64,000 nucleotides of DNA, taken from assembly GCF_003574965.1 (NCBI RefSeq), contig NZ_CP032317.1, positions 682,001 to 746,000 on the forward strand. The letters run 5' to 3'. The position numbers and the translations under genes were made by a program. Position 1 is the first letter of the stretch. Every line of letters begins with the position of its first letter. The notes beneath the pieces were generated by a model. It did not search any database, was not told where the DNA came from, and worked only from the letters and a program-made list of their open reading frames with translations. Shown piece after piece: positions 1 to 64,000 of the stretch. Source of the stretch: Hymenobacter oligotrophus. Lineage in GTDB: Bacteria > Bacteroidota > Bacteroidia > Cytophagales > Hymenobacteraceae.

Positions 1-564
1 TTCTTCCACGGCCACCTTCTCCTTCATGCGCTCGAGCAGGGCCACCGTGCCCGACGAATCGAGCTGGGCCAGCTGCTTGTTGATGGTTTTCGTAGCCGAG
101 CTCACCGCGGCGCGGGCCTTCAGCGTTTTCAGCTCGTTTTCCCAGGTGCCAATGGTTTGCTTCAGGGTTTGCACGTTGGCATCGAGCTGCTGCGCCGAGG
201 CTTCAAACTTTTGCTGATCAGCGGCGGCCCGCTCGGCCTGGGCTTCGTTTTCGGTTTTCTTACCTAGGGCTTCGCTGGCGAGGCGGTCGGCCTCGGCGGT
301 GGCGAGGTCGCCGCGGTGGGCGCGCTGTAGCAACAGCACCGCCTTGGTTTCGTAGTCCTGGGCTTTGGTGCGGAAGCTTGCGGCCTCGTTGCGGCTCCGG
401 ATGGCCATGGCTTTCACCTCGGCCAGGGCGTGCAAGCTTTTGTCGAGGTCCTGGCGCAAGTCGCGCAGGCCTTGCTCGGTCATCTTGATGGGGTCTTCAA
501 GCTGATCGACTGCGGAGTTGGCTTCGGCCTGACCAATTTTAAACAAGCGGGAAAAGATGTTCAT
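1..564 (-). CDS. PspA/IM30 family membrane-stress protein (C-terminus beyond window)
   Basis: 188 codons are visible, read from ATG at 564 to the window edge with no stop. The N-terminus MNIFSRLFKIGQAEANSAVD is the amphipathic helix plus linker typical of PspA/IM30/Vipp1. It is followed by EDPIKMTEQGLRDLR and a long Ala/Glu/Lys/Gln-rich coiled coil. Family members bind and remodel the inner face of stressed cytoplasmic membranes as ESCRT-III-like oligomers. The gene follows the YbjN-like gene on the same strand with a 121-bp gap that contains a CCTAGG site. Only the C-terminal helices are missing, because of the window edge. Confidence 0.9.
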   Translation of the reverse strand, partial: MNIFSRLFKIGQAEANSAVDQLEDPIKMTEQGLRDLRQDLDKSLHALAEVKAMAIRSRNEAASFRTKAQDYETKAVLLLQRAHRGDLATAEADRLASEALGKKTENEAQAERAAADQQKFEASAQQLDANVQTLKQTIGTWENELKTLKARAAVSSATKTINKQLAQLDSSGTVALLERMKEKVAVEE

Positions 565-685
565 GGCGTTACTGGGGTTGGTAGTTCGAAGGGAAAGTGA
601 GGTGACAACAAGGGCAAAGGCGCGGCCATGCCCCGGGCACCTAGGGCTGTTGGCAAACCGGCTGCGAGTAAGCTGCAGGCAGGAA

Positions 686-1108
686 TTAAGAGGCTAGCAC
701 GGGCGCGGCCACGCCGCGCGAAAACTCAATCAGCTCGTCGGAAAACTCCGTGAGCAGCAGGCTAAGCGAGTTGAGCACGGCTTCCAGCTCCGATTGGTCG
801 AGGGTTTCGATTTGCAGCGTGTCGCGGAAAATTACTTTGCGGCCCGACTCGTCGAGGGCAAAAGCCCCGTGAATGATGTCGCGGTTTTTCTGCAGCAGGC
901 GTTGGTACACCTCGCACGATGGTGTCGGCAGCTCCAGCAGGTATTGCTCCATAATCAGGAGCGGCTCGCCACAACCCAGCACCAGGTTGCGGATGCCCAG
1001 CGCCGGGTTGTCAACCACCAACACGCCGTCGTGCTCGTCGGCGTGGCGGATATCGAAACCAAGTGCCAGCAAGTAGTTCTTAACAGTAGCGAAGTAGCGG
1101 TTGGGCAT
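686..1108 (-). CDS. YbjN / CesT-like small protein
   Basis: 140 residues with no signal peptide or membrane segment. The pattern (FATVKNYLLALGFDI, then an acidic loop, VLVVDNP, LIMEQYLLELP, VYQRLLQKNR) resembles the alpha/beta fold of YbjN and type III secretion-chaperone-like (CesT/Tir chaperone) proteins. In Bacteroidota such proteins often sit next to pspA. It is upstream of the PspA gene on the same strand, so a joint role in membrane-stress response is a contextual inference. There is no evidence here for a type III secretion system. Family assignment is by pattern only. Confidence 0.6.
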   Translation of the reverse strand: MPNRYFATVKNYLLALGFDIRHADEHDGVLVVDNPALGIRNLVLGCGEPLLIMEQYLLELPTPSCEVYQRLLQKNRDIIHGAFALDESGRKVIFRDTLQIETLDQSELEAVLNSLSLLLTEFSDELIEFSRGVAAPVLAS

Positions 1109-1253
1109 ATGCGGCAGTATTGGCGGTGTGGTAGTAGCGGAAGGTAACCAAACTTAGCTGGGTTGCCAATGCTCAAAAAAGTAGCGGTGGCAGGTGGTGG
1201 TTGCGGTGTTTGTGGTAGATTTACGACGCAACATTACTGAAAGTTTTAGATGT

Positions 1254-1268
1254 GCTCAAAGTTTGAGC
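1254..1268. promoter_or_regulatory. Perfect 15-bp palindrome, likely autoregulatory operator
   Basis: GCTCAAA-G-TTTGAGC is a perfect 7+1+7 inverted repeat. It ends 19 bases before the ATG (1288) of the XRE/S24-like regulator. Its position and symmetry suggest the binding site of that dimeric helix-turn-helix protein, but binding is inferred, not shown. Confidence 0.55.
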
Positions 1269-1287
1269 GCAAAATTTTTTCGGCAGA

Positions 1288-2061
1288 ATGTCCTACATCG
1301 GAAATAATATTCGGAAGATTCGTGCAGTTAAAAAGCTGAGCCAGGCAGCTTTCGCTGAATTGTTTGGTTTGGCCCGACCAAGCGTTGGGGCCTACGAAGA
1401 AGGTCGCTCCGAGCCAAAAATGGAGACGCTGATTCAGATTGCTCAGCATTTTGGCTTATCGGTTGACTTGCTACTAACAAGAGAGCTTACCGTAAACGAC
1501 CTCTACCGTTTCGATATATTTCAGCAGGAGTTGAAGGCTGCGCCAGCGCCCGATGTGAAAGCCGAAGCCGACAAACAGGCCCACCTAACGCCGCTAGTGC
1601 CCGCCGACCGGGTGCTCGAGTACATTGTGCACCACCACAACCCGCAGTTCATCGACGAGCTAACTGCCCTTACGTTTCCGCACCGCCTCGGGCCGGCCAC
1701 GCGGGCTTTCGAACTTAGTGGGGCCGATATGCACCCCACGCTGCGCCATCACGATGTGGTGCTGTGCTGCCCCGTGGATAAGGCCGCGCCCGTGCTGCGC
1801 GTGGGCGAGGTGTACGCATTCGTGACCCAAAACCGCTTGCTGGTGCGCCGCCTGGCCGAGCGCCTGCCCGATAGCCCCGTGCTGCGCCTGCGCGCCGACA
1901 ACCCCGATTACCCCGTGCAGGAATTTGACCTGGGGCAGGCCCTGGAAATTTGGGAGGTAAAGGCCGTATTCAGCACCCACCTGCGCCCGCCGGCCGTGCT
2001 CGAAGACCGCGTAAGCAAGCTAGAGCGGCAAGTAGAAGAACTGCTAACGCGGTTGCAGTAG
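1288..2061 (+). CDS. XRE-type regulator with degenerate S24/LexA-like C-terminal domain
   Basis: 257 residues. Residues about 5-65 form an HTH_XRE domain (IRKIRAVKKLSQAAFAELF, then PSVGAYEEGRSEPKMETL). Residues about 140-230 resemble the S24 peptidase fold of LexA and CI repressors. The usual GDSM serine motif reads GADMHPT, and the catalytic lysine region reads LLVRRL, so both dyad residues appear replaced. The last 25 residues are a short coiled coil (LEDRVSKLERQVEELL). The gene stands alone with a 15-bp palindrome just upstream. Likely a DNA-binding repressor that dimerises through its C-terminal domain but cannot self-cleave. Targets other than itself are unknown. Confidence 0.8.
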   Translation: MSYIGNNIRKIRAVKKLSQAAFAELFGLARPSVGAYEEGRSEPKMETLIQIAQHFGLSVDLLLTRELTVNDLYRFDIFQQELKAAPAPDVKAEADKQAHLTPLVPADRVLEYIVHHHNPQFIDELTALTFPHRLGPATRAFELSGADMHPTLRHHDVVLCCPVDKAAPVLRVGEVYAFVTQNRLLVRRLAERLPDSPVLRLRADNPDYPVQEFDLGQALEIWEVKAVFSTHLRPPAVLEDRVSKLERQVEELLTRLQ

Positions 2062-2139
2062 CCCGGGCGGCTGTATATTTCGCGCCGCAAAACGCGCGGG
2101 CAACACGTCAGCGGCCCGCCTGCTACTCCCCACAACCGC

Positions 2140-2607
2140 ATGAGCCAACTTACCATCAGCAGCCTTGCCGACCTCGAGCAGTACGAGGGGCAAATGCTAG
2201 GCACCTCCGCGTACCACACCATCAGCCAGGAGCAAATCAACAGCTTTGCCGCCGCCACGCTCGATTTTCAGTGGATTCACACCGACGCGGAGCGCGCCCA
2301 ACGCGAGTCGCCGTTTAAGGCCACCATTGCGCACGGCTACCTCACGGTGGCGTTGTTGCCTTACCTCTGGCAGCAGATTGTGCGCATCGAGAACCTGAAG
2401 ATGCAGGTGAACTACGAAATCGAGAGCCTGCGCTTCAATCAGCCCGTGGCCGTGAACAGCGAGGTGCGCTTGTTGGCCAAGCTGTTGTCGGTGAAGAACC
2501 TACGCGGCATTGCCAAAGCGAGCATCGAGGTGATTTTGGAAGTGAAGGACAGCAAGAAGCCCGCCTACACGGGCATTGTCACCTTTCTGTACCACTTCAA
2601 CGACTAG
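2140..2607 (+). CDS. MaoC family (R)-enoyl-CoA hydratase / dehydratase
   Basis: 155 residues, a single hot-dog domain. The hydratase 2 motif is visible: FAAATLDFQWIHTD carries the catalytic Asp and His, and ATIAHGYLTVALLP is the conserved helix. Such proteins hydrate trans-2-enoyl-CoA to (R)-3-hydroxyacyl-CoA in fatty-acid metabolism. It begins 78 bp after the regulator on the same strand and is followed by a strong terminator hairpin, so it is either a single-gene unit or read with the regulator. The substrate cannot be told from sequence. Confidence 0.85.
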   Translation: MSQLTISSLADLEQYEGQMLGTSAYHTISQEQINSFAAATLDFQWIHTDAERAQRESPFKATIAHGYLTVALLPYLWQQIVRIENLKMQVNYEIESLRFNQPVAVNSEVRLLAKLLSVKNLRGIAKASIEVILEVKDSKKPAYTGIVTFLYHFND

Positions 2608-2626
2608 GTAGCTACAGCTAAATAAA

Positions 2627-2673
2627 GCAAACCGCCGGCACTTGCCTTTCGAGGTGAAGTGCCGGCGGTTTGC
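2627..2673. terminator. Terminator hairpin between convergent genes
   Basis: A 17-bp perfect stem (arms 2627-2643 and 2657-2673) is followed on the + strand by TTTTG. It separates the MaoC gene from the convergent DUF3592 gene and could serve both strands. Confidence 0.8.
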
Positions 2674-2690
2674 TTTTGTAAGAGGTGCCA

Positions 2691-2712
2691 GTAGCGTAGC
2701 CCGCGCTACATC
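2691..2712. repeat. Small REP-like palindrome (GTAGCG ... CGCTACAT family)
   Basis: GTAGCG at 2691-2696 pairs with CGCTAC at 2704-2709. The right half GCGCTACAT recurs in similar hairpins near 15561, 46857 and 51171 (the 46857 copy reads GCGCTACAA), and a related arm occurs near 4934. All are intergenic. Confidence 0.5.
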
Positions 2713-2800
2713 CATTTACCGCAAAGGTTGTCCCGCTTGAGGCGCATTGGCTGAATAGATGCCTTCAGATTTTGCGTGTTGCACAGCCCTAAGTGCCGCG

Positions 2801-3217
2801 CTACTCTTGCTCGAACAGGGGCAGATAGCCCAGTAGCTGCAAAGTCCCCACAACGAGAAAGCCCAACCCAATAACCACAGCGAAGCCAATGCCGGTCGGT
2901 TTTTCGGTGGCGAAGTCGGCATTTTCGGGGTTCTGCGGATCATAGATTACTTCTACCTCTTGGCCCACTGTGTACTTGCCGGCTTCCCCGAGCGACTCGG
3001 TATCGGTGGTGATTTGGCCGCCACCCCGGACGGAAAACTGCACCATAGAGGTAAGCAAGCCGCTGCGCGAAGGCGTTTGCCCGATGAGGGTAGCCTTGCT
3101 GCGCACGCCGCGTTGTGCGCGCGTTTGCTGACTGCGTCGAGCATACAAGCCCGTGAACATGAAGAACAGCCCCATGGCAACGAAAACAACGGACTCGACG
3201 TGGAAAGAAGGATTCAT
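2801..3217 (-). CDS. DUF3592 domain membrane protein
   Basis: 138 residues. One membrane segment lies near the N-terminus (VVFVAMGLFFMFTGLYA) and another near the C-terminus (GFAVVIGLGFLVVGTLQLLG). They flank a soluble beta domain with VQFSVRGGGQ and the signature YTVGQEVEVIYDPQNPENA, which marks the DUF3592 family. The function of the family is unknown. The gene is transcribed away from the TetR gene and converges on the MaoC gene. The start at 3217 precedes the first membrane helix by about nine residues. Confidence 0.8.
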   Translation of the reverse strand: MNPSFHVESVVFVAMGLFFMFTGLYARRSQQTRAQRGVRSKATLIGQTPSRSGLLTSMVQFSVRGGGQITTDTESLGEAGKYTVGQEVEVIYDPQNPENADFATEKPTGIGFAVVIGLGFLVVGTLQLLGYLPLFEQE

Positions 3218-3288
3218 GAGGGGAGAGGCGGAGTCAAAAACTCCGAAAGCTAGTGCCCGTCAGCAAATATTCAAGCACTAAGCTATTG

Positions 3289-3308
3289 CTTACTTACTAG
3301 TAAGTAAG
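3289..3308. promoter_or_regulatory. Perfect 20-bp TetR-type operator
   Basis: The 20-base stretch is a perfect palindrome centred between 3298 and 3299, built from CTTACTTACT and AGTAAGTAAG. It ends 14 bases before the ATG at 3323 of the TetR gene. Size, symmetry and placement are typical of a TetR-family operator for autorepression. The divergent DUF3592 gene starts 71 bases away and might also be affected. Confidence 0.75.
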
Positions 3309-3322
3309 TACGTTTGGGCGTT

Positions 3323-3916
3323 ATGTCTGCCCAAGCAACATCCTCCGCTCTCGATACCCGCACCCGCATACTTGACCTAGGCGAGCAATTTATGCTGGCC
3401 CGTGGGTTTAACGCGTTCAGCTACCAGCACATTGCCAAGGAGCTGGAGGTGAAGCCGGCGGCCATTCACTACCATTTTCCGAGCAAGGAAGACCTAGGCG
3501 TGGCCATCATTCGGCGGCAACTCAACCGCTTGCGCAAATGGCGCGGCTTACCGCGCGTAACGGAGCTTACGCCCGCGCAGCAGTTCGATGCTTTGCTCGA
3601 GGTGTACCATGGCCGCGTAACCGAACGGCAGCAGGTGTGCTTTTTCGGGGCCTTGGCCGCTGAGTTTCAGACGCTGCCCGAAGCCATGCAGCAGGAGCTG
3701 CGCACCTTCACCACGGAGCTAACCGAGTGGGTAGCTGGGGTGTTGGCCGCCGGGCGCGAAGCAGGCACCATGCACTTCAGGGGGCATCCGGTTTCGAAAG
3801 CCTCGCAGGTGCTCACCACCTTGGCCGGTGCGCTGCAGGTAGCGCGCGTGTACGATGCCCGCCAGTACGAACGCATTGTAGCGCAGCTGCGCACCGAGCT
3901 GCTGGAGCCCGCCTGA
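3323..3916 (+). CDS. TetR/AcrR family transcriptional regulator
   Basis: 197 residues from the ATG at 3323; a TTG three codons upstream is less likely. Residues about 10-58 are a TetR_N helix-turn-helix (ILDLGEQFMLARGFNAFSYQ, then KPAAIHYHFPSKEDLG). The remainder is an all-helical ligand-binding and dimerisation domain. A perfect 20-bp palindrome lies just upstream. The downstream alpha/beta hydrolase gene starts 52 bp after the stop on the same strand and is the likely co-regulated target. The ligand is unknown. Confidence 0.9.
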   Translation: MSAQATSSALDTRTRILDLGEQFMLARGFNAFSYQHIAKELEVKPAAIHYHFPSKEDLGVAIIRRQLNRLRKWRGLPRVTELTPAQQFDALLEVYHGRVTERQQVCFFGALAAEFQTLPEAMQQELRTFTTELTEWVAGVLAAGREAGTMHFRGHPVSKASQVLTTLAGALQVARVYDARQYERIVAQLRTELLEPA

Positions 3917-3968
3917 GCGCCGGCTGTGGCTTCGTAAGTAAGAAAGCGGCGCCAATGCGGCGCCCCAT

Positions 3969-4922
3969 ATGTCACCTTATAACATTACCCTAGTTATGGT
4001 GAATACGTATTCGCCCGCGTACGACCGCGCCGCGACCCTCATGCCCCCACTTGTTTCGCCTTCGGAGTTCCGGTATGCCGAGCCACCCGGCATTGGTTGG
4101 GTGCGGCTGAAGTTCCGAGTGCTTTCGGCTATTTCAACCGAACTGGCGTTTCGCGAGGCGTGGCGCATGTTCTGCACGCCGCGGCGGCTACCCCGCAAAA
4201 AGTGGGAAGAGGCTGCGCTAGCCACGGCCCGGGCTTTCCGGGTACCGTTTGAGCGGGGCTCGTTGGCCGCCTACGAGTGGAACCCCAAGGGCCAGCGCAC
4301 CGTGCTGATGGTGCACGGCTGGGAGCACCGAGCCGCCTTCTGGGGCGTGTTTGTGGATGCGCTGGTGCGCGCCGGCTACCGCGTAGTAGCCTTCGATGGG
4401 CCCGCCCACGGCGACTCCAGCACGGGCCGCCGCACCAACTTGCCGCAGTACGGCCGCGCCACCCAAACCGTAGCCAACCACCTAGGCGAGGTGTGGGCGG
4501 TGGTTAGCCACTCCTTTGGCGCCGCCACCACCGCGGGGCTGCCGGTGGTGTTCAACCAGGGCCAAGGGCTGCCTAGGCTGGTGCTGATGAGCGCCCCCGG
4601 CAACACGCCCGCCGTGGCCCAGCGCTTTGCTGATTTACTACACCTCTCGCCAAAAGTGCTGGCCCGCATGGCGCGCCACGTGCGCGAGCAGCACGGCCGC
4701 GATGCCGAGAGCTTCAGCCTAACCCAAGCCGGCCCGCGCGTGCAGGCCGAGCGCGTAATGCTGCTCCACGACTGCAACGACGACTCAGTGCCGTTCACGG
4801 AGGCGCAGGAAGTTGCCCGCAATTGGCCCGGCCTGGATTTCCGGCCCACCAATGGCCTAGGTCATAACAAGATCATGCGCGACAAAGGGGTGATTCGGCA
4901 GGTAGTGGAGTTTTTAGGGTAA
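3969..4922 (+). CDS. Alpha/beta hydrolase
   Basis: 317 residues from ATG 3969; ATGs at 3996 and 4041 are alternatives. The hydrolase core begins near residue 110 with VLMVHGWEHRAAFW (oxyanion loop), then FDGPAHGDS. The nucleophile elbow is VSHSFGAAT with Ser as nucleophile. An acidic residue lies in LLHDCNDDSVPF and a terminal His in NGLGHNKIM, completing a plausible Ser-Asp-His triad. The first 100 residues are not recognised and include an Arg/Trp-rich stretch. Likely an esterase or related hydrolase co-transcribed with the TetR gene. The substrate is unknown. Confidence 0.8.
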   Translation: MSPYNITLVMVNTYSPAYDRAATLMPPLVSPSEFRYAEPPGIGWVRLKFRVLSAISTELAFREAWRMFCTPRRLPRKKWEEAALATARAFRVPFERGSLAAYEWNPKGQRTVLMVHGWEHRAAFWGVFVDALVRAGYRVVAFDGPAHGDSSTGRRTNLPQYGRATQTVANHLGEVWAVVSHSFGAATTAGLPVVFNQGQGLPRLVLMSAPGNTPAVAQRFADLLHLSPKVLARMARHVREQHGRDAESFSLTQAGPRVQAERVMLLHDCNDDSVPFTEAQEVARNWPGLDFRPTNGLGHNKIMRDKGVIRQVVEFLG

Positions 4923-4937
4923 CTGAACGGCTGTAGA

Positions 4938-5028
4938 GCGGGCTGCAGCCCGCGTTTGCTAGCACGATTCCGTTGTTGCGTGTCCTGTTCAACGATACCG
5001 TTCTAGCAAACGCGGGCTTAAGCCCGTT
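4938..5028. repeat. Nested inverted repeat (REP/BIME-like)
   Basis: The left arm (4938-4962) contains the palindrome CGGGCTGCAGCCCG followed by CGTTTGCTAG. The right arm (5003-5026) is CTAGCAAACG followed by the palindrome CGGGCTTAAGCCCG. The two arms pair with each other and each can also fold alone. The element lies between convergent genes, is non-coding and may help end transcription from both sides. Confidence 0.65.
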
Positions 5029-5040
5029 CAAGGTGCTGCC

Positions 5041-6072
5041 CTAAATCTCCTCGTGGCCGGCTTCATCCAGCTCCCGCAGCAACTGCCGCAGGTTCTCCGG
5101 GTCTTGCACGGCTTTCTGCACTAAGTCCAGGTACTCAGCTTCGCCGCGTAGGCTGCGCTTCACTTGCCGCAACTCGGCTTCCTGTTTTTTGCCGGTACCC
5201 ATAAAGGCGTTCCGGTCGCCGAATTTCAGTTGTTGCAGGCGCAGCTTCAGCTCCGTTTGCTGTTGCTGCAGCGCCCGGGTGTAGCGCATCAGCAGCTCAT
5301 CGGATTCGGCGTCGGAGTCGCCTTGGCGGTGCTCGGCCAGTAGTTGCAGCAGGGCGTAGAGGTCGTCGGCTTCGTAGGCGCGGGTGATGCGCTGCATGCG
5401 TTCGGTTTTCTGGCGGGCCAGCTCTGGGTCGCGCTCCAGGTCGGGGTGGTTGGCGCGGGCCAGTTGGCGGTACACGGCTTTGGTACCGGCTTGCAGGCGC
5501 TTCTGGTCGGCCGCGAGTGCTCGGGCGGCGGCTTCCTGCTCGCGTTCCTGCTTTGATTTGCGCTTGCCGCGCTGGTGCGCGTGGTGCTCGGCGTGCTCGT
5601 GCCAGGTATCCGAAGCAGCTGCATGTTTGTCGTCGGCCTTAGCCGACCTAGGCTCGGCTGGGCGTTGCTGCGGGGCGTAACGGCGGATGAGCTCGGCTAC
5701 GTCTTCGCCGAAACGGTTCTGCAATGTAAGCGCATTGCGCAGCAGCAGCTCTTCGATGCGCTGCTCTTCCAGGCGGCTGAAGTAGCCGGTGGTAAGCGCG
5801 GCTTCCAGCGGTTCAAACAACGAACGGCGGGCGGCTACCACGGCATCGGCCAGCGGGCCTACCTGGCGCCAGTACTTGTTTTTGGCTTCGCGCTGGGCTT
5901 GCTCCAGCTCCTGCACCTGGTTGCGCAGGTTTTCTACGTCCTGTACTGCTTGCCGAAAGGCCTGCTGCGCCGGGGTGCCGGTGGGTTCGGGGGTTTGGCC
6001 GTGCCGGCCTACCTCGCGCTGGGTTTTGGGCGTGTGGCGGGCATCAAACTCTTCAAACTCGGGTAGGGGCAT
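5041..6072 (-). CDS. J-domain-like coiled-coil protein
   Basis: 343 residues if started at the ATG at 6072, which gives MPLPEFEEFDAR; the upstream extension is Pro/Leu-rich overlap with the deacetylase gene. The first half is charged and helical (QVQELEQAQREAKNKYWRQV). Residues about 185-245 are a DnaJ-type region with the diagnostic HPD in YRQLARANHPDLERDPELA, then helix IV. The rest is coiled coil. It overlaps the 3' end of the deacetylase gene by 20 bp, so the two are translationally coupled. HPD suggests stimulation of an Hsp70 ATPase; the client is unknown. Confidence 0.7.
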   Translation of the reverse strand: MPLPEFEEFDARHTPKTQREVGRHGQTPEPTGTPAQQAFRQAVQDVENLRNQVQELEQAQREAKNKYWRQVGPLADAVVAARRSLFEPLEAALTTGYFSRLEEQRIEELLLRNALTLQNRFGEDVAELIRRYAPQQRPAEPRSAKADDKHAAASDTWHEHAEHHAHQRGKRKSKQEREQEAAARALAADQKRLQAGTKAVYRQLARANHPDLERDPELARQKTERMQRITRAYEADDLYALLQLLAEHRQGDSDAESDELLMRYTRALQQQQTELKLRLQQLKFGDRNAFMGTGKKQEAELRQVKRSLRGEAEYLDLVQKAVQDPENLRQLLRELDEAGHEEI

Positions 6073-7051
6073 GGGCGTCGGCGGCAGCGGTAGAAGGCGA
6101 AGCAGCGGGCAAAGGTCGGCAAGAAGCGGCGCCCCACAGCGCGTAGGCCACGGCAAAGGTGTTGCAGTGGGCATCCACGATGTCGGCGATGCGCTCGGAG
6201 TAGCCGCCGCCCATGCTCACGGCCACGGGCAGCCCGAGGGTGTGGCACAGGCCGAGCACGTATTCGTCGCGGTGGCGGCAACCGGCGGGCGAGAGGGCCA
6301 GCTTGCCGAGCTTGTCGGTAGCCAGCACATCTACCCCGGCCTGGTAGAAGATAAAATTGGGTTGCACGCGCTCGATAAGGCCGGGCAGCACGGCCTGCAA
6401 CTGCCCTAGGTAAGCGGCGTCACCCATGCCTAGGGGCAGCTCCACGTCGAGGTCCGATTGCTCCTTGCGCAGCGGGTAGTTGGCGCCGGCGTGCATCGAG
6501 AAGGTGAACACCCGCGGCTCGTGCCGGAAAATAGCCGCGGTGCCGTCGCCCTGGTGCACGTCGAGGTCGACCACCAGCACCTGCCGCGCCAGGCCGTGGT
6601 GCAGTAAGTGGGCGGCGCCAATGGCAATGTCGTTGAGCACGCAAAAACCCTCGCCGCGGTTGGCAAAGGCGTGGTGGGTGCCGCCAGCGCAGTTCAGGGC
6701 CACGCCGTCGCGCAAGGCCCGCAAAGCCGATTGCAGCGTGCCCGCCGACGAGGACAAGGAACGCAGCACCAGCTGCTCGCTTTGCGGCAACCCTAGGCGG
6801 CGCACCTCGGCAGGGGAGAGCTGCAGGTCGCGCACCTTGTGCCAGTACTCGGCGGTGTGCACGCGCAGTACGTCTTCTTCGGCGCACAGGCCGGGGTCGT
6901 AAAAATCTTCGGGCGGGGCAATACCCTGCCACAGCAGCTGCTCCCGAATCAGCTCGTACTTGGCGATGGGAAAGCGGTGGCCTTGGGGTAGTGCAATGGT
7001 GTAGCGGTCGGAGGTAGCGAGGCAGGGCATGCGGGTAGGCGCTGAAGACAT
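6053..7051 (-). CDS. Histone deacetylase / acetoin-utilisation (AcuC-like) family protein
   Basis: 332 residues. Zn-hydrolase motifs appear in the order of the family: CAGGTHHAFANRGEGFCVLND (tandem His), VVDLDVHQGDGTA (Asp and His Zn ligands), TFSMHAGANYP and FYQAGVDVLATDKLG (third ligand Asp). The Tyr/Gly-rich SMGGGYS follows. Bacterial members remove acyl groups from proteins, acetylpolyamines or small molecules; the substrate here is not evident. The last 20 bp overlap the J-domain gene, forming a two-gene unit. Start at 7051 chosen; the ATG at residue 8 (MPCLATSDRY) is nearly as good. Confidence 0.85.
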   Translation of the reverse strand: MSSAPTRMPCLATSDRYTIALPQGHRFPIAKYELIREQLLWQGIAPPEDFYDPGLCAEEDVLRVHTAEYWHKVRDLQLSPAEVRRLGLPQSEQLVLRSLSSSAGTLQSALRALRDGVALNCAGGTHHAFANRGEGFCVLNDIAIGAAHLLHHGLARQVLVVDLDVHQGDGTAAIFRHEPRVFTFSMHAGANYPLRKEQSDLDVELPLGMGDAAYLGQLQAVLPGLIERVQPNFIFYQAGVDVLATDKLGKLALSPAGCRHRDEYVLGLCHTLGLPVAVSMGGGYSERIADIVDAHCNTFAVAYALWGAASCRPLPAASPSTAAADAHAPTRV

Positions 7052-7503
7052 GTAAAACGAGATTCGCCTCGCTCCGGATGAGAGTTAGGGAAGCTGCAAC
7101 GTGGTCTGTTGCACGCGCATCAGCATTAGCCAGAGAGGGCCGAATGGTGCAGGCAGCTCAGGTGAGGCTGAGAAAGCAGCAGCCGGGCATGTAGTGCCAG
7201 TGCAAAGAAAGGCTGCGCAGCTTGCTTCACTCGTGTTCTCCGTCGCGGCCAATTGCGGGTAGTGGTGGCCCAGCAAGTGGGCAACCCCAGCCAGGTATCA
7301 GCCGGCGCCAGCGGTGGGCGCAGCGAACATGCGCTAATCAAAGTGTAATAGTACAAAACCAAGTGTAAGGGTTGAGGTATGGCTCCGTATTTATACCTAA
7401 TTATGCTCGTCAATAAGTTAATTATCAGTAGGTTTAACATCCGTATGTCAGGGCGGGGTCGTAGGTTGTTACAATTTGATTTATACCAACCAAAAAACCT
7501 GAT
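7052..7503. other. 450-bp divergent intergenic region, AT-richer than surroundings
   Basis: This lies between the divergently transcribed deacetylase and ferritin-like genes. The second half is clearly AT-rich and holds two near-direct repeats, CAAAGTGTAA (7339) and CAAGTGTAA (7360). It probably carries promoters for both sides. I see no convincing gene, RNA or strict Bacteroidota -33/-7 promoter match. Confidence 0.45.
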
Positions 7504-8268
7504 ATGCTGAAATCTAAACCCCTTCCCGTTCCGGACGAGCACGTGCCGGCCAACCTGCAGGCCCCAGTGGAGCGCCGCACTTTTCTGCGCTACGGGAGCG
7601 CAGCCCTGGCCCTGACCGGCTTGGCCCTGGCCGGCTGTGCCAAGGACCCGGCCGACGACCTGGAGCTGAACGCCGTCACCTCACAGGACGAAGGCACGAA
7701 CGCGCTCGTCGACGTAGGCACCGGCGACTTCGGCGTGCTCAACTACGCCTACGCCCTGGAACAGCTCGAGTCTGCTTTCTACGCCCAGGTGCTAGCGGGT
7801 AGCTACCACCTGCGCGCCTCTGCGGCCGAGAACTACGCCCTGTACGACATTCACGAGCACGAACTAGTGCACCGGGATTTCTTCAAGGCGGCCATCGCGG
7901 CGCTGGGCGGTACGCCCATTCCCAACCTGGCACCAGACTTTTCGGGCATCGACTTCGACAGCCGCACAAGCGTGCTCACGGCAGCCCGCACTTTCGAGGA
8001 CCTAGGCGTAGCTGCCTACAACGGCGCCGGGCCGCTGCTGCGCAGCCCGGAACTGCTGGCCATTGCCGGCAAAATTGTGTCGGTGGAAGCCCGCCACGCC
8101 GCCTTAATACGTGACATCATTCAGGATGGCACCTTCGTGGGGCCCGATGTGGTGGACTTGCGTACGGGGCTCAACCAGTCGCTGCGACCGGCGCAAGTGG
8201 TGGCCCAGGCCAACCGCTTTTTGCAGCCGGGCTCCAAGCTGAACGTGAGCGGCCTGAGCCGGGGCTAA
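7504..8268 (+). CDS. Tat-type ferritin-like lipoprotein
   Basis: 254 residues. The N-terminus has a twin-arginine motif (VERRTFLRYGS), a hydrophobic stretch and a lipobox (LALAGC), suggesting Tat export and lipidation. The mature part is a four-helix ferritin-like domain (PF13668-like). Each helix supplies likely diiron ligands: YALEQLESAFY, HEHELVHRDFF, TFEDLGVAAY and VEARHAALI (the Glu/ExxH pattern twice). Such proteins occur in tandem in Bacteroidota and Deinococcus and are linked to oxidative and desiccation stress. The next gene is a paralogue 36 bp downstream, so they form an operon. Confidence 0.85.
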   Translation: MLKSKPLPVPDEHVPANLQAPVERRTFLRYGSAALALTGLALAGCAKDPADDLELNAVTSQDEGTNALVDVGTGDFGVLNYAYALEQLESAFYAQVLAGSYHLRASAAENYALYDIHEHELVHRDFFKAAIAALGGTPIPNLAPDFSGIDFDSRTSVLTAARTFEDLGVAAYNGAGPLLRSPELLAIAGKIVSVEARHAALIRDIIQDGTFVGPDVVDLRTGLNQSLRPAQVVAQANRFLQPGSKLNVSGLSRG

Positions 8269-8304
8269 GGCCGGCGCATTGTTTCACCCGATACCGCAGC
8301 AACG

Positions 8305-9210
8305 ATGAATTTACTAGCCATATTACACGAAATCGAGAAGGTGGACCCGGAAGTGTACGGCCGCCTCGACGAGCGCCGCGCCATCTTTAAGCACTTCGCC
8401 GGCTTTGGCCGCAAGCTGGCCGCGGCCGCCGTGCCCGTCGCCCTGGGGGGAATGCTGAACCGGGCCTACGCCCAAACGCCTACCCTCAACAACCGCATCC
8501 GGCTGATTCTCAACTACGCCCTGCAACTGGAATACCTCGAGTCCAACTTTTACCAGCTGGCCCTGGCTGTGCCGGGCATGATAACCGGGCAGGCCCGCGC
8601 AGACATCACCCAAATTGCCAACGACGAGCGCGCGCACGTGAACTTTCTGCGCTCCGTGCTCGGCCGCAGCGCCACCCCCGACCCCGGCCGGCGGGCCTAC
8701 GACTTTACCGCCAGCCGCTCGGCCTCTCCGGTGCCGGACGTATTCACGAACTACTACTCCTTCCTGGCGGTAGCCCAGGCTTTGGAAGACACCGGCGTGC
8801 GGGCCTACAAAGGGGCCGCTCCGGAGCTGATCGGCACGAACCAGATTTTGGAAGCCGCCCTGCAGATTCATGCCGTAGAAGCCCGGCACGTGTCCCACAT
8901 CCGCACCATGCGGCGGGGCGGCCCGCAAGAGGTGGCCGGCACGCGCCGCTTCGACCCGAAAAGCTGGATTGTGGGCGACGACGAGGGCGGCCCGCAGCCC
9001 CCGCTCACGGCGCCGGTGTACGGGCCCGGGGTTGATCCGCGCAAGTACCCAAGCGAGGCCAACGTTATGCAGGCCGGCATCAACGTGATGCAGCTGAGCA
9101 AGGTCACCATGGATGCCGCCACCGAGGCTTTCGACGAACCGCTGGACATGGTTACCGTGGTGCGCATTGGCTCCGTATTCCTGAAAACCGACCTAGGCTT
9201 GGCAGGCTAA
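8305..9210 (+). CDS. Second ferritin-like protein with Tat-like signal
   Basis: 301 residues. After about 20 residues comes ERRAIFKHF, a Tat-like motif, then a hydrophobic stretch ending in RAYAQ, a plausible signal peptidase I site. The ferritin-like four-helix domain spans about residues 60-200 with ligands in LEYLESNFYQL, NDERAHVNFL, AQALEDTGVRAY and VEARHVSHI. A C-terminal 90-residue extension, absent from the first paralogue, is Pro/Gly-rich. It is second in a two-gene operon closed by a long terminator. Likely a secreted diiron protein for iron or peroxide handling; the reaction is unproven. Confidence 0.83.
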   Translation: MNLLAILHEIEKVDPEVYGRLDERRAIFKHFAGFGRKLAAAAVPVALGGMLNRAYAQTPTLNNRIRLILNYALQLEYLESNFYQLALAVPGMITGQARADITQIANDERAHVNFLRSVLGRSATPDPGRRAYDFTASRSASPVPDVFTNYYSFLAVAQALEDTGVRAYKGAAPELIGTNQILEAALQIHAVEARHVSHIRTMRRGGPQEVAGTRRFDPKSWIVGDDEGGPQPPLTAPVYGPGVDPRKYPSEANVMQAGINVMQLSKVTMDAATEAFDEPLDMVTVVRIGSVFLKTDLGLAG

Positions 9211-9223
9211 GGCAGGTTGGCTC

Positions 9224-9275
9224 AAAGCGCTTCCCCGGTTTGCCCTTTCGCGAGGGCAAACCGGGGAAGCGCTTT
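9224..9275 (+). terminator. Strong terminator of the ferritin-like operon
   Basis: A 23-bp perfect stem (arms 9224-9246 and 9253-9275) with a 6-base loop lies 13 bp past the stop of the second ferritin-like gene. Confidence 0.85.
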
Positions 9276-9346
9276 CGCCTGCGCAGTGGCCGGCTCCTAG
9301 CGCCGCAAATCACGGTACTGGGCGCAAACGCACTTTCTGAACTGAA

Positions 9347-9394
9347 AATAAAAGCGGGGCCGACGAACATCTGTTCGTCGGCCCCGCTTTTATT
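9347..9394. terminator. Bidirectional terminator hairpin
   Basis: A 23-bp perfect stem (9347-9369 and 9372-9394) has a 2-base loop and A/T tracts on both sides. It lies between convergent genes and is best placed to stop the DUF4394 gene on the minus strand. A CCTAGG (9402) follows directly. Confidence 0.85.
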
Positions 9395-9413
9395 GTACGC
9401 ACCTAGGGCGCTG

Positions 9414-11381
9414 CTATTCCACAAACAGGCGCTTGGTCAGCTGGCCCTCGGCGGTGGTTACCTGCACCAAGTACAGGCCGGTTTTCACGCCCGCCAGCGA
9501 AATGGCTGCTGGCTGCGCGCCGCGTGCCGAGAGGGTTTGCAGGCTAACCTCCTGACCTAGGGCGTTCAGCACGCGCACGGTGAGGGGTTGCTTGGTGAGT
9601 TCGGTTGGCAGCACCAAGTTGGCCGAGCCTTGGGCCGGGTTCGGGTACAGCGACACCTGCGCGGCCAGTACGCTGGGCACCGTTGCCGTGGGCAGGCCCG
9701 CCTGCGAGTACGCCGCCATGCCGCTGATGTTGATGCCACCGCCAACGGGGCCCACCAGCGTAGCCGTGCCCGTGGTCAGGTTTACGGAGTAGATGTTGTC
9801 CGAAGTGGCGGTGCCGGTGCTGGCCGCGAGCAGGGCCAAGTTGGTAGTGCCGTCGGTAATGATGTCGAAATCAACCGAGTTGGTGGTGCGGTTCACGGTA
9901 ATGCCCGAACTGCCCACGGTGTTCAGCACGCCGTCGTTGGGCGGCGTTTGGGATACCAGCACGTTCAGCGCGTCGTCGTAATTGAAGAGCGTGGTGGTAG
10001 TGGCGCCGCTCAGGTTGTTGGTGTAAGCCGAGGCCGAAACCGACGGCGTGGCGCTGGCATTGGCATCGGTGGCGGCGAAGTTCAACTGCCCGTCGGTGGC
10101 GGCCAGGGTGCCGTCGTTGGGGTTGAGGCGCAGGTTGGCGCGGTTGGTGCTCGTGACGCGGATGCGATCCACGGTGGGGTTAAAGTCGAACCCGATGCGG
10201 TCGGTGGCAGCCCCTAGGTTGAGGGTAAGCGCCGCGCCCACGGTAGTGGCCGCGCCGGTAGTCAGGTTAATGCGGTAGAGCTGCGCCGTGGTGTTGGCAG
10301 CGCTGTAACCCAGGGCGAACAATTGGTTGGTAGCGGGCCGAAAATCAACTCCTACCAAAGCCTGACCCGCCGTGAGGCCCGTGATGGGCGTAAGCGTGCG
10401 GATGGTGCCCGGCAGGGCCGAATCGAACGACAACAAGTTGGTGCCCGATACGGCGTAAATCAGGCGGCCGGTAAGCGTGGCCGGCACCGTGCGGTCGATG
10501 GCTACGGCAATGTCGGTAACCATGCTGGCGGCCGTGCCCACGGCACCCGCAGCAGTGGCCGCGCCGGTGGTCAGGTTTACGGTGTAAAGCGTGGTGCCCG
10601 TGGAGGTGCCCGCCATTGTTACCACCAGGTAGGCCGTGTTGGTTTGGTTGGTGGCGTTGTAGGCAATGTCGAGGTCGGTGCTTTGGGTGGCGCCGCTGGT
10701 GGTTACGCCCAGGGCGCCAATGGTGTTCAGGGTGCCGTCGTTGGGCGGTACCTGCGACACCAGGCGGCTGTTCACTTCATCCACGTTGTAGAGCGTGGTG
10801 CTGCCCGTGCCGATGTAGCTGTTGGTGTAAGCCGAAGCGCCCACGCCCGGCGTTTGGGCCGAGTTGGCATCGGCGGGGGCGTAGGTCAGCTGGCCGTCGG
10901 TGGCGGCTAGGGCGCCGTCGTTGGGGTTGAGGCGCAGGTTGGCGCGGTTGGTGCTGGTTACCCGAATGCGGTCCACGGTGGGGTTAAAGTCGAACCCGAT
11001 GCGGTCGGTGGCTCCGCCTAGGTTCAGGGTGAGGGCCGTGCCCACAGCCGTAGCCGCGCCGCTGCTCACGTTGATGCGGTAGAGCTGCGCCGTGGTGGTG
11101 GCAGCGCTGTAACCCAGGGCAAACAGCTCGCCGGTGTTGGGGCGTACATCCATGCCCACAATGGTTTGGCCGGTGGCTACGCCCGTTATGGCCGTGGTGG
11201 CCGTGAGCGTGCCCGGGGCCGAGGCCTGGAAGGTAACAAGGTTAGTGCCCGACAAACCGTAGAGGGTTTGGGCCGTGGCGGGTGCCAAGGCGGCCAAGCC
11301 CAGCACCGAACCTAGCAAGGCGGCGCGGCGCATACGGCGCGAAATCGGACGAATAGAGGGCAACAGTACTGGTGTTTGCAT
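9414..11381 (-). CDS. Secreted DUF4394 protein with type IX secretion C-terminal domain
   Basis: 655 residues. A signal peptide (RRMRRAALLGSVLGLAALAP, cut near ATAQ) is followed by two tandem DUF4394 beta-propeller-like domains (about 40-295 and 305-550). The copies share near-identical stretches such as TDRIGFDFNPTVDRIRVTST and ANLRLNPNDG. Residues about 570-655 are a Por-type sorting domain: SLYPNPAQGSANL, VLNALGQEV and a final LTKRLFVE. The protein should be exported by Sec and then by the type IX system to the surface. Enzymatic function is unknown. The duplication is visible in the DNA (about 10100-10300 versus 10890-11110). Confidence 0.88.
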   Translation of the reverse strand: MQTPVLLPSIRPISRRMRRAALLGSVLGLAALAPATAQTLYGLSGTNLVTFQASAPGTLTATTAITGVATGQTIVGMDVRPNTGELFALGYSAATTTAQLYRINVSSGAATAVGTALTLNLGGATDRIGFDFNPTVDRIRVTSTNRANLRLNPNDGALAATDGQLTYAPADANSAQTPGVGASAYTNSYIGTGSTTLYNVDEVNSRLVSQVPPNDGTLNTIGALGVTTSGATQSTDLDIAYNATNQTNTAYLVVTMAGTSTGTTLYTVNLTTGAATAAGAVGTAASMVTDIAVAIDRTVPATLTGRLIYAVSGTNLLSFDSALPGTIRTLTPITGLTAGQALVGVDFRPATNQLFALGYSAANTTAQLYRINLTTGAATTVGAALTLNLGAATDRIGFDFNPTVDRIRVTSTNRANLRLNPNDGTLAATDGQLNFAATDANASATPSVSASAYTNNLSGATTTTLFNYDDALNVLVSQTPPNDGVLNTVGSSGITVNRTTNSVDFDIITDGTTNLALLAASTGTATSDNIYSVNLTTGTATLVGPVGGGINISGMAAYSQAGLPTATVPSVLAAQVSLYPNPAQGSANLVLPTELTKQPLTVRVLNALGQEVSLQTLSARGAQPAAISLAGVKTGLYLVQVTTAEGQLTKRLFVE

Positions 11382-11627
11382 GGGATATGGTAAGAATGAA
11401 AATGGCGTGCAGCTACGCTGGCTTACTTAGCCAGTGGGGTAAGAGTTACGCATCGCCCATGCACAGTGGATTGCCAAAAGGCATTAAATCCGCATTAAAT
11501 ATTCAACCTCATCTATGTGCCTTGCTGAAGTTGCTGCACAATCCCTGCCGCAGGCACCAAGCAGGCTTTGCGCAACCTAGGCCATGGCAGGAGCAGTAAA
11601 CCCACTACCATCCTTCCCATCCGCATC

Positions 11628-13064
11628 ATGGCCAAAAACACCAATAAGCTGCACGGCAAGGATTTGCGTCAAATCGGCTTCACCGACGACAAGCAAATCA
11701 GCCTGGCCCTCGACATACTCGACCAACGCGAGCTGCGCAAGCTCGATAAGGGCAGCGCCCTGGCGCTGCTGCGCGAAATAAAAGCCGACCCCTACAAGTA
11801 CGTACGCGACCAAACCTGGCGCCCCCTGGCCCAGGAGCTGGTGCCCCAACCCAGCCGCGACGTAAAGCTGAACCCCGAAATCAAAGACTACCGCCGTTAC
11901 GGCGAGTCATTTATTGAAGACGGCGCCCGCAAGCAAATGGACACGGCTATGCAACTGCCCGTGTCCATCGACGGGGCCCTCATGCCCGATGCGCACCAGG
12001 GCTATGGCCTGCCCATTGGCGGGGTGCTGGCCGTGGATAATGCCGTGATTCCCTACGGCGTGGGCATGGACATCGGCTGCCGCATGGCCCTGTCGGTGTT
12101 CGAGCTGCCGCCGCGCTACCTCGAGCAACGCCGCGACGAGCTCAAGAAGCTGCTGCACAACCACACGCGCTTCGGCAACAAAGAAGTGTTCAAGAACCCC
12201 GCCGACGACCCCGTGCTGGAGCGGCCCGAGTTCAAGGAAATAGGCGTGGTGCGCGGCAAGCACGAGGCCGCCGTGAAACAACTGGGCTCGTCGGGCTCGG
12301 GCAACCACTTTGTGGAGTGGGGCATTGTCGATATCACCGAAGAAGAAAACGACCTGAACTTGCCCCTAGGTCAGTACCTCGGGCTGTTGTCGCACAGCGG
12401 CTCGCGGGGCCTGGGTGCCGCCATTGCGCAGCACTACACCAAGGTGGCCATGAGCAAGTGCCCGCTGCCCCCCGAAGCGCGCTACCTCGCCTGGCTCGAC
12501 CTCGACTCGCAGGAAGGGCAGGAGTACTGGCGCGCCATGAATTTGGCCGGCGACTACGCCTCGGCCTGCCACCACGACATCCACCGCCGCCTCAGCAAAG
12601 CCCTAGGTTACAATCCGCTGGCGCAGGTAGAGAACCACCACAACTTTGCCTGGAAGGAGACGCTGGCCGACGGCCGCGAAGCCATTGTGCACCGCAAGGG
12701 CGCTACGCCGGCAGGCCAAGGCGTGCTGGGCATTATCCCCGGCTCCATGACGGCCCCTGGCTTTATCGTGCGCGGCCGCGGCGAGCGGGATTCCATTCAG
12801 TCGGCTTCGCACGGGGCAGGGCGGCGCCTATCGCGAACACAAGCCAAGCAGCAAGTAACCGAAGGCGAGCTGCGCCGGCTGCTGCGCGACCAAGGCGTGG
12901 AGCTCATCGGCGGCGGGCTGGATGAGGCACCCATGGCCTACAAGGACATCCATCAGGTAATGGCCCACCAGCGTGATTTGGTGGATGTGCTGGGCTCGTT
13001 CACGCCGCGCATTGTGCGCATGGATGCGGGCGGCTCGGGCAAAAGCAAATACGGCGGCGAGTAA
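11628..13064 (+). CDS. rtcB: RtcB family RNA ligase
   Basis: 478 residues from ATG 11628. Family motifs are DAHQGYGLPIGGV, GVGMDIGCRM (Cys metal ligand), GSSGSGNHFVE, SHSGSRGLG, ENHHNFAW, the catalytic-His region VHRKGATPAGQG and SASHGAGRRLSR. RtcB joins RNA 2',3'-cyclic phosphate or 3'-phosphate ends to 5'-OH ends using GTP and Mn2+, for tRNA repair or RNA healing. No archease or RtcA gene is adjacent. It stands alone between a divergent DUF4394 gene and a downstream OsmC gene. A CCTAGG lies in its leader. Confidence 0.92.
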   Translation: MAKNTNKLHGKDLRQIGFTDDKQISLALDILDQRELRKLDKGSALALLREIKADPYKYVRDQTWRPLAQELVPQPSRDVKLNPEIKDYRRYGESFIEDGARKQMDTAMQLPVSIDGALMPDAHQGYGLPIGGVLAVDNAVIPYGVGMDIGCRMALSVFELPPRYLEQRRDELKKLLHNHTRFGNKEVFKNPADDPVLERPEFKEIGVVRGKHEAAVKQLGSSGSGNHFVEWGIVDITEEENDLNLPLGQYLGLLSHSGSRGLGAAIAQHYTKVAMSKCPLPPEARYLAWLDLDSQEGQEYWRAMNLAGDYASACHHDIHRRLSKALGYNPLAQVENHHNFAWKETLADGREAIVHRKGATPAGQGVLGIIPGSMTAPGFIVRGRGERDSIQSASHGAGRRLSRTQAKQQVTEGELRRLLRDQGVELIGGGLDEAPMAYKDIHQVMAHQRDLVDVLGSFTPRIVRMDAGGSGKSKYGGE

Positions 13065-13097
13065 GCCGCGCGGCACAATAAGCCCCTCAACGGAGCA

Positions 13098-13140
13098 CGG
13101 CGGACGCGGATGCTACCCAACCCAGCATCCTCGCCCGCCG
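13098..13140 (+). terminator. Terminator hairpin after rtcB
   Basis: Arms 13098-13114 and 13124-13140 pair with two or three mismatches and are followed by CATTT, 34 bp after the rtcB stop. Confidence 0.6.
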
Positions 13141-13325
13141 CATTTGCGTAGCACCAAAGCCCGGCAGGGGCGGCGGCACCTAGGGTTGCTCTGCCGCAAG
13201 CACTTTTGGGCAACTTGCCCTAGGTGCTGCTGGGCGTTTGCCCATGCGGCAGGCAGTTTTACCGATTGCACGTGGTGCCGTGGCTTTACTGCGGCGCTTA
13301 TTTCTTTAACTCCACTACTCCACTG

Positions 13326-13742
13326 ATGGCTATCAAACGCGTTGCAACGGCTCGTTGGGAAGGCAACGGCACTACCGGCACCGGGCAGCTGAACACCCCG
13401 AGCACCGTGCTGCAATCGGCGCAGTATTCGTACAACTCGCGCTTTGCCGAGGGCATCGGCACCAACCCCGAGGAGCTGATTGCCGCCGCCCACGCCGGCT
13501 GCTTTGCCATGAAGCTCGCCTTCAACCTGCAAACTGCCGGCTTCGCGCCGCAGTACATCGATGCCACCTGCGAAATCGTGCTCGAAGAAGGCGTCATCAC
13601 AGCTTCGCACCTGCGGGTGGGCGCCGCCGTGCCCGGCCTCGATGCGCACCGTTTCCACTCCCTCGTCGACGACGCTAAACTAAACTGCCCCGTGTCGAAG
13701 GCGCTTAAAGTGGATATTCGCTGCGAGGCTTCACTGGCTTGA
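13326..13742 (+). CDS. OsmC family peroxiredoxin
   Basis: 138 residues from ATG 13326. Features match the OsmC/Ohr fold: ARWEGNGTTGTGQL at the N-terminus, then GTNPEELIAAAHAGCFAMKL with the first redox cysteine, and LNCPVSKAL with the second. The subtype follows OsmC (TNPEELIAAAHA) rather than Ohr. Such enzymes reduce organic hydroperoxides using the Cys pair, usually recharged by lipoyl proteins. Single gene, 261 bp after rtcB. It ends close to a divergent-facing SDR gene on the other strand. Confidence 0.9.
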   Translation: MAIKRVATARWEGNGTTGTGQLNTPSTVLQSAQYSYNSRFAEGIGTNPEELIAAAHAGCFAMKLAFNLQTAGFAPQYIDATCEIVLEEGVITASHLRVGAAVPGLDAHRFHSLVDDAKLNCPVSKALKVDIRCEASLA

Positions 13743-13821
13743 CTTTAAGTGGATTGCGAATATAGTTTGCTATTAATATTCGCCGGCTTATCCGCAGGTT
13801 GCTACCCGCTTTGGCCATTGG

Positions 13822-14601
13822 CTAGTGCGCCCGCTCCGACATGCGCCGCACCAGGGCCGTTACCATATTGCGCGGGGCAAAGCGTACCGATTGTGCCATC
13901 AGCGAGTTCATGAGGCCGTGCACCGCCACGGTTTCGCCGCGCATCAGCGCGCGGTAGCCGTACTCGGCAACTTCGGCCGAAGTCGGTAGTTTTTTGCCCT
14001 TCACCAGCTTGGAATCGTTGAGGGCAGCCGCGTCCTGAAAGCCCGAGGCCGTGGGGCCGGGGCACAGCGCCGTTACGGTTACGCCCGTGCCCTGCAGCTC
14101 GTTGGCCAGCGCCTCCGAAAAGCTCAGCACGTAGGCCTTGGTGGCGTAGTACACCGCCATCAGCGGGCCAGGCTGAAACGCGGCCGTGCTGGCCAGCTGC
14201 ATAATGCGGCCCGAACGGCGCTGCACCATGCCGGGCACAAACAGCTTGGTGAGGTGCGTAAGGGCCCGGATGTTCACATCAAGCATTTGCTCCTGCTTGG
14301 CCCAGTCGGCCTCAGCAAACAAGCCGAAGTCACCAAAACCCGCGTTGTTGATGAGGTAGTCCACCTCGATGCCGCGGCGCTGCAACTCCTCGAACAACTG
14401 CTGCGGGGCCTCGCGCTGGCCTAGGTCGGCGGGCAGCACCACGGCCTCAACGCCGTGCTGTTGCTGCAACTCCTGCTGCAGGTGCTCCAAGGCTTGCCGG
14501 TTGCGGGCCACCAGCACCACGCGGTGTTTTTCGCGGGCAAAGCGGCGGGCAAGCTCCAGGCCAATGCCCGAGCTGGCGCCGGTGATAAGGGCGGTTTTCA
14601 T
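13822..14601 (-). CDS. Short-chain dehydrogenase/reductase (SDR)
   Basis: 259 residues. It has the Rossmann motif TGASSGIGLELARRFA at the N-terminus, the NNAG element in YLINNAGFGDFG, a Ser in QLASTAAFQPG and the catalytic YYATKAYV (Tyr-x3-Lys). It belongs to the classical SDR group often annotated as DltE-like or general oxidoreductases. It lies downstream of the TetR gene on the same strand with a 71-bp gap and may be controlled by it. The substrate is unknown. Confidence 0.88.
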   Translation of the reverse strand: MKTALITGASSGIGLELARRFAREKHRVVLVARNRQALEHLQQELQQQHGVEAVVLPADLGQREAPQQLFEELQRRGIEVDYLINNAGFGDFGLFAEADWAKQEQMLDVNIRALTHLTKLFVPGMVQRRSGRIMQLASTAAFQPGPLMAVYYATKAYVLSFSEALANELQGTGVTVTALCPGPTASGFQDAAALNDSKLVKGKKLPTSAEVAEYGYRALMRGETVAVHGLMNSLMAQSVRFAPRNMVTALVRRMSERAH

Positions 14602-14672
14602 GAAGGTGTGGGTTGGGGGTTGGGATAGGCAACGCGCCGGACCTAGGGCAGTGGCCCACCCGGCCGGAAGCG

Positions 14673-15278
14673 TTATTTTTTTAGTCCGTTGAGCAGCAAC
14701 GTGAGGGTGTAAGTCAGTTTCTCCTGCACGGGGGCGTAGTCGACCTCGTGGGCAAAGCGCGTGCGGGCACGTTGCACGGCCTCGTGCTTGATGCCGTCGG
14801 CCACCGTGAGCAGGGCGTCGGCGGTGCGCTCGGGCTGCAGCTTCAGAAACTCGCGGTCGGTTACGCCCTCGCTCAGCAGCTCGCCCAAAAACGCCAGCTC
14901 CTGCCCGCGCACGGCCTGGTACACGTCGTCGAACATGGGCTCCAGGCGCTGCAGGTTCTCGATGCTAAGCTGGTGCAGGTTGAGCACTTGGCGGTAATAC
15001 TCGAGGCGGCCCGTGAGGTAGGCCACAATTTTGTCGGTGGCGCGCATCAGCGGCTGCACCTGCTCTTGCAGCGCTCCTAGGTAGCGCTCGGCTTCCAGCA
15101 GCACTACTTGCACAAACAGGTCTTCCTTGTTGCGGAAATAGTAATAGAGCGAAGCCTTGTTGAGCTTGGCGGCATCGCCAATGTCTTGCAGCGTGGTTTT
15201 GTCGTAGCCGAAGCGGCTAAAGCACTGGGCGGCTGCCTGCAGAATGGCGTCGCGCTTGTCGTCTTTTTTGGCACTCAT
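14673..15278 (-). CDS. TetR/AcrR family regulator
   Basis: 201 residues. The N-terminal TetR_N domain reads ILQAAAQCFSRFGYDKTTLQ, then NKASLYYYFRNKEDLFVQVV. The C-terminal 140 residues are helical and include an aromatic-rich region (RLEYYRQVLNLHQLS). The gene precedes the SDR gene on the same strand. An AT-rich nested inverted repeat lies 23-65 bp upstream and is a likely autoregulatory operator. The regulated ligand or pathway is unknown. Confidence 0.9.
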   Translation of the reverse strand: MSAKKDDKRDAILQAAAQCFSRFGYDKTTLQDIGDAAKLNKASLYYYFRNKEDLFVQVVLLEAERYLGALQEQVQPLMRATDKIVAYLTGRLEYYRQVLNLHQLSIENLQRLEPMFDDVYQAVRGQELAFLGELLSEGVTDREFLKLQPERTADALLTVADGIKHEAVQRARTRFAHEVDYAPVQEKLTYTLTLLLNGLKK

Positions 15279-15300
15279 CGTGCAGCAAAGATACGATGTT

Positions 15301-15343
15301 TTCTAATTTTCAAACAAAAAACATTAATGTTTGAAAATTAGAA
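15301..15343. promoter_or_regulatory. Nested inverted repeat upstream of TetR gene
   Basis: TTCTAATTTTCAAAC (15301-15315) and GTTTGAAAATTAGAA (15329-15343) form perfect 15-nt arms. The spacer contains most of an inner palindrome, AAACATTAATGTTT (15319-15332). It is 23-65 bp upstream of the TetR start and very AT-rich in a GC-rich genome, so it is probably promoter plus operator. Confidence 0.65.
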
Positions 15344-15693
15344 TATCATAGGATCCTGCTCTGGATTGAATTAGTAAAGGGCTTTACTGATCAACAAAAG
15401 GCCCTCTGAATGATTTAACAATAAGTTGCGCAGCGCCCCAAGTAGCGCTGAGTGCTACTTGGCGTGGCGGCCAACAGCCGTCATGCGGTACTGCGTGGTG
15501 GTATGCCATAAGGCGCGGTGCCGAATTGGCGCCCTTGGCGCCAGCGCCGAGTAACACTCAGCGCTACATCCAAGGCCCTCCGCAACTTGGGTTAAGTTAG
15601 CATTTGGCACATCAAAGCGGACCCCGGGCGGTGCGCCGAGCCATAGTCTATTCCTGAATGAAATGCGAGGGGCTGACTACCGAATTTAGAAAG
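15344..15693. repeat. Intergenic region with long REP-like inverted repeat
   Basis: Arms 15442-15459 (GTAGCGCTGAGTGCTACT) and 15550-15567 match with one mismatch, about 90 bp apart. The left arm is itself palindromic (GTAGC ... GCTAC). The element ends GCGCTACATC as in other copies in the window. I see no gene in this roughly 350-bp gap. Confidence 0.6.
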
Positions 15694-16215
15694 CTAAGCC
15701 CCCTCCAGCACCCGCACGGCATCGCCTACCCGAATGCTGCCGCCCTGCACGATGCGGGCCGTGAGGCCGCCGTGGCCGCGCATGGCATTGTAACCGCCGG
15801 GCCCAAGCTCTTCCTCCATGCGCGAGCAGGGGTGGCACTCGCCCGTGATTTCCAGCACCACCTCCGCGCCAATGCCGATGCGGCGGTTTTTAAGTGCCAG
15901 CAAATTCAGGCCGCTGATGCTGAGGTTGCGGCGTAGCCGGCCGGGGTCAACCGGCTCGGGCAAACCCAAAAAGCCCGCCACCGAAGCCAAGTGCTCGTGC
16001 TGGATAAGCGTTACCTGCCGTTTGCCGCCGGGTTTGGGGCGGGCGTGGTCGCCGGTTAGGTGGGCGTCGGTCAGGGCCTCCACTTGGGGCACCGAGAGCA
16101 GCGGCTGCCGCCGGGCGGGGCGCAGGCCAATCCACTCCACGCGGCCTACTTGCGGCAGGGTAGCCAGCAAACGCGCCACCACCGATTTGTCGTCGCCGAA
16201 AAAGGGAAAAGCCAT
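15694..16215 (-). CDS. MOSC domain protein
   Basis: 173 residues covering a complete small MOSC domain. It starts GRVEWIGLRPARRQPL and includes VTLIQHEHLASVAGF, RLRRNLSISGLNL and the conserved cysteine region ITGECHPCSRMEE. MOSC domains bind molybdenum cofactor or carry sulfur in cofactor maturation and detoxifying reductases. It is a single gene on the minus strand. The molybdopterin genes near 60 kb make a cofactor supply plausible, but the direct partner is not known. Confidence 0.85.
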   Translation of the reverse strand: MAFPFFGDDKSVVARLLATLPQVGRVEWIGLRPARRQPLLSVPQVEALTDAHLTGDHARPKPGGKRQVTLIQHEHLASVAGFLGLPEPVDPGRLRRNLSISGLNLLALKNRRIGIGAEVVLEITGECHPCSRMEEELGPGGYNAMRGHGGLTARIVQGGSIRVGDAVRVLEGA

Positions 16216-16281
16216 GGCAGCAATGGGGTTAGGTAGACAGACGCAAAAATTACCCTAGGTAGGCGGCAGCCGCGCCGACAC

Positions 16282-16752
16282 CTAGGGCTTGGGGGCAACC
16301 GCTACTTCGGCTGGCGCGGGCGCGGCCAGCTCGGGGTGGCTAATCTTACCGCCTTGCCAACCGGCGTAGGCCATCAGCCCGAAGCTGAGGGCAGCGCCCG
16401 TTACGGCAAGCAGCACCAGCAGCCGGGCGCGGGCGTGCTGCCGCAGCATCAGGGCCACCAGCGCGGGCATGGCCGTGAGCTCCAACGCCCAAAAGGCCAG
16501 CTCGGCGGCTTCTTCGTGCTCATGTATCAGGCGGTGCGAAATGCCGGTGCGATGCTCGATAAGCTCCTCGGCGCCCTCGCCGGTAAGCTGGGTGGGCACG
16601 GCAACTGCGGCGGCAACCAGCAACAGCACCAAGCCCGTTTGGGTTAGGGTGGCGTTGCGGCGCACGGCGCCAATCAACAGGATTACAAAACCAGCCAAAC
16701 TACCCAAAATGGGCACGTGGTTGAGCAGTAGGTGAAGGTGGGCTTCGTTCAT
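16282..16752 (-). CDS. DUF2231-like four-helix membrane protein
   Basis: 156 residues with four predicted membrane helices. It begins HLHLLLNHVPILGSLAGF, a His-rich opening shared with DUF2231-type proteins. A short periplasmic stretch rich in His and Glu follows (HRLIHEHEEAAELAFWAL), and the tail is Ala/Pro-rich and soluble. Histidines on helices suggest heme or metal binding, but this is inference. Its TAG stop lies inside a CCTAGG. It lies 71 bp downstream of the VIT1/CCC1 gene on the same strand and may be co-transcribed. Confidence 0.55.
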   Translation of the reverse strand: MNEAHLHLLLNHVPILGSLAGFVILLIGAVRRNATLTQTGLVLLLVAAAVAVPTQLTGEGAEELIEHRTGISHRLIHEHEEAAELAFWALELTAMPALVALMLRQHARARLLVLLAVTGAALSFGLMAYAGWQGGKISHPELAAPAPAEVAVAPKP

Positions 16753-16823
16753 GGCAGAGCGCCTCGGCTAAAGGGTGCCGAAAGGTAAGGGGCGGAAGCC
16801 GAAAGGCACATGCACAAAAGCGG

Positions 16824-17534
16824 CTACAGCCCCTCCACCAACCGGGCCACCCCAAACGCCGCCGCTGCCGCCACGGCACCGATGCCCGCCATTTTCAGCG
16901 CCCCCCAAAACGGGGGTTGGCCCGTGAGGCGGCTTCTGAAATACCCGAATACCAGCAAGCACAGCAGCGTAATTACGGCCGACCACCCCAAGCCCTCGCG
17001 GGGCGTTGCCGTGGCGAAGTAGGCGCTCAGCGGAATCAGGCCACCTAGGGCGTAGGCCAGCCCAATGGTGGCGGCGCTGTTGCGGGCCCGTTTGGGGTCG
17101 GGCTGCTCCAGGCCCAGCTCGTACTTCATCATAAACTTCACCCACTGGTCGCGGTCGGCGGTGAGCTCGCGCACGGCTTGCTCCTGGGTTGCCGGCGAGA
17201 GGCCCATGTCGGCCAGCAGCTCGCGCACTTCCTCGCGCTCCACGTGCGGCACTTCGTCAACCTCGCGGTATTCGCGCCGCAACTCGGAGGCGTAGTGGTC
17301 GAGCTCGGTGCGGCCCGAAAGGTAGCCGCCCAGGCCCATGGCAATGGAGCCCGCCACGATTTCGGCCAAGCCAGCCGTGATAACCAGCTCCGACGACTGC
17401 ACCGCGCCGCTAAGCCCGGCCGCCAGGGCAAACGGCACCGTAAGCCCATCCGACAAGCCGATAACGATGTCCTGCAGAACGGCTGAGCTGGTGAGGTGCT
17501 CCTCGGGGTGGGGGTGCTGGTGGTAGGCTGCCAT
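16824..17534 (-). CDS. VIT1/CCC1 family iron/manganese transporter
   Basis: 236 residues from the ATG at 17534 (MAAYHQHPHPEEHL). Family marks are DIVIGLSDGLTVPFALAAGL in helix 1, GSIAMGLGGYLSGRTE in helix 2 and a charged cytosolic metal-binding helix bundle (VEREEVRELLADMGLS). Three C-terminal membrane helices follow. CCC1/VIT proteins export or store Fe2+ and Mn2+. It is divergent from the Dps gene with about 100 bp between them, suggesting joint iron or peroxide control. A longer start upstream is possible but has low-complexity, atypical residues. Confidence 0.88.
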   Translation of the reverse strand: MAAYHQHPHPEEHLTSSAVLQDIVIGLSDGLTVPFALAAGLSGAVQSSELVITAGLAEIVAGSIAMGLGGYLSGRTELDHYASELRREYREVDEVPHVEREEVRELLADMGLSPATQEQAVRELTADRDQWVKFMMKYELGLEQPDPKRARNSAATIGLAYALGGLIPLSAYFATATPREGLGWSAVITLLCLLVFGYFRSRLTGQPPFWGALKMAGIGAVAAAAAFGVARLVEGL

Positions 17535-17638
17535 ACGGCGTGAAGATAGGCGCTGGCGCGAACCCGCAGCCGCGCCGTGCGTAAGCCAAACTGGGCAGCT
17601 GCAAGGCTGTTTCCGTTGAACACTACCGACCACACCCA

Positions 17639-18367
17639 ATGGCTACTAAAACATCTGCTAAATCTTCGGCTGGCGCCGCGGCGAAGCCCTCGGCCAATGG
17701 CCGGGGCGCAGCCTCCAAATCGGCCCGGGGCCTCTCAGGCAAAGCAACTGCATCCACAGGCGACATCGACGCGCCCATAACGCTGGCCAAAAACGGCACC
17801 GATGCAGTGCAACCCGTGCTCAACCAGCAAGAAAACTCGCCGCGCGTGCTGCAGCGTTTCGGCACCGTGGCGCAGCGCCTGCCCATCGGCCTCGACGATG
17901 CCACGCGGCAGGAAAGCGTGGACATGCTCAATCAGCTGCTGGCCGATACCATCACGCTGCGCGATCTGTACAAAAAGCACCACTGGCAAGTTGTGGGCCC
18001 TACGTTCTATCAGCTGCACTTGCTCTACGACAAGCACTACGAGGAGCAAAGCACCCTGGTAGATACCATTGCCGAGCGCATTCAGATTTTGGGCGGCATT
18101 TCGCTGGCCATGGCCCCCGACATTGCCGAGGCCACGAGCATTCCGCGCCCGCCCCGCGACCGGGAAGAAGCGCCGGTGCAGGTTTCGCGCCTGCTCGAAG
18201 CCCACGAAATAATTTTGCGGGCCTGCCACGAGTACGCCGAACGCTCGTCCGAATCGGGCGACGACGGCACCAACGATTTGGTGGTAAGCCAGGTAATCCG
18301 CACCAACGAAATGCAGGTGTGGTTCCTGTCGGAGCACCTCGTGGATACGCCGCTGGCTCGCTCGTAA
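17639..18367 (+). CDS. Dps-family protein with histone-like N-terminal tail
   Basis: 242 residues. The first 75 form a Lys/Ala/Ser-rich tail (MATKTSAKSSAGAAAKPSAN and on), unlike typical 160-170-residue Dps and reminiscent of histone H1 tails. It should bind DNA. The core, about 80-235, is a Dps four-helix bundle: LRDLYKKHHWQVVGPTFYQL and LLYDKHYEEQSTLVDTIAER hold the inter-subunit ferroxidase ligands (His, then Asp and Glu). Dps oxidises Fe2+ with H2O2, stores it and protects DNA. It is followed by a 31-bp-stem terminator and sits beside iron transporter genes. Confidence 0.9.
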   Translation: MATKTSAKSSAGAAAKPSANGRGAASKSARGLSGKATASTGDIDAPITLAKNGTDAVQPVLNQQENSPRVLQRFGTVAQRLPIGLDDATRQESVDMLNQLLADTITLRDLYKKHHWQVVGPTFYQLHLLYDKHYEEQSTLVDTIAERIQILGGISLAMAPDIAEATSIPRPPRDREEAPVQVSRLLEAHEIILRACHEYAERSSESGDDGTNDLVVSQVIRTNEMQVWFLSEHLVDTPLARS

Positions 18368-18376
18368 CCGGCTGAA

Positions 18377-18440
18377 CCCGGCCAACAAAACGGCGGCCCG
18401 GCCTGCATGTGCAGGCCGGGCCGCCGTTTTGTTGGCCGGG
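18377..18440. terminator. Very strong terminator hairpin
   Basis: A perfect 31-bp stem (18377-18407 with 18410-18440) and a 2-base loop sit between the convergent Dps and iron-permease genes. It contains A4/T4 tracts. Confidence 0.88.
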
Positions 18441-18447
18441 TAGCTTG

Positions 18448-18930
18448 TTAGGCGCTGTGGCTCACCATTTTCTCGGCGTGGTTTTCCTCGGCCTCCTCCA
18501 CGGTGTGGGTACGCCCTAGGTCGTTGTCCTGCTGGGCCTTTTCGGCCAGCAGGCAGTAAAAGCGGTGCAGTACGGCAATTTCTTCTTCCGTGAAATCCTG
18601 CGCGTTGATGAGGCGGTTGCTGGCACCTTTGGTGGCCGCAATCAGCTCGTTCAGCTTCAGGTGCAGCACCAGCGAATCTTTGTTTTGGGCCCGCTGAATC
18701 AGAAACACCATCAGAAACGTGACGATGGTGGTGCCGGTGTTGATGACGAGTTGCCAGGTTTCGGAGTACTGAAACATGGGCCCGGTGAGGGCCCAGCCCA
18801 GTACCACGCCCAAGGCCAGCATAAAGGCCCACGACGAGCCCGACCACCGGCTAATGGTATGCGAAATGCGTTGGAAAAGCGAACCTTGGTTTTGGCTGCC
18901 TACTTCTTGCAAGGCTTCATTGGGAGTCAT
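18448..18930 (-). CDS. Low-affinity iron permease family protein
   Basis: 160 residues from ATG 18930 (MTPNEALQEVGSQ). Two membrane helices are WAFMLALGVVLGWALTGPMF and a segment containing TFLMVFLIQRAQNKDSLVLH. The second, with its polar continuation IQRAQNKDSLVLHLKLNELI, is the signature of the bacterial low-affinity iron permease family (Fet4-related). The C-terminal half is a soluble, charged helix. It converges on the Dps gene. Transport of iron is inferred from the family name; direct evidence for these short bacterial members is thin. Confidence 0.8.
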   Translation of the reverse strand: MTPNEALQEVGSQNQGSLFQRISHTISRWSGSSWAFMLALGVVLGWALTGPMFQYSETWQLVINTGTTIVTFLMVFLIQRAQNKDSLVLHLKLNELIAATKGASNRLINAQDFTEEEIAVLHRFYCLLAEKAQQDNDLGRTHTVEEAEENHAEKMVSHSA

Positions 18931-19162
18931 GGGGTGTGTGGTGTGGGAATGGGGGCGCAACCGTGCGTTGCACCGGGTGGAGAATGCGTGAATGCCGCCC
19001 AGCGACAATTTTTGTGCCTGATAACCTTTGTGGTACGCCAACCCTGGGCAAATTTGGCTGCCGCGGGCTTGCACCAACCAAGCCTAGCTACTACTTTTGT
19101 CGCCACTTCGCCGCCCTCTTCGGCGGAGCGGGCGCACCCAATGCGCCGATACAATGTGACCT

Positions 19163-19244
19163 GCGCACATGGTGAAATTGGTAGACACGCCATCTTGAGG
19201 GGGTGGTGCCTTCGGGTGTGGGAGTTCGACTCTCCCTGTGCGCA
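19163..19244 (+). tRNA. tRNA-Leu (anticodon GAG)
   Basis: The acceptor stem GCGCACA (19163-19169) pairs with TGTGCGC (19237-19243), with discriminator A. The D-arm includes AATTGGTAGAC. The anticodon stem CCATC/GGTGG encloses the loop TTGAGGG, giving anticodon GAG. A long class II variable arm (TGCCTTCGGGTG) and a T-loop GTTCGAC follow. CCA is not encoded immediately after the discriminator base. Confidence 0.93.
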
Positions 19245-19373
19245 CTCCAGCTAAGCGGCTTGCTTTCTTCGGAAAGCAAGCCGCTTTTGTTTCTGGCGCG
19301 TGGGCCCGCAAAGCAAAATACCCGCGCGTTGCCCCAGTGCCTAGGTGCCTGGCTGCCTAAAAGGAAGCGGCAC

Positions 19374-20966
19374 CTAGGCGTTGCGCTCGTAGGGGTTGGC
19401 GGGTACTACCAGCACCACTTTTTCGCGCTCCACAATCACTTTGCCGGCCTCGGCGCCTTTGGGTTTGCGCACAAACTTTTTGGGCGTAACCGTAACGGGG
19501 CACAGCGAGTCGTTTTTGCGGCGCGAGTACCACGCAGCCAATTGGGCCACACGCTCGAGCACGGGCTCGGGCACGGGGTGGCCCGGGCGTTGCTTAATTA
19601 CCACGTGCGAGCCGCTCACGTCTTTGGCGTGCAGCCACAAGTCATCTTTGTGGGCGTAGCGCTGCGTCAGCAGGTCGTTGTTTTGGGCGTTGCGGCCCAC
19701 CAAAATGGTAAAGCCACCGTCTTCGAACACTTTAAAAGGCAACTCGTTGGCGGCTTTGGTTTGCGCGGCCGCGTCGAGGCCGTGCTGCTTGCGCCAGCTG
19801 CGCAGCTGGCGCAGGTCGGCCAAAGCAGGCAACTCTTCCAGGCGCTCCAGGCACCACAGGGCTTCGGTTTCGCGCTTTTCTACGCGCTCCTGCAGTTGCT
19901 GGGTTTCAATCTGCTGATTTTTGGCCTTGCGGTAGAGGTTTTGGGCGGTGCGCTGCGGTGTTTCGGTAGGCTTCAGCTTAATGGTGCGCGGCTGGTCGTT
20001 CTGGTAAAAATCCAGCAACTCCACCTGCGCCGCCCCGGCCGGTATTTGGTGCAGGTTGGCCATTATCAGGTCGGCGGTTTGGCGGTAACTGGCCTCGTGC
20101 TCCAGCGCGTGCAGGCGGCGGCGGGCCAGGGCGGCGCTGGTGGTGGCTTCGTCGGCGCGTTTCTCCAGTTGTTGCCGCAGCTGGCGCAGCTCGGCTTCGT
20201 AGGCGCCGCGGCCCAGCAGCAGCGGCACAAACGCCCGCAGCGCCGCCACGGGCTCGGGCGCCAAGGTTTGCTCCACAGTGCCCACCGGCAACAGGCTCAG
20301 CCGCGTGCGGCCCTCCAGCTGAATGATGTAGCAGGCCTCGGGGGTACCGAGCAACTGCAATACTTGATGCACGAGCGCCGCGCGCCTAGGTGGCTCAGCC
20401 GTGTCGTAGCCTTGGGAGCGGAGCCACACGCGGGGTACCTCGCCCAGCGTCGGGAAGAGCCGGGCTGGATCGGGGTGCGCGGCTACTTCCGCGTCGGTGG
20501 GCGTGGGCTTGGCGGATTGGTGTAGCAGGGCCGCGTCTTCTACTACCCGCTGCTGAAACAATTGCCCCGGCGCATCGGGGGTGGAGTAGAACACCGCGTT
20601 GGGCCTAGGTCCGAACAGCTTTAGCAGCAAAACGGCACCATCGGCAAACCCGATGCGCAGCACCCGGTCGTTGGGCACGGTGCCCACTGCGGCTACCTCG
20701 CGGCCGAGCATGTCGGGCAGTAGGTCGACGGAGTTCTGGCGGGCGCGGTGGAAGCTTTCGGGCAGGCTCAGCAACGGCTGCGTGCCGGCCAAATGGGCCT
20801 TTAGCCAAAACTCGGCCGCGCCGTTAGCTGGCGCTGACCTCTGGTTGGTAAGGCCAATTACCAGCTCATCTTTTTCCTGCGAAAAGCACGCCACCACGCG
20901 GTAGCCGCCTAGGTGCCGGGCGAGGGCAGGAGCCAGCAAACGCAGGAAGAAGTAGTTGTTGTGCAT
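19374..20966 (-). CDS. NFACT family protein (Rqc2/RqcH/FbpA-like)
   Basis: 530 residues. NFACT-N starts HNNYFFLRLLAPAL. A long coiled coil spans about residues 250-390, and the C-terminal NFACT-R domain carries RYAHKDDLWLHAKDVSGSHV. RqcH proteins bind stalled 50S-peptidyl-tRNA complexes and add C-terminal alanine tails. Bacteroidota forms such as this lack strict proof of that activity. The stop TAG lies inside a CCTAGG. It is the last gene of a tight minus-strand cluster (9 bp after the small membrane protein). Confidence 0.85.
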   Translation of the reverse strand: MHNNYFFLRLLAPALARHLGGYRVVACFSQEKDELVIGLTNQRSAPANGAAEFWLKAHLAGTQPLLSLPESFHRARQNSVDLLPDMLGREVAAVGTVPNDRVLRIGFADGAVLLLKLFGPRPNAVFYSTPDAPGQLFQQRVVEDAALLHQSAKPTPTDAEVAAHPDPARLFPTLGEVPRVWLRSQGYDTAEPPRRAALVHQVLQLLGTPEACYIIQLEGRTRLSLLPVGTVEQTLAPEPVAALRAFVPLLLGRGAYEAELRQLRQQLEKRADEATTSAALARRRLHALEHEASYRQTADLIMANLHQIPAGAAQVELLDFYQNDQPRTIKLKPTETPQRTAQNLYRKAKNQQIETQQLQERVEKRETEALWCLERLEELPALADLRQLRSWRKQHGLDAAAQTKAANELPFKVFEDGGFTILVGRNAQNNDLLTQRYAHKDDLWLHAKDVSGSHVVIKQRPGHPVPEPVLERVAQLAAWYSRRKNDSLCPVTVTPKKFVRKPKGAEAGKVIVEREKVVLVVPANPYERNA

Positions 20967-20975
20967 GGTAGGGCG

Positions 20976-21476
20976 CTAGGCTTTGCCGCTAGGTTGCAGC
21001 CTCAATAAGCCGGTTAACATACTTCGGTTTTCGGCGGCGGCCAACTTGAACGGGACAAGCGTGAACGAAAACACGAATACCGGTATGATGAACGGAAACA
21101 GATAATACGGTGGATATAGCTGGTTTTTGGGCATGGCGTCCCAAATCAACCCCATTATGCCCGTTGCAAGCAGCAAGGCTATGGTGCCGCTCGCCCAAAA
21201 AGCGACCAGGTTTGCCCGCTGCCGCAGCCACACCACCGAGCCAGCGCCGTTAGGATTAGGAGCAACCCGCCCCGTGACGTGCGGCCTGTTGGCCCAATTA
21301 GTAAAAAGCGAAAGGCGCCAGATGGCGAAGTTGTTGCCCTGCAAAGAGCCGCGGAAAGGAGCCTCCGGCGACCCTAAAACAAACGACGAAGCCGTGTTTG
21401 CCTGTACCGTTTGCAACACCTGCGCAACGGACAGCGGCGACGTAAACAAATGCTCCTCAGACGGGATTAGGCGCAT
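20976..21476 (-). CDS. Conserved hypothetical membrane protein
   Basis: 166 residues of unrecognised family. Residues about 1-85 are soluble. Two membrane helices follow, near residues 90-110 (LVAFWASGTIALLLATGIMG) and 125-145 (YYLFPFIIPVFVFSFTLVPF). It sits between the MBL hydrolase gene (6 bp away) and the NFACT gene (9 bp away), so the three are probably one transcript. No function is proposed. Confidence 0.65.
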   Translation of the reverse strand: MRLIPSEEHLFTSPLSVAQVLQTVQANTASSFVLGSPEAPFRGSLQGNNFAIWRLSLFTNWANRPHVTGRVAPNPNGAGSVVWLRQRANLVAFWASGTIALLLATGIMGLIWDAMPKNQLYPPYYLFPFIIPVFVFSFTLVPFKLAAAENRSMLTGLLRLQPSGKA

Positions 21477-21482
21477 ACCCGC

Positions 21483-22250
21483 TTACACCTCAACCCGCAG
21501 GCCATCGTAGGCCAGTTTTACGTGCGGCGGCAGCGTGGTTTCTACTTCGCGGTGCCGGCCCAGTAGGTGGCTGATGTGGGTCAGATACGCGCGCTTAGGC
21601 TGCACATCTTCAATTACTTCCAGGGCTTCCGATAAACTGAAGTGGGAAATGTGCGGCTCGTGGCGCAGGGCGTTCAGCACCAATACATCGGAGCCGCGCA
21701 GCCGCTCGCGCGACTCGGGCGAGAGGTGGTTGGCATCGGTGACGTAGGAGAAACGCCCCACCCGAAAACCCAGCACCGGCAACTTGTAGTGCAGGGCCCG
21801 AATGGGCTGAAACTCGATGCCCTCGACCTCGAAACCGGCCGTATCGCTGAGAATCGGGATGGTTTTGACCTGCGGTACGCCGGGGTATTTTTGATCGGCA
21901 AAAATGTAGGCGTACTCGCGCTTGAGCTGCTCGAGCACGCGCGGCTCGGCGTACACCGGCATGTCTTGCCGCTGCTTGAAGTTGTACGCCCGGATGTCGT
22001 CCATGCCGGCGGTGTGATCTTTGTGCTCGTGCGTGAACACCAAAGCGTCCAGGTGGTCGATTTGCTCGCGCAGCACCTGCTGCCGAAAGTCCGGGCCCGA
22101 ATCGATGATGATGCTGCGGCCCTGCACCTGCAAATGCACCGACACACGCAGGCGCTTGTCGCGGAAATCGACGGAGCGACACACCGCGCAGTGGCACCCG
22201 ATTACGGGCACCCCCTGCGAAGTACCAGAACCTAGGAAAGTAACTTGCAT
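21483..22250 (-). CDS. PhnP-like MBL-fold metallo-hydrolase
   Basis: 255 residues. It opens MQVTFLGSGTSQGVPVIGC and then has a Cys pair CHCAVCRS, as in PhnP-type proteins that hold a structural Zn. Metal ligands are FTHEHKDHTAGMDDIR (HxHxDH) and SYVTDANHL, with a final LTHISHLL. PhnP hydrolyses cyclic phosphodiesters, but many Bacteroidota homologues have unassigned substrates. First gene of the minus-strand cluster with the small membrane protein and NFACT. Confidence 0.85.
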   Translation of the reverse strand: MQVTFLGSGTSQGVPVIGCHCAVCRSVDFRDKRLRVSVHLQVQGRSIIIDSGPDFRQQVLREQIDHLDALVFTHEHKDHTAGMDDIRAYNFKQRQDMPVYAEPRVLEQLKREYAYIFADQKYPGVPQVKTIPILSDTAGFEVEGIEFQPIRALHYKLPVLGFRVGRFSYVTDANHLSPESRERLRGSDVLVLNALRHEPHISHFSLSEALEVIEDVQPKRAYLTHISHLLGRHREVETTLPPHVKLAYDGLRVEV

Positions 22251-22268
22251 GCGTTAGGGCTTAGAGAA

Positions 22269-22335
22269 TTAGGGCTTAGGTGCCGGGTGCAGTACTCCGA
22301 AAGGAGCTACTAAAACCCAAGCACCTAAGCCCTAA
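22269..22335. repeat. Inverted repeat between receiver and MBL genes
   Basis: 15-nt arms TTAGGGCTTAGGTGC (22269-22283) and GCACCTAAGCCCTAA (22321-22335) enclose a smaller hairpin around CTCC-GAAA-GGAG. It probably ends the receiver/kinase transcript before the MBL operon. Confidence 0.6.
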
Positions 22336-22338
22336 AAC

Positions 22339-22716
22339 CTATCCGATGTGCTGCTTTACGGTGCGCACCAGGGCGTCGAAATCGAGCGGTTTGGGCAAGT
22401 AGTCCGTAATGCCTGCCTCGCGGAAATCGTCCATGGTGTAGTTGTTGGCATTGCCGGTAATGGCAATGATGGGCACCTGGCGGATTTTGTCGTTGCCGTG
22501 CTGGCGAATTTCGCGGGCCACCGTCATGCCGTCCTTCACCGGAATGTTGATGTCGAGCAAAATGCAGTCGATCGGTTGGGCTTCGAGCTGCTTCACCACC
22601 TCGCCTCCGTTTTTCGCCGACACAATGCGGTATTTCTGCAACTCCAGAATCTTCTTGGTCAGGTTCAGGATAACGGAGCTGTCCTCCGCAATAAGGATGG
22701 TTTTCGAGTCGGACAT
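22339..22716 (-). CDS. Single-domain response regulator (receiver)
   Basis: 125 residues, only a CheY-like receiver. The acidic pocket lies near the N-terminus (ILIAEDSSVI), the phospho-acceptor Asp is in CILLDINIPVKDG, then IIAITGNA (Thr) and LPKPLD (Lys). There is no output domain, so it works as a phosphate shuttle or through protein contact. It lies 59 bp downstream of the giant hybrid kinase gene and on the same strand, so it is likely its partner. Confidence 0.92.
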   Translation of the reverse strand: MSDSKTILIAEDSSVILNLTKKILELQKYRIVSAKNGGEVVKQLEAQPIDCILLDINIPVKDGMTVAREIRQHGNDKIRQVPIIAITGNANNYTMDDFREAGITDYLPKPLDFDALVRTVKQHIG

Positions 22717-22775
22717 GACTGACAGCTAGATTTTTGGAGTGAGTTGGTAGGGGCGTAAACTAACAAAAGCGCGCG

Positions 22776-26861
<4,086 letters not shown>

Positions 26862-26981
26862 CGCAGTAACTACAGCTGCAGCGGCCCCTGGGTTGGGCCG
26901 TGGCCGGTGATAAGCAGGTTAACCGCTTAAATTTGTCAAATATATCCTAACCAAACACCCAATCGGGTGCGCCGGAAAAGG

Positions 26982-28130
26982 ATGAATTTGTGCATCGCCG
27001 TGCGCCGTCTGCTTTTCGCCGTTACCTCCGACCTTACTTACGACCAGCGCATGCAGCGCATTTGTGCCTCGCTGGCGCAGCACGGCTATGGCGTGCGGCT
27101 GGTGGGGCGGCAACTGCCCAGCTCGCGCCCACTCGGCGCGCAACCCTTTGAACAAGTGCGGCTTCGCTGTTGGTTCAACAAGGGCAAGCTCTTCTACGCA
27201 GAGTACAACATCCGGCTGCTGCTGTACCTGCTGCGGCAGCGCGGCTGGCACGCCTACTGCGCCGCCGACCTCGACGCCGCGCTGCCGGTGTGGCTGCGGG
27301 CCCGCCTCGGCGGCCGGCCTTTTGTGTACGATGCCCACGAACTATTTACCGAAGTGCCCGAGGTGGTGGCCCGCCCGTGGGTGCAGCGCGCGTGGCGCGG
27401 GGTGGAGCAATGGGTGGTGCCCCGGGCCACGCTGGCTTACACGGTGGGACCGGCGCTGGCCCGGTGGTTTGGCCAGCGCTACGGGCGGCCGTTTGGGGTG
27501 GTGCGCAACATCAGCCGCCTAGGTGCCGACGCGCCCGCCAGCGCCCCGGCAGCCGGCTATATCCTGTACCAAGGCGTGCTGAACGTGGGCCGCGGCCTCG
27601 AGGCGTTGCTTGATGCCATGCCCGCGGTTGAGGGCCGGCTGGTGATTTGCGGCGAGGGTGACCTGTCGGCCCAGCTGCGCCAGCGCGCCGCCGACCTAGG
27701 GCTGCTGGCCAGCGGCAAGGTGGCGTTTCGGGGGTACGTGGTGCCGGCCGAGCTGCGCCAGGTAACCCTAGGTGCTGCCGTGGGCATTAGCGTGCTCGAG
27801 CACCTAGGGCTCAGCTACTATTACTCCTTGGCCAACAAGTTTTTTGATTACCTGCACGCCGGTGTGCCGCAGCTGATTTCGCCGTTTCCGGAGTACCTGG
27901 CCCTGAACGACGCCTACCAGGTGGCCGAAGTGGTGCCGCACCTGACGCCCGAATGCTTGGCCGCCGCGCTCAACCGCCTGCTGCGCGATGCGCCCGAACG
28001 CCGCGCGCAGCTGGCCTGTAACTGCCAGCTGGCCCGCCTGGAGCTTAACTGGCAGCACGAAGAAACCGAACTGCTGCGCCTGTACGAGGCGCTTTGGCTT
28101 ACCGCGGGGCCTCAACCCGTAACTGCATGA
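26982..28130 (+). CDS. GT4-like glycosyltransferase
   Basis: 382 residues from ATG 26982; a GTG at 26967 is possible. The GT-B fold is indicated by an N-terminal FAVTSDLTYDQRMQRICASL and YDAHELFTEVPEV in the first half. The C-terminal donor-binding region has LVICGEGDLSAQL, then EHLGLSYYYSLANKFFDYLH and GVPQLISPF. The gene overlaps miaA by ATGA, so it is co-translated with it. It is divergent from the kinase gene. Acceptor and sugar are unknown; a cell-surface glycan role is likely. Confidence 0.85.
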   Translation: MNLCIAVRRLLFAVTSDLTYDQRMQRICASLAQHGYGVRLVGRQLPSSRPLGAQPFEQVRLRCWFNKGKLFYAEYNIRLLLYLLRQRGWHAYCAADLDAALPVWLRARLGGRPFVYDAHELFTEVPEVVARPWVQRAWRGVEQWVVPRATLAYTVGPALARWFGQRYGRPFGVVRNISRLGADAPASAPAAGYILYQGVLNVGRGLEALLDAMPAVEGRLVICGEGDLSAQLRQRAADLGLLASGKVAFRGYVVPAELRQVTLGAAVGISVLEHLGLSYYYSLANKFFDYLHAGVPQLISPFPEYLALNDAYQVAEVVPHLTPECLAAALNRLLRDAPERRAQLACNCQLARLELNWQHEETELLRLYEALWLTAGPQPVTA

Positions 28131-29047
28131 GCAAACAAGCAACCCCGCCGCTGCTGCTGGTAGTAGCCGGCCCCACGGCCGTGGGCAAAACGGCATTGTG
28201 CGTGCGCATGGCGCAGCATTTGGGCACCGAGGTGGTATCGGCCGATGCGCGCCAGTTCTTCCGCGAAATGAGCATCGGCACGGCCAAACCCACCGCCGCC
28301 GAAATGCAGGGCGTGCCGCACCATTTCATCGATTCGCACTCGGTGGAGGAGGAGTACAGCGCCGGCCGCTACGAAGCCGATTGCCTGCACCTGTTGCAGC
28401 AGCTGTTTCAGCGCCACCGGGTGGTTGTCCTCACGGGCGGCTCGGGCTTGTACCTGCAGGCCATTACCGATGGTTTCGACGACCTGCCGCCCGCCGACCC
28501 CGCCGTGCGCGCGCAACTGCAGCAGCAGCTCGAGGAACAGGGCCTGCCCGCCCTGGTAGCCCAGCTGGCCGAGCTCGACCCGGTATGCCACGAGCGCATC
28601 GACCGCCAAAACCACGTGCGCGTGCTGCGGGCCCTGGAGGTGACGCTAAGCACCGGCCGGCCTTTCAGCGCCTTCCACGGCAGCAGCCCCAAAGCCGAAC
28701 GCCCGTTTGAGGTGCTGAAAGTGGCCCTCAGCCGCGAGCGGGACGAGCTGTACCAGCGCATTGATTTGCGCGTGGATCAGATGCTAACCGAAGGCTTGCT
28801 CGACGAAGTGAAAGCCCTGGTGCCGCACCGCGAAAAGCAGGCGTTGCAAACCGTGGGCTACCAGGAAATCTTTGGTTTTCTGGACGGCGCCTACGACTGG
28901 GCCGAGGCCGTGCGCCTGCTCAAACGCAACACCCGCCGCTACGCCAAGCGCCAGCTTACCTGGCTGCGCCGCGACCCGGCCTACCATTGGCTACACCCCG
29001 ATGAGGCCGAAGCCTGGCTACGCGCCCACCTAGCCCAGCGCACCTAG
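28127..29047 (+). CDS. miaA: tRNA dimethylallyltransferase MiaA
   Basis: 306 residues from ATG 28127, overlapping the glycosyltransferase stop by 4 bp. It has P-loop VVAGPTAVGKTAL, the acceptor-site SADARQFFREMSIGTAKPT, LTGGSGLYLQAI, RQNHVRVLRALEV and QTVGYQEIF. MiaA transfers a dimethylallyl group to A37 of tRNAs reading UNN codons. Family motif DARQ is slightly varied from the common DSRQ. The TAG stop lies inside a CCTAGG, and a second CCTAGG lies 13 bp beyond it. Confidence 0.93.
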   Translation: MSKQATPPLLLVVAGPTAVGKTALCVRMAQHLGTEVVSADARQFFREMSIGTAKPTAAEMQGVPHHFIDSHSVEEEYSAGRYEADCLHLLQQLFQRHRVVVLTGGSGLYLQAITDGFDDLPPADPAVRAQLQQQLEEQGLPALVAQLAELDPVCHERIDRQNHVRVLRALEVTLSTGRPFSAFHGSSPKAERPFEVLKVALSRERDELYQRIDLRVDQMLTEGLLDEVKALVPHREKQALQTVGYQEIFGFLDGAYDWAEAVRLLKRNTRRYAKRQLTWLRRDPAYHWLHPDEAEAWLRAHLAQRT

Positions 29048-29111
29048 GCGCTTGCTTGCCCTAGGTGCCAGCCCGGGCAGCAAGCCAAAGGGGCTAGAAT
29101 TGCCGGCCCAA

Positions 29112-29737
29112 TTACAGTTGCAGGCTAGCGAGCGAGTTGCCGAAGGTGTCGTTCTGGAACGCGCTTTTGCCGCCTACGAGCCAGCTGCGGTTGCTGCCCA
29201 CGGCCAAGTCGAGGTTCAACGAAAACAGGTAGCCGGCCAGCAAGCCTTGCTCGTGGTCGAAATCGATGTAGCTGGTGTTGGTGGCCCAATTGATGCGGGT
29301 GCTGGGCGCGCCGTAGCGGTTGGAGTAGCCCGCGTAGCCGCCCAAGGCCACGGCAAACAGCACGCGGCGGTAGTTGCCCAGCGGGTGCACGTACACAGCT
29401 CCTGCTTCAGGTGGGCGGCCTGGTAGCTCGCTGCGTAGGGCACCGTTATGCCAGGCGTGCCGGGCCGGTCGGGGTTGTACACGGTGGCCTCGTTTTGGCG
29501 GTTGCCGCCCAACAGCGCCACGCGCGTGCCCAAGCCCAGGTAGCGGCCCAGCAGCGGGCGGTATTCTGCCTGCGCTTTTAGCGTCATCTAGTCGCCGGTA
29601 CCCATGCCGGCCGAGCCCGCGCCTAGGTGCCACGAGGCCCGGGGCGGGGCAGGAGCAACTGGCTCGGGGGGTAGCTGTTGGGCCAGAGCAGGCGCGGCGG
29701 CACCTAGGGCCAGCAGCAGGGCGTAGGGGTAATTCAT
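29112..29737 (-). pseudogene. Decayed outer-membrane/beta-barrel protein gene (stop codon plus frameshift)
   Basis: From ATG 29737 there is a signal peptide (MNYPYALLLALGAAAPALAQ) and 29 more codons. An in-frame TAG at 29590-29588 interrupts it. The same frame resumes at the next codon (MTLKAQAEYRPLLGRYLGLG), with barrel-like strands, then shifts near 29410. The remaining sequence is read in another frame (AVYVHPLGNYRRVLFAVALG, then FSLNLDLAVGSNRSW). The alternating aromatic and Gly pattern suggests a small outer-membrane barrel. Two independent lesions point to a pseudogene rather than a single sequencing error. Family unassigned. Confidence 0.75.
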
Positions 29738-29752
29738 TTAGCTAAATGCGAA

Positions 29753-29803
29753 AAGCCGGTAAAGCAACGGGGCCCAAGGTGGGCGACGTTGCTTTACCGG
29801 CTT
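29753..29803. terminator. Terminator hairpin after pfkA
   Basis: 17-bp arms (29753-29769 and 29787-29803) with an A/T tail on the minus-strand side lie 21 bp after the pfkA stop. Confidence 0.75.
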
Positions 29804-29824
29804 GCGCGGCGGCGTGGCAGTTTG

Positions 29825-30796
29825 CTACACCGACAAAATCTCCACCATGCGCATAAAGCCCTGGTTGATGAGCTTTTTCTTGTAAATAGTGTCGTGGAAA
29901 GGGGTGTACACCAGCTTGCGGTCGACGATGCCGGCCATTACGTTGCGCATGCCGTTCACCAAACCCTCCACGGCCGCAATGCCAATTTGCGAAGCCAGCA
30001 GGCGGTCGGCTGCCGAGGGGGCCCCGCCGCGCTGAATGTGGCCGATAACCGTTACGCGGGCGTCCATTTCCGGAATGGCCTCCTTCACTTTGTTGGCAAT
30101 GATGGTGGCGTTGCCTTCCTCGTCGCCCTCGGCTACGATGATCAGGAACGACGACTTTTGGCGCTTGCGGGCGGTTTGCAGCGTTTCGATAACCGTATCG
30201 ATGCTTTGCTGCTGCTCGGGCACCAACACAATTTCGGCCCCGCCGCCAATGGCGCACGGAATGGCAATGTAGCCCGAGTCGCGGCCCATTACCTCCACAA
30301 AAAAGGCGCGGTCGTGCGAGTCGGCCGTGTCGCGGATTTTGTCGATGGCGTCGAGCGCCGTGTTCACGGCCGTGTCGTAGCCAATGGTGTAATCGGTGCC
30401 GTAGAGGTCGTTGTCGATGGTGCCGGGTGCCCCTACGGTCGGAATGCCGAACTCCTCTTCAAACTTCATGGCGCCGGTAAAAGTACCGTTGCCGCCGATG
30501 GCCACGAGGCCCTCGATCTTGTGGTTCACCAGCTGATCGAACGCCTGTTGGCGGCCCTCCTTCGTCATGAACTTCTGCGAGCGAGCCGACTTAAGAATGG
30601 TGCCGCCGCGCTGCACGATGTTGGCCACCGAGGTGGTGTCGAGCCGCACGATTTCGCCTTTGATCATGCCGGAGTACCCGCGCATAATGCCGTAAACTTC
30701 GATGCCGTGGTAGAGGGCCGTGCGCACCACGGCGCGGATGCACGCGTTCATGCCGGGCGCGTCGCCGCCGCTCGTAAACACTCCGATGCGTTTCAT
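29825..30796 (-). CDS. pfkA: 6-phosphofructokinase
   Basis: 323 residues, standard size for the ATP-dependent bacterial PfkA. Motifs are GVFTSGGDAPGMNACIRA, GGNGTFTGA, GTIDNDLYGTDYTIG (catalytic Asp region), ALDAIDKIRDTADSH, EVMGRDSGYIA and GHIQRGGAPSAADRL. It catalyses fructose-6-phosphate to fructose-1,6-bisphosphate in glycolysis. It is a single minus-strand gene. A terminator-like hairpin with a U-tract lies about 20 nt before its start codon. Confidence 0.95.
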   Translation of the reverse strand: MKRIGVFTSGGDAPGMNACIRAVVRTALYHGIEVYGIMRGYSGMIKGEIVRLDTTSVANIVQRGGTILKSARSQKFMTKEGRQQAFDQLVNHKIEGLVAIGGNGTFTGAMKFEEEFGIPTVGAPGTIDNDLYGTDYTIGYDTAVNTALDAIDKIRDTADSHDRAFFVEVMGRDSGYIAIPCAIGGGAEIVLVPEQQQSIDTVIETLQTARKRQKSSFLIIVAEGDEEGNATIIANKVKEAIPEMDARVTVIGHIQRGGAPSAADRLLASQIGIAAVEGLVNGMRNVMAGIVDRKLVYTPFHDTIYKKKLINQGFMRMVEILSV

Positions 30797-30813
30797 GCTA
30801 GTAAGAAGGGCAG

Positions 30814-30839
30814 AAAAACGGGCCGATTGGCGGCCCGTT
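30814..30839 (-). promoter_or_regulatory. Terminator-like hairpin in the pfkA leader
   Basis: The stem AACGGGCCG / CGGCCCGTT (30817-30825 and 30831-30839) has a 5-base loop. On the minus strand it is followed by TTTTT, 18 nt before the pfkA start codon. No upstream gene on this strand needs a terminator, because the next gene is divergent. It may therefore act as an attenuator or as 5' mRNA protection. No matching antiterminator was identified. Confidence 0.5.
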
Positions 30840-31068
30840 CAGGTGTGGCAATGTAAAGCAACTACTAACCGGTACGGCGGGTTGCTGATTTAAGCCTGCA
30901 AATATGCGCCATTATTTGACAGTTTTTTTTCGGCTTGCGTATGCAGAGCTAGGAGGGAAAAGATAAATTAACATCGCCCTCGTAGCCAACCGGCTTGGCC
31001 GCGGGTTGGCACTAGCCAGCTAGGCTTTTGGTGCGGCCGTTCTCCTTCACCGTTTCTCTTCCCACCGT

Positions 31069-31533
31069 ATGTTTGGTTTCTTCGAAAGCGAACAAAGCAA
31101 GAAAGTACGCAGCCACATTCACAACCTGGCTTCGCTGGCCCGCGTCGACGGGCACATCGACGAGCGGGAGATGAATTTCCTGGTGTCGGTGGGGAAGAAA
31201 AACGGGCTGAGCTCGAGCGATGTGCGCAGCGTGGTGGCACAGGCGCAGCAGCATAGCCTTACGCTGCCCGACAACGACTCCGAGCGCTTCGACCAAATCT
31301 TCGACCTGGTGGACATGATGCTGGCCGATGGCGTGGTGGACGACAACGAAATGGATTTTTGCATCGACATGGCCGAGAAGCTGGGCTTCCGCAAAGCCAT
31401 TGTGGGCGTGCTGGTGCGCAAAATATCCATGGGCGTGCGCGACGGCCTGCCCCGCGAACAAATCAAGACCGAATCGGAAGCCTTCCTGAATTTCAAAGGC
31501 GAAGGCACCGCCGCCCACGGCCGCGGCCTATAG
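31069..31533 (+). CDS. TerB-like (tellurite resistance) protein
   Basis: 154 residues, all-helical. It has the TerB duplication of acidic DG motifs: ARVDGHIDEREMNFL and MLADGVVDDNEMDFCIDMAE. These resemble Ca2+/metal-binding loops seen in TerB. TerB-like domains occur in tellurite and stress responses and as stand-alone proteins. No other ter gene is nearby, so the role is unclear. The short N-terminus (MFGFFESEQSKKVRSHIHNL) and a C-terminal Gly tail complete it. Confidence 0.8.
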   Translation: MFGFFESEQSKKVRSHIHNLASLARVDGHIDEREMNFLVSVGKKNGLSSSDVRSVVAQAQQHSLTLPDNDSERFDQIFDLVDMMLADGVVDDNEMDFCIDMAEKLGFRKAIVGVLVRKISMGVRDGLPREQIKTESEAFLNFKGEGTAAHGRGL

Positions 31534-31565
31534 TTGGCTGCGGCGTACCTAGGGCTTACTATACA

Positions 31566-31663
31566 GTCATCCTGAGCAAAGCGAAGGACCTTACCACCGC
31601 TGAACAAGTCGTTGCTACGATTTTCGTTCTCGCGTGATAAGGTCCTTCCTGCGTCAGGATGAC
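31566..31663. repeat. 98-bp inverted-repeat element (GTCATCCTGA ... TCAGGATGAC)
   Basis: Terminal GTCATCCTGAGC and GCGTCAGGATGAC flank inner arms GAAGGACCTTA and TAAGGTCCTTC. The element is non-coding and lies between convergent genes. The motif is, to my recollection, widespread as a small dispersed repeat in Bacteroidota. The identity as a mobile element is inferred. Confidence 0.6.
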
Positions 31664-31697
31664 AGATGAAAGCAAGCGTCGCGGCTTGCGGCGCTTG

Positions 31698-32894
31698 CTA
31701 CTGCCGGGCTACTGCATCAATGGCCCGCAGCAAGGCCGCGCAGGCGTAGTCGATTTCGTCGTCGGCGATGGTGAGGGGCGGGGCCAGGCGCAGCGAGTTG
31801 TCGCAGAACAAAAACCAGTCGGTAAGTATGCCTTCGTGCGCGAGGGCGTGGTCGATGATGGGCTTCAGTACCGCAAACGACTCAAACTCCACAGCCATCA
31901 TCAGTCCCTGGCCGCGCACCGCCCGAATGGCCGGGTGCACCAGCTGCTGCCGGAAGCGCGCGGCTTTGCCAGGTACGCCGGCCAGCAGGTTGTCGTCGAG
32001 GATAGTGCGCAGCGTGGCCAGCGAGGCCGCGCACGACACGGGGTGGCCGCCGAAGGTGGTGCAGTGGCCCAGGATGGGGTTCGTCTTGAAGCCCTGCATG
32101 ATTTCCTGGCGCGAAATGAATGCCCCGATGGGCATGCCGCCGCCCATGCCTTTGGCCGTAAGCAGAATATCGGGCTCGATGCCAAATTGCTCGAAGGCCC
32201 AGAACGTGCCCGTGCGGCCAAAACCGCACTGAATTTCGTCCAAAATCAGCAGCGCGCCCACTTGGGTGCAGCGGCGGCGCAGGTGCCCTAGGTAGTCGTG
32301 CAGGGGCACGCGCACGCCGGCTTCGCCCTGTACCGTTTCCACGATTACGGCGGCCGTGCGCGTGGTAATCAGCTCGAGGTCGGGCAGGTGGTTGTAGCGG
32401 ATGTGGCGCACATCGGGCAGCAGGGGGCGGTAGCTGCGCTTAAAGCCCTCGGAGCCGTTTACCGACAAGGCGCCCTGCGTGGAGCCGTGGTAGGCGTTGT
32501 GGCAGCTGATGAGCTCGGTGCGGCCGGTGTGGCGCTTGGCCAGCTTAAGCGCGCCCTCCACAGCCTCGGTGCCCGAGTTCACGAAGTACACGTTGTCGAG
32601 GGCCGGGGGCAGGGTTTGGTGCAGGGCGTGGGCCAGCTCGGCCGGCGGCGCCTGTACCAACTCGCCGTACACCATCAGGTGCAAGTACTTATCGAGCTGC
32701 TGCTGAATGGCTTGCAGTACGCGCGGGTGGCGGTGCCCCACGTTGCTCACGCCAATGCCCGAAATCAGATCGAGAATGCGGCCGCCGTCGGGCGAGTACA
32801 TCCACACGCCTTCGGCGCGCTCAATTTCGAGCAGCAACGGAAAGTCGGACGTTTGGGCCTGGTGGCGCAAAAAAAGCTGGCGGGGAGTAAGCAT
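31698..32894 (-). CDS. Class III aminotransferase (acetylornithine/4-aminobutyrate type)
   Basis: 398 residues from ATG 32894. It has VNSGTEAVEGALKLAKR, YHGSTQGALSV, AVIVETVQGEAGVRVP, LLILDEIQCGFGRTG (PLP Asp) and LTAKGMGGGMPIGAFI with the PLP-binding Lys, all in family order. It transfers amino groups between amine donors such as ornithine, acetylornithine or GABA and 2-oxoglutarate. The exact substrate cannot be read. Single gene on the minus strand. Confidence 0.85.
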   Translation of the reverse strand: MLTPRQLFLRHQAQTSDFPLLLEIERAEGVWMYSPDGGRILDLISGIGVSNVGHRHPRVLQAIQQQLDKYLHLMVYGELVQAPPAELAHALHQTLPPALDNVYFVNSGTEAVEGALKLAKRHTGRTELISCHNAYHGSTQGALSVNGSEGFKRSYRPLLPDVRHIRYNHLPDLELITTRTAAVIVETVQGEAGVRVPLHDYLGHLRRRCTQVGALLILDEIQCGFGRTGTFWAFEQFGIEPDILLTAKGMGGGMPIGAFISRQEIMQGFKTNPILGHCTTFGGHPVSCAASLATLRTILDDNLLAGVPGKAARFRQQLVHPAIRAVRGQGLMMAVEFESFAVLKPIIDHALAHEGILTDWFLFCDNSLRLAPPLTIADDEIDYACAALLRAIDAVARQ

Positions 32895-32971
32895 AAGCGT
32901 GCAGAACGAGCCCGCAAAGTTACCCCACCCAAGGCATAACCGCGCCGCCAGCGCCCGGTACCTAGGGCAAA

Positions 32972-33007
32972 ACAAACAAGGCGCCCCCAGCGGGGCGCCT
33001 TGTTTGT
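32972..33007 (-). terminator. Terminator of the sigma/Spy-like operon
   Basis: 16-bp arms (32972-32987 and 32992-33007) with a 4-base loop lie 19 bp past the stop of the Spy-like gene at 33026. Confidence 0.8.
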
Positions 33008-33025
33008 GGAGTGCGAGCAGCGGAG

Positions 33026-33508
33026 TTAATCGTCGTTGGTGGCGGCTTGGGCAGGGCGGTTGTCGAGGCGCTTGATAAGGGCGCGGGTAAACTCGCGTTC
33101 GGCCTGCTGCAGCTGGGCCACCTGGCGCAGGGTAATTACCTTCTCAAAACGGGCCACATACTCTTTGTCGAGGTTCAGCTCGTTCTGGCGCATGGCAAAC
33201 TGCTGGTTGAGCGCCGCCCGAATGTCTTTGTCGCTCATGGCGGAGTAATCGGTGCCGCGGCGCGCCTCGCCGGCCTGGCGGCGCAGGGCCCGGCGCTTTT
33301 CGGTGTACTCGTTGAACAAGGGCCAGAAGCGCTGCGACTGTTCGGGCGTGAGGGCCAGTTTTTCGGTGATGTAGGCCACGCGGGCGCTTTCGAGGCGCTC
33401 CATGCGCGGGCCGTTGCCGGGGCCACCGGGCCGCTGTGCCATGGCGGGCGCGCCGGCACCTAGGGCCAGCAGCACAAGCAGCGGGTAGAGCAATCGAAAA
33501 AGCTTCAT
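33026..33508 (-). CDS. Spy/CpxP-like periplasmic protein
   Basis: 160 residues from ATG 33508. The signal peptide (LLYPLLVLLALGAGAPAMAQ) is cut after AMAQ. The mature part is helical: RVAYITEKLALTPEQSQRFW resembles the LTxxQ helices of Spy/CpxP and of metal sensor CnrX, then EYTEKRRALRRQ and a charged helix. Such proteins sense misfolded proteins or metals in the envelope. It is the last gene of the sigma/TM operon (29 bp after the middle gene), which suggests a sensor role. Confidence 0.65.
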   Translation of the reverse strand: MKLFRLLYPLLVLLALGAGAPAMAQRPGGPGNGPRMERLESARVAYITEKLALTPEQSQRFWPLFNEYTEKRRALRRQAGEARRGTDYSAMSDKDIRAALNQQFAMRQNELNLDKEYVARFEKVITLRQVAQLQQAEREFTRALIKRLDNRPAQAATNDD

Positions 33509-33537
33509 ATCAGGAGAAAGGAGTTGCAAAGATGGGC

Positions 33538-34020
33538 TTAGAGGTAAACATCCACGCTGGGCTGCTCGTCGAGGGCGGCTTCGAGCTCGGCGCGCGAGGT
33601 GCCGGGCAAAAACGTGGCCGTCAGGTCGCGGTCGGCCACGGGCGTTTCCGACAGGTCCTGCAGCGTCAGGCGCTCATCGTGGGTGAGCAGGTACTGCACC
33701 ACCTCGGCGTGCGGCACGGCCGCCAACGCCTGCGCCGACCTAGGCGCCACGGCCGCCGCCGGGCCAGCGGCGTAGCGCGCCGGGCCGTTGGTAAGCCAAA
33801 ACGCGCCCACAAAAGCCACCAGCACCAGCGCCGAGGCCAGGGCTGTGCGCAGCGGCGCGCTAAGCGCCGCCAGCCAGCCAAACAGCGGCGCTGCCTCGGG
33901 TTCGGCGGGGCGCACGCGCTGCATCACGCGCAGCGGCAGCTTATCGAAGTAGTCCTCGGGCGGCGCGGCCAGCGGGGGCTGCCGCCGGGGGTGGTCGTCG
34001 AGGCGAAAAGGCATTTTCAT
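33538..34020 (-). CDS. Single-TM protein, probable anti-sigma factor
   Basis: 160 residues. The N-terminal about 50 are cytosolic (PPEDYFDKLPLRVMQRV). One membrane helix follows (LRTALASALVLVAFVGAFWL), then a periplasmic part with an Ala/Pro-rich linker and a globular tail (PHAEVVQYLLTHDERLTLQD). Topology and position right after the sigma gene (30 bp) fit an anti-sigma factor. No ZAS zinc motif is seen, so this is inference from synteny and topology. Confidence 0.55.
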   Translation of the reverse strand: MKMPFRLDDHPRRQPPLAAPPEDYFDKLPLRVMQRVRPAEPEAAPLFGWLAALSAPLRTALASALVLVAFVGAFWLTNGPARYAAGPAAAVAPRSAQALAAVPHAEVVQYLLTHDERLTLQDLSETPVADRDLTATFLPGTSRAELEAALDEQPSVDVYL

Positions 34021-34050
34021 ATCGGTTAGAGGGCCGCAAAGCCCCGAGGT

Positions 34051-34650
34051 TTAATGGCTGGCTTCGTTTACGTATTGCTCGATCTTCTTGACGGCGTGGT
34101 GGTACGATGCCTTAAGGGCGCCCACGCTGGTGCCGGTAACCTCGGCCATTTGCTCGTAGGGCATTTCGTCGTAGTAGCGCAGGTTAAACACCATGCGCTG
34201 CTTGTCGGGCAGGCGCAAAATGGCTTTCTGCAACTTCAGCTCCACCTCGTCGGCGGCCAAGGAGTCGTCGGCCTCGAGCTTGGCCGAAAGCTCGGCGCCC
34301 ACATCGTTGAGCGGCAGGAAAAACTTGCGCCGCTTGCTCTGCAAAAAGTTAAGGCATTCGTTGGTGGCAATGCGGTAAATCCAAGTGTAGAGCGAGGCGT
34401 CGGCGCGGAAGTTCTCGAGGTTGTTCCACACCTTCACGAACACGTCCTGCACCAGGTCGTCGGCATCGTCGTGGTCGATTACCATTTTGCGCACGTGCCA
34501 GTACACCCGCTGCTGGTACTTGCGCACCAGTTGGTTGAAGGCCACGTTGCGCGCAGCGGGGTCCCGAAACTTGAGGAGGATTTCCTGGTCTTCCAAACGG
34601 GCGAGGGGAGAAGTGGGAGAGGCGGTTGGCGTGTGCGGGGTTAGACGCAA
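34051..34650 (-). CDS. ECF-type RNA polymerase sigma factor
   Basis: 199 residues with no sigma 1.1. Region 2 reads VRKYQQRVYWHVRKMVIDHD, DDLVQDVFVKVWNNL and LYTWIYRIATNECLNFLQ. Region 4 includes LPDKQRMVFNLRYYDEMPYE and EVTGTSVGALKASYHHAVKK. First gene of a three-gene operon with a single-TM protein and a Spy-like periplasmic protein. It probably directs an envelope-stress regulon; its promoter consensus is not evident here. Confidence 0.92.
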   Translation of the reverse strand: MRLTPHTPTASPTSPLARLEDQEILLKFRDPAARNVAFNQLVRKYQQRVYWHVRKMVIDHDDADDLVQDVFVKVWNNLENFRADASLYTWIYRIATNECLNFLQSKRRKFFLPLNDVGAELSAKLEADDSLAADEVELKLQKAILRLPDKQRMVFNLRYYDEMPYEQMAEVTGTSVGALKASYHHAVKKIEQYVNEASH

Positions 34651-34879
34651 GCCACCCGGCTGGGTTTAACTGGTGCGCCAGAAATTGTTATTCGCCTGTG
34701 CGGCCGACCCCACCAGCCTTGCCGCCGCGCGGCGGTCAAGCGCGCCACCGCTTGCCAGTGCCTGGCACCCGATGGGCAAATTTTGCGGTCGGCAAATAAC
34801 GGTTGCTTCGGGCAGGGTTGTTTTACTTGCAGGCCGCTATCTGCATCCGGCCACTAACACTTCTTTCTTCAAGCAACCC

Positions 34880-35224
34880 ATGCGTAAACTAATTGTCCTG
34901 CTGATTGCCCTCGTGGCCACGGCCTGCCGGCATGAGCCCAAAGGCGTCGAAGTTTCGTTTGCGGTAGTGGCAGAGGCGTACCAGGCGGGCGAGCTTAAGA
35001 AGCTGAGCTACAGCGAAGCCGACAACCTGGTGCTGGCCGAACCCACCCGCGAAGCCCTGAATACCTACAAGTATTCGGACATGATGGACTATTCTTCGGG
35101 CAAAGGGCAAATAAAATAAGTCCAGGAGCTCAGGCTTAAGGTAAAAGTCGTTTCGTTGGCTGATTTCACCCGCGAAATGGAAAAGGCCACGGGCCGCCGG
35201 CCGGTTGTTGAAATCCTGAAGTAG
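34880..35224 (+). pseudogene. Small lipoprotein gene with internal stop
   Basis: From ATG 34880 there are 79 codons: a lipoprotein signal (MRKLIVLLIALVATACRH, lipobox ATAC), then charged residues. A TAA at 35117-35119 ends it. The same frame stays open beyond it for 34 codons (VQELRLKVKVVSLADFTREM, then TGRRPVVEILK) and ends in TAG at 35224. Coding-like content after the stop suggests a nonsense mutation in a roughly 115-residue lipoprotein. A genuine 79-residue form is also possible. Function unknown. Confidence 0.5.
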
Positions 35225-35552
35225 GGCCCGCCGGAGCAAGAAGTCGCGCAAGGTGGCCCTAGGTGCCGCTTGTGGCCCGCCGCGGCAGGGGCCGGTTGCG
35301 CCGGGCAGCCAGCGTGGCATACCCAGCAGCCCAATGCCGTTCTACCGCGCCCAGCAAGCCCGCTGCCCAAGCTTTATGGCAGAGTTAGGTATAGTCAGCC
35401 CAGATAGTTGTGGCCTGTTGTGTTTCATAAGTAGTTAAGAGAGTGTATATTGATAGTGCCTGCCCGGCGCTGGCCGGGGCAGCGTGGCCAAAGCGCAAGC
35501 ACAGGCGGCAGTTGCAGGCGTATGGTTTCGGAAGACTAATCAGCTCGGCTTT
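35225..35552. other. Intergenic region, little recognisable
   Basis: Between the lipoprotein remnant and the membrane-protein gene. It contains one CCTAGG (near 35260) in the extended GCCCTAGGTGCC form. I see no gene or RNA I can support. Confidence 0.4.
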
Positions 35553-36284
35553 ATGCTCCGATTCCGCATCACATCGGGTTATGCGTTGGCGCTGCTGGCG
35601 CTCATGTTTTTCACCCAGGAGGTGCGCATGAGCTTGCGGATGCTTCTGATGCGTGCGATGTGCGGCTGCTGGGGCAACCGCACGTTCAGCGAGTGGGAGA
35701 GTTGCAGTAGCTGCGCCGCCACCGAAGCCGGCCAACTGGGCGCCCAGGCCCTAGGTGCCAGCTTGCCCTACCTGCAAATGTGGCTGGGCTACCAGCTGCT
35801 CGCCGAAAACCACCATGCCCGCACGCGGGCGGTTGGCTTGGCGCTGGTGTTTGCCAGTCTGCCGCTGGCCCGCCTGAGCTCGGCCACACTCGCCGCAGGC
35901 CCCGAAACCCACCTGATGCGGCAGCTACTGGGCGAGTGGGGCGCCAGCTGGCTGGCGGCCATTTTGCTGGTGCTGCTGCTGGTGGTGCCGCCTGCCATTC
36001 GGGCCCACGATGCCCTGCTGCACCCCAAGCGCGGCGCCCTGTTTCTGGGCCTGCTGCTGGTGCCGTTGGCGGCCAACGCGGTAGTGGTTACGGGCGTGCT
36101 CGATCCGTTGCTGCGCTCGGGTGTGCTGGCCGGCTACGGACCAATGCATGCGCCTTGGCTGGCCTTGCTGTGGCTTTGCGTGCTAGGAGTGGTGCTGGTG
36201 GCCTCGTGCCGCTGCCTGCGCCTGGGCGACGAAGCCAGCAATATTTCGCTGTTTCGGCACCAGCGAAGCTCGGGGCTGGCCTGA
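35553..36284 (+). CDS. Unrecognised polytopic membrane protein
   Basis: 243 residues from ATG 35553 (MLRFRITSGYALALLALMFF); an earlier ATG at 35484 adds 23 atypical residues. Five to six hydrophobic helices are visible, including WLAAILLVLLLVVPPAI and GALFLGLLLVPLAANAVVVTG. A cysteine-rich loop CGCWGNRTFSEWESCSSC lies near residue 40 with four Cys. No family is recognised. Possible metal or disulfide site is speculative. Stand-alone gene. Confidence 0.55.
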   Translation: MLRFRITSGYALALLALMFFTQEVRMSLRMLLMRAMCGCWGNRTFSEWESCSSCAATEAGQLGAQALGASLPYLQMWLGYQLLAENHHARTRAVGLALVFASLPLARLSSATLAAGPETHLMRQLLGEWGASWLAAILLVLLLVVPPAIRAHDALLHPKRGALFLGLLLVPLAANAVVVTGVLDPLLRSGVLAGYGPMHAPWLALLWLCVLGVVLVASCRCLRLGDEASNISLFRHQRSSGLA

Positions 36285-36467
36285 GCAACTACCCGTCGCA
36301 GGCGCAACGGCAGCGCTTCGGTGCTTGCCAAACCGGCTGCAAGCCCGCCATGCACCGCCCGGCACGGATAAGAGCCAGCCCCGTAAACATGGTTTCAGCG
36401 GTGATGGGCAGCACCACAGACTATTTGCGACGTTTGGCGCGGGCTAGCAGGCAAGCCCTCTAAAAAG

Positions 36468-36504
36468 GCAACGCCCCCAACCACCTAGGGGCCGGGGGCG
36501 TTGC
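36468..36504. terminator. Terminator with CCTAGG in its loop
   Basis: An 11-bp stem GCAACGCCCCC / GGGGGCGTTGC (36468-36478 and 36494-36504) sits between convergent genes. The 15-base loop contains CCTAGG at 36484-36489. Confidence 0.75.
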
Positions 36505-36528
36505 GTGCCGCAAGATGAGCCAGACAGC

Positions 36529-37485
36529 TTACTTGCGGCGGCTGATTACTTTCTCAACGGCCGCTACAATGGCGGCTTCGTTCAGGCCGTATTTCTCCAT
36601 CAGCTGATCAGGCGTACCCGATTCGCCGAACGAGTCGTTCACGGCTACCATTTCCAGCGGCAGTGGCTCCTCGCGGGCCAGCAGCTGGGCAATGCTGTCG
36701 CCGAGGCCGCCGTGCATCTGGTGCTCCTCGGCCGTTACCACGCAGCGCGTTTTGCGCACCGATTGCAGCACCGCTTCCTCGTCGAGTGGCTTAATGGTGT
36801 GGATGTTGATGATTTCGGCGTTAATGCCTTTCTCCGCCAGCAAGTGTCCGGCCAGGATGGCTTTCCAAACCAAGTGGCCCGTGGCGAAGATGCTCACGTC
36901 GGTGCCTTCGTTTAGCATCAGGGCTTTGCCGATTTCAAACTTCTGATCGGCCGGGGTGAAATTGGGCACCACCGGGCGGCCAAAGCGCAGGTACACCGGG
37001 CCTTCGTAATCGGCAATGGCCAGGGTGGCGGCTTTGGTTTGGTTGTAGTCGCAGGGGTTGATGACGGTCATGCCGGGCAGCATCTTCATCATGCCAACAT
37101 CTTCCAGAATCTGGTGCGTGGCGCCGTCTTCACCTAGGGTAAGGCCAGCGTGCGAAGCGCAGATCTTCACGTTCTTGCCCGAGTAGGCAATGCTCTGGCG
37201 AATCTGGTCGTACACGCGGCCCGTGCTGAAGTTGGCGAAGGTGCCCGTAAAGGGAATTTTGCCACCGATGGTGAGGCCTGCCGCCAGGCCCATCATGTTG
37301 GCCTCGGCAATGCCTACCTGAAAGAAGCGCTCTGGAAAATCCTTTACAAAGGCGTCCATTTTCAAAGAACCAATCAGGTCGGCGCACAGGGCTACCACGT
37401 TGGGGTTGGTTTGGCCAAGCTCGTGCAAGCCAGCGCCGAAGCCGGAGCGGGTGTCTTTCTTCTCGGTGTACGGGAAATCTTTCAT
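36529..37485 (-). CDS. Transketolase C-terminal (pyrimidine + C-terminal domains) subunit
   Basis: 318 residues from ATG 37485. It has the transketolase pyrimidine-binding domain (GLHELGQTNPNVVALCADLI, FPERFFQVGIAEANMMGLAA), then the TK_C domain with TVINPCDYNQTKAA and HMHGG-type region EEHQMHGGLGDSIAQL. It works with the N-terminal subunit encoded at 39347-40231 to make a complete transketolase in the pentose-phosphate pathway. Here the two subunit genes are separated by a vWA gene and an inverted-repeat element, which is unusual. Confidence 0.9.
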   Translation of the reverse strand: MKDFPYTEKKDTRSGFGAGLHELGQTNPNVVALCADLIGSLKMDAFVKDFPERFFQVGIAEANMMGLAAGLTIGGKIPFTGTFANFSTGRVYDQIRQSIAYSGKNVKICASHAGLTLGEDGATHQILEDVGMMKMLPGMTVINPCDYNQTKAATLAIADYEGPVYLRFGRPVVPNFTPADQKFEIGKALMLNEGTDVSIFATGHLVWKAILAGHLLAEKGINAEIINIHTIKPLDEEAVLQSVRKTRCVVTAEEHQMHGGLGDSIAQLLAREEPLPLEMVAVNDSFGESGTPDQLMEKYGLNEAAIVAAVEKVISRRK

Positions 37486-37524
37486 GTATGGGGTTGGGAG
37501 AGGGTTTCTAAATGAGTTCGAACA

Positions 37525-37783
37525 AACCCCCTCCTCAGACGAGGAGGGGATGCGGCAATTTACCGCCGCTGGGGTGGTTGACGACGTTGCTGACGTCCAT
37601 ACACCTAGGGCTGACCATTGAACAGATAATGCTTCGCTGCAAGTCTGCAGCTGCATTACGTTTGCGCATTAGGCACGAGGTGAATGCACGAGCGAAGTTG
37701 GTTCTGGCGGCGCGGACGCCCGTCAACCACCCCAGCCGCAGCCGGAGGCTGCGGCGTCCCCTCCTCATCTGAGGAGGGGAGTT
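37525..37783. mobile_element. 259-bp non-coding inverted-repeat element (MITE-like)
   Basis: Arms 37525-37582 and 37722-37783 are inverted near-copies of about 60 bp. Each contains the palindrome CCCCTCCTCAGA/TCTGAGGAGGGG and the block CTGGGGTGGTTGAC. The centre carries a CCTAGG (37603) and no gene. It lies between the vWA and transketolase C-subunit genes. No target-site duplication was identified, so mobility is inferred. Confidence 0.65.
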
Positions 37784-37804
37784 GGTGCACGTCAAATTCA
37801 TTCA

Positions 37805-39211
37805 TCACTTGCCAAAAATGCTGACCGAAGTGGTTTGCCCACTACGGATGGTAAAGCTGCGCACATCGGTGAACTTGCTGCCGGTGGCCGTGCTGGTGCG
37901 GAACACCAAGCGGTAGTTGCCGGGCTGCATCGTCAGGTTGACTTTGCTGCTGGCGTTATCAGCTAAGGTGTATACCCAGGTTTGGGTGTCGTCCTGGTTT
38001 AGGCGGTAAATGCTGCCGTAGCCTTTCAAATCCGACAGGATGTTAAGCGTGCCAGGGGCATCGTACGTCACCACGGTTTCCTGGCCTTGCCGGATGCTCA
38101 CGCGCCGAAACTGCCTGGGCAAGGTCAGAATTTCAACCTCGTAGTTGCCCGTCAGCAGCTTTTGCTTGCTGCCGAAGGGCCTTGACACCAACGTGGCCGG
38201 GTTGCCTTGCATGCGCACCACGGCGTGCATGGTGCCGTAGGGATTGGGCGTAAGCTGCGGGTTTTGCAGGTGGAGGGTGCCTTGCGGAGTTTTGAAGCTC
38301 AGCACGTTGGCTTTGCCCGGCTTGATAGGCAAATTGGCCTGCCGCACCGGCGGCACCGTGTTGATGACCAAATCGTAGGATTGCAGCGGGTCGACATCGA
38401 GCACATCGGCCTGGCCTTTGGCGTCGCGCCAGTGTACGTAGTTGTACTCGGGCGTGTCGGTGAGGCTGTTCAGGAAAGTCAGGTTCACGTTCGACTCCAC
38501 GGGCCGGCCGTTCTCGTCCGTCAGGTTCACGGCCACCGTGGTTTTGGCCAGGGTTTGGGCGATAACGTCGTTGAGGATGGTCCGGAAGGTCTTCACATCG
38601 GCCGCGTTGTAGTACTGCCCCAGGCACTCCAGCTGCTTGCCAAAATCGCGCTCGGCGCCAATGCCAATCACAAACGGCTTCAGGAAGATGCGCTTGCGCT
38701 GCAAGGCCAGCGAAGTGGCGCACGGGTCGCCTTTGCACGACTCCAGCCCGTCGGTAATTAGAATGAGCACGTTGCGCGAGGTTTTTTCCGACGGAAAATC
38801 CGACGCCGACTGCATCAGCGAGTACGTAATGGGCGTGTTGCCTTGCGGCTTCAGCTCCTGTAGCTTTTGCTTGATGGCGGCCGCATTCTTGCGCGCAAAG
38901 GGCACTTCCAACCGCGAGTCTTCGCAGTTATTTTCGTCTTTATCGTGCAAGTGGCCGTAGGCGCGCAAACCCAGCTCGAGGTTGGGGTAGGCGTTGAGCG
39001 AATCGGCCATGCGGGCCAGCAAGCGTTTGGCTACGTTCCAGCGCGGCTCGCCTTCCCACGGCGCCAGCATCGAGCCCGAAGCATCGAGCACGAACAGAAT
39101 GCGCGTGGTTTTGGGCTGGCTTTGCGGCCCAGCTTGCTGGGCGCGCAAAGGCTGGCCGGCCAACAAGCCGGCAACAACCAAAAACCAGAGAAAGAGCGTG
39201 CGAAGTAACAT
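37805..39211 (-). CDS. Secreted von Willebrand factor A protein
   Basis: 468 residues with a signal peptide (FLWFLVVAGLLAGQPLRAQQ). The vWA domain, about 30-230, carries the MIDAS motif RILFVLDASGSMLAPW, then the Thr and Asp contributors in a standard order (PITYSLMQSA, LILITDGLESCKG). The C-terminal half is beta-rich with repeats of a carboxypeptidase-like flavour. It probably works in the periplasm or outside with divalent-metal-dependent binding. It interrupts the split transketolase pair. Confidence 0.85.
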   Translation of the reverse strand: MLLRTLFLWFLVVAGLLAGQPLRAQQAGPQSQPKTTRILFVLDASGSMLAPWEGEPRWNVAKRLLARMADSLNAYPNLELGLRAYGHLHDKDENNCEDSRLEVPFARKNAAAIKQKLQELKPQGNTPITYSLMQSASDFPSEKTSRNVLILITDGLESCKGDPCATSLALQRKRIFLKPFVIGIGAERDFGKQLECLGQYYNAADVKTFRTILNDVIAQTLAKTTVAVNLTDENGRPVESNVNLTFLNSLTDTPEYNYVHWRDAKGQADVLDVDPLQSYDLVINTVPPVRQANLPIKPGKANVLSFKTPQGTLHLQNPQLTPNPYGTMHAVVRMQGNPATLVSRPFGSKQKLLTGNYEVEILTLPRQFRRVSIRQGQETVVTYDAPGTLNILSDLKGYGSIYRLNQDDTQTWVYTLADNASSKVNLTMQPGNYRLVFRTSTATGSKFTDVRSFTIRSGQTTSVSIFGK

Positions 39212-39226
39212 GCGGTGGAGGCCGGG

Positions 39227-39258
39227 GCTGCTCCTACAAAGTACAGGGTAGGAGCAGC
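39227..39258 (-). terminator. Hairpin between transketolase N-subunit and vWA gene
   Basis: 11-bp perfect arms GCTGCTCCTAC / GTAGGAGCAGC (39227-39237 and 39248-39258) lie 88 bp after the stop of the N-subunit gene and 15 bp before the vWA start codon. It may end the first transcript or act in the vWA leader. It lacks a clear U-tract. Confidence 0.45.
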
Positions 39259-39346
39259 TTAACCTAGCATTGACAAGCGCCGAAAGCAGAACTATTAACT
39301 AACGCCAAGCGCCCGGTAATCGTCTGGGCCGATGCCTTTCGGAGGC

Positions 39347-40231
39347 TTAGTAATCGGAGTTTTGTTCAACCTCGAGCTGCTGCAGGGCTTTCTCCAACTG
39401 CTCGTCGTTCGGGGCTACGCCGTGCCACTTGTGCGAGCCCATCATGTAATCGACGCCGAAGCCCATTTGGGTATCCATCAGCAGCATTACGGGCTTGCCT
39501 TGGCCGAGCAGCGATTGGGCTTGCTCCAGCGCCGGCAGCAGCGTTTCGAACTGGTTGCCATCGGCTTCGATTACTTGCCAGCCAAAGGCTTCGAACTTGG
39601 CGCGCAAATCACCTAGGCCGCCCACTTTGTCGGTGGGGCCGTCGATCTGCTGGCCGTTGCGGTCGACCACCGCAACCAGGTTATCCACCTTGTGGTGCGG
39701 GGCGTACATGGCGGCTTCCCAAATCTGGCCTTCTTCCAGCTCGCCGTCGCCCATCAGCACGTACACGGTGCGGTCGTCGTTGTTCAGCTTTTTGGCTTGC
39801 GCCGCGCCAATGGCTACGCTCAGGCCCTGGCCCAACGAGCCCGAGGCCACGCGCACGCCGGGCAAGTGCTCATGCGTGGTGGGGTGGCCCTGCAGGCGCG
39901 AATCGAGCTTGCGGAAGGTAGCCAGCTCGCTTACCGGGAAGTAACCCGAGCGGGCCAGCACCGAGTAAAACACCGGCGAAATGTGGCCGTTCGAGAGGAA
40001 GAACAGGTCCTGGCCCACGCCGTTCATGTCGAAGGGCTCGGGCGTGTGCTTCATGAACTTGAAGTACAAGGCCACCAGCAAATCGGTGCAGCCCAGCGAG
40101 CCGCCGGGGTGGCCCGAGTTTACGGCGTGCACCATGCGCACGATGTCGCGGCGCACCTGCGCGGCTATTTGCTTAAGCTCGGTGATGGAGCGGGTCGCCG
40201 TGGCTTCGGCGGGAGAAGAAGAAGCTGACAT
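39347..40231 (-). CDS. Transketolase N-terminal (thiamine-pyrophosphate binding) subunit
   Basis: 294 residues from ATG 40231. The TPP-binding domain has AVNSGHPGGSLGCTDLLVAL, LPGVRVASGSLGQGLSVAIG and the GDG motif YVLMGDGELEEGQIWEAAMY with the Asn in VAVVDRNGQQ. It pairs with the C-terminal subunit at 36529-37485 to form the sugar-exchange enzyme. Separation of the pair by about 1.8 kb in one direction is unusual. Confidence 0.92.
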   Translation of the reverse strand: MSASSSPAEATATRSITELKQIAAQVRRDIVRMVHAVNSGHPGGSLGCTDLLVALYFKFMKHTPEPFDMNGVGQDLFFLSNGHISPVFYSVLARSGYFPVSELATFRKLDSRLQGHPTTHEHLPGVRVASGSLGQGLSVAIGAAQAKKLNNDDRTVYVLMGDGELEEGQIWEAAMYAPHHKVDNLVAVVDRNGQQIDGPTDKVGGLGDLRAKFEAFGWQVIEADGNQFETLLPALEQAQSLLGQGKPVMLLMDTQMGFGVDYMMGSHKWHGVAPNDEQLEKALQQLEVEQNSDY

Positions 40232-40382
40232 AGAAAGTAAGTAGGGAATTCGAATCCGTGAGGGCTGCCTGCGGCGCCTTATGCGGCATAGCGGCGGCCA
40301 AGGTTGCAAGAGTTGGGGCTAGGCCAAGTGGCCCTAGGTGCTGGCAAAAATCGGCAGTGGCTGGCACCTCGCCAAAACCAAA

Positions 40383-40409
40383 CCGGCGGGCCTACAAGAG
40401 GTCCGCCGG
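40383..40409 (-). terminator. Terminator after bcp
   Basis: A CCGGCGG / CCGCCGG stem lies 9 bp past the bcp stop on the minus strand. Confidence 0.5.
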
Positions 40410-40418
40410 CGGCTGAAA

Positions 40419-40871
40419 TTACTTGAGCAATTGAGCAGCGTGGTTCTTGGTATCGGGTCGGCGGATGATGCGCTCCACGCGGCCCTCGGCATCGATCAGG
40501 AAGGTGGTGCGCACCACGCCCCAGTAGGTGCGGCCGTAGTTTTTCTTTTCCTGCCACACGCCGTACGCTTGGGTTAGCTGCTTATCGGGGTCGGCCAGGA
40601 GCTGAAAAGGCAACTCGTACTTCTGGGCAAAGCGCTGGTGCGACCCCTCGGTATCGGGGCTGACGCCCAAAACGGTGATGCCGGCAGCTTTCAGCTCCGT
40701 CTCGCCATCGCGCAGCGAGCAGGCTTGGGCCGTGCAGCCGGGGGTGTCGTCTTTGGGGTAGAAGTACAGGGCCACGCGCTGGCCGCGCAAATCGGAAAGG
40801 CGCACGGTGTAGCCGTGTTGGTCTTGCGACGCGAAGTCGGGGGCTTGGTCGCCGGGGATCAGCGTAATCAT
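40419..40871 (-). CDS. bcp: Thioredoxin-dependent peroxiredoxin (Bcp)
   Basis: 150 residues from ATG 40871. It holds APDFASQDQHGYTVRLSDLR, then KDDTPGCTAQACSLRD with the peroxidatic and resolving cysteines five apart, as in alpha-type Bcp/PrxQ, and GVVRTTFLIDAEGRV. It reduces peroxides with electrons from thioredoxin. It lies 72 bp after the lipocalin gene on the same strand, which may be co-transcribed as an envelope/oxidative-damage pair. Confidence 0.92.
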   Translation of the reverse strand: MITLIPGDQAPDFASQDQHGYTVRLSDLRGQRVALYFYPKDDTPGCTAQACSLRDGETELKAAGITVLGVSPDTEGSHQRFAQKYELPFQLLADPDKQLTQAYGVWQEKKNYGRTYWGVVRTTFLIDAEGRVERIIRRPDTKNHAAQLLK

Positions 40872-40943
40872 CGGGGCAAAGGTAAAAGCCTTAGCCAGAT
40901 GTAGCGCCTCCTGGGTGCCGGGCGGCACCGGCACCGGCGGCAC

Positions 40944-41513
40944 CTAGAGCTGGTTGGCCTCGAGTTGCTCGGTGTAAATCAGCTTGCCGACCGGGAAACC
41001 CTTTTGCCGGGCTACCTCCACGAGGTTGTGCAACGTGGGCAGCGCGAGGTGCGGTTTGCGGGCGAGTATCCAGAGGGCTTTGCGATTGGGCGTCCCCACC
41101 AGGGCAAACTGGTACTCTGGGTCGAGCGTCAGAATCCAGTAGTCGCCCTCGAAAGGCCACTGAAACTGCACTTTCAGCTTGGCGTTGGTGGCGGTATCCA
41201 CCACCCGGGCTACGCCGTGCACGTCTTCGGCGGGGCCGTACACCGAGTTTTTGCGGCAAGTGTTCTTCACCTCAAGGCGGCCATCGGGCAGGGGGCGGTA
41301 CTCGGCCGTTACGTTGGTGCAGCGCCTCTCGTAGCGTTGCGGCAGCCGCGCTATTTCGTACCACAAACCGGCGTAGCGGTGCAAATCGACGTGCGGCACG
41401 GTACTCAGCTCGGGGAGTTTGCGGCGGGTAAGCGCGTACACCGCCGCTCCGGTAGCAAGCGCGGCCGCGGCGGCCGTCAACAGGCCAGGCTTACGGATGT
41501 TGGGCGTAGTCAT
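40944..41513 (-). CDS. Lipocalin (Blc-like)
   Basis: 189 residues from ATG 41513. The N-terminus is a membrane anchor (LLTAAAAALATGAAVYALT), without lipobox. The lipocalin GxW motif lies in LHRYAGLWYEIARLPQRYER, followed by NVTAEYRPL and WPFEGDYWILTLDPEY. Blc-type lipocalins bind lipids, for example lysophospholipids, in the envelope. Here it would face the periplasm. A CCTAGG lies just upstream. Confidence 0.87.
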   Translation of the reverse strand: MTTPNIRKPGLLTAAAAALATGAAVYALTRRKLPELSTVPHVDLHRYAGLWYEIARLPQRYERRCTNVTAEYRPLPDGRLEVKNTCRKNSVYGPAEDVHGVARVVDTATNAKLKVQFQWPFEGDYWILTLDPEYQFALVGTPNRKALWILARKPHLALPTLHNLVEVARQKGFPVGKLIYTEQLEANQL

Positions 41514-41630
41514 GAAAGAAGGGGTGTGGTTTGGGGCTTCGGGTGCCAGCCCTAGGTACGTTGGGGCGGCGTTTACGTTAGGCCTACCGGGCACCTTGCG
41601 CAGCAAGCCCAACCACACTGGCGCACAAGA

Positions 41631-41658
41631 AAAAAGCGGAGCCGGGGCTCCGCTTTTT
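41631..41658 (-). terminator. Terminator after M23 peptidase gene
   Basis: 13-bp arms AAAAAGCGGAGCC / GGCTCCGCTTTTT around a 2-base loop lie 5 bp after the M23 stop on the minus strand. Confidence 0.8.
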
Positions 41659-41663
41659 GTCGG

Positions 41664-43676
41664 TTAAAGCTGAAAAGTGAGGGTCTTTTCGTTGCCGGCC
41701 TGATCGGTGATGTGCAGGCGGGCGGTGCCGCGCAAAGGCGGACCTAGGGTGTCTTCGCGCTCCGTAAACAGGGTGGCGTTTTTGTGCTCGAAGCGCAGCC
41801 GCTTAAACTGCCCGTTGATTTCGAGGCGGTAGCTGGCCAGGCCCGAGAGGTCGTCGCCTACTTTGAACACCAGCCCGCCGTAGCCCTTGCTCACCAGCCT
41901 GGCCGACGGGGCCGTGGTATCGGCCAGGATGCGGTACTGACCTAGGATTTTGGTGGAGAAGGAAACGGCTTCGTCCTCCCACTTGGCGCCTTGGTAAATG
42001 CGCCCGTTGCCGCGGATGAGGTACACCGCCGAGCGACGCTTATCGGCCACGGGTACTTCGGGCTTTAGCGTTACGCGAATGGGCGCCAACAGCGGCGTAC
42101 GTGGGTTTTGCACCGTCCAGAGGCCGTTTTTGTAGCTGGTTTGCAGGTACAGCGTGTCGAACAGCGTGTTGGGGCCGAAGGCGATGTTTAGGTACTGGTT
42201 CGAGAACAGCTGCTCGGTTTGGGCCGGTATGGCCGCTACCCGATCGAAGCGCTGCGCCAGCCGAATACCCGGAAAACGCATGGAATCGGGCAGGCCGGCG
42301 CGCAAATCGTAGAGGTACACCGTGCGGCTTTGGTCGGTGTAGCTCGGCTTCAGCTGCAGCTGGCGGTTGCCGCGCAGCAGCGTTAGGTTGGGCGCCTGGC
42401 GGGCGGTGTCGTCGGCGGTTACGCGCAAAATGTTGCGCAGCACATCGTAGCGCAAGGTGGGCTTGCGCACCGCGGCCGAGCGCGTTTGCCAGTACTCGGA
42501 TGCTACGCCGCGCAGCACCATGCGCAAAGGCGTGGAGTTGCCGTACGAGTCGGAAAGGCGCATTTCAATGGTATAAACCTTGCCGGGCTCGGTGCGCAGG
42601 CGGCCTTTGCTGGGGCCGGTTTGATAAATGGGCAGGGTGTTGCCTTCGTCGACCCACAGCTTTTCCATCGTTCTACGGGTCGTCATCATGTACTCGTAGT
42701 CGGTGTGGTGGTTTACCTGCCGGGTTTCGTCGGGGAAGCCCACGCCGTTGATGGCGTGCGTGTAGTGCGGCTCTCCGTTCACGCGCACCTCCACCCGCTG
42801 AATGCCGTTTTTGTTCCAGGCGTTGTCGAACCGGTCGAAGCCCTGCAGCAGCAGCCCCACCGTGCCCGACACCGGAATGGTATCGGCCACGGCAAAACCC
42901 GCGGTGATGGTGCCGGTGGGGGCAAACAACCGCTTCTCGAAGCGGCCCTGCACGCGGCTATTAATGCTGAGCGGCTCCACGGCCGTCATCACGGCGGTGG
43001 GCGGTATGTGGTCCTGAATTTCGGCAAAGCCACCCCACTGCAGCGGGTTCAGCTGCGTGTCTTTGGCGTCGCGCACCTCCCAGTGCAGGTGCGGGCCCGC
43101 CGAGCCCCCGGTGTTGCCCGACAGGGCCACCACGTCGCCGCGCTTCACCTCAAACTCGCCGGGCTTAAAAAACAGCTCCAGCTCGTAGGTCTGCTTTTCG
43201 TACTGGCGCTTGAGCAGCTCTTGCGCCACCGGGCCTTTAAACTGATTGAGGTGGCCGTACACCGTTACCAGCCCGTTGGGGTGGGTGATGTAGAGCACGT
43301 TGCCGTAGCCGAACGACGACTGCTTCAGACGCGAAATGTAGCCATCGGCCGAGGCGTACACGGGCAAGCCCACCACGCCGTCGGTTTTGATGTCGAGCCC
43401 GCCGTGAAAGTGATTGGGGCGCAGCTCGCCCATGCTGGCGGCCAGCAAGTTGGGCTTGCCGGGCTTGATGGGAAACAGGAAGTAATCCTTCGGTACCGAA
43501 ACGCTGTCGGGCGGCGCTGCGGCTGTTTGGGCGGCCGCGGGCTTGTCGCCTTTATCGGTATCGGTGGTGCAGGCCGAGGGGGCCGCCGAGGCAAGCAACA
43601 GCATGGCTGGGCCAGCCAGCAACCAAGTAGAGAGCAGGCTATTCTTCAGCACAATCAACAAACAACGTTTAACCAA
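41664..43676 (-). CDS. M23 family metallopeptidase (LytM-type)
   Basis: 670 residues. A signal peptide with a lipobox-like region (LLLASAAPSACTT) precedes the M23 domain at residues about 70-210. That domain has HFHGGLDIKTDG (HxxxD), ITHPNGLVTVYGHLNQ and the HLH of AGPHLHWEVRD, the full Zn-ligand set. The 450-residue C-terminal part is beta-rich, with TonB-like or Ig-like folds and not identified. Likely a lipid-anchored cell-wall endopeptidase. Single minus-strand gene, 7 bp after the FAH stop region. Confidence 0.88.
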   Translation of the reverse strand: MVKRCLLIVLKNSLLSTWLLAGPAMLLLASAAPSACTTDTDKGDKPAAAQTAAAPPDSVSVPKDYFLFPIKPGKPNLLAASMGELRPNHFHGGLDIKTDGVVGLPVYASADGYISRLKQSSFGYGNVLYITHPNGLVTVYGHLNQFKGPVAQELLKRQYEKQTYELELFFKPGEFEVKRGDVVALSGNTGGSAGPHLHWEVRDAKDTQLNPLQWGGFAEIQDHIPPTAVMTAVEPLSINSRVQGRFEKRLFAPTGTITAGFAVADTIPVSGTVGLLLQGFDRFDNAWNKNGIQRVEVRVNGEPHYTHAINGVGFPDETRQVNHHTDYEYMMTTRRTMEKLWVDEGNTLPIYQTGPSKGRLRTEPGKVYTIEMRLSDSYGNSTPLRMVLRGVASEYWQTRSAAVRKPTLRYDVLRNILRVTADDTARQAPNLTLLRGNRQLQLKPSYTDQSRTVYLYDLRAGLPDSMRFPGIRLAQRFDRVAAIPAQTEQLFSNQYLNIAFGPNTLFDTLYLQTSYKNGLWTVQNPRTPLLAPIRVTLKPEVPVADKRRSAVYLIRGNGRIYQGAKWEDEAVSFSTKILGQYRILADTTAPSARLVSKGYGGLVFKVGDDLSGLASYRLEINGQFKRLRFEHKNATLFTEREDTLGPPLRGTARLHITDQAGNEKTLTFQL

Positions 43677-43683
43677 CTCCTCT

Positions 43684-44298
43684 TTACTTCACGGCTACTT
43701 CGAGCAGCTTTTCGTCTTCGATGTAGCCCGTAAGCTGGTCGCCTACTTTGATGGGGCCCACGCCGCTGGGCGTGCCGGTAAAAATCAGGTCGCCCATTTT
43801 CAGGGTGATAAAGCGCGACACGTAGCTGATGATTTTGTTGAAATCGTGCAGCATCATGCCGGAGTTGCCCTGCTGGCGCACCTCGCCGTTTACCTCCAGC
43901 CGGAAGTTGATGTTCTTCGGGTCGGCAAACTCCGATACGGGCTTGAAGGTGGTGCCTAGGGGCGCCGAGCCATCAAACCCCTTGGCAAGGTCCCAGGGCA
44001 GGCCTTTGCTTTTGGCTTTGCTTTGCAAGTCGCGGGCCGTCAGGTCGAGGCCCAGGCCAACGGCATCGTAGTAGGTGTGGGCAAAATGCTCCTCGATGTG
44101 GCGGCCGTTTTTGCACACGCGCAGCACCAGTTCAATTTCGTGGTGGATGTCCTGCGTGAACTCGGGGTAGAAAAACGGCATGCCACGCTGCAGCAGGGCC
44201 GTATCGGGTTTCAGGAAGATGACGGGCTCGTCGGGGACTTCGTTATTCAGCTCGGCAATATGTTCGGCGTAGTTGCGGCCGATGCAGAGAATCTTCAT
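43684..44298 (-). CDS. Fumarylacetoacetate hydrolase (FAH) family protein
   Basis: 204 residues from ATG 44298. It shows the FAH core: ILCIGRNYAEHI, PVIFLKPDTAL, metal-ligand Glu pair in IHHEIELVLRV, GLGLDLTARDLQ (Asp) and MGDLIFTGTPSGVGPIK. The family includes acylpyruvases and oxaloacetate tautomerases/decarboxylases. Size fits the small YcgM/FAHD1 type. The stop is 7 bp before the M23 start, so a joint transcript is likely. Confidence 0.9.
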   Translation of the reverse strand: MKILCIGRNYAEHIAELNNEVPDEPVIFLKPDTALLQRGMPFFYPEFTQDIHHEIELVLRVCKNGRHIEEHFAHTYYDAVGLGLDLTARDLQSKAKSKGLPWDLAKGFDGSAPLGTTFKPVSEFADPKNINFRLEVNGEVRQQGNSGMMLHDFNKIISYVSRFITLKMGDLIFTGTPSGVGPIKVGDQLTGYIEDEKLLEVAVK

Positions 44299-44556
44299 GT
44301 GAGGCGGAGTCGGGATGGGGGAGGAAACCGGCAAACAACCGGCCCTAAGCAAAAGTACACCATTGCGGCGGCGCGTAAAATGCCAGAGGCAATGCGGCCC
44401 CTTACGCAAAAGCGGCTGAGCACGTTAGGCCGCCGCACAACATTTGGCCTAGGTGCCGACGTATAGCAGCCATACCGCTGAGCTGGGCTGAATTACGTAT
44501 TCTAGCTGCCAGGAGCGGATTCTGCCCGTTCCGTATTCTGAATTGCCCGCCCCTTC

Positions 44557-45348
44557 ATGCTAAAAAATTTGATGCTTGCCGCGGCCGTATTCGCGGCCGT
44601 GAGTTGCTCTACGGTGCCCATCACCGGCCGCTCGCAGCTCAACTTGGTGTCCGATCAGGAAATGAACGCCATGGCTGCCCAGGAGTACCAAAAGGTACTG
44701 CAATCGAGCCGCCTCTCGGCCGACGCCGCCCAAACCGCCATGGTGCGCCGCGTGGGGCAGCGCATTCAGCAGGCCGTGGAGCAGTACTTCCGCCAAAACA
44801 ACGCCTCGGCGCAGCTCGAGGGGTACCAGTGGGAGTTCAACTTGATTCAGGAAGACCAGCAAAATGCGTGGTGCATGCCCGGCGGCAAAGTGGCCGTGTA
44901 CACGGGCATTCTGCCCGTAACGCAAGACGAAGCCGGCCTGGCCGTGGTAATGGGCCACGAGGTGGCCCACGCCGTGGCCAAGCACAGCAACGAGCGCATG
45001 AGCCAGCAAATGGCCACGCAAGGCCTCGGGGGCGTGCTCTCCACGGCCGTGGGCCAAAACCCCTCGGCCACGCAAAACGTGTTTTTGCAAGCCGTAGGCG
45101 TTGGCTCGCAGCTGGGCCTGCTGAAATATGGCCGCAACCAGGAATCGGAAGCCGACCACCTAGGGCTTATCTTCATGGCCATGGCTGGCTACAACCCCGA
45201 TGCGGCCGTTGCGTTTTGGCAGCGCATGGCTGCCCAAGAGCAAGGCGGCAACATCGAGTTTCTATCAACCCACCCCTCCAGCTCTACGCGCATAGCCGAC
45301 ATCCAGCGCGATTTGCCGGAGGCGCGTAAGTACTATACTGCCCGCTAG
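44557..45348 (+). CDS. M48 family metallopeptidase lipoprotein
   Basis: 263 residues. The N-terminus is a lipoprotein signal (LMLAAAVFAAVSCSTVPITG, lipobox AVSC). The Zn motif VMGHEVAHAVAKHSNE (HExxH) and the third ligand Glu in QESEADHLGLIF are clear. It resembles LoiP/BepA periplasmic proteases that check outer-membrane protein assembly. A two- or three-gene operon follows, with a lipoprotein gene after 14 bp. Confidence 0.9.
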   Translation: MLKNLMLAAAVFAAVSCSTVPITGRSQLNLVSDQEMNAMAAQEYQKVLQSSRLSADAAQTAMVRRVGQRIQQAVEQYFRQNNASAQLEGYQWEFNLIQEDQQNAWCMPGGKVAVYTGILPVTQDEAGLAVVMGHEVAHAVAKHSNERMSQQMATQGLGGVLSTAVGQNPSATQNVFLQAVGVGSQLGLLKYGRNQESEADHLGLIFMAMAGYNPDAAVAFWQRMAAQEQGGNIEFLSTHPSSSTRIADIQRDLPEARKYYTAR

Positions 45349-45362
45349 CGCGGCTTACTCCT

Positions 45363-45938
45363 GTGTTCACACCCCGTTTTTTCCGCCTCTTTGCTACCGC
45401 CGCCCTAGGTGTGGCGCTTTTTTCAGCCTGCGAAACCTCCAGGCAAAACTTCCCCGAGGGCAAAGGCCCCAACCGCCAGGTGGAGGAAAGCCTGCGCGTG
45501 CTCGATTCGCCCAACCGCCTGGTGGCCGTGGTGGAGGCCGGAAAAGTGGAGTACAAAGTGCCGCGCCAGCAGCTGATGGTAAACTTTACGCGGCAGTTTG
45601 GCGACGGCACCGTGGTGAACAGCGCCCAGGTGCGCAAGGTGCAAAGCTCGGCCAAGGAAAAGGCCTCGTATTTTCTGGTAGGCTTGGGCCTGCGCAACGG
45701 CATGTTCCGGGCCATGGCTATGCCGCTGGAGCTGACCACCGATAACGAGCTGTACCTGAGCTCGGCTACCGAACGCTACCTGTTGGAGGGCCGCGGCTGC
45801 CAGATGTGCTACTTCAACTTCAACCGCAGCGCCATTACCGGCTCCACGTGCGAGGACAACTCGGGCGGCGGCACCTGCGACCTGGAAATCAAGGAGAAGA
45901 ATACGTTTTTTCCCGCCACAGCCAACAACAGCCGATGA
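45363..45938 (+). CDS. Hypothetical lipoprotein
   Basis: 191 residues if started at the GTG at 45363. It has a lipoprotein signal (FFRLFATAALGVALFSACET, lipobox FSAC). The body is unrecognised and includes a Cys-rich region (GCQMCYFNFN, then CEDNSGGGTCDLE). It is only 14 bp after the M48 gene and shares its strand. Its stop overlaps the start of the next tiny gene by ATGA. Function not known; probably an envelope partner of the M48 protease by synteny. Confidence 0.6.
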   Translation: MFTPRFFRLFATAALGVALFSACETSRQNFPEGKGPNRQVEESLRVLDSPNRLVAVVEAGKVEYKVPRQQLMVNFTRQFGDGTVVNSAQVRKVQSSAKEKASYFLVGLGLRNGMFRAMAMPLELTTDNELYLSSATERYLLEGRGCQMCYFNFNRSAITGSTCEDNSGGGTCDLEIKEKNTFFPATANNSR

Positions 45939-46054
45939 GCCGCAAGTGGATTTTGCGCCTGACGCTGACGGCTTTGGCGTTGCTGGTGACAACCGACCGG
46001 CGCAAGAAGCCCGCGGCGCCACCGCCTCCGCCGCCCAAACCCGACCACGACTAA
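45935..46054 (+). CDS. 39-residue membrane-anchored proline-rich peptide
   Basis: The ATG at 45935 overlaps the preceding stop (ATGA). The product is MSRKWILRLTLTALALLVTT followed by a charged, proline-rich tail (RRKKPAAPPPPPPKPDHD). One hydrophobic segment and a poly-Pro tail suggest a small membrane protein. It could also be a short non-conserved ORF. Conservation in relatives would decide. Confidence 0.45.
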   Translation: MSRKWILRLTLTALALLVTTDRRKKPAAPPPPPPKPDHD

Positions 46055-46100
46055 ACGCAACGGCGGCCTGCCCTAGGTGGAGCAGGCCGCCGTTGCGTTT
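46053..46100. terminator. Terminator with CCTAGG in its loop
   Basis: A 19-bp perfect stem (46053-46071 and 46082-46100) has a 10-base loop that begins with CCTAGG (46072-46077). It separates the convergent M48 operon and alpha/beta hydrolase gene. Confidence 0.85.
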
Positions 46101-46112
46101 GGCAGGGCATAC

Positions 46113-46817
46113 TTACACGTTGGCCGCAGCGCCGGCAAACTCGCTGATGCGGCGGGCTAGGTCGCTCATATCGGCTCGCTCGAGGGGGTGCGGCGTATTG
46201 GGCAGCACATCGAAGGTGGCAGTGGGCAAATACATGGCAAATTGCCGCGAGGGCTCTACGCCGGCAGTTTTGTCGCCGTCGCCCACCAGCACCTGCACCG
46301 GAATGGCCAGCGCCGATAGGTTTAGCTCGTGCAGGGCCGGCGCGTTGCCCAGCTCTTGCATCATGGCGGCCGTGGAGGTTACCACCGCCTGCCAGTTGCC
46401 GGGGCCGTGGGTGCGCTGCAAGTGCTCCACAAACTGCGGCACTTTGGCTTGCATTTTTTCCGCATCCAGCATTTGCACCTCCTGGGCCGCCACCTCCGGC
46501 GACCAATCGAATTTGGTACCCAGGGTGGTGATGGAACGAATGCGGCCCGGGTCGGACACGGCGCTCAGAATGGCCGCGTAGCCGCCCATGCTGTAGCCAA
46601 ACACGTGCACGTTGTCGAGCTGGTGCTCGGCCAAAAAGTAGCTTACCTCGGCGGCAAAGTGCGTCATGTTGAACTGCTCGGGGTGCAGCTCGCGCCCGCC
46701 GTGGCCGGCGAACGAGAAGGATTGCACGGCGAAATCGGCAGCAAGGCGCTGGGCCAGGGGCGCAAGCTGAGCCGCCGAACCTAGGGCGCCGTGGAGTAGC
46801 AGGAGGGTAGGTTTCAT
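46113..46817 (-). CDS. Alpha/beta hydrolase
   Basis: 234 residues from ATG 46817 (MKPTLLLLHGALGS). It has the oxyanion LLLLHGALGSAAQL, FAGHGGREL, the nucleophile elbow FGYSMGGYAA (Ser) and a catalytic acid/His pair in the later VLVGDGDKTA and PNTPHPLER. This is a complete small hydrolase with no signal peptide. Substrate unknown. Single minus-strand gene. Confidence 0.87.
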   Translation of the reverse strand: MKPTLLLLHGALGSAAQLAPLAQRLAADFAVQSFSFAGHGGRELHPEQFNMTHFAAEVSYFLAEHQLDNVHVFGYSMGGYAAILSAVSDPGRIRSITTLGTKFDWSPEVAAQEVQMLDAEKMQAKVPQFVEHLQRTHGPGNWQAVVTSTAAMMQELGNAPALHELNLSALAIPVQVLVGDGDKTAGVEPSRQFAMYLPTATFDVLPNTPHPLERADMSDLARRISEFAGAAANV

Positions 46818-46831
46818 GATGGCAATAAACG

Positions 46832-46865
46832 ATTGTAGCGCGGACTGCAAAGCCCGCGCTACAAT
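46832..46865. repeat. REP-like hairpin (ATTGTAGCGCGG ... CCGCGCTACAAT)
   Basis: 12-nt perfect arms at 46832-46843 and 46854-46865 belong to the same GTAGCG/CGCTAC family as the copies near 2691, 15442 and 51140. It lies between two minus-strand genes. Confidence 0.65.
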
Positions 46866-46889
46866 TGCGCCAAATTTGGGCGCGGCTGC

Positions 46890-48272
46890 TTAGTTGCCCG
46901 TAACCTCGCCGGCCAACTTGCCTAGGTCGATGCCATCGAAGGTGCCCGAGGTCATCATCAGCAAGTTGGTGTTCTGCCAGTTTTGCTCCTGCAGAAAGTC
47001 GGCCAGCTTGCGGCTGTCGGTAAACACGCGCAAATCGGCGCGGTGGAAAGCCTCGGCCACTTGCAGGTCGCTGAGCGGGGGTAGGCGCTTGTGCGCCAGC
47101 ACCTGCGGGTTGAAGTACACCACGGCCACATCGGGCGCGTCGAAAGTGCCTTCGTACTGCGGCAGAAAATCGGGGTTGAGCGAGCTAAACGTGTGCAATT
47201 CCAGGCAAGCAATCAGGCGGCGCTGCGGAAATTGTTTCTTGAGCGCGGCTGAGGTCGCCTTCAGTTTCGAGGGCGCGTGGGCAAAGTCCTTGTACACCAC
47301 CGAAGTAGCGCCTTGCTTTACCAGCTCGAGGCGGCGGGCCGCGCCCTTAAACGTGGCCACGGCTTCGTAAAAGTCTTTGCCCTTGATGCCGAGCTGCTTG
47401 CACACTTCCTTGGCCGCCGAAATGTTACGCAGGTTGTGTTCGCCAAACACTTGCATGGGCACCAGCTCGTCTTTCTTGGTGATGAGCGACGTGACGCCGT
47501 TTTTAATCACGTGCTCGTGCGGGCCGTAGCCCACGTATTTCACGTCGGGATTCGAGGGCACGCTTACCAGTTGCGCCTGCTCGTCGTCGCGGTCGTAAAT
47601 GAGCACGCCGGCTTTGGGCGTCATGCGGGCAAAAATGGCAAACTGCTCGCGGTAGTTTTCTTCTGTCGGGAACACGTTGATGTGGTCCCAGCTGATGCCC
47701 GAAATAACCCCGATGTGGTGCTGGTAGAGGTGAAACTTGGGCCGGCGGTCGACGGGCGACGATAGGTATTCGTCGCCTTCGATGATGATGATGGGCGCGT
47801 CGTCGGTCAGTTTCACCATCAAATCAAACCCCTCGAGCTGGGCACCCACGGCGTAGTCGAACTTGCGGCCGTGGTGGCGCAGCACGTGCAGGATGATGCT
47901 GGTGATGCTGGTTTTGCCGTGCGAGCCGCCAATTACCACGCGCTGCTTGTCCTTCGAGGCTTCGTAAATGAACTCGGGGAAGGAGAAGATGCGCAAGCCC
48001 AGCTCCTGGGCCCGGTGCAACTCGGGGTTGTCGGGGCGGGCGTGCATGCCCACAATCACCGCGTCGAGCTCGTCGGTAACGCGGCCGGCATCCCAGCCCG
48101 TTTGCTCGGGCAATAGGCCGGCTTGCTGCAAGCGGGTACGCGCCGGATCGAAAATCTCGTCGTCGGAGCCGGTTACGTGTACGCCTTGGCGGTGCAGGGC
48201 CAAGGCCAGGTTGTGCATAATGCTGCCGCCCACCGCAATGAGGTGGACGCGCCGATAAGTTGGTAAAGCCAT
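46890..48272 (-). CDS. mpl: UDP-N-acetylmuramate:tripeptide ligase (Mpl-like Mur ligase)
   Basis: 460 residues from ATG 48272. Opening VHLIAVGGSIMHNLALAL fits Mpl rather than MurC. The P-loop is VVIGGSHGKTSITSII, then IIEGDEYLSSP, GVISGISWDHINVFPT and GEHNLRNISAAKEVC. Mpl joins recycled murein tripeptide to UDP-MurNAc in peptidoglycan recycling. The last domain has HAPSKLKATSAALK. Single gene; it is divergent from dnaB, whose start lies about 200 bp away. Confidence 0.85.
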   Translation of the reverse strand: MALPTYRRVHLIAVGGSIMHNLALALHRQGVHVTGSDDEIFDPARTRLQQAGLLPEQTGWDAGRVTDELDAVIVGMHARPDNPELHRAQELGLRIFSFPEFIYEASKDKQRVVIGGSHGKTSITSIILHVLRHHGRKFDYAVGAQLEGFDLMVKLTDDAPIIIIEGDEYLSSPVDRRPKFHLYQHHIGVISGISWDHINVFPTEENYREQFAIFARMTPKAGVLIYDRDDEQAQLVSVPSNPDVKYVGYGPHEHVIKNGVTSLITKKDELVPMQVFGEHNLRNISAAKEVCKQLGIKGKDFYEAVATFKGAARRLELVKQGATSVVYKDFAHAPSKLKATSAALKKQFPQRRLIACLELHTFSSLNPDFLPQYEGTFDAPDVAVVYFNPQVLAHKRLPPLSDLQVAEAFHRADLRVFTDSRKLADFLQEQNWQNTNLLMMTSGTFDGIDLGKLAGEVTGN

Positions 48273-48479
48273 GCGGGCAGTAGGTGGTACGCTACACAAG
48301 GGCGGCTCAAATGCCGAGCCACAAAAGTAGCAAAGGCCGCGCGGGTCGGCTGCTACACCTGAGCTAATTGGCCAAAGTAGCGAAAACTCTGTCGGCAATC
48401 AACGTCGACAAATCAGCCCGCCGGGCGTAGTTTTGTAGCCCTTTTCTGGTACTTTCGGAATAAGTGGATCTGCCGCACG

Positions 48480-50096
48480 ATGATGGACGAAAGCAACAGC
48501 CGCGTTAAACAATTGGCCGCCAGGGCCCACAAGGCCTGGAACAAGCCCGTGGTAGCCACCAACCCAACCGGCAAGCTCCCTCCGCAGGCTCTCGACCTGG
48601 AGTCGGCCGTGCTGGGGGCACTGATGCTCGAGAAAGACGCCCTCACCAGCGTAATTGATATCCTGAAGCCCAAAAGCTTCTACAAGGAGGCGCACCAACA
48701 GATTTTTCAGGCCATTTTGTCGCTGTTCGACAAAACCGAGCCCATCGATATCCTGACGGTAACGCAGGAGCTGCGCGCCATGGGCGCCCTGGAAATGGCC
48801 GGCGGCCCGCAGTACGTAGCCTCGCTTACGTACCGCATTCAGTCGGCCGCCAACATCGAAACGCACGCCCGTATTATCACGGAGCATGCCATCAAGCGCG
48901 AGCTGATTTCCATTGCCTCCAACGTGCACCGCGACGCCTACGAGGACACAATGGACGTGTTTAACCTGCTCGACCAAACCGAGCAGGCGCTGTTTGAGGT
49001 GTCGGAATCGAACATTCGCAAGAACTTCGACGACATGCGCAGCCTGATGGGCAAAGCCATCAAGGAGCTGGAGGAGAAGAGCAAGCAAACCGGCGGCCTC
49101 ACGGGCGTAACCTCCGGCATGGTAGCCCTCGACCGCGTAACGTCGGGCTGGCAGAAGTCGGACTTGGTGATTATTGCGGCGCGCCCGGCCATGGGTAAAA
49201 CCGCTTTCGTGCTTTCCTGCATGCGCAACGCGGCCGTGCTCGATAAAAAAGCCGTTGCGTTCTTCTCGCTCGAAATGTCCTCCATTCAGCTGGTAAACCG
49301 TCTGATTTCAGCGGAAGCGGAGTTGGATTCGGAGAAGATCAAGAAGGGCAACCTGGCCGATTACGAGTGGCAGCAGCTTAACCACAAGATTGCCACGCTC
49401 TCGAACGCGCCTATTTTTATCGACGATACGCCCGGCTTGAGTATCCGCGAGCTGCGCACGAAGTGCCGCCGTCTGAAGTCGCACCACGACATTCAGATGA
49501 TCATCATCGACTACTTGCAGCTGATGACCGGCAACGGCGACGGCAAGCCCGGCGGCAACCGCGAACAGGAAATTGCCTCGATTTCGCGGGCGCTCAAAGG
49601 CATTGCCAAGGAGCTGAACATCCCGGTAATTGCCCTGTCGCAGCTTTCGCGTTCGGTAGAAACACGCGGCGGCGACAAACGCCCGCAGCTAAGCGACCTT
49701 CGCGAATCGGGCTCGATTGAGCAGGACGCCGACATGGTAATGTTCTTGTACCGCCCCGAGTACTACGGCATTACCGAAGACGAAATGGGCAACCCCACCC
49801 AAGGCGTGGGCGAGGTAATCATTGCCAAGCACCGTAACGGCGGCCTTGACACCATTCCGCTGAAGTTTATCGGCCGCTTCACCAAGTTCTCGGACCTCGA
49901 CAGCGGCGGCTTTGCGCCCGAAGCGGCCAACTACAATACCGGCCAGCTGCCCGCCAGCAACTTCGATAGCAGCTTCGACGACGACCCGGGCTTCGCGCCG
50001 AACACCATCCGGTTGGGCTCGCGCATGAACGACCTAGGTGCCCCGCCGCAACCTTTCCCGAAGAGCAACTTCGGCAACGAGGACCCGCCGTTCTAG
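48480..50096 (+). CDS. dnaB: Replicative DNA helicase DnaB
   Basis: 538 residues; start at ATG 48480 or 48483 (tandem ATGATG). The N-terminal helical domain starts DLESAVLGALMLEKDAL. The RecA-like core has Walker A ARPAMGKTAFVLSC, Walker B MIIIDYLQLM and the C-terminal QLSRSVETRGGDKRP and SDLRESGSIEQDADMVMF. It opens the duplex ahead of the replisome as a hexamer. No intein is present. The C-terminal 60 residues are a Gly/Pro/Asp-rich tail with NFDSSFDDDPGFAPN. Confidence 0.95.
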   Translation: MMDESNSRVKQLAARAHKAWNKPVVATNPTGKLPPQALDLESAVLGALMLEKDALTSVIDILKPKSFYKEAHQQIFQAILSLFDKTEPIDILTVTQELRAMGALEMAGGPQYVASLTYRIQSAANIETHARIITEHAIKRELISIASNVHRDAYEDTMDVFNLLDQTEQALFEVSESNIRKNFDDMRSLMGKAIKELEEKSKQTGGLTGVTSGMVALDRVTSGWQKSDLVIIAARPAMGKTAFVLSCMRNAAVLDKKAVAFFSLEMSSIQLVNRLISAEAELDSEKIKKGNLADYEWQQLNHKIATLSNAPIFIDDTPGLSIRELRTKCRRLKSHHDIQMIIIDYLQLMTGNGDGKPGGNREQEIASISRALKGIAKELNIPVIALSQLSRSVETRGGDKRPQLSDLRESGSIEQDADMVMFLYRPEYYGITEDEMGNPTQGVGEVIIAKHRNGGLDTIPLKFIGRFTKFSDLDSGGFAPEAANYNTGQLPASNFDSSFDDDPGFAPNTIRLGSRMNDLGAPPQPFPKSNFGNEDPPF

Positions 50097-50113
50097 TTGG
50101 TTAGTACCCATAA

Positions 50114-50149
50114 AAAAGCCGCTCATGAGGATACTCCTGAGCGGCTTTT
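50114..50149 (+). terminator. Terminator after dnaB
   Basis: 12-bp arms AAAAGCCGCTCA / TGAGCGGCTTTT (50114-50125, 50138-50149) with T-rich downstream bases lie 17 bp past the dnaB stop. CCTAGG (50161) follows. Confidence 0.85.
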
Positions 50150-50167
50150 CTTGTTAGGCACCTAGGG

Positions 50168-51034
50168 TTACTTGGCCGTGAGGGCGCAGTCAAGAGCGGG
50201 CGCCTGTGCGGGTACATGGTCGCGGCCAACTACGGCAAACACACGCTGCCCCGCTTGGGCTTTAGCCGCAAGTGTGCGGTACATGTACAAGTTGCGGAAC
50301 TCGCTGGAGGCCCGGTTCACCTCGTTGGTAAACTTGCCGCCGGTGTTCGCCGAGGTATCGGCAGGGTCGAACCAAGCCGAGGGCGCTTCCCACCAATTGG
50401 TGCCGTCGTTCCAGTGCTTTTTGTAAGCGGCTTCCAGTTCGGCCACGCTCCGGATTACCTGATCGGAGCCCGGTAGCATTTGGGCGCTTTTTACCAGCAA
50501 GGCTTCCATGGCTTTGGTTATCTGCTCCTGGGTAGAACCGGTGCGGGTGCGCAGACGCTGGGCCTCGCGCAGCATGTAAAACAGCTTTAGCCGCTCTAGG
50601 TCGATTTTGCTCTTCAGATACTGATACTCCGCTACCGGGTTGTCGAGCGACTCCACGGGCAAGTTGTGCTGCTTGGCCAAAAAGCGCACGTAGCCCGACT
50701 CGCCGTACTTGCTGATGGTAGCGGCTGCGGTGCTGTCGATGCCGCGGTTAGGGCCTTCGTAGAACACCACCGTTGGCTTGGCGCTTTCAAAAGCCTGCTT
50801 AATAAGCGCGAACTGCTGGTGGGTGGTTTGCTGCGAGTGTTCGGCACCAAAGTAATAGACGCTTCCCCCGTTGGCGGCTGCGCGCGTGTACGTCCATTGT
50901 TTGGGTTTGTCTTTCTGCCCATAACCTATGAGCTGCTTATCGCAGGGGCTAGGTGCTAACGAACTTTGTTGAGCCTGGGCAATGCTGGCAGTAGCCAACA
51001 GCGCTGTAATCAAAAAGAGGTGAGGGAGGTGCAT
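50168..51034 (-). CDS. Secreted TraB/GumN-like hypothetical protein
   Basis: 288 residues from ATG 51034. A signal peptide (HLFLITALLATASIAQAQ) is cut after AQAQ. Distant TraB/ChaN-like motifs are visible: VYYFGAEHSQQTTH (GxxH-type), TVVFYEGP and the terminal FAVVGRDHVPAQAPAL. The centre is helical. TraB-like proteins are putative metal-dependent proteases or heme-binding proteins, but the match is by motif only. The gene stands alone on the minus strand. Confidence 0.5.
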   Translation of the reverse strand: MHLPHLFLITALLATASIAQAQQSSLAPSPCDKQLIGYGQKDKPKQWTYTRAAANGGSVYYFGAEHSQQTTHQQFALIKQAFESAKPTVVFYEGPNRGIDSTAAATISKYGESGYVRFLAKQHNLPVESLDNPVAEYQYLKSKIDLERLKLFYMLREAQRLRTRTGSTQEQITKAMEALLVKSAQMLPGSDQVIRSVAELEAAYKKHWNDGTNWWEAPSAWFDPADTSANTGGKFTNEVNRASSEFRNLYMYRTLAAKAQAGQRVFAVVGRDHVPAQAPALDCALTAK

Positions 51035-51139
51035 GGCTAACGGAGGATAGATTTCGGTAGCAAGATTTGGAATTATGCTACACGGCGAAATCACATATGC
51101 ATGTGTACTTCAGCAGCATGTGGAGGAGCCCAAAACAGC

Positions 51140-51174
51140 AGCGCCTGGCTTGCTACGCGAGCAAGCCAGGCGCT
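51140..51174. terminator. Hairpin after PepSY gene (REP-family end)
   Basis: A 15-bp perfect stem AGCGCCTGGCTTGCT / AGCAAGCCAGGCGCT (51140-51154, 51160-51174) lies 20 bp past the PepSY stop. The right end GCGCTACAT matches the REP-like family. Confidence 0.65.
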
Positions 51175-51194
51175 ACATTTATAAAACCAGGAGA

Positions 51195-52433
51195 CTACGC
51201 GGTGGCAGTAGCCATTTGCTTGCGCTGCTTCTTGCGCTCTTTCTTTAGGCGGTTCAGCCACAGAATTACGCCCGTAACCGGGAACGTTACGCCCAGCACG
51301 CACACTACCAAAGCAATAATTTTGGAGGGCATGCCGTAGATGGCGCCGGTATGCACGGGCTTGAAAGTGCGCCGTACGCGCTGGCCCAGGTTGCGGTCCT
51401 CGAAAGCGAGTTTACCTAGGGGGCGGCCGGTGTATTGATCGAGGTACAGCTCGTCGGTGGCGCCTTCGTAGGCGGCGTTGGCGGTGGTGGTCATTACGCG
51501 CACGGCTTCGGCCGAGTCTTTGGGCATGGCAATGGCATACGACAGCGCGTTGGGTACCTGCTGCTGCGCTACAACGTAGGCTTGGTTGAAGCCCAGCTTG
51601 CCACCATCGGCTACCAATTCCGACTTGGGTGCTTCGGGGCCTTTGGGGTCGGAGTTGGTAACGGCGAAGATGCCATTGTTGAACCACTCAAACGACCACG
51701 CCAAACCCGTGAAGGCAAACACGAACAAGAACAAGGCCGAGTAAAAGCCCAGCACAATGTGCAAATCGTGGTTGAGGCGCTTCCAGCTGGCATCCCATTT
51801 CACGGTAAGGCGCTGCTTTAGCACTTTGCCCGTGGCCGGGAACCACAGCACCAAGCCCGTAACAATGATGAACAAGAACATCAGCGTGCTCGTGCCCACA
51901 ATCAGCTTGCCCACGGGGCCGCCCACCATGCCGCGGTGCAGCGCCATCATGGAGTAGAAGAAGGTTTCGCGGTACACGTAGGGGCCTATCACGGCGCCGG
52001 TGTAAGGGTTCACGAAATAAACCGGGCCGCGGCCGCCTTCGCCACCGCCTTTGCCGCCTTTTTCGCCCTTGCCGTCTTTGGGGCCGGCTTGGGGCTTCTC
52101 GCCGCCTTGGGCAGCGCGCGCGGCACCCTCCTTACCGCCGTCTTTGCCGCCGGGGCCGCCCGCCAGGTTTACCTCGGCGGTGCGCATGGGGTCGGCGTAG
52201 AGCTTGATGCTGGCCACCTTGGCTTTGGGCACCTGGGCCTGCACGGCAGCTACCATTTGCTCGGGCGCGAGGCGTTGGGCGCCGGGCTGCGTTACGAAGT
52301 AGCGCTCGGGGTGCAGGGCTTGCTCGAGTTCTTTCTCGAACACGAGCACGGCGCCCGTAAAGCACACAACGGCAATAACCAGCCCCGATACAAGGCTGAG
52401 GTACAAGTGAATGTTGCGGAAAAGGACCTTCAT
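51195..52433 (-). CDS. PepSY-associated TM helix domain protein (siderophore-uptake partner)
   Basis: 412 residues from ATG 52433. Four membrane helices: LYLSLVSGLVIAVVCFTGAV, one around KLIVGTSTLMFLFIIVTGLV, VLGFYSALFLFVFAFTGLAW and LVVCVLGVTFPVTGVIL. A periplasmic PepSY-like region lies between helices 1 and 2. It contains an unusual Gly/Lys-rich low-complexity insert of about 45 residues (GGPGGKDGGKEG then KGGKGGGEGGRG). Proteins of this class (FoxB/PiuB-like) accompany ferric-siderophore TonB receptors and probably reduce iron. The TonB receptor gene is 80 bp upstream. Confidence 0.88.
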   Translation of the reverse strand: MKVLFRNIHLYLSLVSGLVIAVVCFTGAVLVFEKELEQALHPERYFVTQPGAQRLAPEQMVAAVQAQVPKAKVASIKLYADPMRTAEVNLAGGPGGKDGGKEGAARAAQGGEKPQAGPKDGKGEKGGKGGGEGGRGPVYFVNPYTGAVIGPYVYRETFFYSMMALHRGMVGGPVGKLIVGTSTLMFLFIIVTGLVLWFPATGKVLKQRLTVKWDASWKRLNHDLHIVLGFYSALFLFVFAFTGLAWSFEWFNNGIFAVTNSDPKGPEAPKSELVADGGKLGFNQAYVVAQQQVPNALSYAIAMPKDSAEAVRVMTTTANAAYEGATDELYLDQYTGRPLGKLAFEDRNLGQRVRRTFKPVHTGAIYGMPSKIIALVVCVLGVTFPVTGVILWLNRLKKERKKQRKQMATATA

Positions 52434-52513
52434 GGGAGTGCGGCGCCTGATACGCCGAACCCACCGAACCAAACTGGCCCGATGGGTTGCGGTATCAACA
52501 AAAGTGTAGCTGA

Positions 52514-55033
52514 TTAAAGTTTGAAGGAGAGGGTGGCCGAGTAGTTGCGCGGCGCAATGGGGTTCACGCTGTTGTCGTCGTGCATGTTGTAGCTCAACTC
52601 GTTCAGCAAGTTGGCAAGTTTCAGGCGCAACGAAAAACGGTTGTAGCTGTAGCCCAGCGAGGCGTCGAAGAGCAGGTAGTTCGGCACCTCAATCAGCTGG
52701 AAGGCGTCGCGGGTGCCGGCCGGCCAGGGCTTGCCGTCGGCGGGGTTGTAGAGGCGGGTGTTGCGGCCCGCTACTTTGTCGCCCATGTAGTAGCCGGTTA
52801 CGCCGGCGTTCAGGCCTTTCAAGAAGGTGTTATCGAAGGTGTAAAACACGCTGAGGTTGGCGGTGTGCGCGGGGTTGTAGCGCAGGCGGCTGCCTTCCTC
52901 GTAAATGTTGCTCTTGGTGTAGGCCGTCATGTTGTAGCTGTAGCCCGCCAGCACCGACCACCCCAGGTAGGGCTTGCTTTGCACGTCCAGTTCCAGGCCT
53001 TTGCTGGTTACTTCGCCGGCCAGCTCCTTAATGTTGGTATCCAGGTTCATTTTCACCGAGCCGTCGGGGTTGAGCACCGGCGAGCCGTCGGCCTGGAACA
53101 CCGGCCCTAGGTAGGTTTGGGCCAGGTTGCTGTTGACAATGCGGTAGGCCGTAACGTTGGCCGACAGCGCGCCGTTAAACAGGTCGTTCTTCACGCCCAC
53201 TTCGTACTGATCGAAGGTGGAAGGGGCCAGCGAAGCGCCCGCGGCGTCGCGGCCGGTGTTGGGCTGGAAGGAGTTGGCGTAGGAGGCAAACAGCGAGGTG
53301 GTTTTTACCGGCTGGTATACCACGCCCACCCGGGGCGAAAAGGCGTTGTCGAAGCGGCGGTTTTCATCGAATTTGCCCGACGCGTAGGTGTACACGTCGC
53401 TGGGGGTTTCCTGGTAGCTCCAGCGCAGGCCGGCCAGCACTTTCAGCTTCTCGCTGATGGTAACCAAATCCTGGGCGTAGAAGCCGGCGCGGCGGGTGTT
53501 GCCCAGCGTCAGTTGGTTGCGCTTCAGGTCGTTGTAGCTGCCAACGGCCCCGGCCGGGCGGCTGAGCTCACGCCCTAGGTCGAACACATTAATGTTGTCG
53601 TAGGGGGCGGCCACGTACGAAATGGCACGCGTCTGGTACTGGTCGGCATCGGCGCCGAGCAGCAAGGTGTGGCTCAAAAAGCCGGTGTGGAACGAGCCCG
53701 TCAGGTCGAGCTGAGCCAGGAAGTAATTTTCGGTGCTTTGGCTGCGCTGCAAGTTGCGCGTCCAGTTGCCGCGCAGGGCCGGGTTGGTTTTGCCGTTGTT
53801 GATGCTGGTGGGGCGGGCGGCGCTGCGCTGCTCCACGTCGTAGCGCTGGAAACCGGCCACGCCGCGCACCTGCCAAATGTCGCTCAGGCGGCTGGTGAGG
53901 GTAGCGGTGGCGCTGGTTTGGTTGGCGGCGTTGTTGGCGTTGGCCAGGTTCAGGAAGCGGGTACGCGACTCCAACACCTGGTAATCGATGGCGCCTACCC
54001 CAAAATCGGGCGTGCGGTTGTCGCGCAGATGGTCGCCCTCCAGCACTAGGTCGGTTTTGGGCGTAAGCTTAAAAAGGAGCGAAGGGTTTACGTAAAAGCG
54101 GTCCGACTGCACCACGTCGCGGTAGCTGTTGCCCTGCTCGTAGGTGGTGTTCAGGCGGTAGGCTACTTTGTCGCTGTTGCCCACGGCGCCGTACACGTCC
54201 ACCATCGGTTTCCAGAACCCGAAAGAGCCGGTGCGCAGGGCCACCGAGCCGCCGCGCTCGAACTTGGGTTTTTTGGTTACCAGGTTCAGGGCGCCGCCCG
54301 CCGATACGTTGCCGTACAAAATGGCCGTGCTGCCTTTCAGCACCTCCATGCTCTCCAACGACGATGCTTCGGGCATGATGCCGTTGTTGAAGCGGACGCC
54401 GTTTTTAAACGTGTTGTTGGAGCCGTACGCGAAGCCGCGGCCGCCCAGTTCCTCTTGCGTGCCGCCGGTGGCCGCCATTACGTACAGGCCGGGCGTGTTC
54501 ACAATGGCGTCGCTGAGGCGCAGCACCTGCTGTTGTTCCAGGGTTTCTTGATTGATGCTTAGCACGGCCTGCGGCAAATCGAGCGGGCGAACGGGCATTT
54601 TGCTCACGCCGGTGGCGCGCTGGTTTACGGAGCGGGTTTCGGTGATGCGCACCTCCGTAAGCTGCTGCGCGCTTTTGGCCAGCGTTACGGTGTTCAGGCT
54701 TACGGTGCCGCGGTTGGGTACCTCCACCTCAATTTCCTGCGTTACGTAGCCCAAAAAGGCAATGGCCAAGGTTTGCTTGCCGCTGGGCAAGCGCAGGCGG
54801 AACGAGCCGTCGGCATCGGTGCTGGTGCCAATGGTAGTGCCTTTCACCATCACCGAAACCTGTTCGGCGGCTTGGCCATCGGCCAAAACCACGCGGCCCA
54901 CTACTTGGCCGTGCGCCACGTAGGGCGAGTGCGTGGGCCCGTCGGTGGGCTGGTTATTATAAGCCAGTAACGATTGAGCATTAACCGCTGCAGGGGCAGC
55001 AACCAAGAGCAGGAAAGGAAGGGAACAGCGCAT
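52514..55033 (-). CDS. TonB-dependent siderophore receptor
   Basis: 839 residues. A signal peptide leads to a CarboxypepD-regulatory-like domain (about 40-125: GRVVLADGQAAEQVSVMVKG). A plug follows (MPVRPLDLPQAVLSINQETL, GGRGFAYGSNNTF) and a long 22-strand barrel ending YSATLSFKL. Plug and barrel match the ferric-siderophore (FhuE/FoxA-like) subclass. Energy comes through TonB/ExbBD, not seen in this window. It is followed by a PepSY partner on the same strand. No Fur box was confirmed in the upstream 290-bp gap. Confidence 0.9.
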   Translation of the reverse strand: MRCSLPFLLLVAAPAAVNAQSLLAYNNQPTDGPTHSPYVAHGQVVGRVVLADGQAAEQVSVMVKGTTIGTSTDADGSFRLRLPSGKQTLAIAFLGYVTQEIEVEVPNRGTVSLNTVTLAKSAQQLTEVRITETRSVNQRATGVSKMPVRPLDLPQAVLSINQETLEQQQVLRLSDAIVNTPGLYVMAATGGTQEELGGRGFAYGSNNTFKNGVRFNNGIMPEASSLESMEVLKGSTAILYGNVSAGGALNLVTKKPKFERGGSVALRTGSFGFWKPMVDVYGAVGNSDKVAYRLNTTYEQGNSYRDVVQSDRFYVNPSLLFKLTPKTDLVLEGDHLRDNRTPDFGVGAIDYQVLESRTRFLNLANANNAANQTSATATLTSRLSDIWQVRGVAGFQRYDVEQRSAARPTSINNGKTNPALRGNWTRNLQRSQSTENYFLAQLDLTGSFHTGFLSHTLLLGADADQYQTRAISYVAAPYDNINVFDLGRELSRPAGAVGSYNDLKRNQLTLGNTRRAGFYAQDLVTISEKLKVLAGLRWSYQETPSDVYTYASGKFDENRRFDNAFSPRVGVVYQPVKTTSLFASYANSFQPNTGRDAAGASLAPSTFDQYEVGVKNDLFNGALSANVTAYRIVNSNLAQTYLGPVFQADGSPVLNPDGSVKMNLDTNIKELAGEVTSKGLELDVQSKPYLGWSVLAGYSYNMTAYTKSNIYEEGSRLRYNPAHTANLSVFYTFDNTFLKGLNAGVTGYYMGDKVAGRNTRLYNPADGKPWPAGTRDAFQLIEVPNYLLFDASLGYSYNRFSLRLKLANLLNELSYNMHDDNSVNPIAPRNYSATLSFKL

Positions 55034-55326
55034 TCAGTTATTTAGACTGATTCAAAAGTGATGCAAAGCAACTGCTTGTTTAGATCCGGTCCAAATAAAA
55101 AATTGCGCCGGGTTAACTTTTTTAATCCATTCTGATCAAAATCAGCTTTTGCCGAAGCCATCCACGCTGCAAATAGGCGCATTGAGTTAAAGGCCGAAGC
55201 GCTAGAGCCCTGCCGATGCCGCCAACCGTTGCCGCCTTTGCAAGCGGGCTAAGTCACCTAGGCCGTACCGACACGCCGGTTGCTCTTGCTCGTGCGTGCG
55301 CGGGCATTGCTGTCGATATTGCCGCC
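55034..55326. other. Divergent promoter region between TonB receptor and Crp-like gene
   Basis: About 290 bp, AT-richer than neighbours. A weak inverted repeat CTGAT-CAAA-ATCAG (55132-55145) resembles a Crp/Fnr-type site, but the arms are only five bases. One CCTAGG lies near 55258. No gene is apparent. Confidence 0.4.
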
Positions 55327-55917
55327 ATGAACCCAAGGTCGGCCGCCGTACTACAAGCTTATTTTGCCGGCCGGCTGGCTCTTAGCGAGCAGCAGCTCAC
55401 GGCCGCATCGGCGTTGTTTGAGCCGCGAATGTTGCGCCGCGCCGAGGTGTTGGTTTGGGCCGGCGAGGTGGCTCGGGTGGGCGCATTTGTGGCCCAGGGC
55501 TGCCTGCGGGCCTTTGTGGTTGATACCAAGGGCAAAGAGCACGTGGTGCAATTTGCGCCCGAGCAGTGGTGGGTGGCCGAGCAAAACAGCCTGCTTCGCC
55601 GCGAGCCCGCCATGTTTGCCATCGATGCCGTGGAAGACTCCGAGGTATTGCTTTTCGACGCGACGTTTTACCGCAAGCTCAGCCAGATAACGCCTGCTTT
55701 TCCGGAGTTTTTTGCCACGCTGCTCCAAAACAACATGCGCACCATGCAAAAGCGGCTGGTGCTTACGCTCAGTGCATCGGCCGAGCAGCGCTACCTGGAC
55801 TTTTTGCAAACCTACCCGACGCTGGCCCAGCGCCTGCCGCAGCGCATGATTGCAGCATACCTAGGCGTAACGCCCGAATCGTTGAGCCGAATACGGCGCG
55901 AACTGTCGGGGCATTAA
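55327..55917 (+). CDS. Crp/Fnr family transcriptional regulator
   Basis: 196 residues from ATG 55327 (MNPRSAAVLQAYFAG); the longer 55216 start adds atypical residues. The cyclic-nucleotide-like beta-barrel includes EVLVWAGEVARVGAFVAQGC and FAPEQWWVAEQNSL. The C-terminal winged helix reads LPQRMIAAYLGVTPESLSRI. Many Bacteroidota members of this class lack strict cAMP-binding residues. Divergent from the TonB receptor gene, it may regulate it. It is followed 117 bp later by the DODA dioxygenase. Confidence 0.87.
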   Translation: MNPRSAAVLQAYFAGRLALSEQQLTAASALFEPRMLRRAEVLVWAGEVARVGAFVAQGCLRAFVVDTKGKEHVVQFAPEQWWVAEQNSLLRREPAMFAIDAVEDSEVLLFDATFYRKLSQITPAFPEFFATLLQNNMRTMQKRLVLTLSASAEQRYLDFLQTYPTLAQRLPQRMIAAYLGVTPESLSRIRRELSGH

Positions 55918-56034
55918 CTGGCTTTAATGCCTGCACTAGCACGCGGCATTTCTTACCATACATCAAGGCGCGGCCCTAGGTGGCGGGGTAGTTTTGCAGC
56001 GCAACCACCCGTACTGCCACCCCTGAATCGCCGA

Positions 56035-56907
56035 ATGTTCCTGAAAGCGTCGGCGGTTTTGCCCACTGCTCTAGCCATGAATCTGCAAGACCTTCGTACC
56101 GCTACTTCCGCGTTCCGGAAAAGCACTGCTATGCCGGCGTTGTTCATCGGGCACGGCTCGCCCATGAACGCGCTGGAAGACAATGCCTTCACGCGCATGC
56201 TGCGCCAGCAAGGCGAAGAAATTCGGAAGCGACAAGTGCCCAACGCCATTTTGGTGGTATCGGCGCACTGGCTTACGCGCGGCTCGTTTGTCACTTTAAA
56301 CGAACACCCCGAGACTATCCACGATTTCGGCGGCTTTCCGGCCGAGCTGTTCGCCATGCAGTATCCGGCGCCCGGCGCGCCCGCCTACGCCCAGCAGGCC
56401 ATGGCCCTGGTGCCCGATTTGCACGGCTCCGACGAATGGGGCCTCGACCACGGCACCTGGACGGTGCTGCACCACCTGTTTCCGGAAGCCAACGTGCCGG
56501 TTTTTCAACTCAGCCTCGATTTCTACAAAACGCCCGCCCAGCACTTTGCCCTGGCCGCCCAGCTACGGGAGCTGCGCCAGCGCGGGGTGCTGCTTGTGGG
56601 CTCGGGCAACGTGGTGCACAACCTGCGCCAGAGCATGCCCAAACTAATTGCCGGCGATGCGCAGCCATACGCCTGGGCCACCGAGTTCGACGAATGGGTA
56701 GAGCAGCGCATCGAGCGGCGCGAGTTTAGCCAACTGCTTGATGTGCAACAGGCCGGTGCGAGCGGTGCGTTGGCCGTGCCCACCCCCGACCACTACTGGC
56801 CATTGCTGTACACCCTGGCGCTGGCCGGCCCCAACGAGCCCATCAGGCACTTGTTCGAAGAGGTGTCGTACGGCGGCATCAGCATGCGTACGCTGGCGGT
56901 GGGGTAA
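56035..56907 (+). CDS. DODA-type extradiol dioxygenase (YgiD-like)
   Basis: 290 residues from ATG 56035. The signature ALFIGHGSPMNALEDN holds a His metal ligand. Others are in LVVSAHWLTRGS and the GLDHGTWTVLHHLFP region. The family opens aromatic rings of 4,5-DOPA-like catechols; physiological substrates in bacteria are mostly unknown. The four codons before the ATG read LNRR, so the string NRRMFLKAS looks like a Tat signal. The true start may therefore be a non-ATG codon slightly upstream, and the enzyme may be exported. Confidence 0.83.
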   Translation: MFLKASAVLPTALAMNLQDLRTATSAFRKSTAMPALFIGHGSPMNALEDNAFTRMLRQQGEEIRKRQVPNAILVVSAHWLTRGSFVTLNEHPETIHDFGGFPAELFAMQYPAPGAPAYAQQAMALVPDLHGSDEWGLDHGTWTVLHHLFPEANVPVFQLSLDFYKTPAQHFALAAQLRELRQRGVLLVGSGNVVHNLRQSMPKLIAGDAQPYAWATEFDEWVEQRIERREFSQLLDVQQAGASGALAVPTPDHYWPLLYTLALAGPNEPIRHLFEEVSYGGISMRTLAVG

Positions 56908-56939
56908 GGGGCTGCCGCGCACCTAGGGCCACCAACGCA

Positions 56940-56971
56940 CAAAAGCCCGGAGCTACGGCGCCGGGCTTTTG
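56940..56971. terminator. Terminator after DODA dioxygenase gene
   Basis: 11-bp arms CAAAAGCCCGG / CCGGGCTTTTG (56940-56950, 56961-56971) lie between convergent genes. CCTAGG (56922) is just before it. Confidence 0.8.
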
Positions 56972-57022
56972 CATTTGGGTGTTTTGGTTGCAGAGGAGGA
57001 TCGAAAAAGCGTAGGTGAAATC

Positions 57023-57262
57023 TTAATTGGTGCGGTTGGCTAGGTAGCGCAGTTGGGCGGCTTCGGCGGCCGGGCCGCGGTACACCAAACGGCCGTTTTG
57101 CAGGTCGCCGGCGTACACCTCTACTTCGCACGCGTCGGTGGGCAAAAACACCCGCACCGACTCGCGCACGCCGGGCCGAACGTAGGTTACGCCGCCTACC
57201 ACCTCGGTATTGGGCCAATTTACTTCGTAGAAACCTGCCTCAATCAACTGCACTGTTAGCAT
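57023..57262 (-). CDS. Small hypothetical protein
   Basis: 79 residues from ATG 57262 (MLTVQLIEAGFYEVNWPN); a longer form begins at 57358. Sequence is beta-rich: VNWPNTEVVGGVTYVRPG, VRVFLPTDACEVEVYAG, GRLVYRGPAAEA. No family is recognised, and no signal or membrane segment is evident. Converges on the dioxygenase gene. The ACS gene diverges from it. Confidence 0.5.
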   Translation of the reverse strand: MLTVQLIEAGFYEVNWPNTEVVGGVTYVRPGVRESVRVFLPTDACEVEVYAGDLQNGRLVYRGPAAEAAQLRYLANRTN

Positions 57263-57611
57263 AACCGTGTTACTATGTTTGCCGAGATAAGGCAAACCAA
57301 GCTTGGATAGTTCATGTAATGTGAAATTAAATATTGGAATTTTCACGTGTATGAACACAGGTTTACCTTTCGGTTACCTTTTGTAAACCAATGCTTTGCT
57401 TCAAAGCAGCTTCGAAGTGTTGGGTCCTTGGGCTGAACACTGGTGGCTCGTGGCAATAAGCCGGCTCGGCATTGTGTCCGCCAAAGTGGCCGTGCGCAAT
57501 CGAAACCGGGCCGTACGCCCAACTTACCGTAACTTTTCGCCGTTTTTGCCTTGGCGGCGCTCAAACAGTTGCGCCAGCCGCTCCCGATCCGAACCTTCCG
57601 ACAACACACCG

Positions 57612-59375
57612 ATGCGTTTTCATCGCACTTTCGAAATCCTGAATCAGCGCGCTGCCGAAGCACCGCAAGCTGATTGCCTTGTAGCCAAAATCGGCGGTAA
57701 GTGGTTGCCCCTCAGCAACCAACAAGTGCAGGATGCGGCCAATGCCTGCAGCCTGGGCCTGCGCCACCTAGGGGTAGGGCAGGGCGATAAGGTGGCCATT
57801 ATCTCGAACAACCGTCCGGAGTGGGTGCAGGCCGATTTCGGCATTGCGCAGCTGGGCGCCGTGAGCGTGCCCATGTACCCCACCATCACGGTAGAGGATT
57901 ACCGGTACATTTTTCAGGACGCGGCCGTGAAGGTGGTGCTGGTATCGGACCGCAAGCTGTACGCCCGCGTGAAAGAGGCCCTGCAAGGCCTGGAGCAAGC
58001 CCCCGAGCACGTATTCACCTTCGACCAAGTGCCCAACGCCCGCCACTTCGACGAGTTGCTGGCCCTAGGTCGCCAAGTTAATTTAGCCGAGCTGGAGCCC
58101 CTGAAAGCCGCCGTACAGCCCGACGACCTGCTGACGCTTATTTACACCTCGGGCACCACGGGCCGGCCCAAAGGCGTAATGCTCTCGCACGCGAACATCC
58201 TCAGCAACTGCCACTCGCTGCGTGAGTTTATACCCGTAGTGCCCGGCGAGAAAGCGCTAAGCTTTCTGCCGCTTTCGCACATTTTTGAGCGCACGGCCAC
58301 CTTCCTGTACCTAAAGCTGGGCCTTGCGGTGTACTACGCCGAGGGCTTGGAGGTGATAGCCGACAACCTGCGCGAAGTGCAGCCCCAGGTGTTTACCACC
58401 GTACCGCGCCTGCTCGAGAAAATCTACGATAAGATTGTTGCGAAAGGCCAGACGCTCGAGGGCTTCAAGAAAAAGCTGTTCTTCTGGTCGCTCGACCTAG
58501 GCCTGCGCTACGACCCGCAACGCAGCCTGGGGCCGGTGTACAACGCCCAACTGGCCGTGGCCAACAAGCTGGTGTTCAGCAAGTGGCGCGAGGCGTTGGG
58601 CAACCAAGTAAAGTGCATTATTTCGGGCGGCGGAGCGCTGCAGCCGCGCTTGGCGCGGGTGTTCTGGGCCGCGGGCATTCACGTGATGGAGGGCTACGGC
58701 CTGACGGAGACCTCGCCCGTAATTGCCGCTTGCCGCTACAACCGCGAAGACAACATGCCCGGCACGGTGGGCCCCGTTATTCCGGATGTAGAGGTGAAGA
58801 TTGCGCCCGACGGGGAGATCTTGACCAAGTCGGCCTCGGTGATGAAGGGCTACTACAACCGGCCGGATTTGACGGCGGAGGTGATTGACGCGGAGGGCTG
58901 GTTCCACACGGGCGACATCGGCGAGTTTGTGAACGGGCGCTTCCTCAAAATCACCGACCGCAAGAAGGAGATGTTCAAGACCTCGGGCGGCAAGTACGTG
59001 GCCCCGCAGGTCATCGAAAACAAGCTCAAGGAGTCCCCCCTCATCGAGCAGGCCATGGTCGTCGGCGACGGGCAGAAGTATGCCGCGGCCTTGCTGGTGC
59101 CAGCCTTTGAGGAGCTGCGCAACTGGGCCAAGCAGCAGCAGATCAGCTTTGCCAACGATGCAGCGCTGGTGGCCCACGAGCGGGTGCAAAAGCTATACCG
59201 CGAGCTGGTAAGCCAATACAACGCGGCTTTCGCGCAGTGGGAGCAAGTAAAGAAAGTGGCGTTGGTGCACAACCCCTGGACGGTGGAAACCGGCGAGCTG
59301 ACGCCCACCATGAAGCTCAAGCGCAAAATCATCAGCGCCAACAACGAGCAGCGCATTGCCGGGCTGTTTCAGTAA
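57612..59375 (+). CDS. Long-chain acyl-CoA synthetase (AMP-binding)
   Basis: 587 residues from ATG 57612 (MRFHRTFEILNQRAAEAPQA). AMP-binding motifs are LIYTSGTTGRPKGVMLSH (P-loop), GYGLTETSPVIAACRYN, GWFHTGDIGEF and the catalytic Lys region near the C-terminus (KLKRKIISANNE). It activates long-chain fatty acids to acyl-CoA with ATP through an acyl-AMP intermediate. Followed by a terminator and a CCTAGG. The chain length preferred is not readable from sequence. Confidence 0.93.
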   Translation: MRFHRTFEILNQRAAEAPQADCLVAKIGGKWLPLSNQQVQDAANACSLGLRHLGVGQGDKVAIISNNRPEWVQADFGIAQLGAVSVPMYPTITVEDYRYIFQDAAVKVVLVSDRKLYARVKEALQGLEQAPEHVFTFDQVPNARHFDELLALGRQVNLAELEPLKAAVQPDDLLTLIYTSGTTGRPKGVMLSHANILSNCHSLREFIPVVPGEKALSFLPLSHIFERTATFLYLKLGLAVYYAEGLEVIADNLREVQPQVFTTVPRLLEKIYDKIVAKGQTLEGFKKKLFFWSLDLGLRYDPQRSLGPVYNAQLAVANKLVFSKWREALGNQVKCIISGGGALQPRLARVFWAAGIHVMEGYGLTETSPVIAACRYNREDNMPGTVGPVIPDVEVKIAPDGEILTKSASVMKGYYNRPDLTAEVIDAEGWFHTGDIGEFVNGRFLKITDRKKEMFKTSGGKYVAPQVIENKLKESPLIEQAMVVGDGQKYAAALLVPAFEELRNWAKQQQISFANDAALVAHERVQKLYRELVSQYNAAFAQWEQVKKVALVHNPWTVETGELTPTMKLKRKIISANNEQRIAGLFQ

Positions 59376-59401
59376 GCAGCCCGGTTAGTCACCTAGGCGC
59401 A

Positions 59402-59436
59402 GCGGCGCGGCCATTTGGTCGCGCCGCTTTGTTTTA
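59402..59436 (+). terminator. Terminator after acyl-CoA synthetase
   Basis: A 9-bp stem AGCGGCGCG / CGCGCCGCT (59402-59410, 59421-59429) is followed by TTGTTTT. It lies between convergent ACS and moeA genes. CCTAGG (59393) is adjacent. Confidence 0.8.
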
Positions 59437-60654
59437 CCACCTAAACCGCCATACCGGCAGCACCTTGCCGGCCGCAAACTGCTCGCGCTCGGCGGGCAGC
59501 TCCAGAAAACCGTCGCTGGGGAGCAAGCTGGCCAGGTCGCCAGAGCCGTGGGCGCGCTCGGGGTGAGCCAATAGCTGGCCGGTGGGGGTGCTCTGCAAGC
59601 TTACCAGCAGAAAGTGCGTGAGCCTGGGTTTGAAAACGACATCGGTGGCCAGCACGGCGTAGGTAGGTGCGGCAAACGCAGGCTCGGGCAGCTGCACGGC
59701 CCGCAACCACGGCGCGGCGTAGCGGAAGTAGTTGACAAACGTAGAAACCGGATTGCCGGGCAAGGCAAATACCACTGCGCCCTGCGGATGCCGGCCAAAC
59801 CAGAACGGCTTGCCCGGGCGCTGCTGCACTTCATGAAAAATCTGCTCGGCACCGCATTCGCGCAGGGCCTGGGGTAGGTAATCGGCTTTGCCTTTTGATA
59901 CGCCTCCGCTGAGCAACACCGCATCGAATTGCTGCAGCAAGGCAGGCAGGCCCGCACGTAAGGTGTCGAGGTCGTCGTTGAAGTGGAAAGCCTCGGCGGT
60001 AGCACCTGCCTGCTGGGCGGCCGCTTGCAGCATTTGCGCATTGGAGCGCCTGATTTGGTGCGGCAAGGGCACTTCGGAAACCTCTACCAGCTCGTCGCCG
60101 GTGCTAACCACCGCTACCCTAGGTGCCCGCGACACGCTTAGCTGCGCGGCACCCACGGTAGCGGCTACGGCCACTTCGGCGGGGCCGAGCAGCGTACCCG
60201 CGGGCAGCAGCAGCTCGCCCTGTTGTCGATCGGAGGCGCGGCGGTGTACGTTGAAGCCGGCGCCGGTGGGCGGCACCTGCACGGTGGCGGTGCGGCGGCC
60301 GTGGGCGTGCTCGGCAATCAGCAAATCCTCGTAGCGCACCACGGCATCGGTGCCGGGCGGCATGGCGGCGCCGGTCATTATTTCAATGGCCGCTTGCGGA
60401 TTGAGCAACGGGGTAGGGGCCTGGCCGGCAAACTGCGTGCGCTCAATCTCGAAAACCTGCTGCCCCGCCGCCACGGCGGCGTAGCTCAGCGCAATACCAT
60501 CCATGGCTACCCGGTCGAAGGGCGGAAAGTCGCGGTCGGCGTATAGAGGCTCGCGCAGTACCCGGCCCCGCGCTTGGGCCAGTGCTACGGTTTCGGTGGG
60601 CAGCGGCTGGGCGGTGCCCTGAACAAGGCGGGTAGCTTCGTCGACGGAAAGCAT
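59434..60654 (-). CDS. moeA: Molybdopterin molybdenumtransferase MoeA
   Basis: 406 residues. It has LSVDEATRLVQGTAQPLP, FDRVAMDGIAL, IEIMTGAAMPPGTDAVVRYE, VVSTGDELVEVSEV, VLLSGGVSKGKADYLPQAL, KPFWFGR and FALPGNPVSTFVNYFRY. MoeA inserts molybdate into adenylylated molybdopterin to make Mo-cofactor. It is divergent from moaC, 203 bp apart. With moaC, mobA and xdhC it forms a cofactor supply group around a Mo-enzyme not seen in the window. Confidence 0.93.
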   Translation of the reverse strand: MLSVDEATRLVQGTAQPLPTETVALAQARGRVLREPLYADRDFPPFDRVAMDGIALSYAAVAAGQQVFEIERTQFAGQAPTPLLNPQAAIEIMTGAAMPPGTDAVVRYEDLLIAEHAHGRRTATVQVPPTGAGFNVHRRASDRQQGELLLPAGTLLGPAEVAVAATVGAAQLSVSRAPRVAVVSTGDELVEVSEVPLPHQIRRSNAQMLQAAAQQAGATAEAFHFNDDLDTLRAGLPALLQQFDAVLLSGGVSKGKADYLPQALRECGAEQIFHEVQQRPGKPFWFGRHPQGAVVFALPGNPVSTFVNYFRYAAPWLRAVQLPEPAFAAPTYAVLATDVVFKPRLTHFLLVSLQSTPTGQLLAHPERAHGSGDLASLLPSDGFLELPAEREQFAAGKVLPVWRFRW

Positions 60655-60857
60655 GCGGGTGCGTAGCAGGGAAGTAGGAGTGAGGCGGCCCTAGGTGGCT
60701 AAACTTTGGGCAGGGCGCTAAGGTAAAGCGCATCGGGGCAGTAGCCGGCCGGGCGCCGTAACTTGCCCTCCGCAGTGGCGCTGGTGCTGCTTAAGCTCTG
60801 GCGCCTTGGTTTCAGCGGGCGGCCTGCGCCGCTTTTGGTTGTTTTCGATTTCCGATC

Positions 60858-61349
60858 ATGTCCAATTCTTCTAAACTCACGCACCTCAACGACGCCGGCC
60901 AACCCGCCATGGTTGACGTAGGCGGCAAGGCCGTTACGCGGCGGGTGGCCCGCGCCCGCAGCCGAGTGGTGCTCGGGGCCGATATTCTGGCGCTGGTGCA
61001 GCACGGCGACTTGCCCACGCGCAAAGGCCCCGTGTTTCAGACGGCTATTCTGGCGGGCATTATGGCCGCTAAAAAAACCGCCGACCTCATTCCGCTGTGC
61101 CACCCCCTAGGTCTCGACGACTGCCAAGTTACCATACAGGTAGCGCCGCCCGCGGCCGTGGTTATTGAGTGCACGGCCACCGTAACGGGCAAAACCGGCG
61201 TGGAAATGGAAGCCCTGACCGGCGCTTCGGTAGCGGCTCTCACCATTTACGACATGTGCAAGGCTCTGTCGCACGACATTGTAATTGAGCACACGCGCTT
61301 GCTGTCGAAAACCGGCGGCAAGAGCGACTACCACTACCACGATGCATAA
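60858..61349 (+). CDS. moaC: Cyclic pyranopterin monophosphate synthase MoaC
   Basis: 163 residues, full length for MoaC. It has SKLTHLNDAGQPAMVDVGGK at the N-terminus, then ILAGIMAAKKTADLIPLCHP, GVEMEALTGASVAALTIYDMCK and LLSKTGGKSDYHYH. MoaC converts the MoaA product into cPMP, early in Mo-cofactor synthesis. Its last codons overlap the start of the MobA gene by 8 bp, so the two are translationally coupled. Confidence 0.95.
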   Translation: MSNSSKLTHLNDAGQPAMVDVGGKAVTRRVARARSRVVLGADILALVQHGDLPTRKGPVFQTAILAGIMAAKKTADLIPLCHPLGLDDCQVTIQVAPPAAVVIECTATVTGKTGVEMEALTGASVAALTIYDMCKALSHDIVIEHTRLLSKTGGKSDYHYHDA

Positions 61350-62520
61350 GCCTGCCCACACCAAGCACGCAGCCTTGGCGCGGCCTAACCTTGGCGAGTT
61401 TGGCCGCCACGAGCTGGCCGTGCTGGGCGCCCCCTGCGGCGTAATTAAGGACTTGGCCTCGCGCTTGCTGCCCGAGCTAAGCACTGGCTTGCGCGTGGCC
61501 TACGTAGATGCCGACCACGCCGCCGGCGATGCTGCCGACCAAGGCGAGGCCGGCGGCGCCGATGCCATTTTGCAGGCCGGAGCCGCTGCCGAGCTAACCG
61601 ACAAAATTCATTTTCGCCGGCTCGATGCGCGGCAGGGCATGGATAAGTTCAGCCAACAGCACTGGCTGGCCGGGCAAAGCCTGGTGTTGGCAAACGGCAA
61701 CCACTTCCGGGCCAAGCAGCAGGTTATTATCCTCGATCCGCGCAAACCGCTGGAGAAGAAGCTCGACCGCCTTACCGATGTGCAACTGGTGCTGACTACC
61801 GAAGGCCAAACCGAACTGCCGGAGTACCTGCGGGCGCACTTGCCCAATGCTGCCGAGCTGCCCGTATTGGCCCTAGGTGATACCGCCGGTATTGCCGCTT
61901 GGGTGCGGCAGTGGTGGCAGCAACGCGTGCCGCCGCTGCGGGGCCTGGTGTTGGCCGGCGGGCAAAGCCAACGCATGCAAGCCGACAAAGGCCGCCTGCG
62001 CTACCACGGCCCCGAACAGCGCGAGCACGCCGCAGCCTTGCTGGCTCCGTTTTGCCAGGAGGTGTTCGTGTCGTGCCGGGCCGAGCAGGCGGCGGAGCTG
62101 CCGGCTGGCCTGCAACCGCTGCCCGATCAGTTCCTCGACCTCGGGCCCATGGGCGGCATTCTGTCGGCGCTGCGCCACGACCCCAACGCCGCTTGGCTGG
62201 TAGTAGCCTGCGACCTGCCGTTTCTCTCCAACGCCACCTTGCAGCACCTGGTGCAGCACCGCAACCCGGCTCGGGTAGCAACGGCATTCCGGAGCCCCGC
62301 AAACGAGTTTCCGGAGCCGCTGATTACCATCTGGGAGCCAAGCAGCTACGGCGTGTTGCTGCAATTCCTGGCGATGGGTTACTCGTGCCCGCGAAAGGCG
62401 CTCATCAACTCCGATGTGCAGGTGCTGCAAGCCCCCGCCCCGCAAGAGTTGCGCAACGTAAACACACCTACCGAGCGCGACGCGGCGCAGCAAGAGTTGC
62501 TGAGCTCTCGCAAGCAATAA
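61342..62520 (+). CDS. mobA: MobB-like / MobA fusion (Mo-cofactor guanylyltransferase)
   Basis: 392 residues from ATG 61342. Residues about 1-185 look like a MobB-type fold, but the usual GxxGSGKTT loop is degenerate (LAVLGAPCGVIKDL). Residues about 195-390 are the NTP-transferase MobA: LRGLVLAGGQSQRMQADKGR, LDLGPMGGILSAL, VVACDLPFLSNATL and RKALINSDV-like later motifs. MobA links GMP to Mo-cofactor. Overlaps moaC by 8 bp. The N-terminal domain may be regulatory or vestigial. Confidence 0.8.
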   Translation: MHKPAHTKHAALARPNLGEFGRHELAVLGAPCGVIKDLASRLLPELSTGLRVAYVDADHAAGDAADQGEAGGADAILQAGAAAELTDKIHFRRLDARQGMDKFSQQHWLAGQSLVLANGNHFRAKQQVIILDPRKPLEKKLDRLTDVQLVLTTEGQTELPEYLRAHLPNAAELPVLALGDTAGIAAWVRQWWQQRVPPLRGLVLAGGQSQRMQADKGRLRYHGPEQREHAAALLAPFCQEVFVSCRAEQAAELPAGLQPLPDQFLDLGPMGGILSALRHDPNAAWLVVACDLPFLSNATLQHLVQHRNPARVATAFRSPANEFPEPLITIWEPSSYGVLLQFLAMGYSCPRKALINSDVQVLQAPAPQELRNVNTPTERDAAQQELLSSRKQ

Positions 62521-62587
62521 GTTTGGGAGGCTTCAGTGCGTCTTGCCCGCGGAGCAGTAGCTGCAATAGTAGAGCTGGGCAACGCAG

Positions 62588-63028
62588 TTAGCCCTCAATG
62601 GCCTCAATGCCTTGCTCTTTTAGCCGCTGTAAGTTCGCTTTCATAGCGCTGAGCTGCTCTGGCGAGTGGCCTTGCCAATTGGTAACTTCCCCAACCACTC
62701 GCAGCGGGTGTTGCGTGCGGTAGGATTTGGTCGGATTGCCCGGAAACTTCTTGTCCGTCAGGTTCGGGTCGTCTTCGAAAGGGCCGGTAGGCTCCACTAT
62801 GTAAATGCGGCCGGGCCCGTCGCCTAGGGCAAGTTCAGCTCCCCAAGTGGCTGCGTCGAGGGTGGCAGTGAGGTACACGTACGCAGCCTTTTTGTGCTGC
62901 CCATAGTTCGAGTTGAAGCCGGGCTGTATCAGGTCGCCTAGGTGCAGGTTGGCCTTGGTGCCGTGGTAGAAGGGCTGGTCGTTCAGGTCGTGGATAGCGG
63001 TTGTGCTCATGCCCTCGTATTTGCTCAT
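62588..63028 (-). CDS. arr: Rifampin ADP-ribosyltransferase (Arr)
   Basis: 146 residues from ATG 63028; 63010 is an alternative. The Arr fold is recognisable: PFYHGTKANLHLGDLIQPGF, NSNYGQHKKAAYVYLTATLD, ATWGAELALGDG and RIYIVEPTGPFEDDPNLTDK, then NPTKSYRTQHPLRVVGEV. Arr inactivates rifamycins by ADP-ribosylation using NAD+. Sits alone on the minus strand inside the Mo-cofactor group, with two CCTAGG sites, so it is well adapted to the genome and not an obvious recent import. Confidence 0.88.
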   Translation of the reverse strand: MSKYEGMSTTAIHDLNDQPFYHGTKANLHLGDLIQPGFNSNYGQHKKAAYVYLTATLDAATWGAELALGDGPGRIYIVEPTGPFEDDPNLTDKKFPGNPTKSYRTQHPLRVVGEVTNWQGHSPEQLSAMKANLQRLKEQGIEAIEG

Positions 63029-63316
63029 TTTGATTGTAGCCTTGGCTTCTGTTGCGCTTACGGATAACTGCTGACCAGCTGGCTTATATATGCCCAACGA
63101 CGGTGTTGATGCTTCAAGGCAAGCATATGTAACCCGGCTACCGCGCGTTATCTGCTACCTCCACACCTAGCGGGGAACCGTGCCCATGCTGCCTTGGTGC
63201 ACAACCGCTAGCCTTGGCCCGGCGTACTGCCCAAAGCCGCTTTCTTTACCAAGCTTATCATGGCAACAGGCACCCGCGGCGGGCTTTTGCCGGTATCTGT
63301 CGCTTTTTATCACCCG

Positions 63317-64000
63317 ATGACCGAACTCCAACGTCTGCTCGCTGCCTACGACGACTACCGTGCCGCCGGCCGCGCCTGCGCCCTGGCTACCGTGGTGGAG
63401 GTGGAGGGCTCGGCCTACCGCCGCCCCGGCGCCCGCATGCTAGTCGGCGACGACGGCCAGCTGACCGGTGCCATCAGCGGTGGCTGCCTCGAGGGCGACG
63501 CCCGCCAGCGCGCCCGGCAGGCCTTGCAGCAACAACGCCCCACGCTTGTTACCTACGACACCAGCGACGAAGACGACCCGCGCCACGGCCTCGGCCCCGG
63601 CTGCCAGGGAGTAGTGCGCATCCTGCTCGAGCCCCTCAATTTCGCCGACCTCGACAATCCCCTGGAGCTGCTGCGCGGTTTTGCCCTGCATCCCGAACCG
63701 GCCGTACTAGCCACGGTGTTCCGGTGCGCCGCCGGCCAGGCCGTAGCCGACCTAGGCCAACGCCTGCTGCTAGTGCCCGACGGACAGGTGCGCGGCTCGG
63801 CGCTCGATAATCTGCCCCTTACGGCCCAACTGCGCCACGACGCTGCTCAGGCCCTAATGCAGGATCAGTCGCTGATACGCGAGTACCCAGCACCGGCAGG
63901 CGGCACCGTACGCGTGATTCTGGAAGTGCTGCGCCCACCGTTGCGCCTTACCGTGTACGGCGCCGGCAACGATGCCCAGCCGCTCGTTCGGCTGGCGGCT
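63317..64000 (+). CDS. XdhC/CoxI family protein (C-terminus beyond window)
   Basis: 228 codons are visible from ATG 63317. It has ALATVVEVEGSAYRRPGARM, then GAISGGCLEGDARQRARQAL, and a downstream RLTVYGAGNDAQPL, the start of the Rossmann-type XdhC_C domain. XdhC proteins load or mature the sulfido-Mo cofactor of xanthine dehydrogenase or CO dehydrogenase-type enzymes. Shares the neighbourhood with moeA, moaC and mobA. The upstream 290-bp gap has nothing further I can support. Confidence 0.9.
   Translation, partial: MTELQRLLAAYDDYRAAGRACALATVVEVEGSAYRRPGARMLVGDDGQLTGAISGGCLEGDARQRARQALQQQRPTLVTYDTSDEDDPRHGLGPGCQGVVRILLEPLNFADLDNPLELLRGFALHPEPAVLATVFRCAAGQAVADLGQRLLLVPDGQVRGSALDNLPLTAQLRHDAAQALMQDQSLIREYPAPAGGTVRVILEVLRPPLRLTVYGAGNDAQPLVRLAA

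What the first reader, a model, noticed from the sequence alone, without database searches (positions are those of the whole stretch)
1..64000. CCTAGG is a highly iterated palindrome of this genome
By eye I count about 85-90 copies in 64 kb. If GC is near 62% (my estimate), composition alone predicts on the order of 20, and CTAG is usually avoided in bacteria. About 28 copies are intergenic although intergenic DNA is about an eighth of the window, so density there is roughly three times that in genes. In genes it forces the codon CTA for Leu before Gly (for example D-L-G and A-L-G as GAC CTA GGC and GCC CTA GGT). Flanks often extend to GCACCTAGGGC. This resembles HIP1 of cyanobacteria or DNA-uptake sequences rather than a codon bias. 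I do not know of a description in this clade.
Basis: partly seen in the sequence, partly recalled or inferred. Interest (0 to 1): 0.88.

Follow-up and report, generated by a model that had tools for sequence, protein, structure and literature searches.

The report
Chromosome-wide DNA tag with species dialects
This bacterium carries a seven-letter DNA word about once every 780 letters of its genome but not on the small extra DNA molecules sampled here, and many relatives carry different words of their own, which looks like a 'this is my own DNA' label of the kind known in only a few other bacterial groups.

Summary
The count is right: 88 CCTAGG in the window, 21 expected from composition, 18.6 from a third-order Markov model. 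The palindrome reading is not. The unit is the asymmetric word ACCTAGG(S): of 678 CCTAGG in 464 kb of this genome, 308 have only the 5' A, 313 only the 3' T, 12 both (153 expected), 45 neither. Genome-wide there are 2,671 + 2,670 copies against 16 + 21 for the reversed word. Synonymous shuffles give 20 coding copies, observed 394; there is no strand bias. In the genus (that of Solirubrum puertoriconensis) 3 of 8 genomes have it, and they form a clade. Other genera of the family, and Fibrivirga outside it, have their own words, mostly centred on TA: CCCTAGGG, AACCTAGGT, GGCTAGCC, TTATACTT, TATAGTT, CTATACCT, AGGTACGTT. This genome's small contigs lack the word (0 in 82.7 kb, about 115 expected); one dialect genome in each of two other genera shows a five- to seven-fold depletion. 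In-motif CTA codons are conserved far better than other CTA codons. This works like DNA uptake sequences with dialects, but no type IV pilus secretin was found in this genome and uptake is untested, so I do not file it as one. Methylase-linked, Chi-like and chromosome-architecture readings remain possible.

The parts
262..268 (+). ACCTAGG copy, coding
639..645 (+). ACCTAGG copy, intergenic
3375..3381 (+). ACCTAGG copy, intergenic
3492..3498 (+). ACCTAGG copy, coding
4480..4486 (+). ACCTAGG copy, coding
4856..4862 (-). ACCTAGG copy, coding
5646..5652 (+). ACCTAGG copy, coding
6405..6411 (-). ACCTAGG copy, coding
8000..8006 (+). ACCTAGG copy, coding
9191..9197 (+). ACCTAGG copy, coding
9401..9407 (+). 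ACCTAGG copy, intergenic
9555..9561 (+). ACCTAGG copy, coding
10213..10219 (-). ACCTAGG copy, coding
11017..11023 (-). ACCTAGG copy, coding
11575..11581 (+). ACCTAGG copy, intergenic
12365..12371 (-). ACCTAGG copy, coding
12602..12608 (-). ACCTAGG copy, coding
13178..13184 (+). ACCTAGG copy, intergenic, inverted pair with 13219
13219..13225 (-). ACCTAGG copy, intergenic, inverted pair with 13178
14420..14426 (-). ACCTAGG copy, coding
14641..14647 (+). ACCTAGG copy, intergenic
15076..15082 (-). ACCTAGG copy, coding
16254..16260 (-). ACCTAGG copy, intergenic, inverted pair with 16280
16280..16286 (+). ACCTAGG copy at a gene end, inverted pair with 16254
17043..17049 (+). ACCTAGG copy, coding
18515..18521 (-). 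ACCTAGG copy, coding
19340..19346 (-). ACCTAGG copy, intergenic, inverted pair with 19372
19372..19378 (+). ACCTAGG copy at a gene end, inverted pair with 19340
20385..20391 (-). ACCTAGG copy, coding
20604..20610 (-). ACCTAGG copy, coding
20908..20914 (-). ACCTAGG copy, coding
22230..22236 (+). ACCTAGG copy, intergenic
23205..23211 (+). ACCTAGG copy, coding
23790..23796 (+). ACCTAGG copy, coding
25878..25884 (+). ACCTAGG copy, coding
27518..27524 (-). ACCTAGG copy, coding
27694..27700 (+). ACCTAGG copy, coding
27767..27773 (-). ACCTAGG copy, coding, inverted pair with 27802
27802..27808 (+). ACCTAGG copy, coding, inverted pair with 27767
29042..29048 (+). ACCTAGG copy at a gene end, inverted pair with 29060
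29060..29066 (-). ACCTAGG copy, intergenic, inverted pair with 29042
29622..29628 (-). ACCTAGG copy, intergenic
29702..29708 (+). ACCTAGG copy, intergenic
31547..31553 (+). ACCTAGG copy, intergenic
32287..32293 (-). ACCTAGG copy, coding
32960..32966 (+). ACCTAGG copy, intergenic
33458..33464 (+). ACCTAGG copy, coding
33738..33744 (+). ACCTAGG copy, coding
35258..35264 (-). ACCTAGG copy, intergenic
35750..35756 (-). ACCTAGG copy, coding
36483..36489 (+). ACCTAGG copy, intergenic
37132..37138 (+). ACCTAGG copy, coding
37603..37609 (+). ACCTAGG copy, intergenic by my gene calls
39611..39617 (+). ACCTAGG copy, coding
40333..40339 (-). ACCTAGG copy, intergenic
41551..41557 (-). ACCTAGG copy, intergenic
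41742..41748 (+). ACCTAGG copy, coding
41940..41946 (+). ACCTAGG copy, coding
44448..44454 (-). ACCTAGG copy, intergenic
45158..45164 (+). ACCTAGG copy, coding
45404..45410 (-). ACCTAGG copy, intergenic
46072..46078 (-). ACCTAGG copy, intergenic
46779..46785 (+). ACCTAGG copy, coding
46921..46927 (-). ACCTAGG copy, coding
50032..50039 (.). ACCTAGGT, the only window copy with both flanks, coding
50160..50166 (+). ACCTAGG copy, intergenic
51414..51420 (+). ACCTAGG copy, coding
53106..53112 (-). ACCTAGG copy, coding
53574..53580 (-). ACCTAGG copy, coding
55256..55262 (+). ACCTAGG copy, intergenic
55859..55865 (+). ACCTAGG copy, coding
55975..55981 (-). ACCTAGG copy, intergenic by my gene calls
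56921..56927 (+). ACCTAGG copy, intergenic
57766..57772 (+). ACCTAGG copy, coding
58064..58070 (-). ACCTAGG copy, coding
58495..58501 (+). ACCTAGG copy, coding
59391..59397 (+). ACCTAGG copy, intergenic
60118..60124 (-). ACCTAGG copy, coding
60690..60696 (-). ACCTAGG copy, intergenic
61106..61112 (-). ACCTAGG copy, coding
61872..61878 (-). ACCTAGG copy, coding
62937..62943 (-). ACCTAGG copy, coding
63750..63756 (+). ACCTAGG copy, coding

Best explanation
ACCTAGG(S) is a chromosome-wide, asymmetric self-tag that works like a DNA uptake sequence. A sequence-reading protein, probably at the cell surface, prefers DNA that carries the word. Such DNA from kin is taken up and recombined into the chromosome, so the word accumulates wherever a gene tolerates it, and it stays off plasmids because they do not enter the chromosome by homologous recombination. 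The reader protein changes specificity now and then, giving species dialects. Shown: the word, its asymmetry, copy number, strand balance, dialects, gain or loss inside genera, excess conservation, depletion on accessory contigs. Inferred: the reader protein, uptake, recombination.
For: Copy number 2,671 + 2,670 against 16 + 21 for the reversed word. Asymmetry: 12 of 678 CCTAGG have both flanks, 153 expected. Coding copies 394 against 19.75 +/- 3.3 in 20 synonymous shuffles; intergenic 215 against 8.3. No strand bias over 21 stretches (chi2 11.0, 21 df, p 0.96). Dialects in three genera and in Fibrivirga, some differing by one letter, and TATACTT and TATAGTT together in G034 and G022, as Frye 2013 (PMC3630211) reports for two one-letter dialects in S. 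muelleri. Accessory contigs depleted: G000 0 in 82.7 kb (about 115 expected), G005 5 in 120 kb (158), G032 42 in 120 kb (220), G051 15 in 80 kb (102). In-motif CTA codons kept in G005 28 of 42 against 13 of 81 elsewhere, in G007 33 of 43 against 36 of 83. Of 34 pairs 7 to 59 bases apart 26 are inverted, and density is highest between convergent genes, 4.05 per kb, as PMC3630211 describes for DUS at terminators. ComEC is present.
Against: No PilQ match in G000; 14 of 98 genomes have a match, none over the family cut-off, and among the word-rich genomes of that set only G054 has a weak fragment. So the known type IV pilus and ComP route seems absent. ComEC is in 96 of 98 genomes and does not track the word; in word-rich G045 its frame holds one internal stop. 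DUF5689, a domain of one Riemerella competence protein, does not track it. One-mismatch forms are barely enriched: O/E 1.08 against 0.91 in word-poor relatives and on the small contigs, whereas PMC1939737 reports about 3 to 6 times for known uptake sequences (longer words, so not directly comparable). Identity to sister species is lower near copies (84.6% within 30 bases, about 89% at 101-800 bases, G005), so no sign of recombination-linked conservation. The excess of inverted close pairs is not seen in the Pontibacter-group dialects. No gene was found that tracks the word. Plasmid depletion could reflect recent acquisition.
Confidence: 0.45

Rival explanations
1. HIP1-like word maintained through a DNA methyltransferase: a solitary methylase marks the word and marked sites bias mismatch repair or are needed for it, so the word accumulates about once per kb.
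For: Density near 1 per kb with mild under-dispersion (CV 0.89); alternate HIPs with sporadic distribution are known (PMC4390886, sections 2.3, 2.4 and 3.4 read). The G058, G109 and G032 dialects have palindromic cores with independent flanks.
Against: HIP extensions keep the palindrome (PMC4390886); here the flanks exclude each other. G000, G032 and G048 have neither PF01555 nor PF00145 matches. A cell-wide repair process should also act on resident plasmids, which lack or are poor in the word. Outgroup precursors differ at one to several positions.
Confidence: 0.15
2. Chi-like site read by AddAB (or a related end-processing nuclease): the word stops degradation of broken chromosomes and foreign DNA lacking it is destroyed.
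For: Asymmetric, chromosomal, missing from plasmids, differs between species; an AddB-type nuclease domain is present (PF12705, 33 of 33 genomes searched; that this is AddB is my reading of the domain and frame length).
Against: No strand bias along the chromosome, whereas Chi is usually biased to one replication strand (recalled). The domain is equally present in word-poor genomes. The excess (376 ACCTAGGG against 8.4 by a second-order model) is large for a Chi site (recalled).
Confidence: 0.12
3. Binding site of an abundant chromosome-organising protein (nucleoid, condensin or segregation factor) that acts only on the chromosome.
For: Chromosome-only distribution, even spread along the chromosome (1.0 to 1.9 per kb in 21 stretches), preference for intergenic DNA, TA-centred cores.
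Against: Relatives of the same genus do without it (5 of 8 at background), odd for a core chromosome function; no strand polarity.
Confidence: 0.15
4. Context-dependent mutation or biased repair with no function for the word.
For: CTA-containing words arise by transitions such as CCTGGG or CCCAGG to CCTAGG; ACCTGGG and ACCCAGG are the commonest forms at changed places in G005 (11 of 23).
Against: Outgroup sequences at the same places differ at several positions and in several ways; plasmids of the same genomes lack or are poor in the word; in-motif CTA codons are kept far better than others.
Confidence: 0.08

Closest known systems
DNA uptake sequences (DUS) of Neisseriaceae and USS of Pasteurellaceae
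   Same: Thousands of copies of a short non-palindromic word, both strands equally, allowed in genes and dense between genes, inverted pairs at gene ends, dialects with a shared core among relatives, two one-letter dialects in one genome (PMC3630211, abstract and two sections read).
   Different: Bacteroidota, not Proteobacteria; no type IV pilus secretin found in this genome; shorter core (7 to 9 bases); uptake never tested; weak mismatch gradient; some dialects are palindromic.
HIP1 and alternate HIPs of cyanobacteria
   Same: About one copy per kb, in genes and between them, sporadic replacement by other words between relatives (PMC4390886).
   Different: HIPs and their extensions are palindromic and go with a methylase; here the word is asymmetric and the two methylase classes searched are missing from this genome.
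Chi sites of RecBCD/AddAB
   Same: Short asymmetric species-specific chromosomal word.
   Different: No strand bias; the nuclease domain does not track the word.
KOPS (FtsK-orienting sequences)
   Same: G052 carries GGGTAGGG, which fits the recalled KOPS form GGGNAGGG and is strand-biased (50 against 18).
   Different: ACCTAGG of this genome has no polarity.
Candidate k-mers of Riemerella and Flavobacterium
   Same: Also Bacteroidota; frequent k-mers were listed as putative uptake sequences and R. columbina prefers its own DNA (PMC7965970, passages read).
   Different: The k-mers shown in the passages I read are A-rich; the authors left their function open; no dialect series or plasmid contrast in the passages I saw.

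Membership tests
DNA uptake sequences (DUS/USS) | thousands of copies, far above expectation | tested here: met
   5,341 ACCTAGG against 37 for the reversed word
DNA uptake sequences (DUS/USS) | non-palindromic unit, both orientations equal | tested here: met
   2,671 and 2,670; flank exclusion; strand chi2 p 0.96. Not met in the G058, G109 and G032 dialects
DNA uptake sequences (DUS/USS) | dialects with a conserved core among relatives | tested here: met
   the shared TA core fails for G055 (GGGCCCC)
DNA uptake sequences (DUS/USS) | inverted pairs at gene ends | tested here: met
   for this genome; no excess in the Pontibacter-group dialects
DNA uptake sequences (DUS/USS) | graded excess of one-mismatch forms | tested here: inconclusive
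   O/E 1.08 against 0.91
DNA uptake sequences (DUS/USS) | type IV pilus machinery with a DUS-binding pilin | tested here: not met
   PilQ TIGR02515: no match in G000, 0 of 98 over the cut-off. The cut-off is strict: the same search rings in 6 of 14 control genomes, 1 over it
DNA uptake sequences (DUS/USS) | ComEC channel | tested here: met
   PF03772 in G000 and 96 of 98; not discriminating; internal stop in word-rich G045
DNA uptake sequences (DUS/USS) | word raises uptake and transformation | not testable with these tools
   needs an experiment
HIP1 and alternate HIPs | palindromic unit | tested here: not met
   12 of 678 with both flanks, 153 expected
HIP1 and alternate HIPs | density near one per kb | tested here: met
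   1.39 per kb in 464 kb
HIP1 and alternate HIPs | matching methyltransferase | tested here: inconclusive
   no PF01555 or PF00145 in G000; PF02086, PF02384, PF07669 and others not searched
Chi sites | strand bias along replichores | tested here: not met
Chi sites | recognition by AddAB or RecBCD | not testable with these tools
   PF12705 in 33 of 33, says nothing about recognition

The most novel reading that the evidence does not exclude
Bacteroidota (the Solirubrum genus, Hymenobacter-type and Pontibacter-type genomes, Fibrivirga) have their own, independently evolved DNA self-recognition code: short TA-centred words in thousands of copies, read by an unknown protein that changes dialect between species, used for kin-selective DNA uptake by a machinery without type IV pili.
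Probability: 0.4. Interest if true: 0.93.

Novelty: new variant of a known kind. Interest (0 to 1): 0.83.

Why it matters
Uptake sequences with proven function are known to me from two proteobacterial families (recalled; dialects in Neisseriaceae, PMC3630211). A comparable code in another phylum, gained and lost within genera, would let one find the reader protein by comparing sister species and ask whether such codes serve sex, defence or chromosome upkeep. The words CCCTAGGT, TTATACTT and AGGTACGTT are ready-made test substrates. Depletion on accessory contigs in genomes of three genera already argues against a purely mutational origin, a standing argument about HIP1 and uptake sequences.

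Tried and rejected
Codon bias as cause: rejected by synonymous shuffles and the in-motif against out-of-motif CTA comparison. Palindrome: rejected for this genome. Chi or KOPS polarity: no strand bias. Single mutational hotspot: outgroup precursors are diverse. Type IV pilus route: no PilQ in this genome. Riemerella-type outer-membrane competence protein as the tracking gene: DUF5689 does not track (weak match in G000 and G007, none in G005, good matches in word-poor genomes). ComEC and PF12705 are near-universal and say nothing. PF01555 and PF00145 methylases do not track. Recombination-linked conservation near copies: opposite trend, probably because copies sit in less constrained places. 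Genome size is smaller in word-rich genomes of two genera (p 0.036 and 0.015) but not in the third (p 0.88); the wider comparison of 28 against 22 g3 genomes (p 0.033) mixes other dialects into the 22, so I do not lean on it. High words that are not dialects: G025's TCGTTTTT is a dispersed inverted repeat; L117, L151, L152 and L155 are tandem or clustered repeats; L182's TCTGACC (Salibacter) is scattered and unexplained. Paper searches for a prior description gave none.

Full report
1. The observation. The window holds 88 CCTAGG; composition predicts 21.2, a third-order Markov model 18.6, and it is the most over-represented hexamer by that score. In the whole genome (4,188,814 bases, 4 contigs; window = C1:682001-746000) CCTAGG occurs 5,678 times, the reversed control word 67 times.

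2. The unit is not a palindrome. In the window 45 copies have only the 5' A, 37 only the 3' T, 1 both, 5 neither. In 464 kb of this genome (window plus 20 spaced stretches of 20 kb) the numbers are 308, 313, 12 and 45, where independence would give 153 with both. Sister genomes G005 (2 of 114, 24 expected) and G007 (6 of 134, 31.5 expected) agree. The word is ACCTAGG, next base G or C in most copies and almost never T. It occurs 2,671 and 2,670 times on the two strands, control 16 and 21. The 21 stretches show no strand bias (chi2 11.0 on 21 df).

3. It is not codon use. With my own gene caller (399 genes, 81% coding) the 464 kb hold 394 copies wholly in genes against 19.75 (sd 3.3) after shuffling synonymous codons within genes, and 215 in intergenic pieces against 8.3 from a first-order model (ACCTAGGT counts twice in these two numbers). 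Density is 1.14 per kb in genes and 2.47 per kb between them; between convergent genes 4.05, co-directional 2.59, divergent 1.74 per kb. Of 34 pairs 7 to 59 bases apart, 26 are inverted, several within longer inverted repeats at gene ends (read by eye). Copies per gene match a Poisson expectation closely; spacing is slightly even (CV 0.89, longest gap 3.6 kb).

4. It is clade-specific and maintained. Over 98 genomes, this one included, G000 (4,682), G005 (4,558) and G007 (4,831) are rich in ACCTAGGS; the other five of the genus have 25 to 67, of the order of the reversed control. The next highest is G058 (581), which has the CCCTAGG dialect. The rich three form a clade with support 1.000 in a tree of 3.2 kb around dnaB, and G005 and G007 are 88.7 and 88.8% identical to the window where aligned, the five poor ones 77.9 to 80.2%. 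At the window's 84 copies the word is intact in G005 at 45 of 68 aligned places (7-mers in general 48%) and in G007 at 53 of 69 (50%), in five outgroups at 0 of 19, 0 of 15, 1 of 18, 0 of 17 and 0 of 12, with varied, often multiply different precursors. CTA codons inside the word are kept in G005 in 28 of 42 cases against 13 of 81 outside (Fisher p 4e-8), in G007 33 of 43 against 36 of 83 (p 4e-4). This is upkeep of the word, not of the codon. Identity is lower close to copies, so copies sit in freer places.

5. Dialects. I scanned stretches of up to 20 kb from 54 other family genomes for over-represented 6- to 8-mers (larger samples of some) and 75 of 80 named loci around dnaB. Beside ACCTAGG I find CCCTAGG(G) in G058 (180 in 100 kb, 16.5 expected), GGCTAGC(C) in G032 and, less clearly, G049, CCCTACCCC in G052, GGGCCCCGG in G055 (weaker, no TA), TTATACTT in many genomes of genus g3 and in four named Pontibacter loci (P. 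litorisediminis, P. aydingkolensis, two uncultured), TATAGTT beside TATACTT in G034 and G022, CTATACCT in G038, G045 and G207, AACCTAGGT in G109. Many show none: four other named Pontibacter loci and all eight named Hymenobacter loci, the five poor genomes of g1, and the samples from g2, g4 and g6 (TCCGGA is mildly raised in some). Whole-genome counts over 204 family genomes: CCTAGG exceeds 1,200 in 10 of 120 genomes of g5 and 3 of 8 of g1, and is at most 888 in the remaining 191; TATASTT exceeds its reversed control at least 2.8-fold in 28 of 50 genomes of g3. Outside the family, Fibrivirga algicola has AGGTACGTT 823 and 851 times against 6 and 7. The other words over its threshold are tandem or clustered repeats, except one unexplained. 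That g5 is Hymenobacter and g3 Pontibacter is inferred from GC content and dialect, not from a matching contig; g4 is Adhaeribacter (G035's contig length equals that of A. aquaticus). The CCTAGG dialects of G058 and G109, and GCTAGC of G032, tolerate the palindrome, so the asymmetry is a trait of this genus and of the non-palindromic dialects. G052's word is strand-biased (50 against 18) and may be a KOPS-type polar sequence rather than a dialect.

6. Chromosome only. The three small contigs of this genome (82,738 bases read, GC 0.58 to 0.65) hold no copy, about 115 expected. Ten of their frames searched include an RND pump, a P-type ATPase, MerT and DUF3945/DUF4099 proteins, so they are probably plasmids; no replication gene was identified. 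G005 contigs C2 and C3: 5 copies in 120 kb read, 158 expected. G032 C2 to C4: 42 GGCTAGC in 120 kb, 220 expected. G051 C2: 15 TATACTT in 80 kb, 102 expected. In G007 one small contig is chromosome-like (26 in 20 kb), one has 0 in 20 kb, one 2 in 12.5 kb. A mutational or repair bias acting on all DNA in the cell would not leave long-resident replicons bare, unless all were newly acquired.

7. Mechanism. The pattern fits an uptake code: preferential import and recombination of tagged kin DNA spreads the tag on the chromosome. Frye 2013 (PMC3630211; abstract and the sections DUS dialects and DUS counts read) describes thousands of copies, eight dialects with a fixed core, two one-letter dialects in one genome and inverted pairs near terminators, all paralleled here. 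But this genome has no PilQ match (14 of 98 genomes match below the cut-off, one of them, G054, word-rich). Bacteroidota can be competent without the known outer-membrane apparatus: in Riemerella (PMC8459023; abstract, two results sections and discussion read) ComEC, DprA, ComF, RecA and four proteins of unknown function are needed, and R. columbina prefers its own DNA (PMC7965970; passages read). ComEC is present here, as in 96 of 98 genomes; in word-rich G045 its frame holds an internal stop. The DUF5689 domain of one Riemerella protein does not track the word. No tracking gene was found. The mismatch gradient that marks known uptake sequences (PMC1939737; abstract and one section read) is weak.

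8. Rivals. HIP1 (PMC4390886; abstract and sections 2.3, 2.4, 3.4 read) is palindromic and methylase-linked; this genome lacks PF01555 and PF00145 matches, as do G032 and G048, but other methylase classes were not searched. Chi is disfavoured by the strand balance, a chromosome-architecture protein by the word's absence from close relatives; neither is excluded.

9. Verdict. It works like an uptake sequence (0.45) but fails one tested feature of that family, the pilus, so it is not filed as a member. I found no prior description.

Noticed in passing
G102, G105, G116, G152, G154, G182, G189 and others (control column): GGATCC, the reversed control word, is nearly absent (0 to 10 copies) in a sizeable minority of g5 (Hymenobacter-type) genomes while many others have 100 to 300, which looks like avoidance of a restriction site.
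   Followed up: no
L054-L056, L210 (genome G052): CCCTACCC/GGGTAGGG is about 11-fold over-represented and strand-biased (50 against 18), resembling the recalled FtsK-orienting form GGGNAGGG.
   Followed up: partly
L081 (genome G025): A dispersed inverted repeat with TCGTTTTTGGCCT at its arms, pairs about 32 bases apart, ten copies of TCGTTTTT in 20 kb.
   Followed up: partly
L049-L053 (genome G058): A repeated element around AAGCATCTC (25 copies, 0.7 expected) and GTCATGCT (28 copies, 2.5 expected) in 100 kb, apart from the CCCTAGG dialect.
   Followed up: no
L030:4091, L037:13463, L038:1748, L042:8815 and window 19340: Inverted pairs of the word 32 bases apart between genes or at gene ends, with similar arms (about CCTAGGTG and GGCACCTAGG), perhaps a small repeat element that has adopted the word.
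   Followed up: no
G010, G027, G035 (L064, L083, L091), also G033 (L089): Mild excess of the palindrome TCCGGA in Adhaeribacter-type genomes and one g6 genome.
   Followed up: no
L182 (Salibacter halophilus): TCTGACC 13 times in 14.6 kb (1.4 expected), scattered with different flanks; unexplained.
   Followed up: partly
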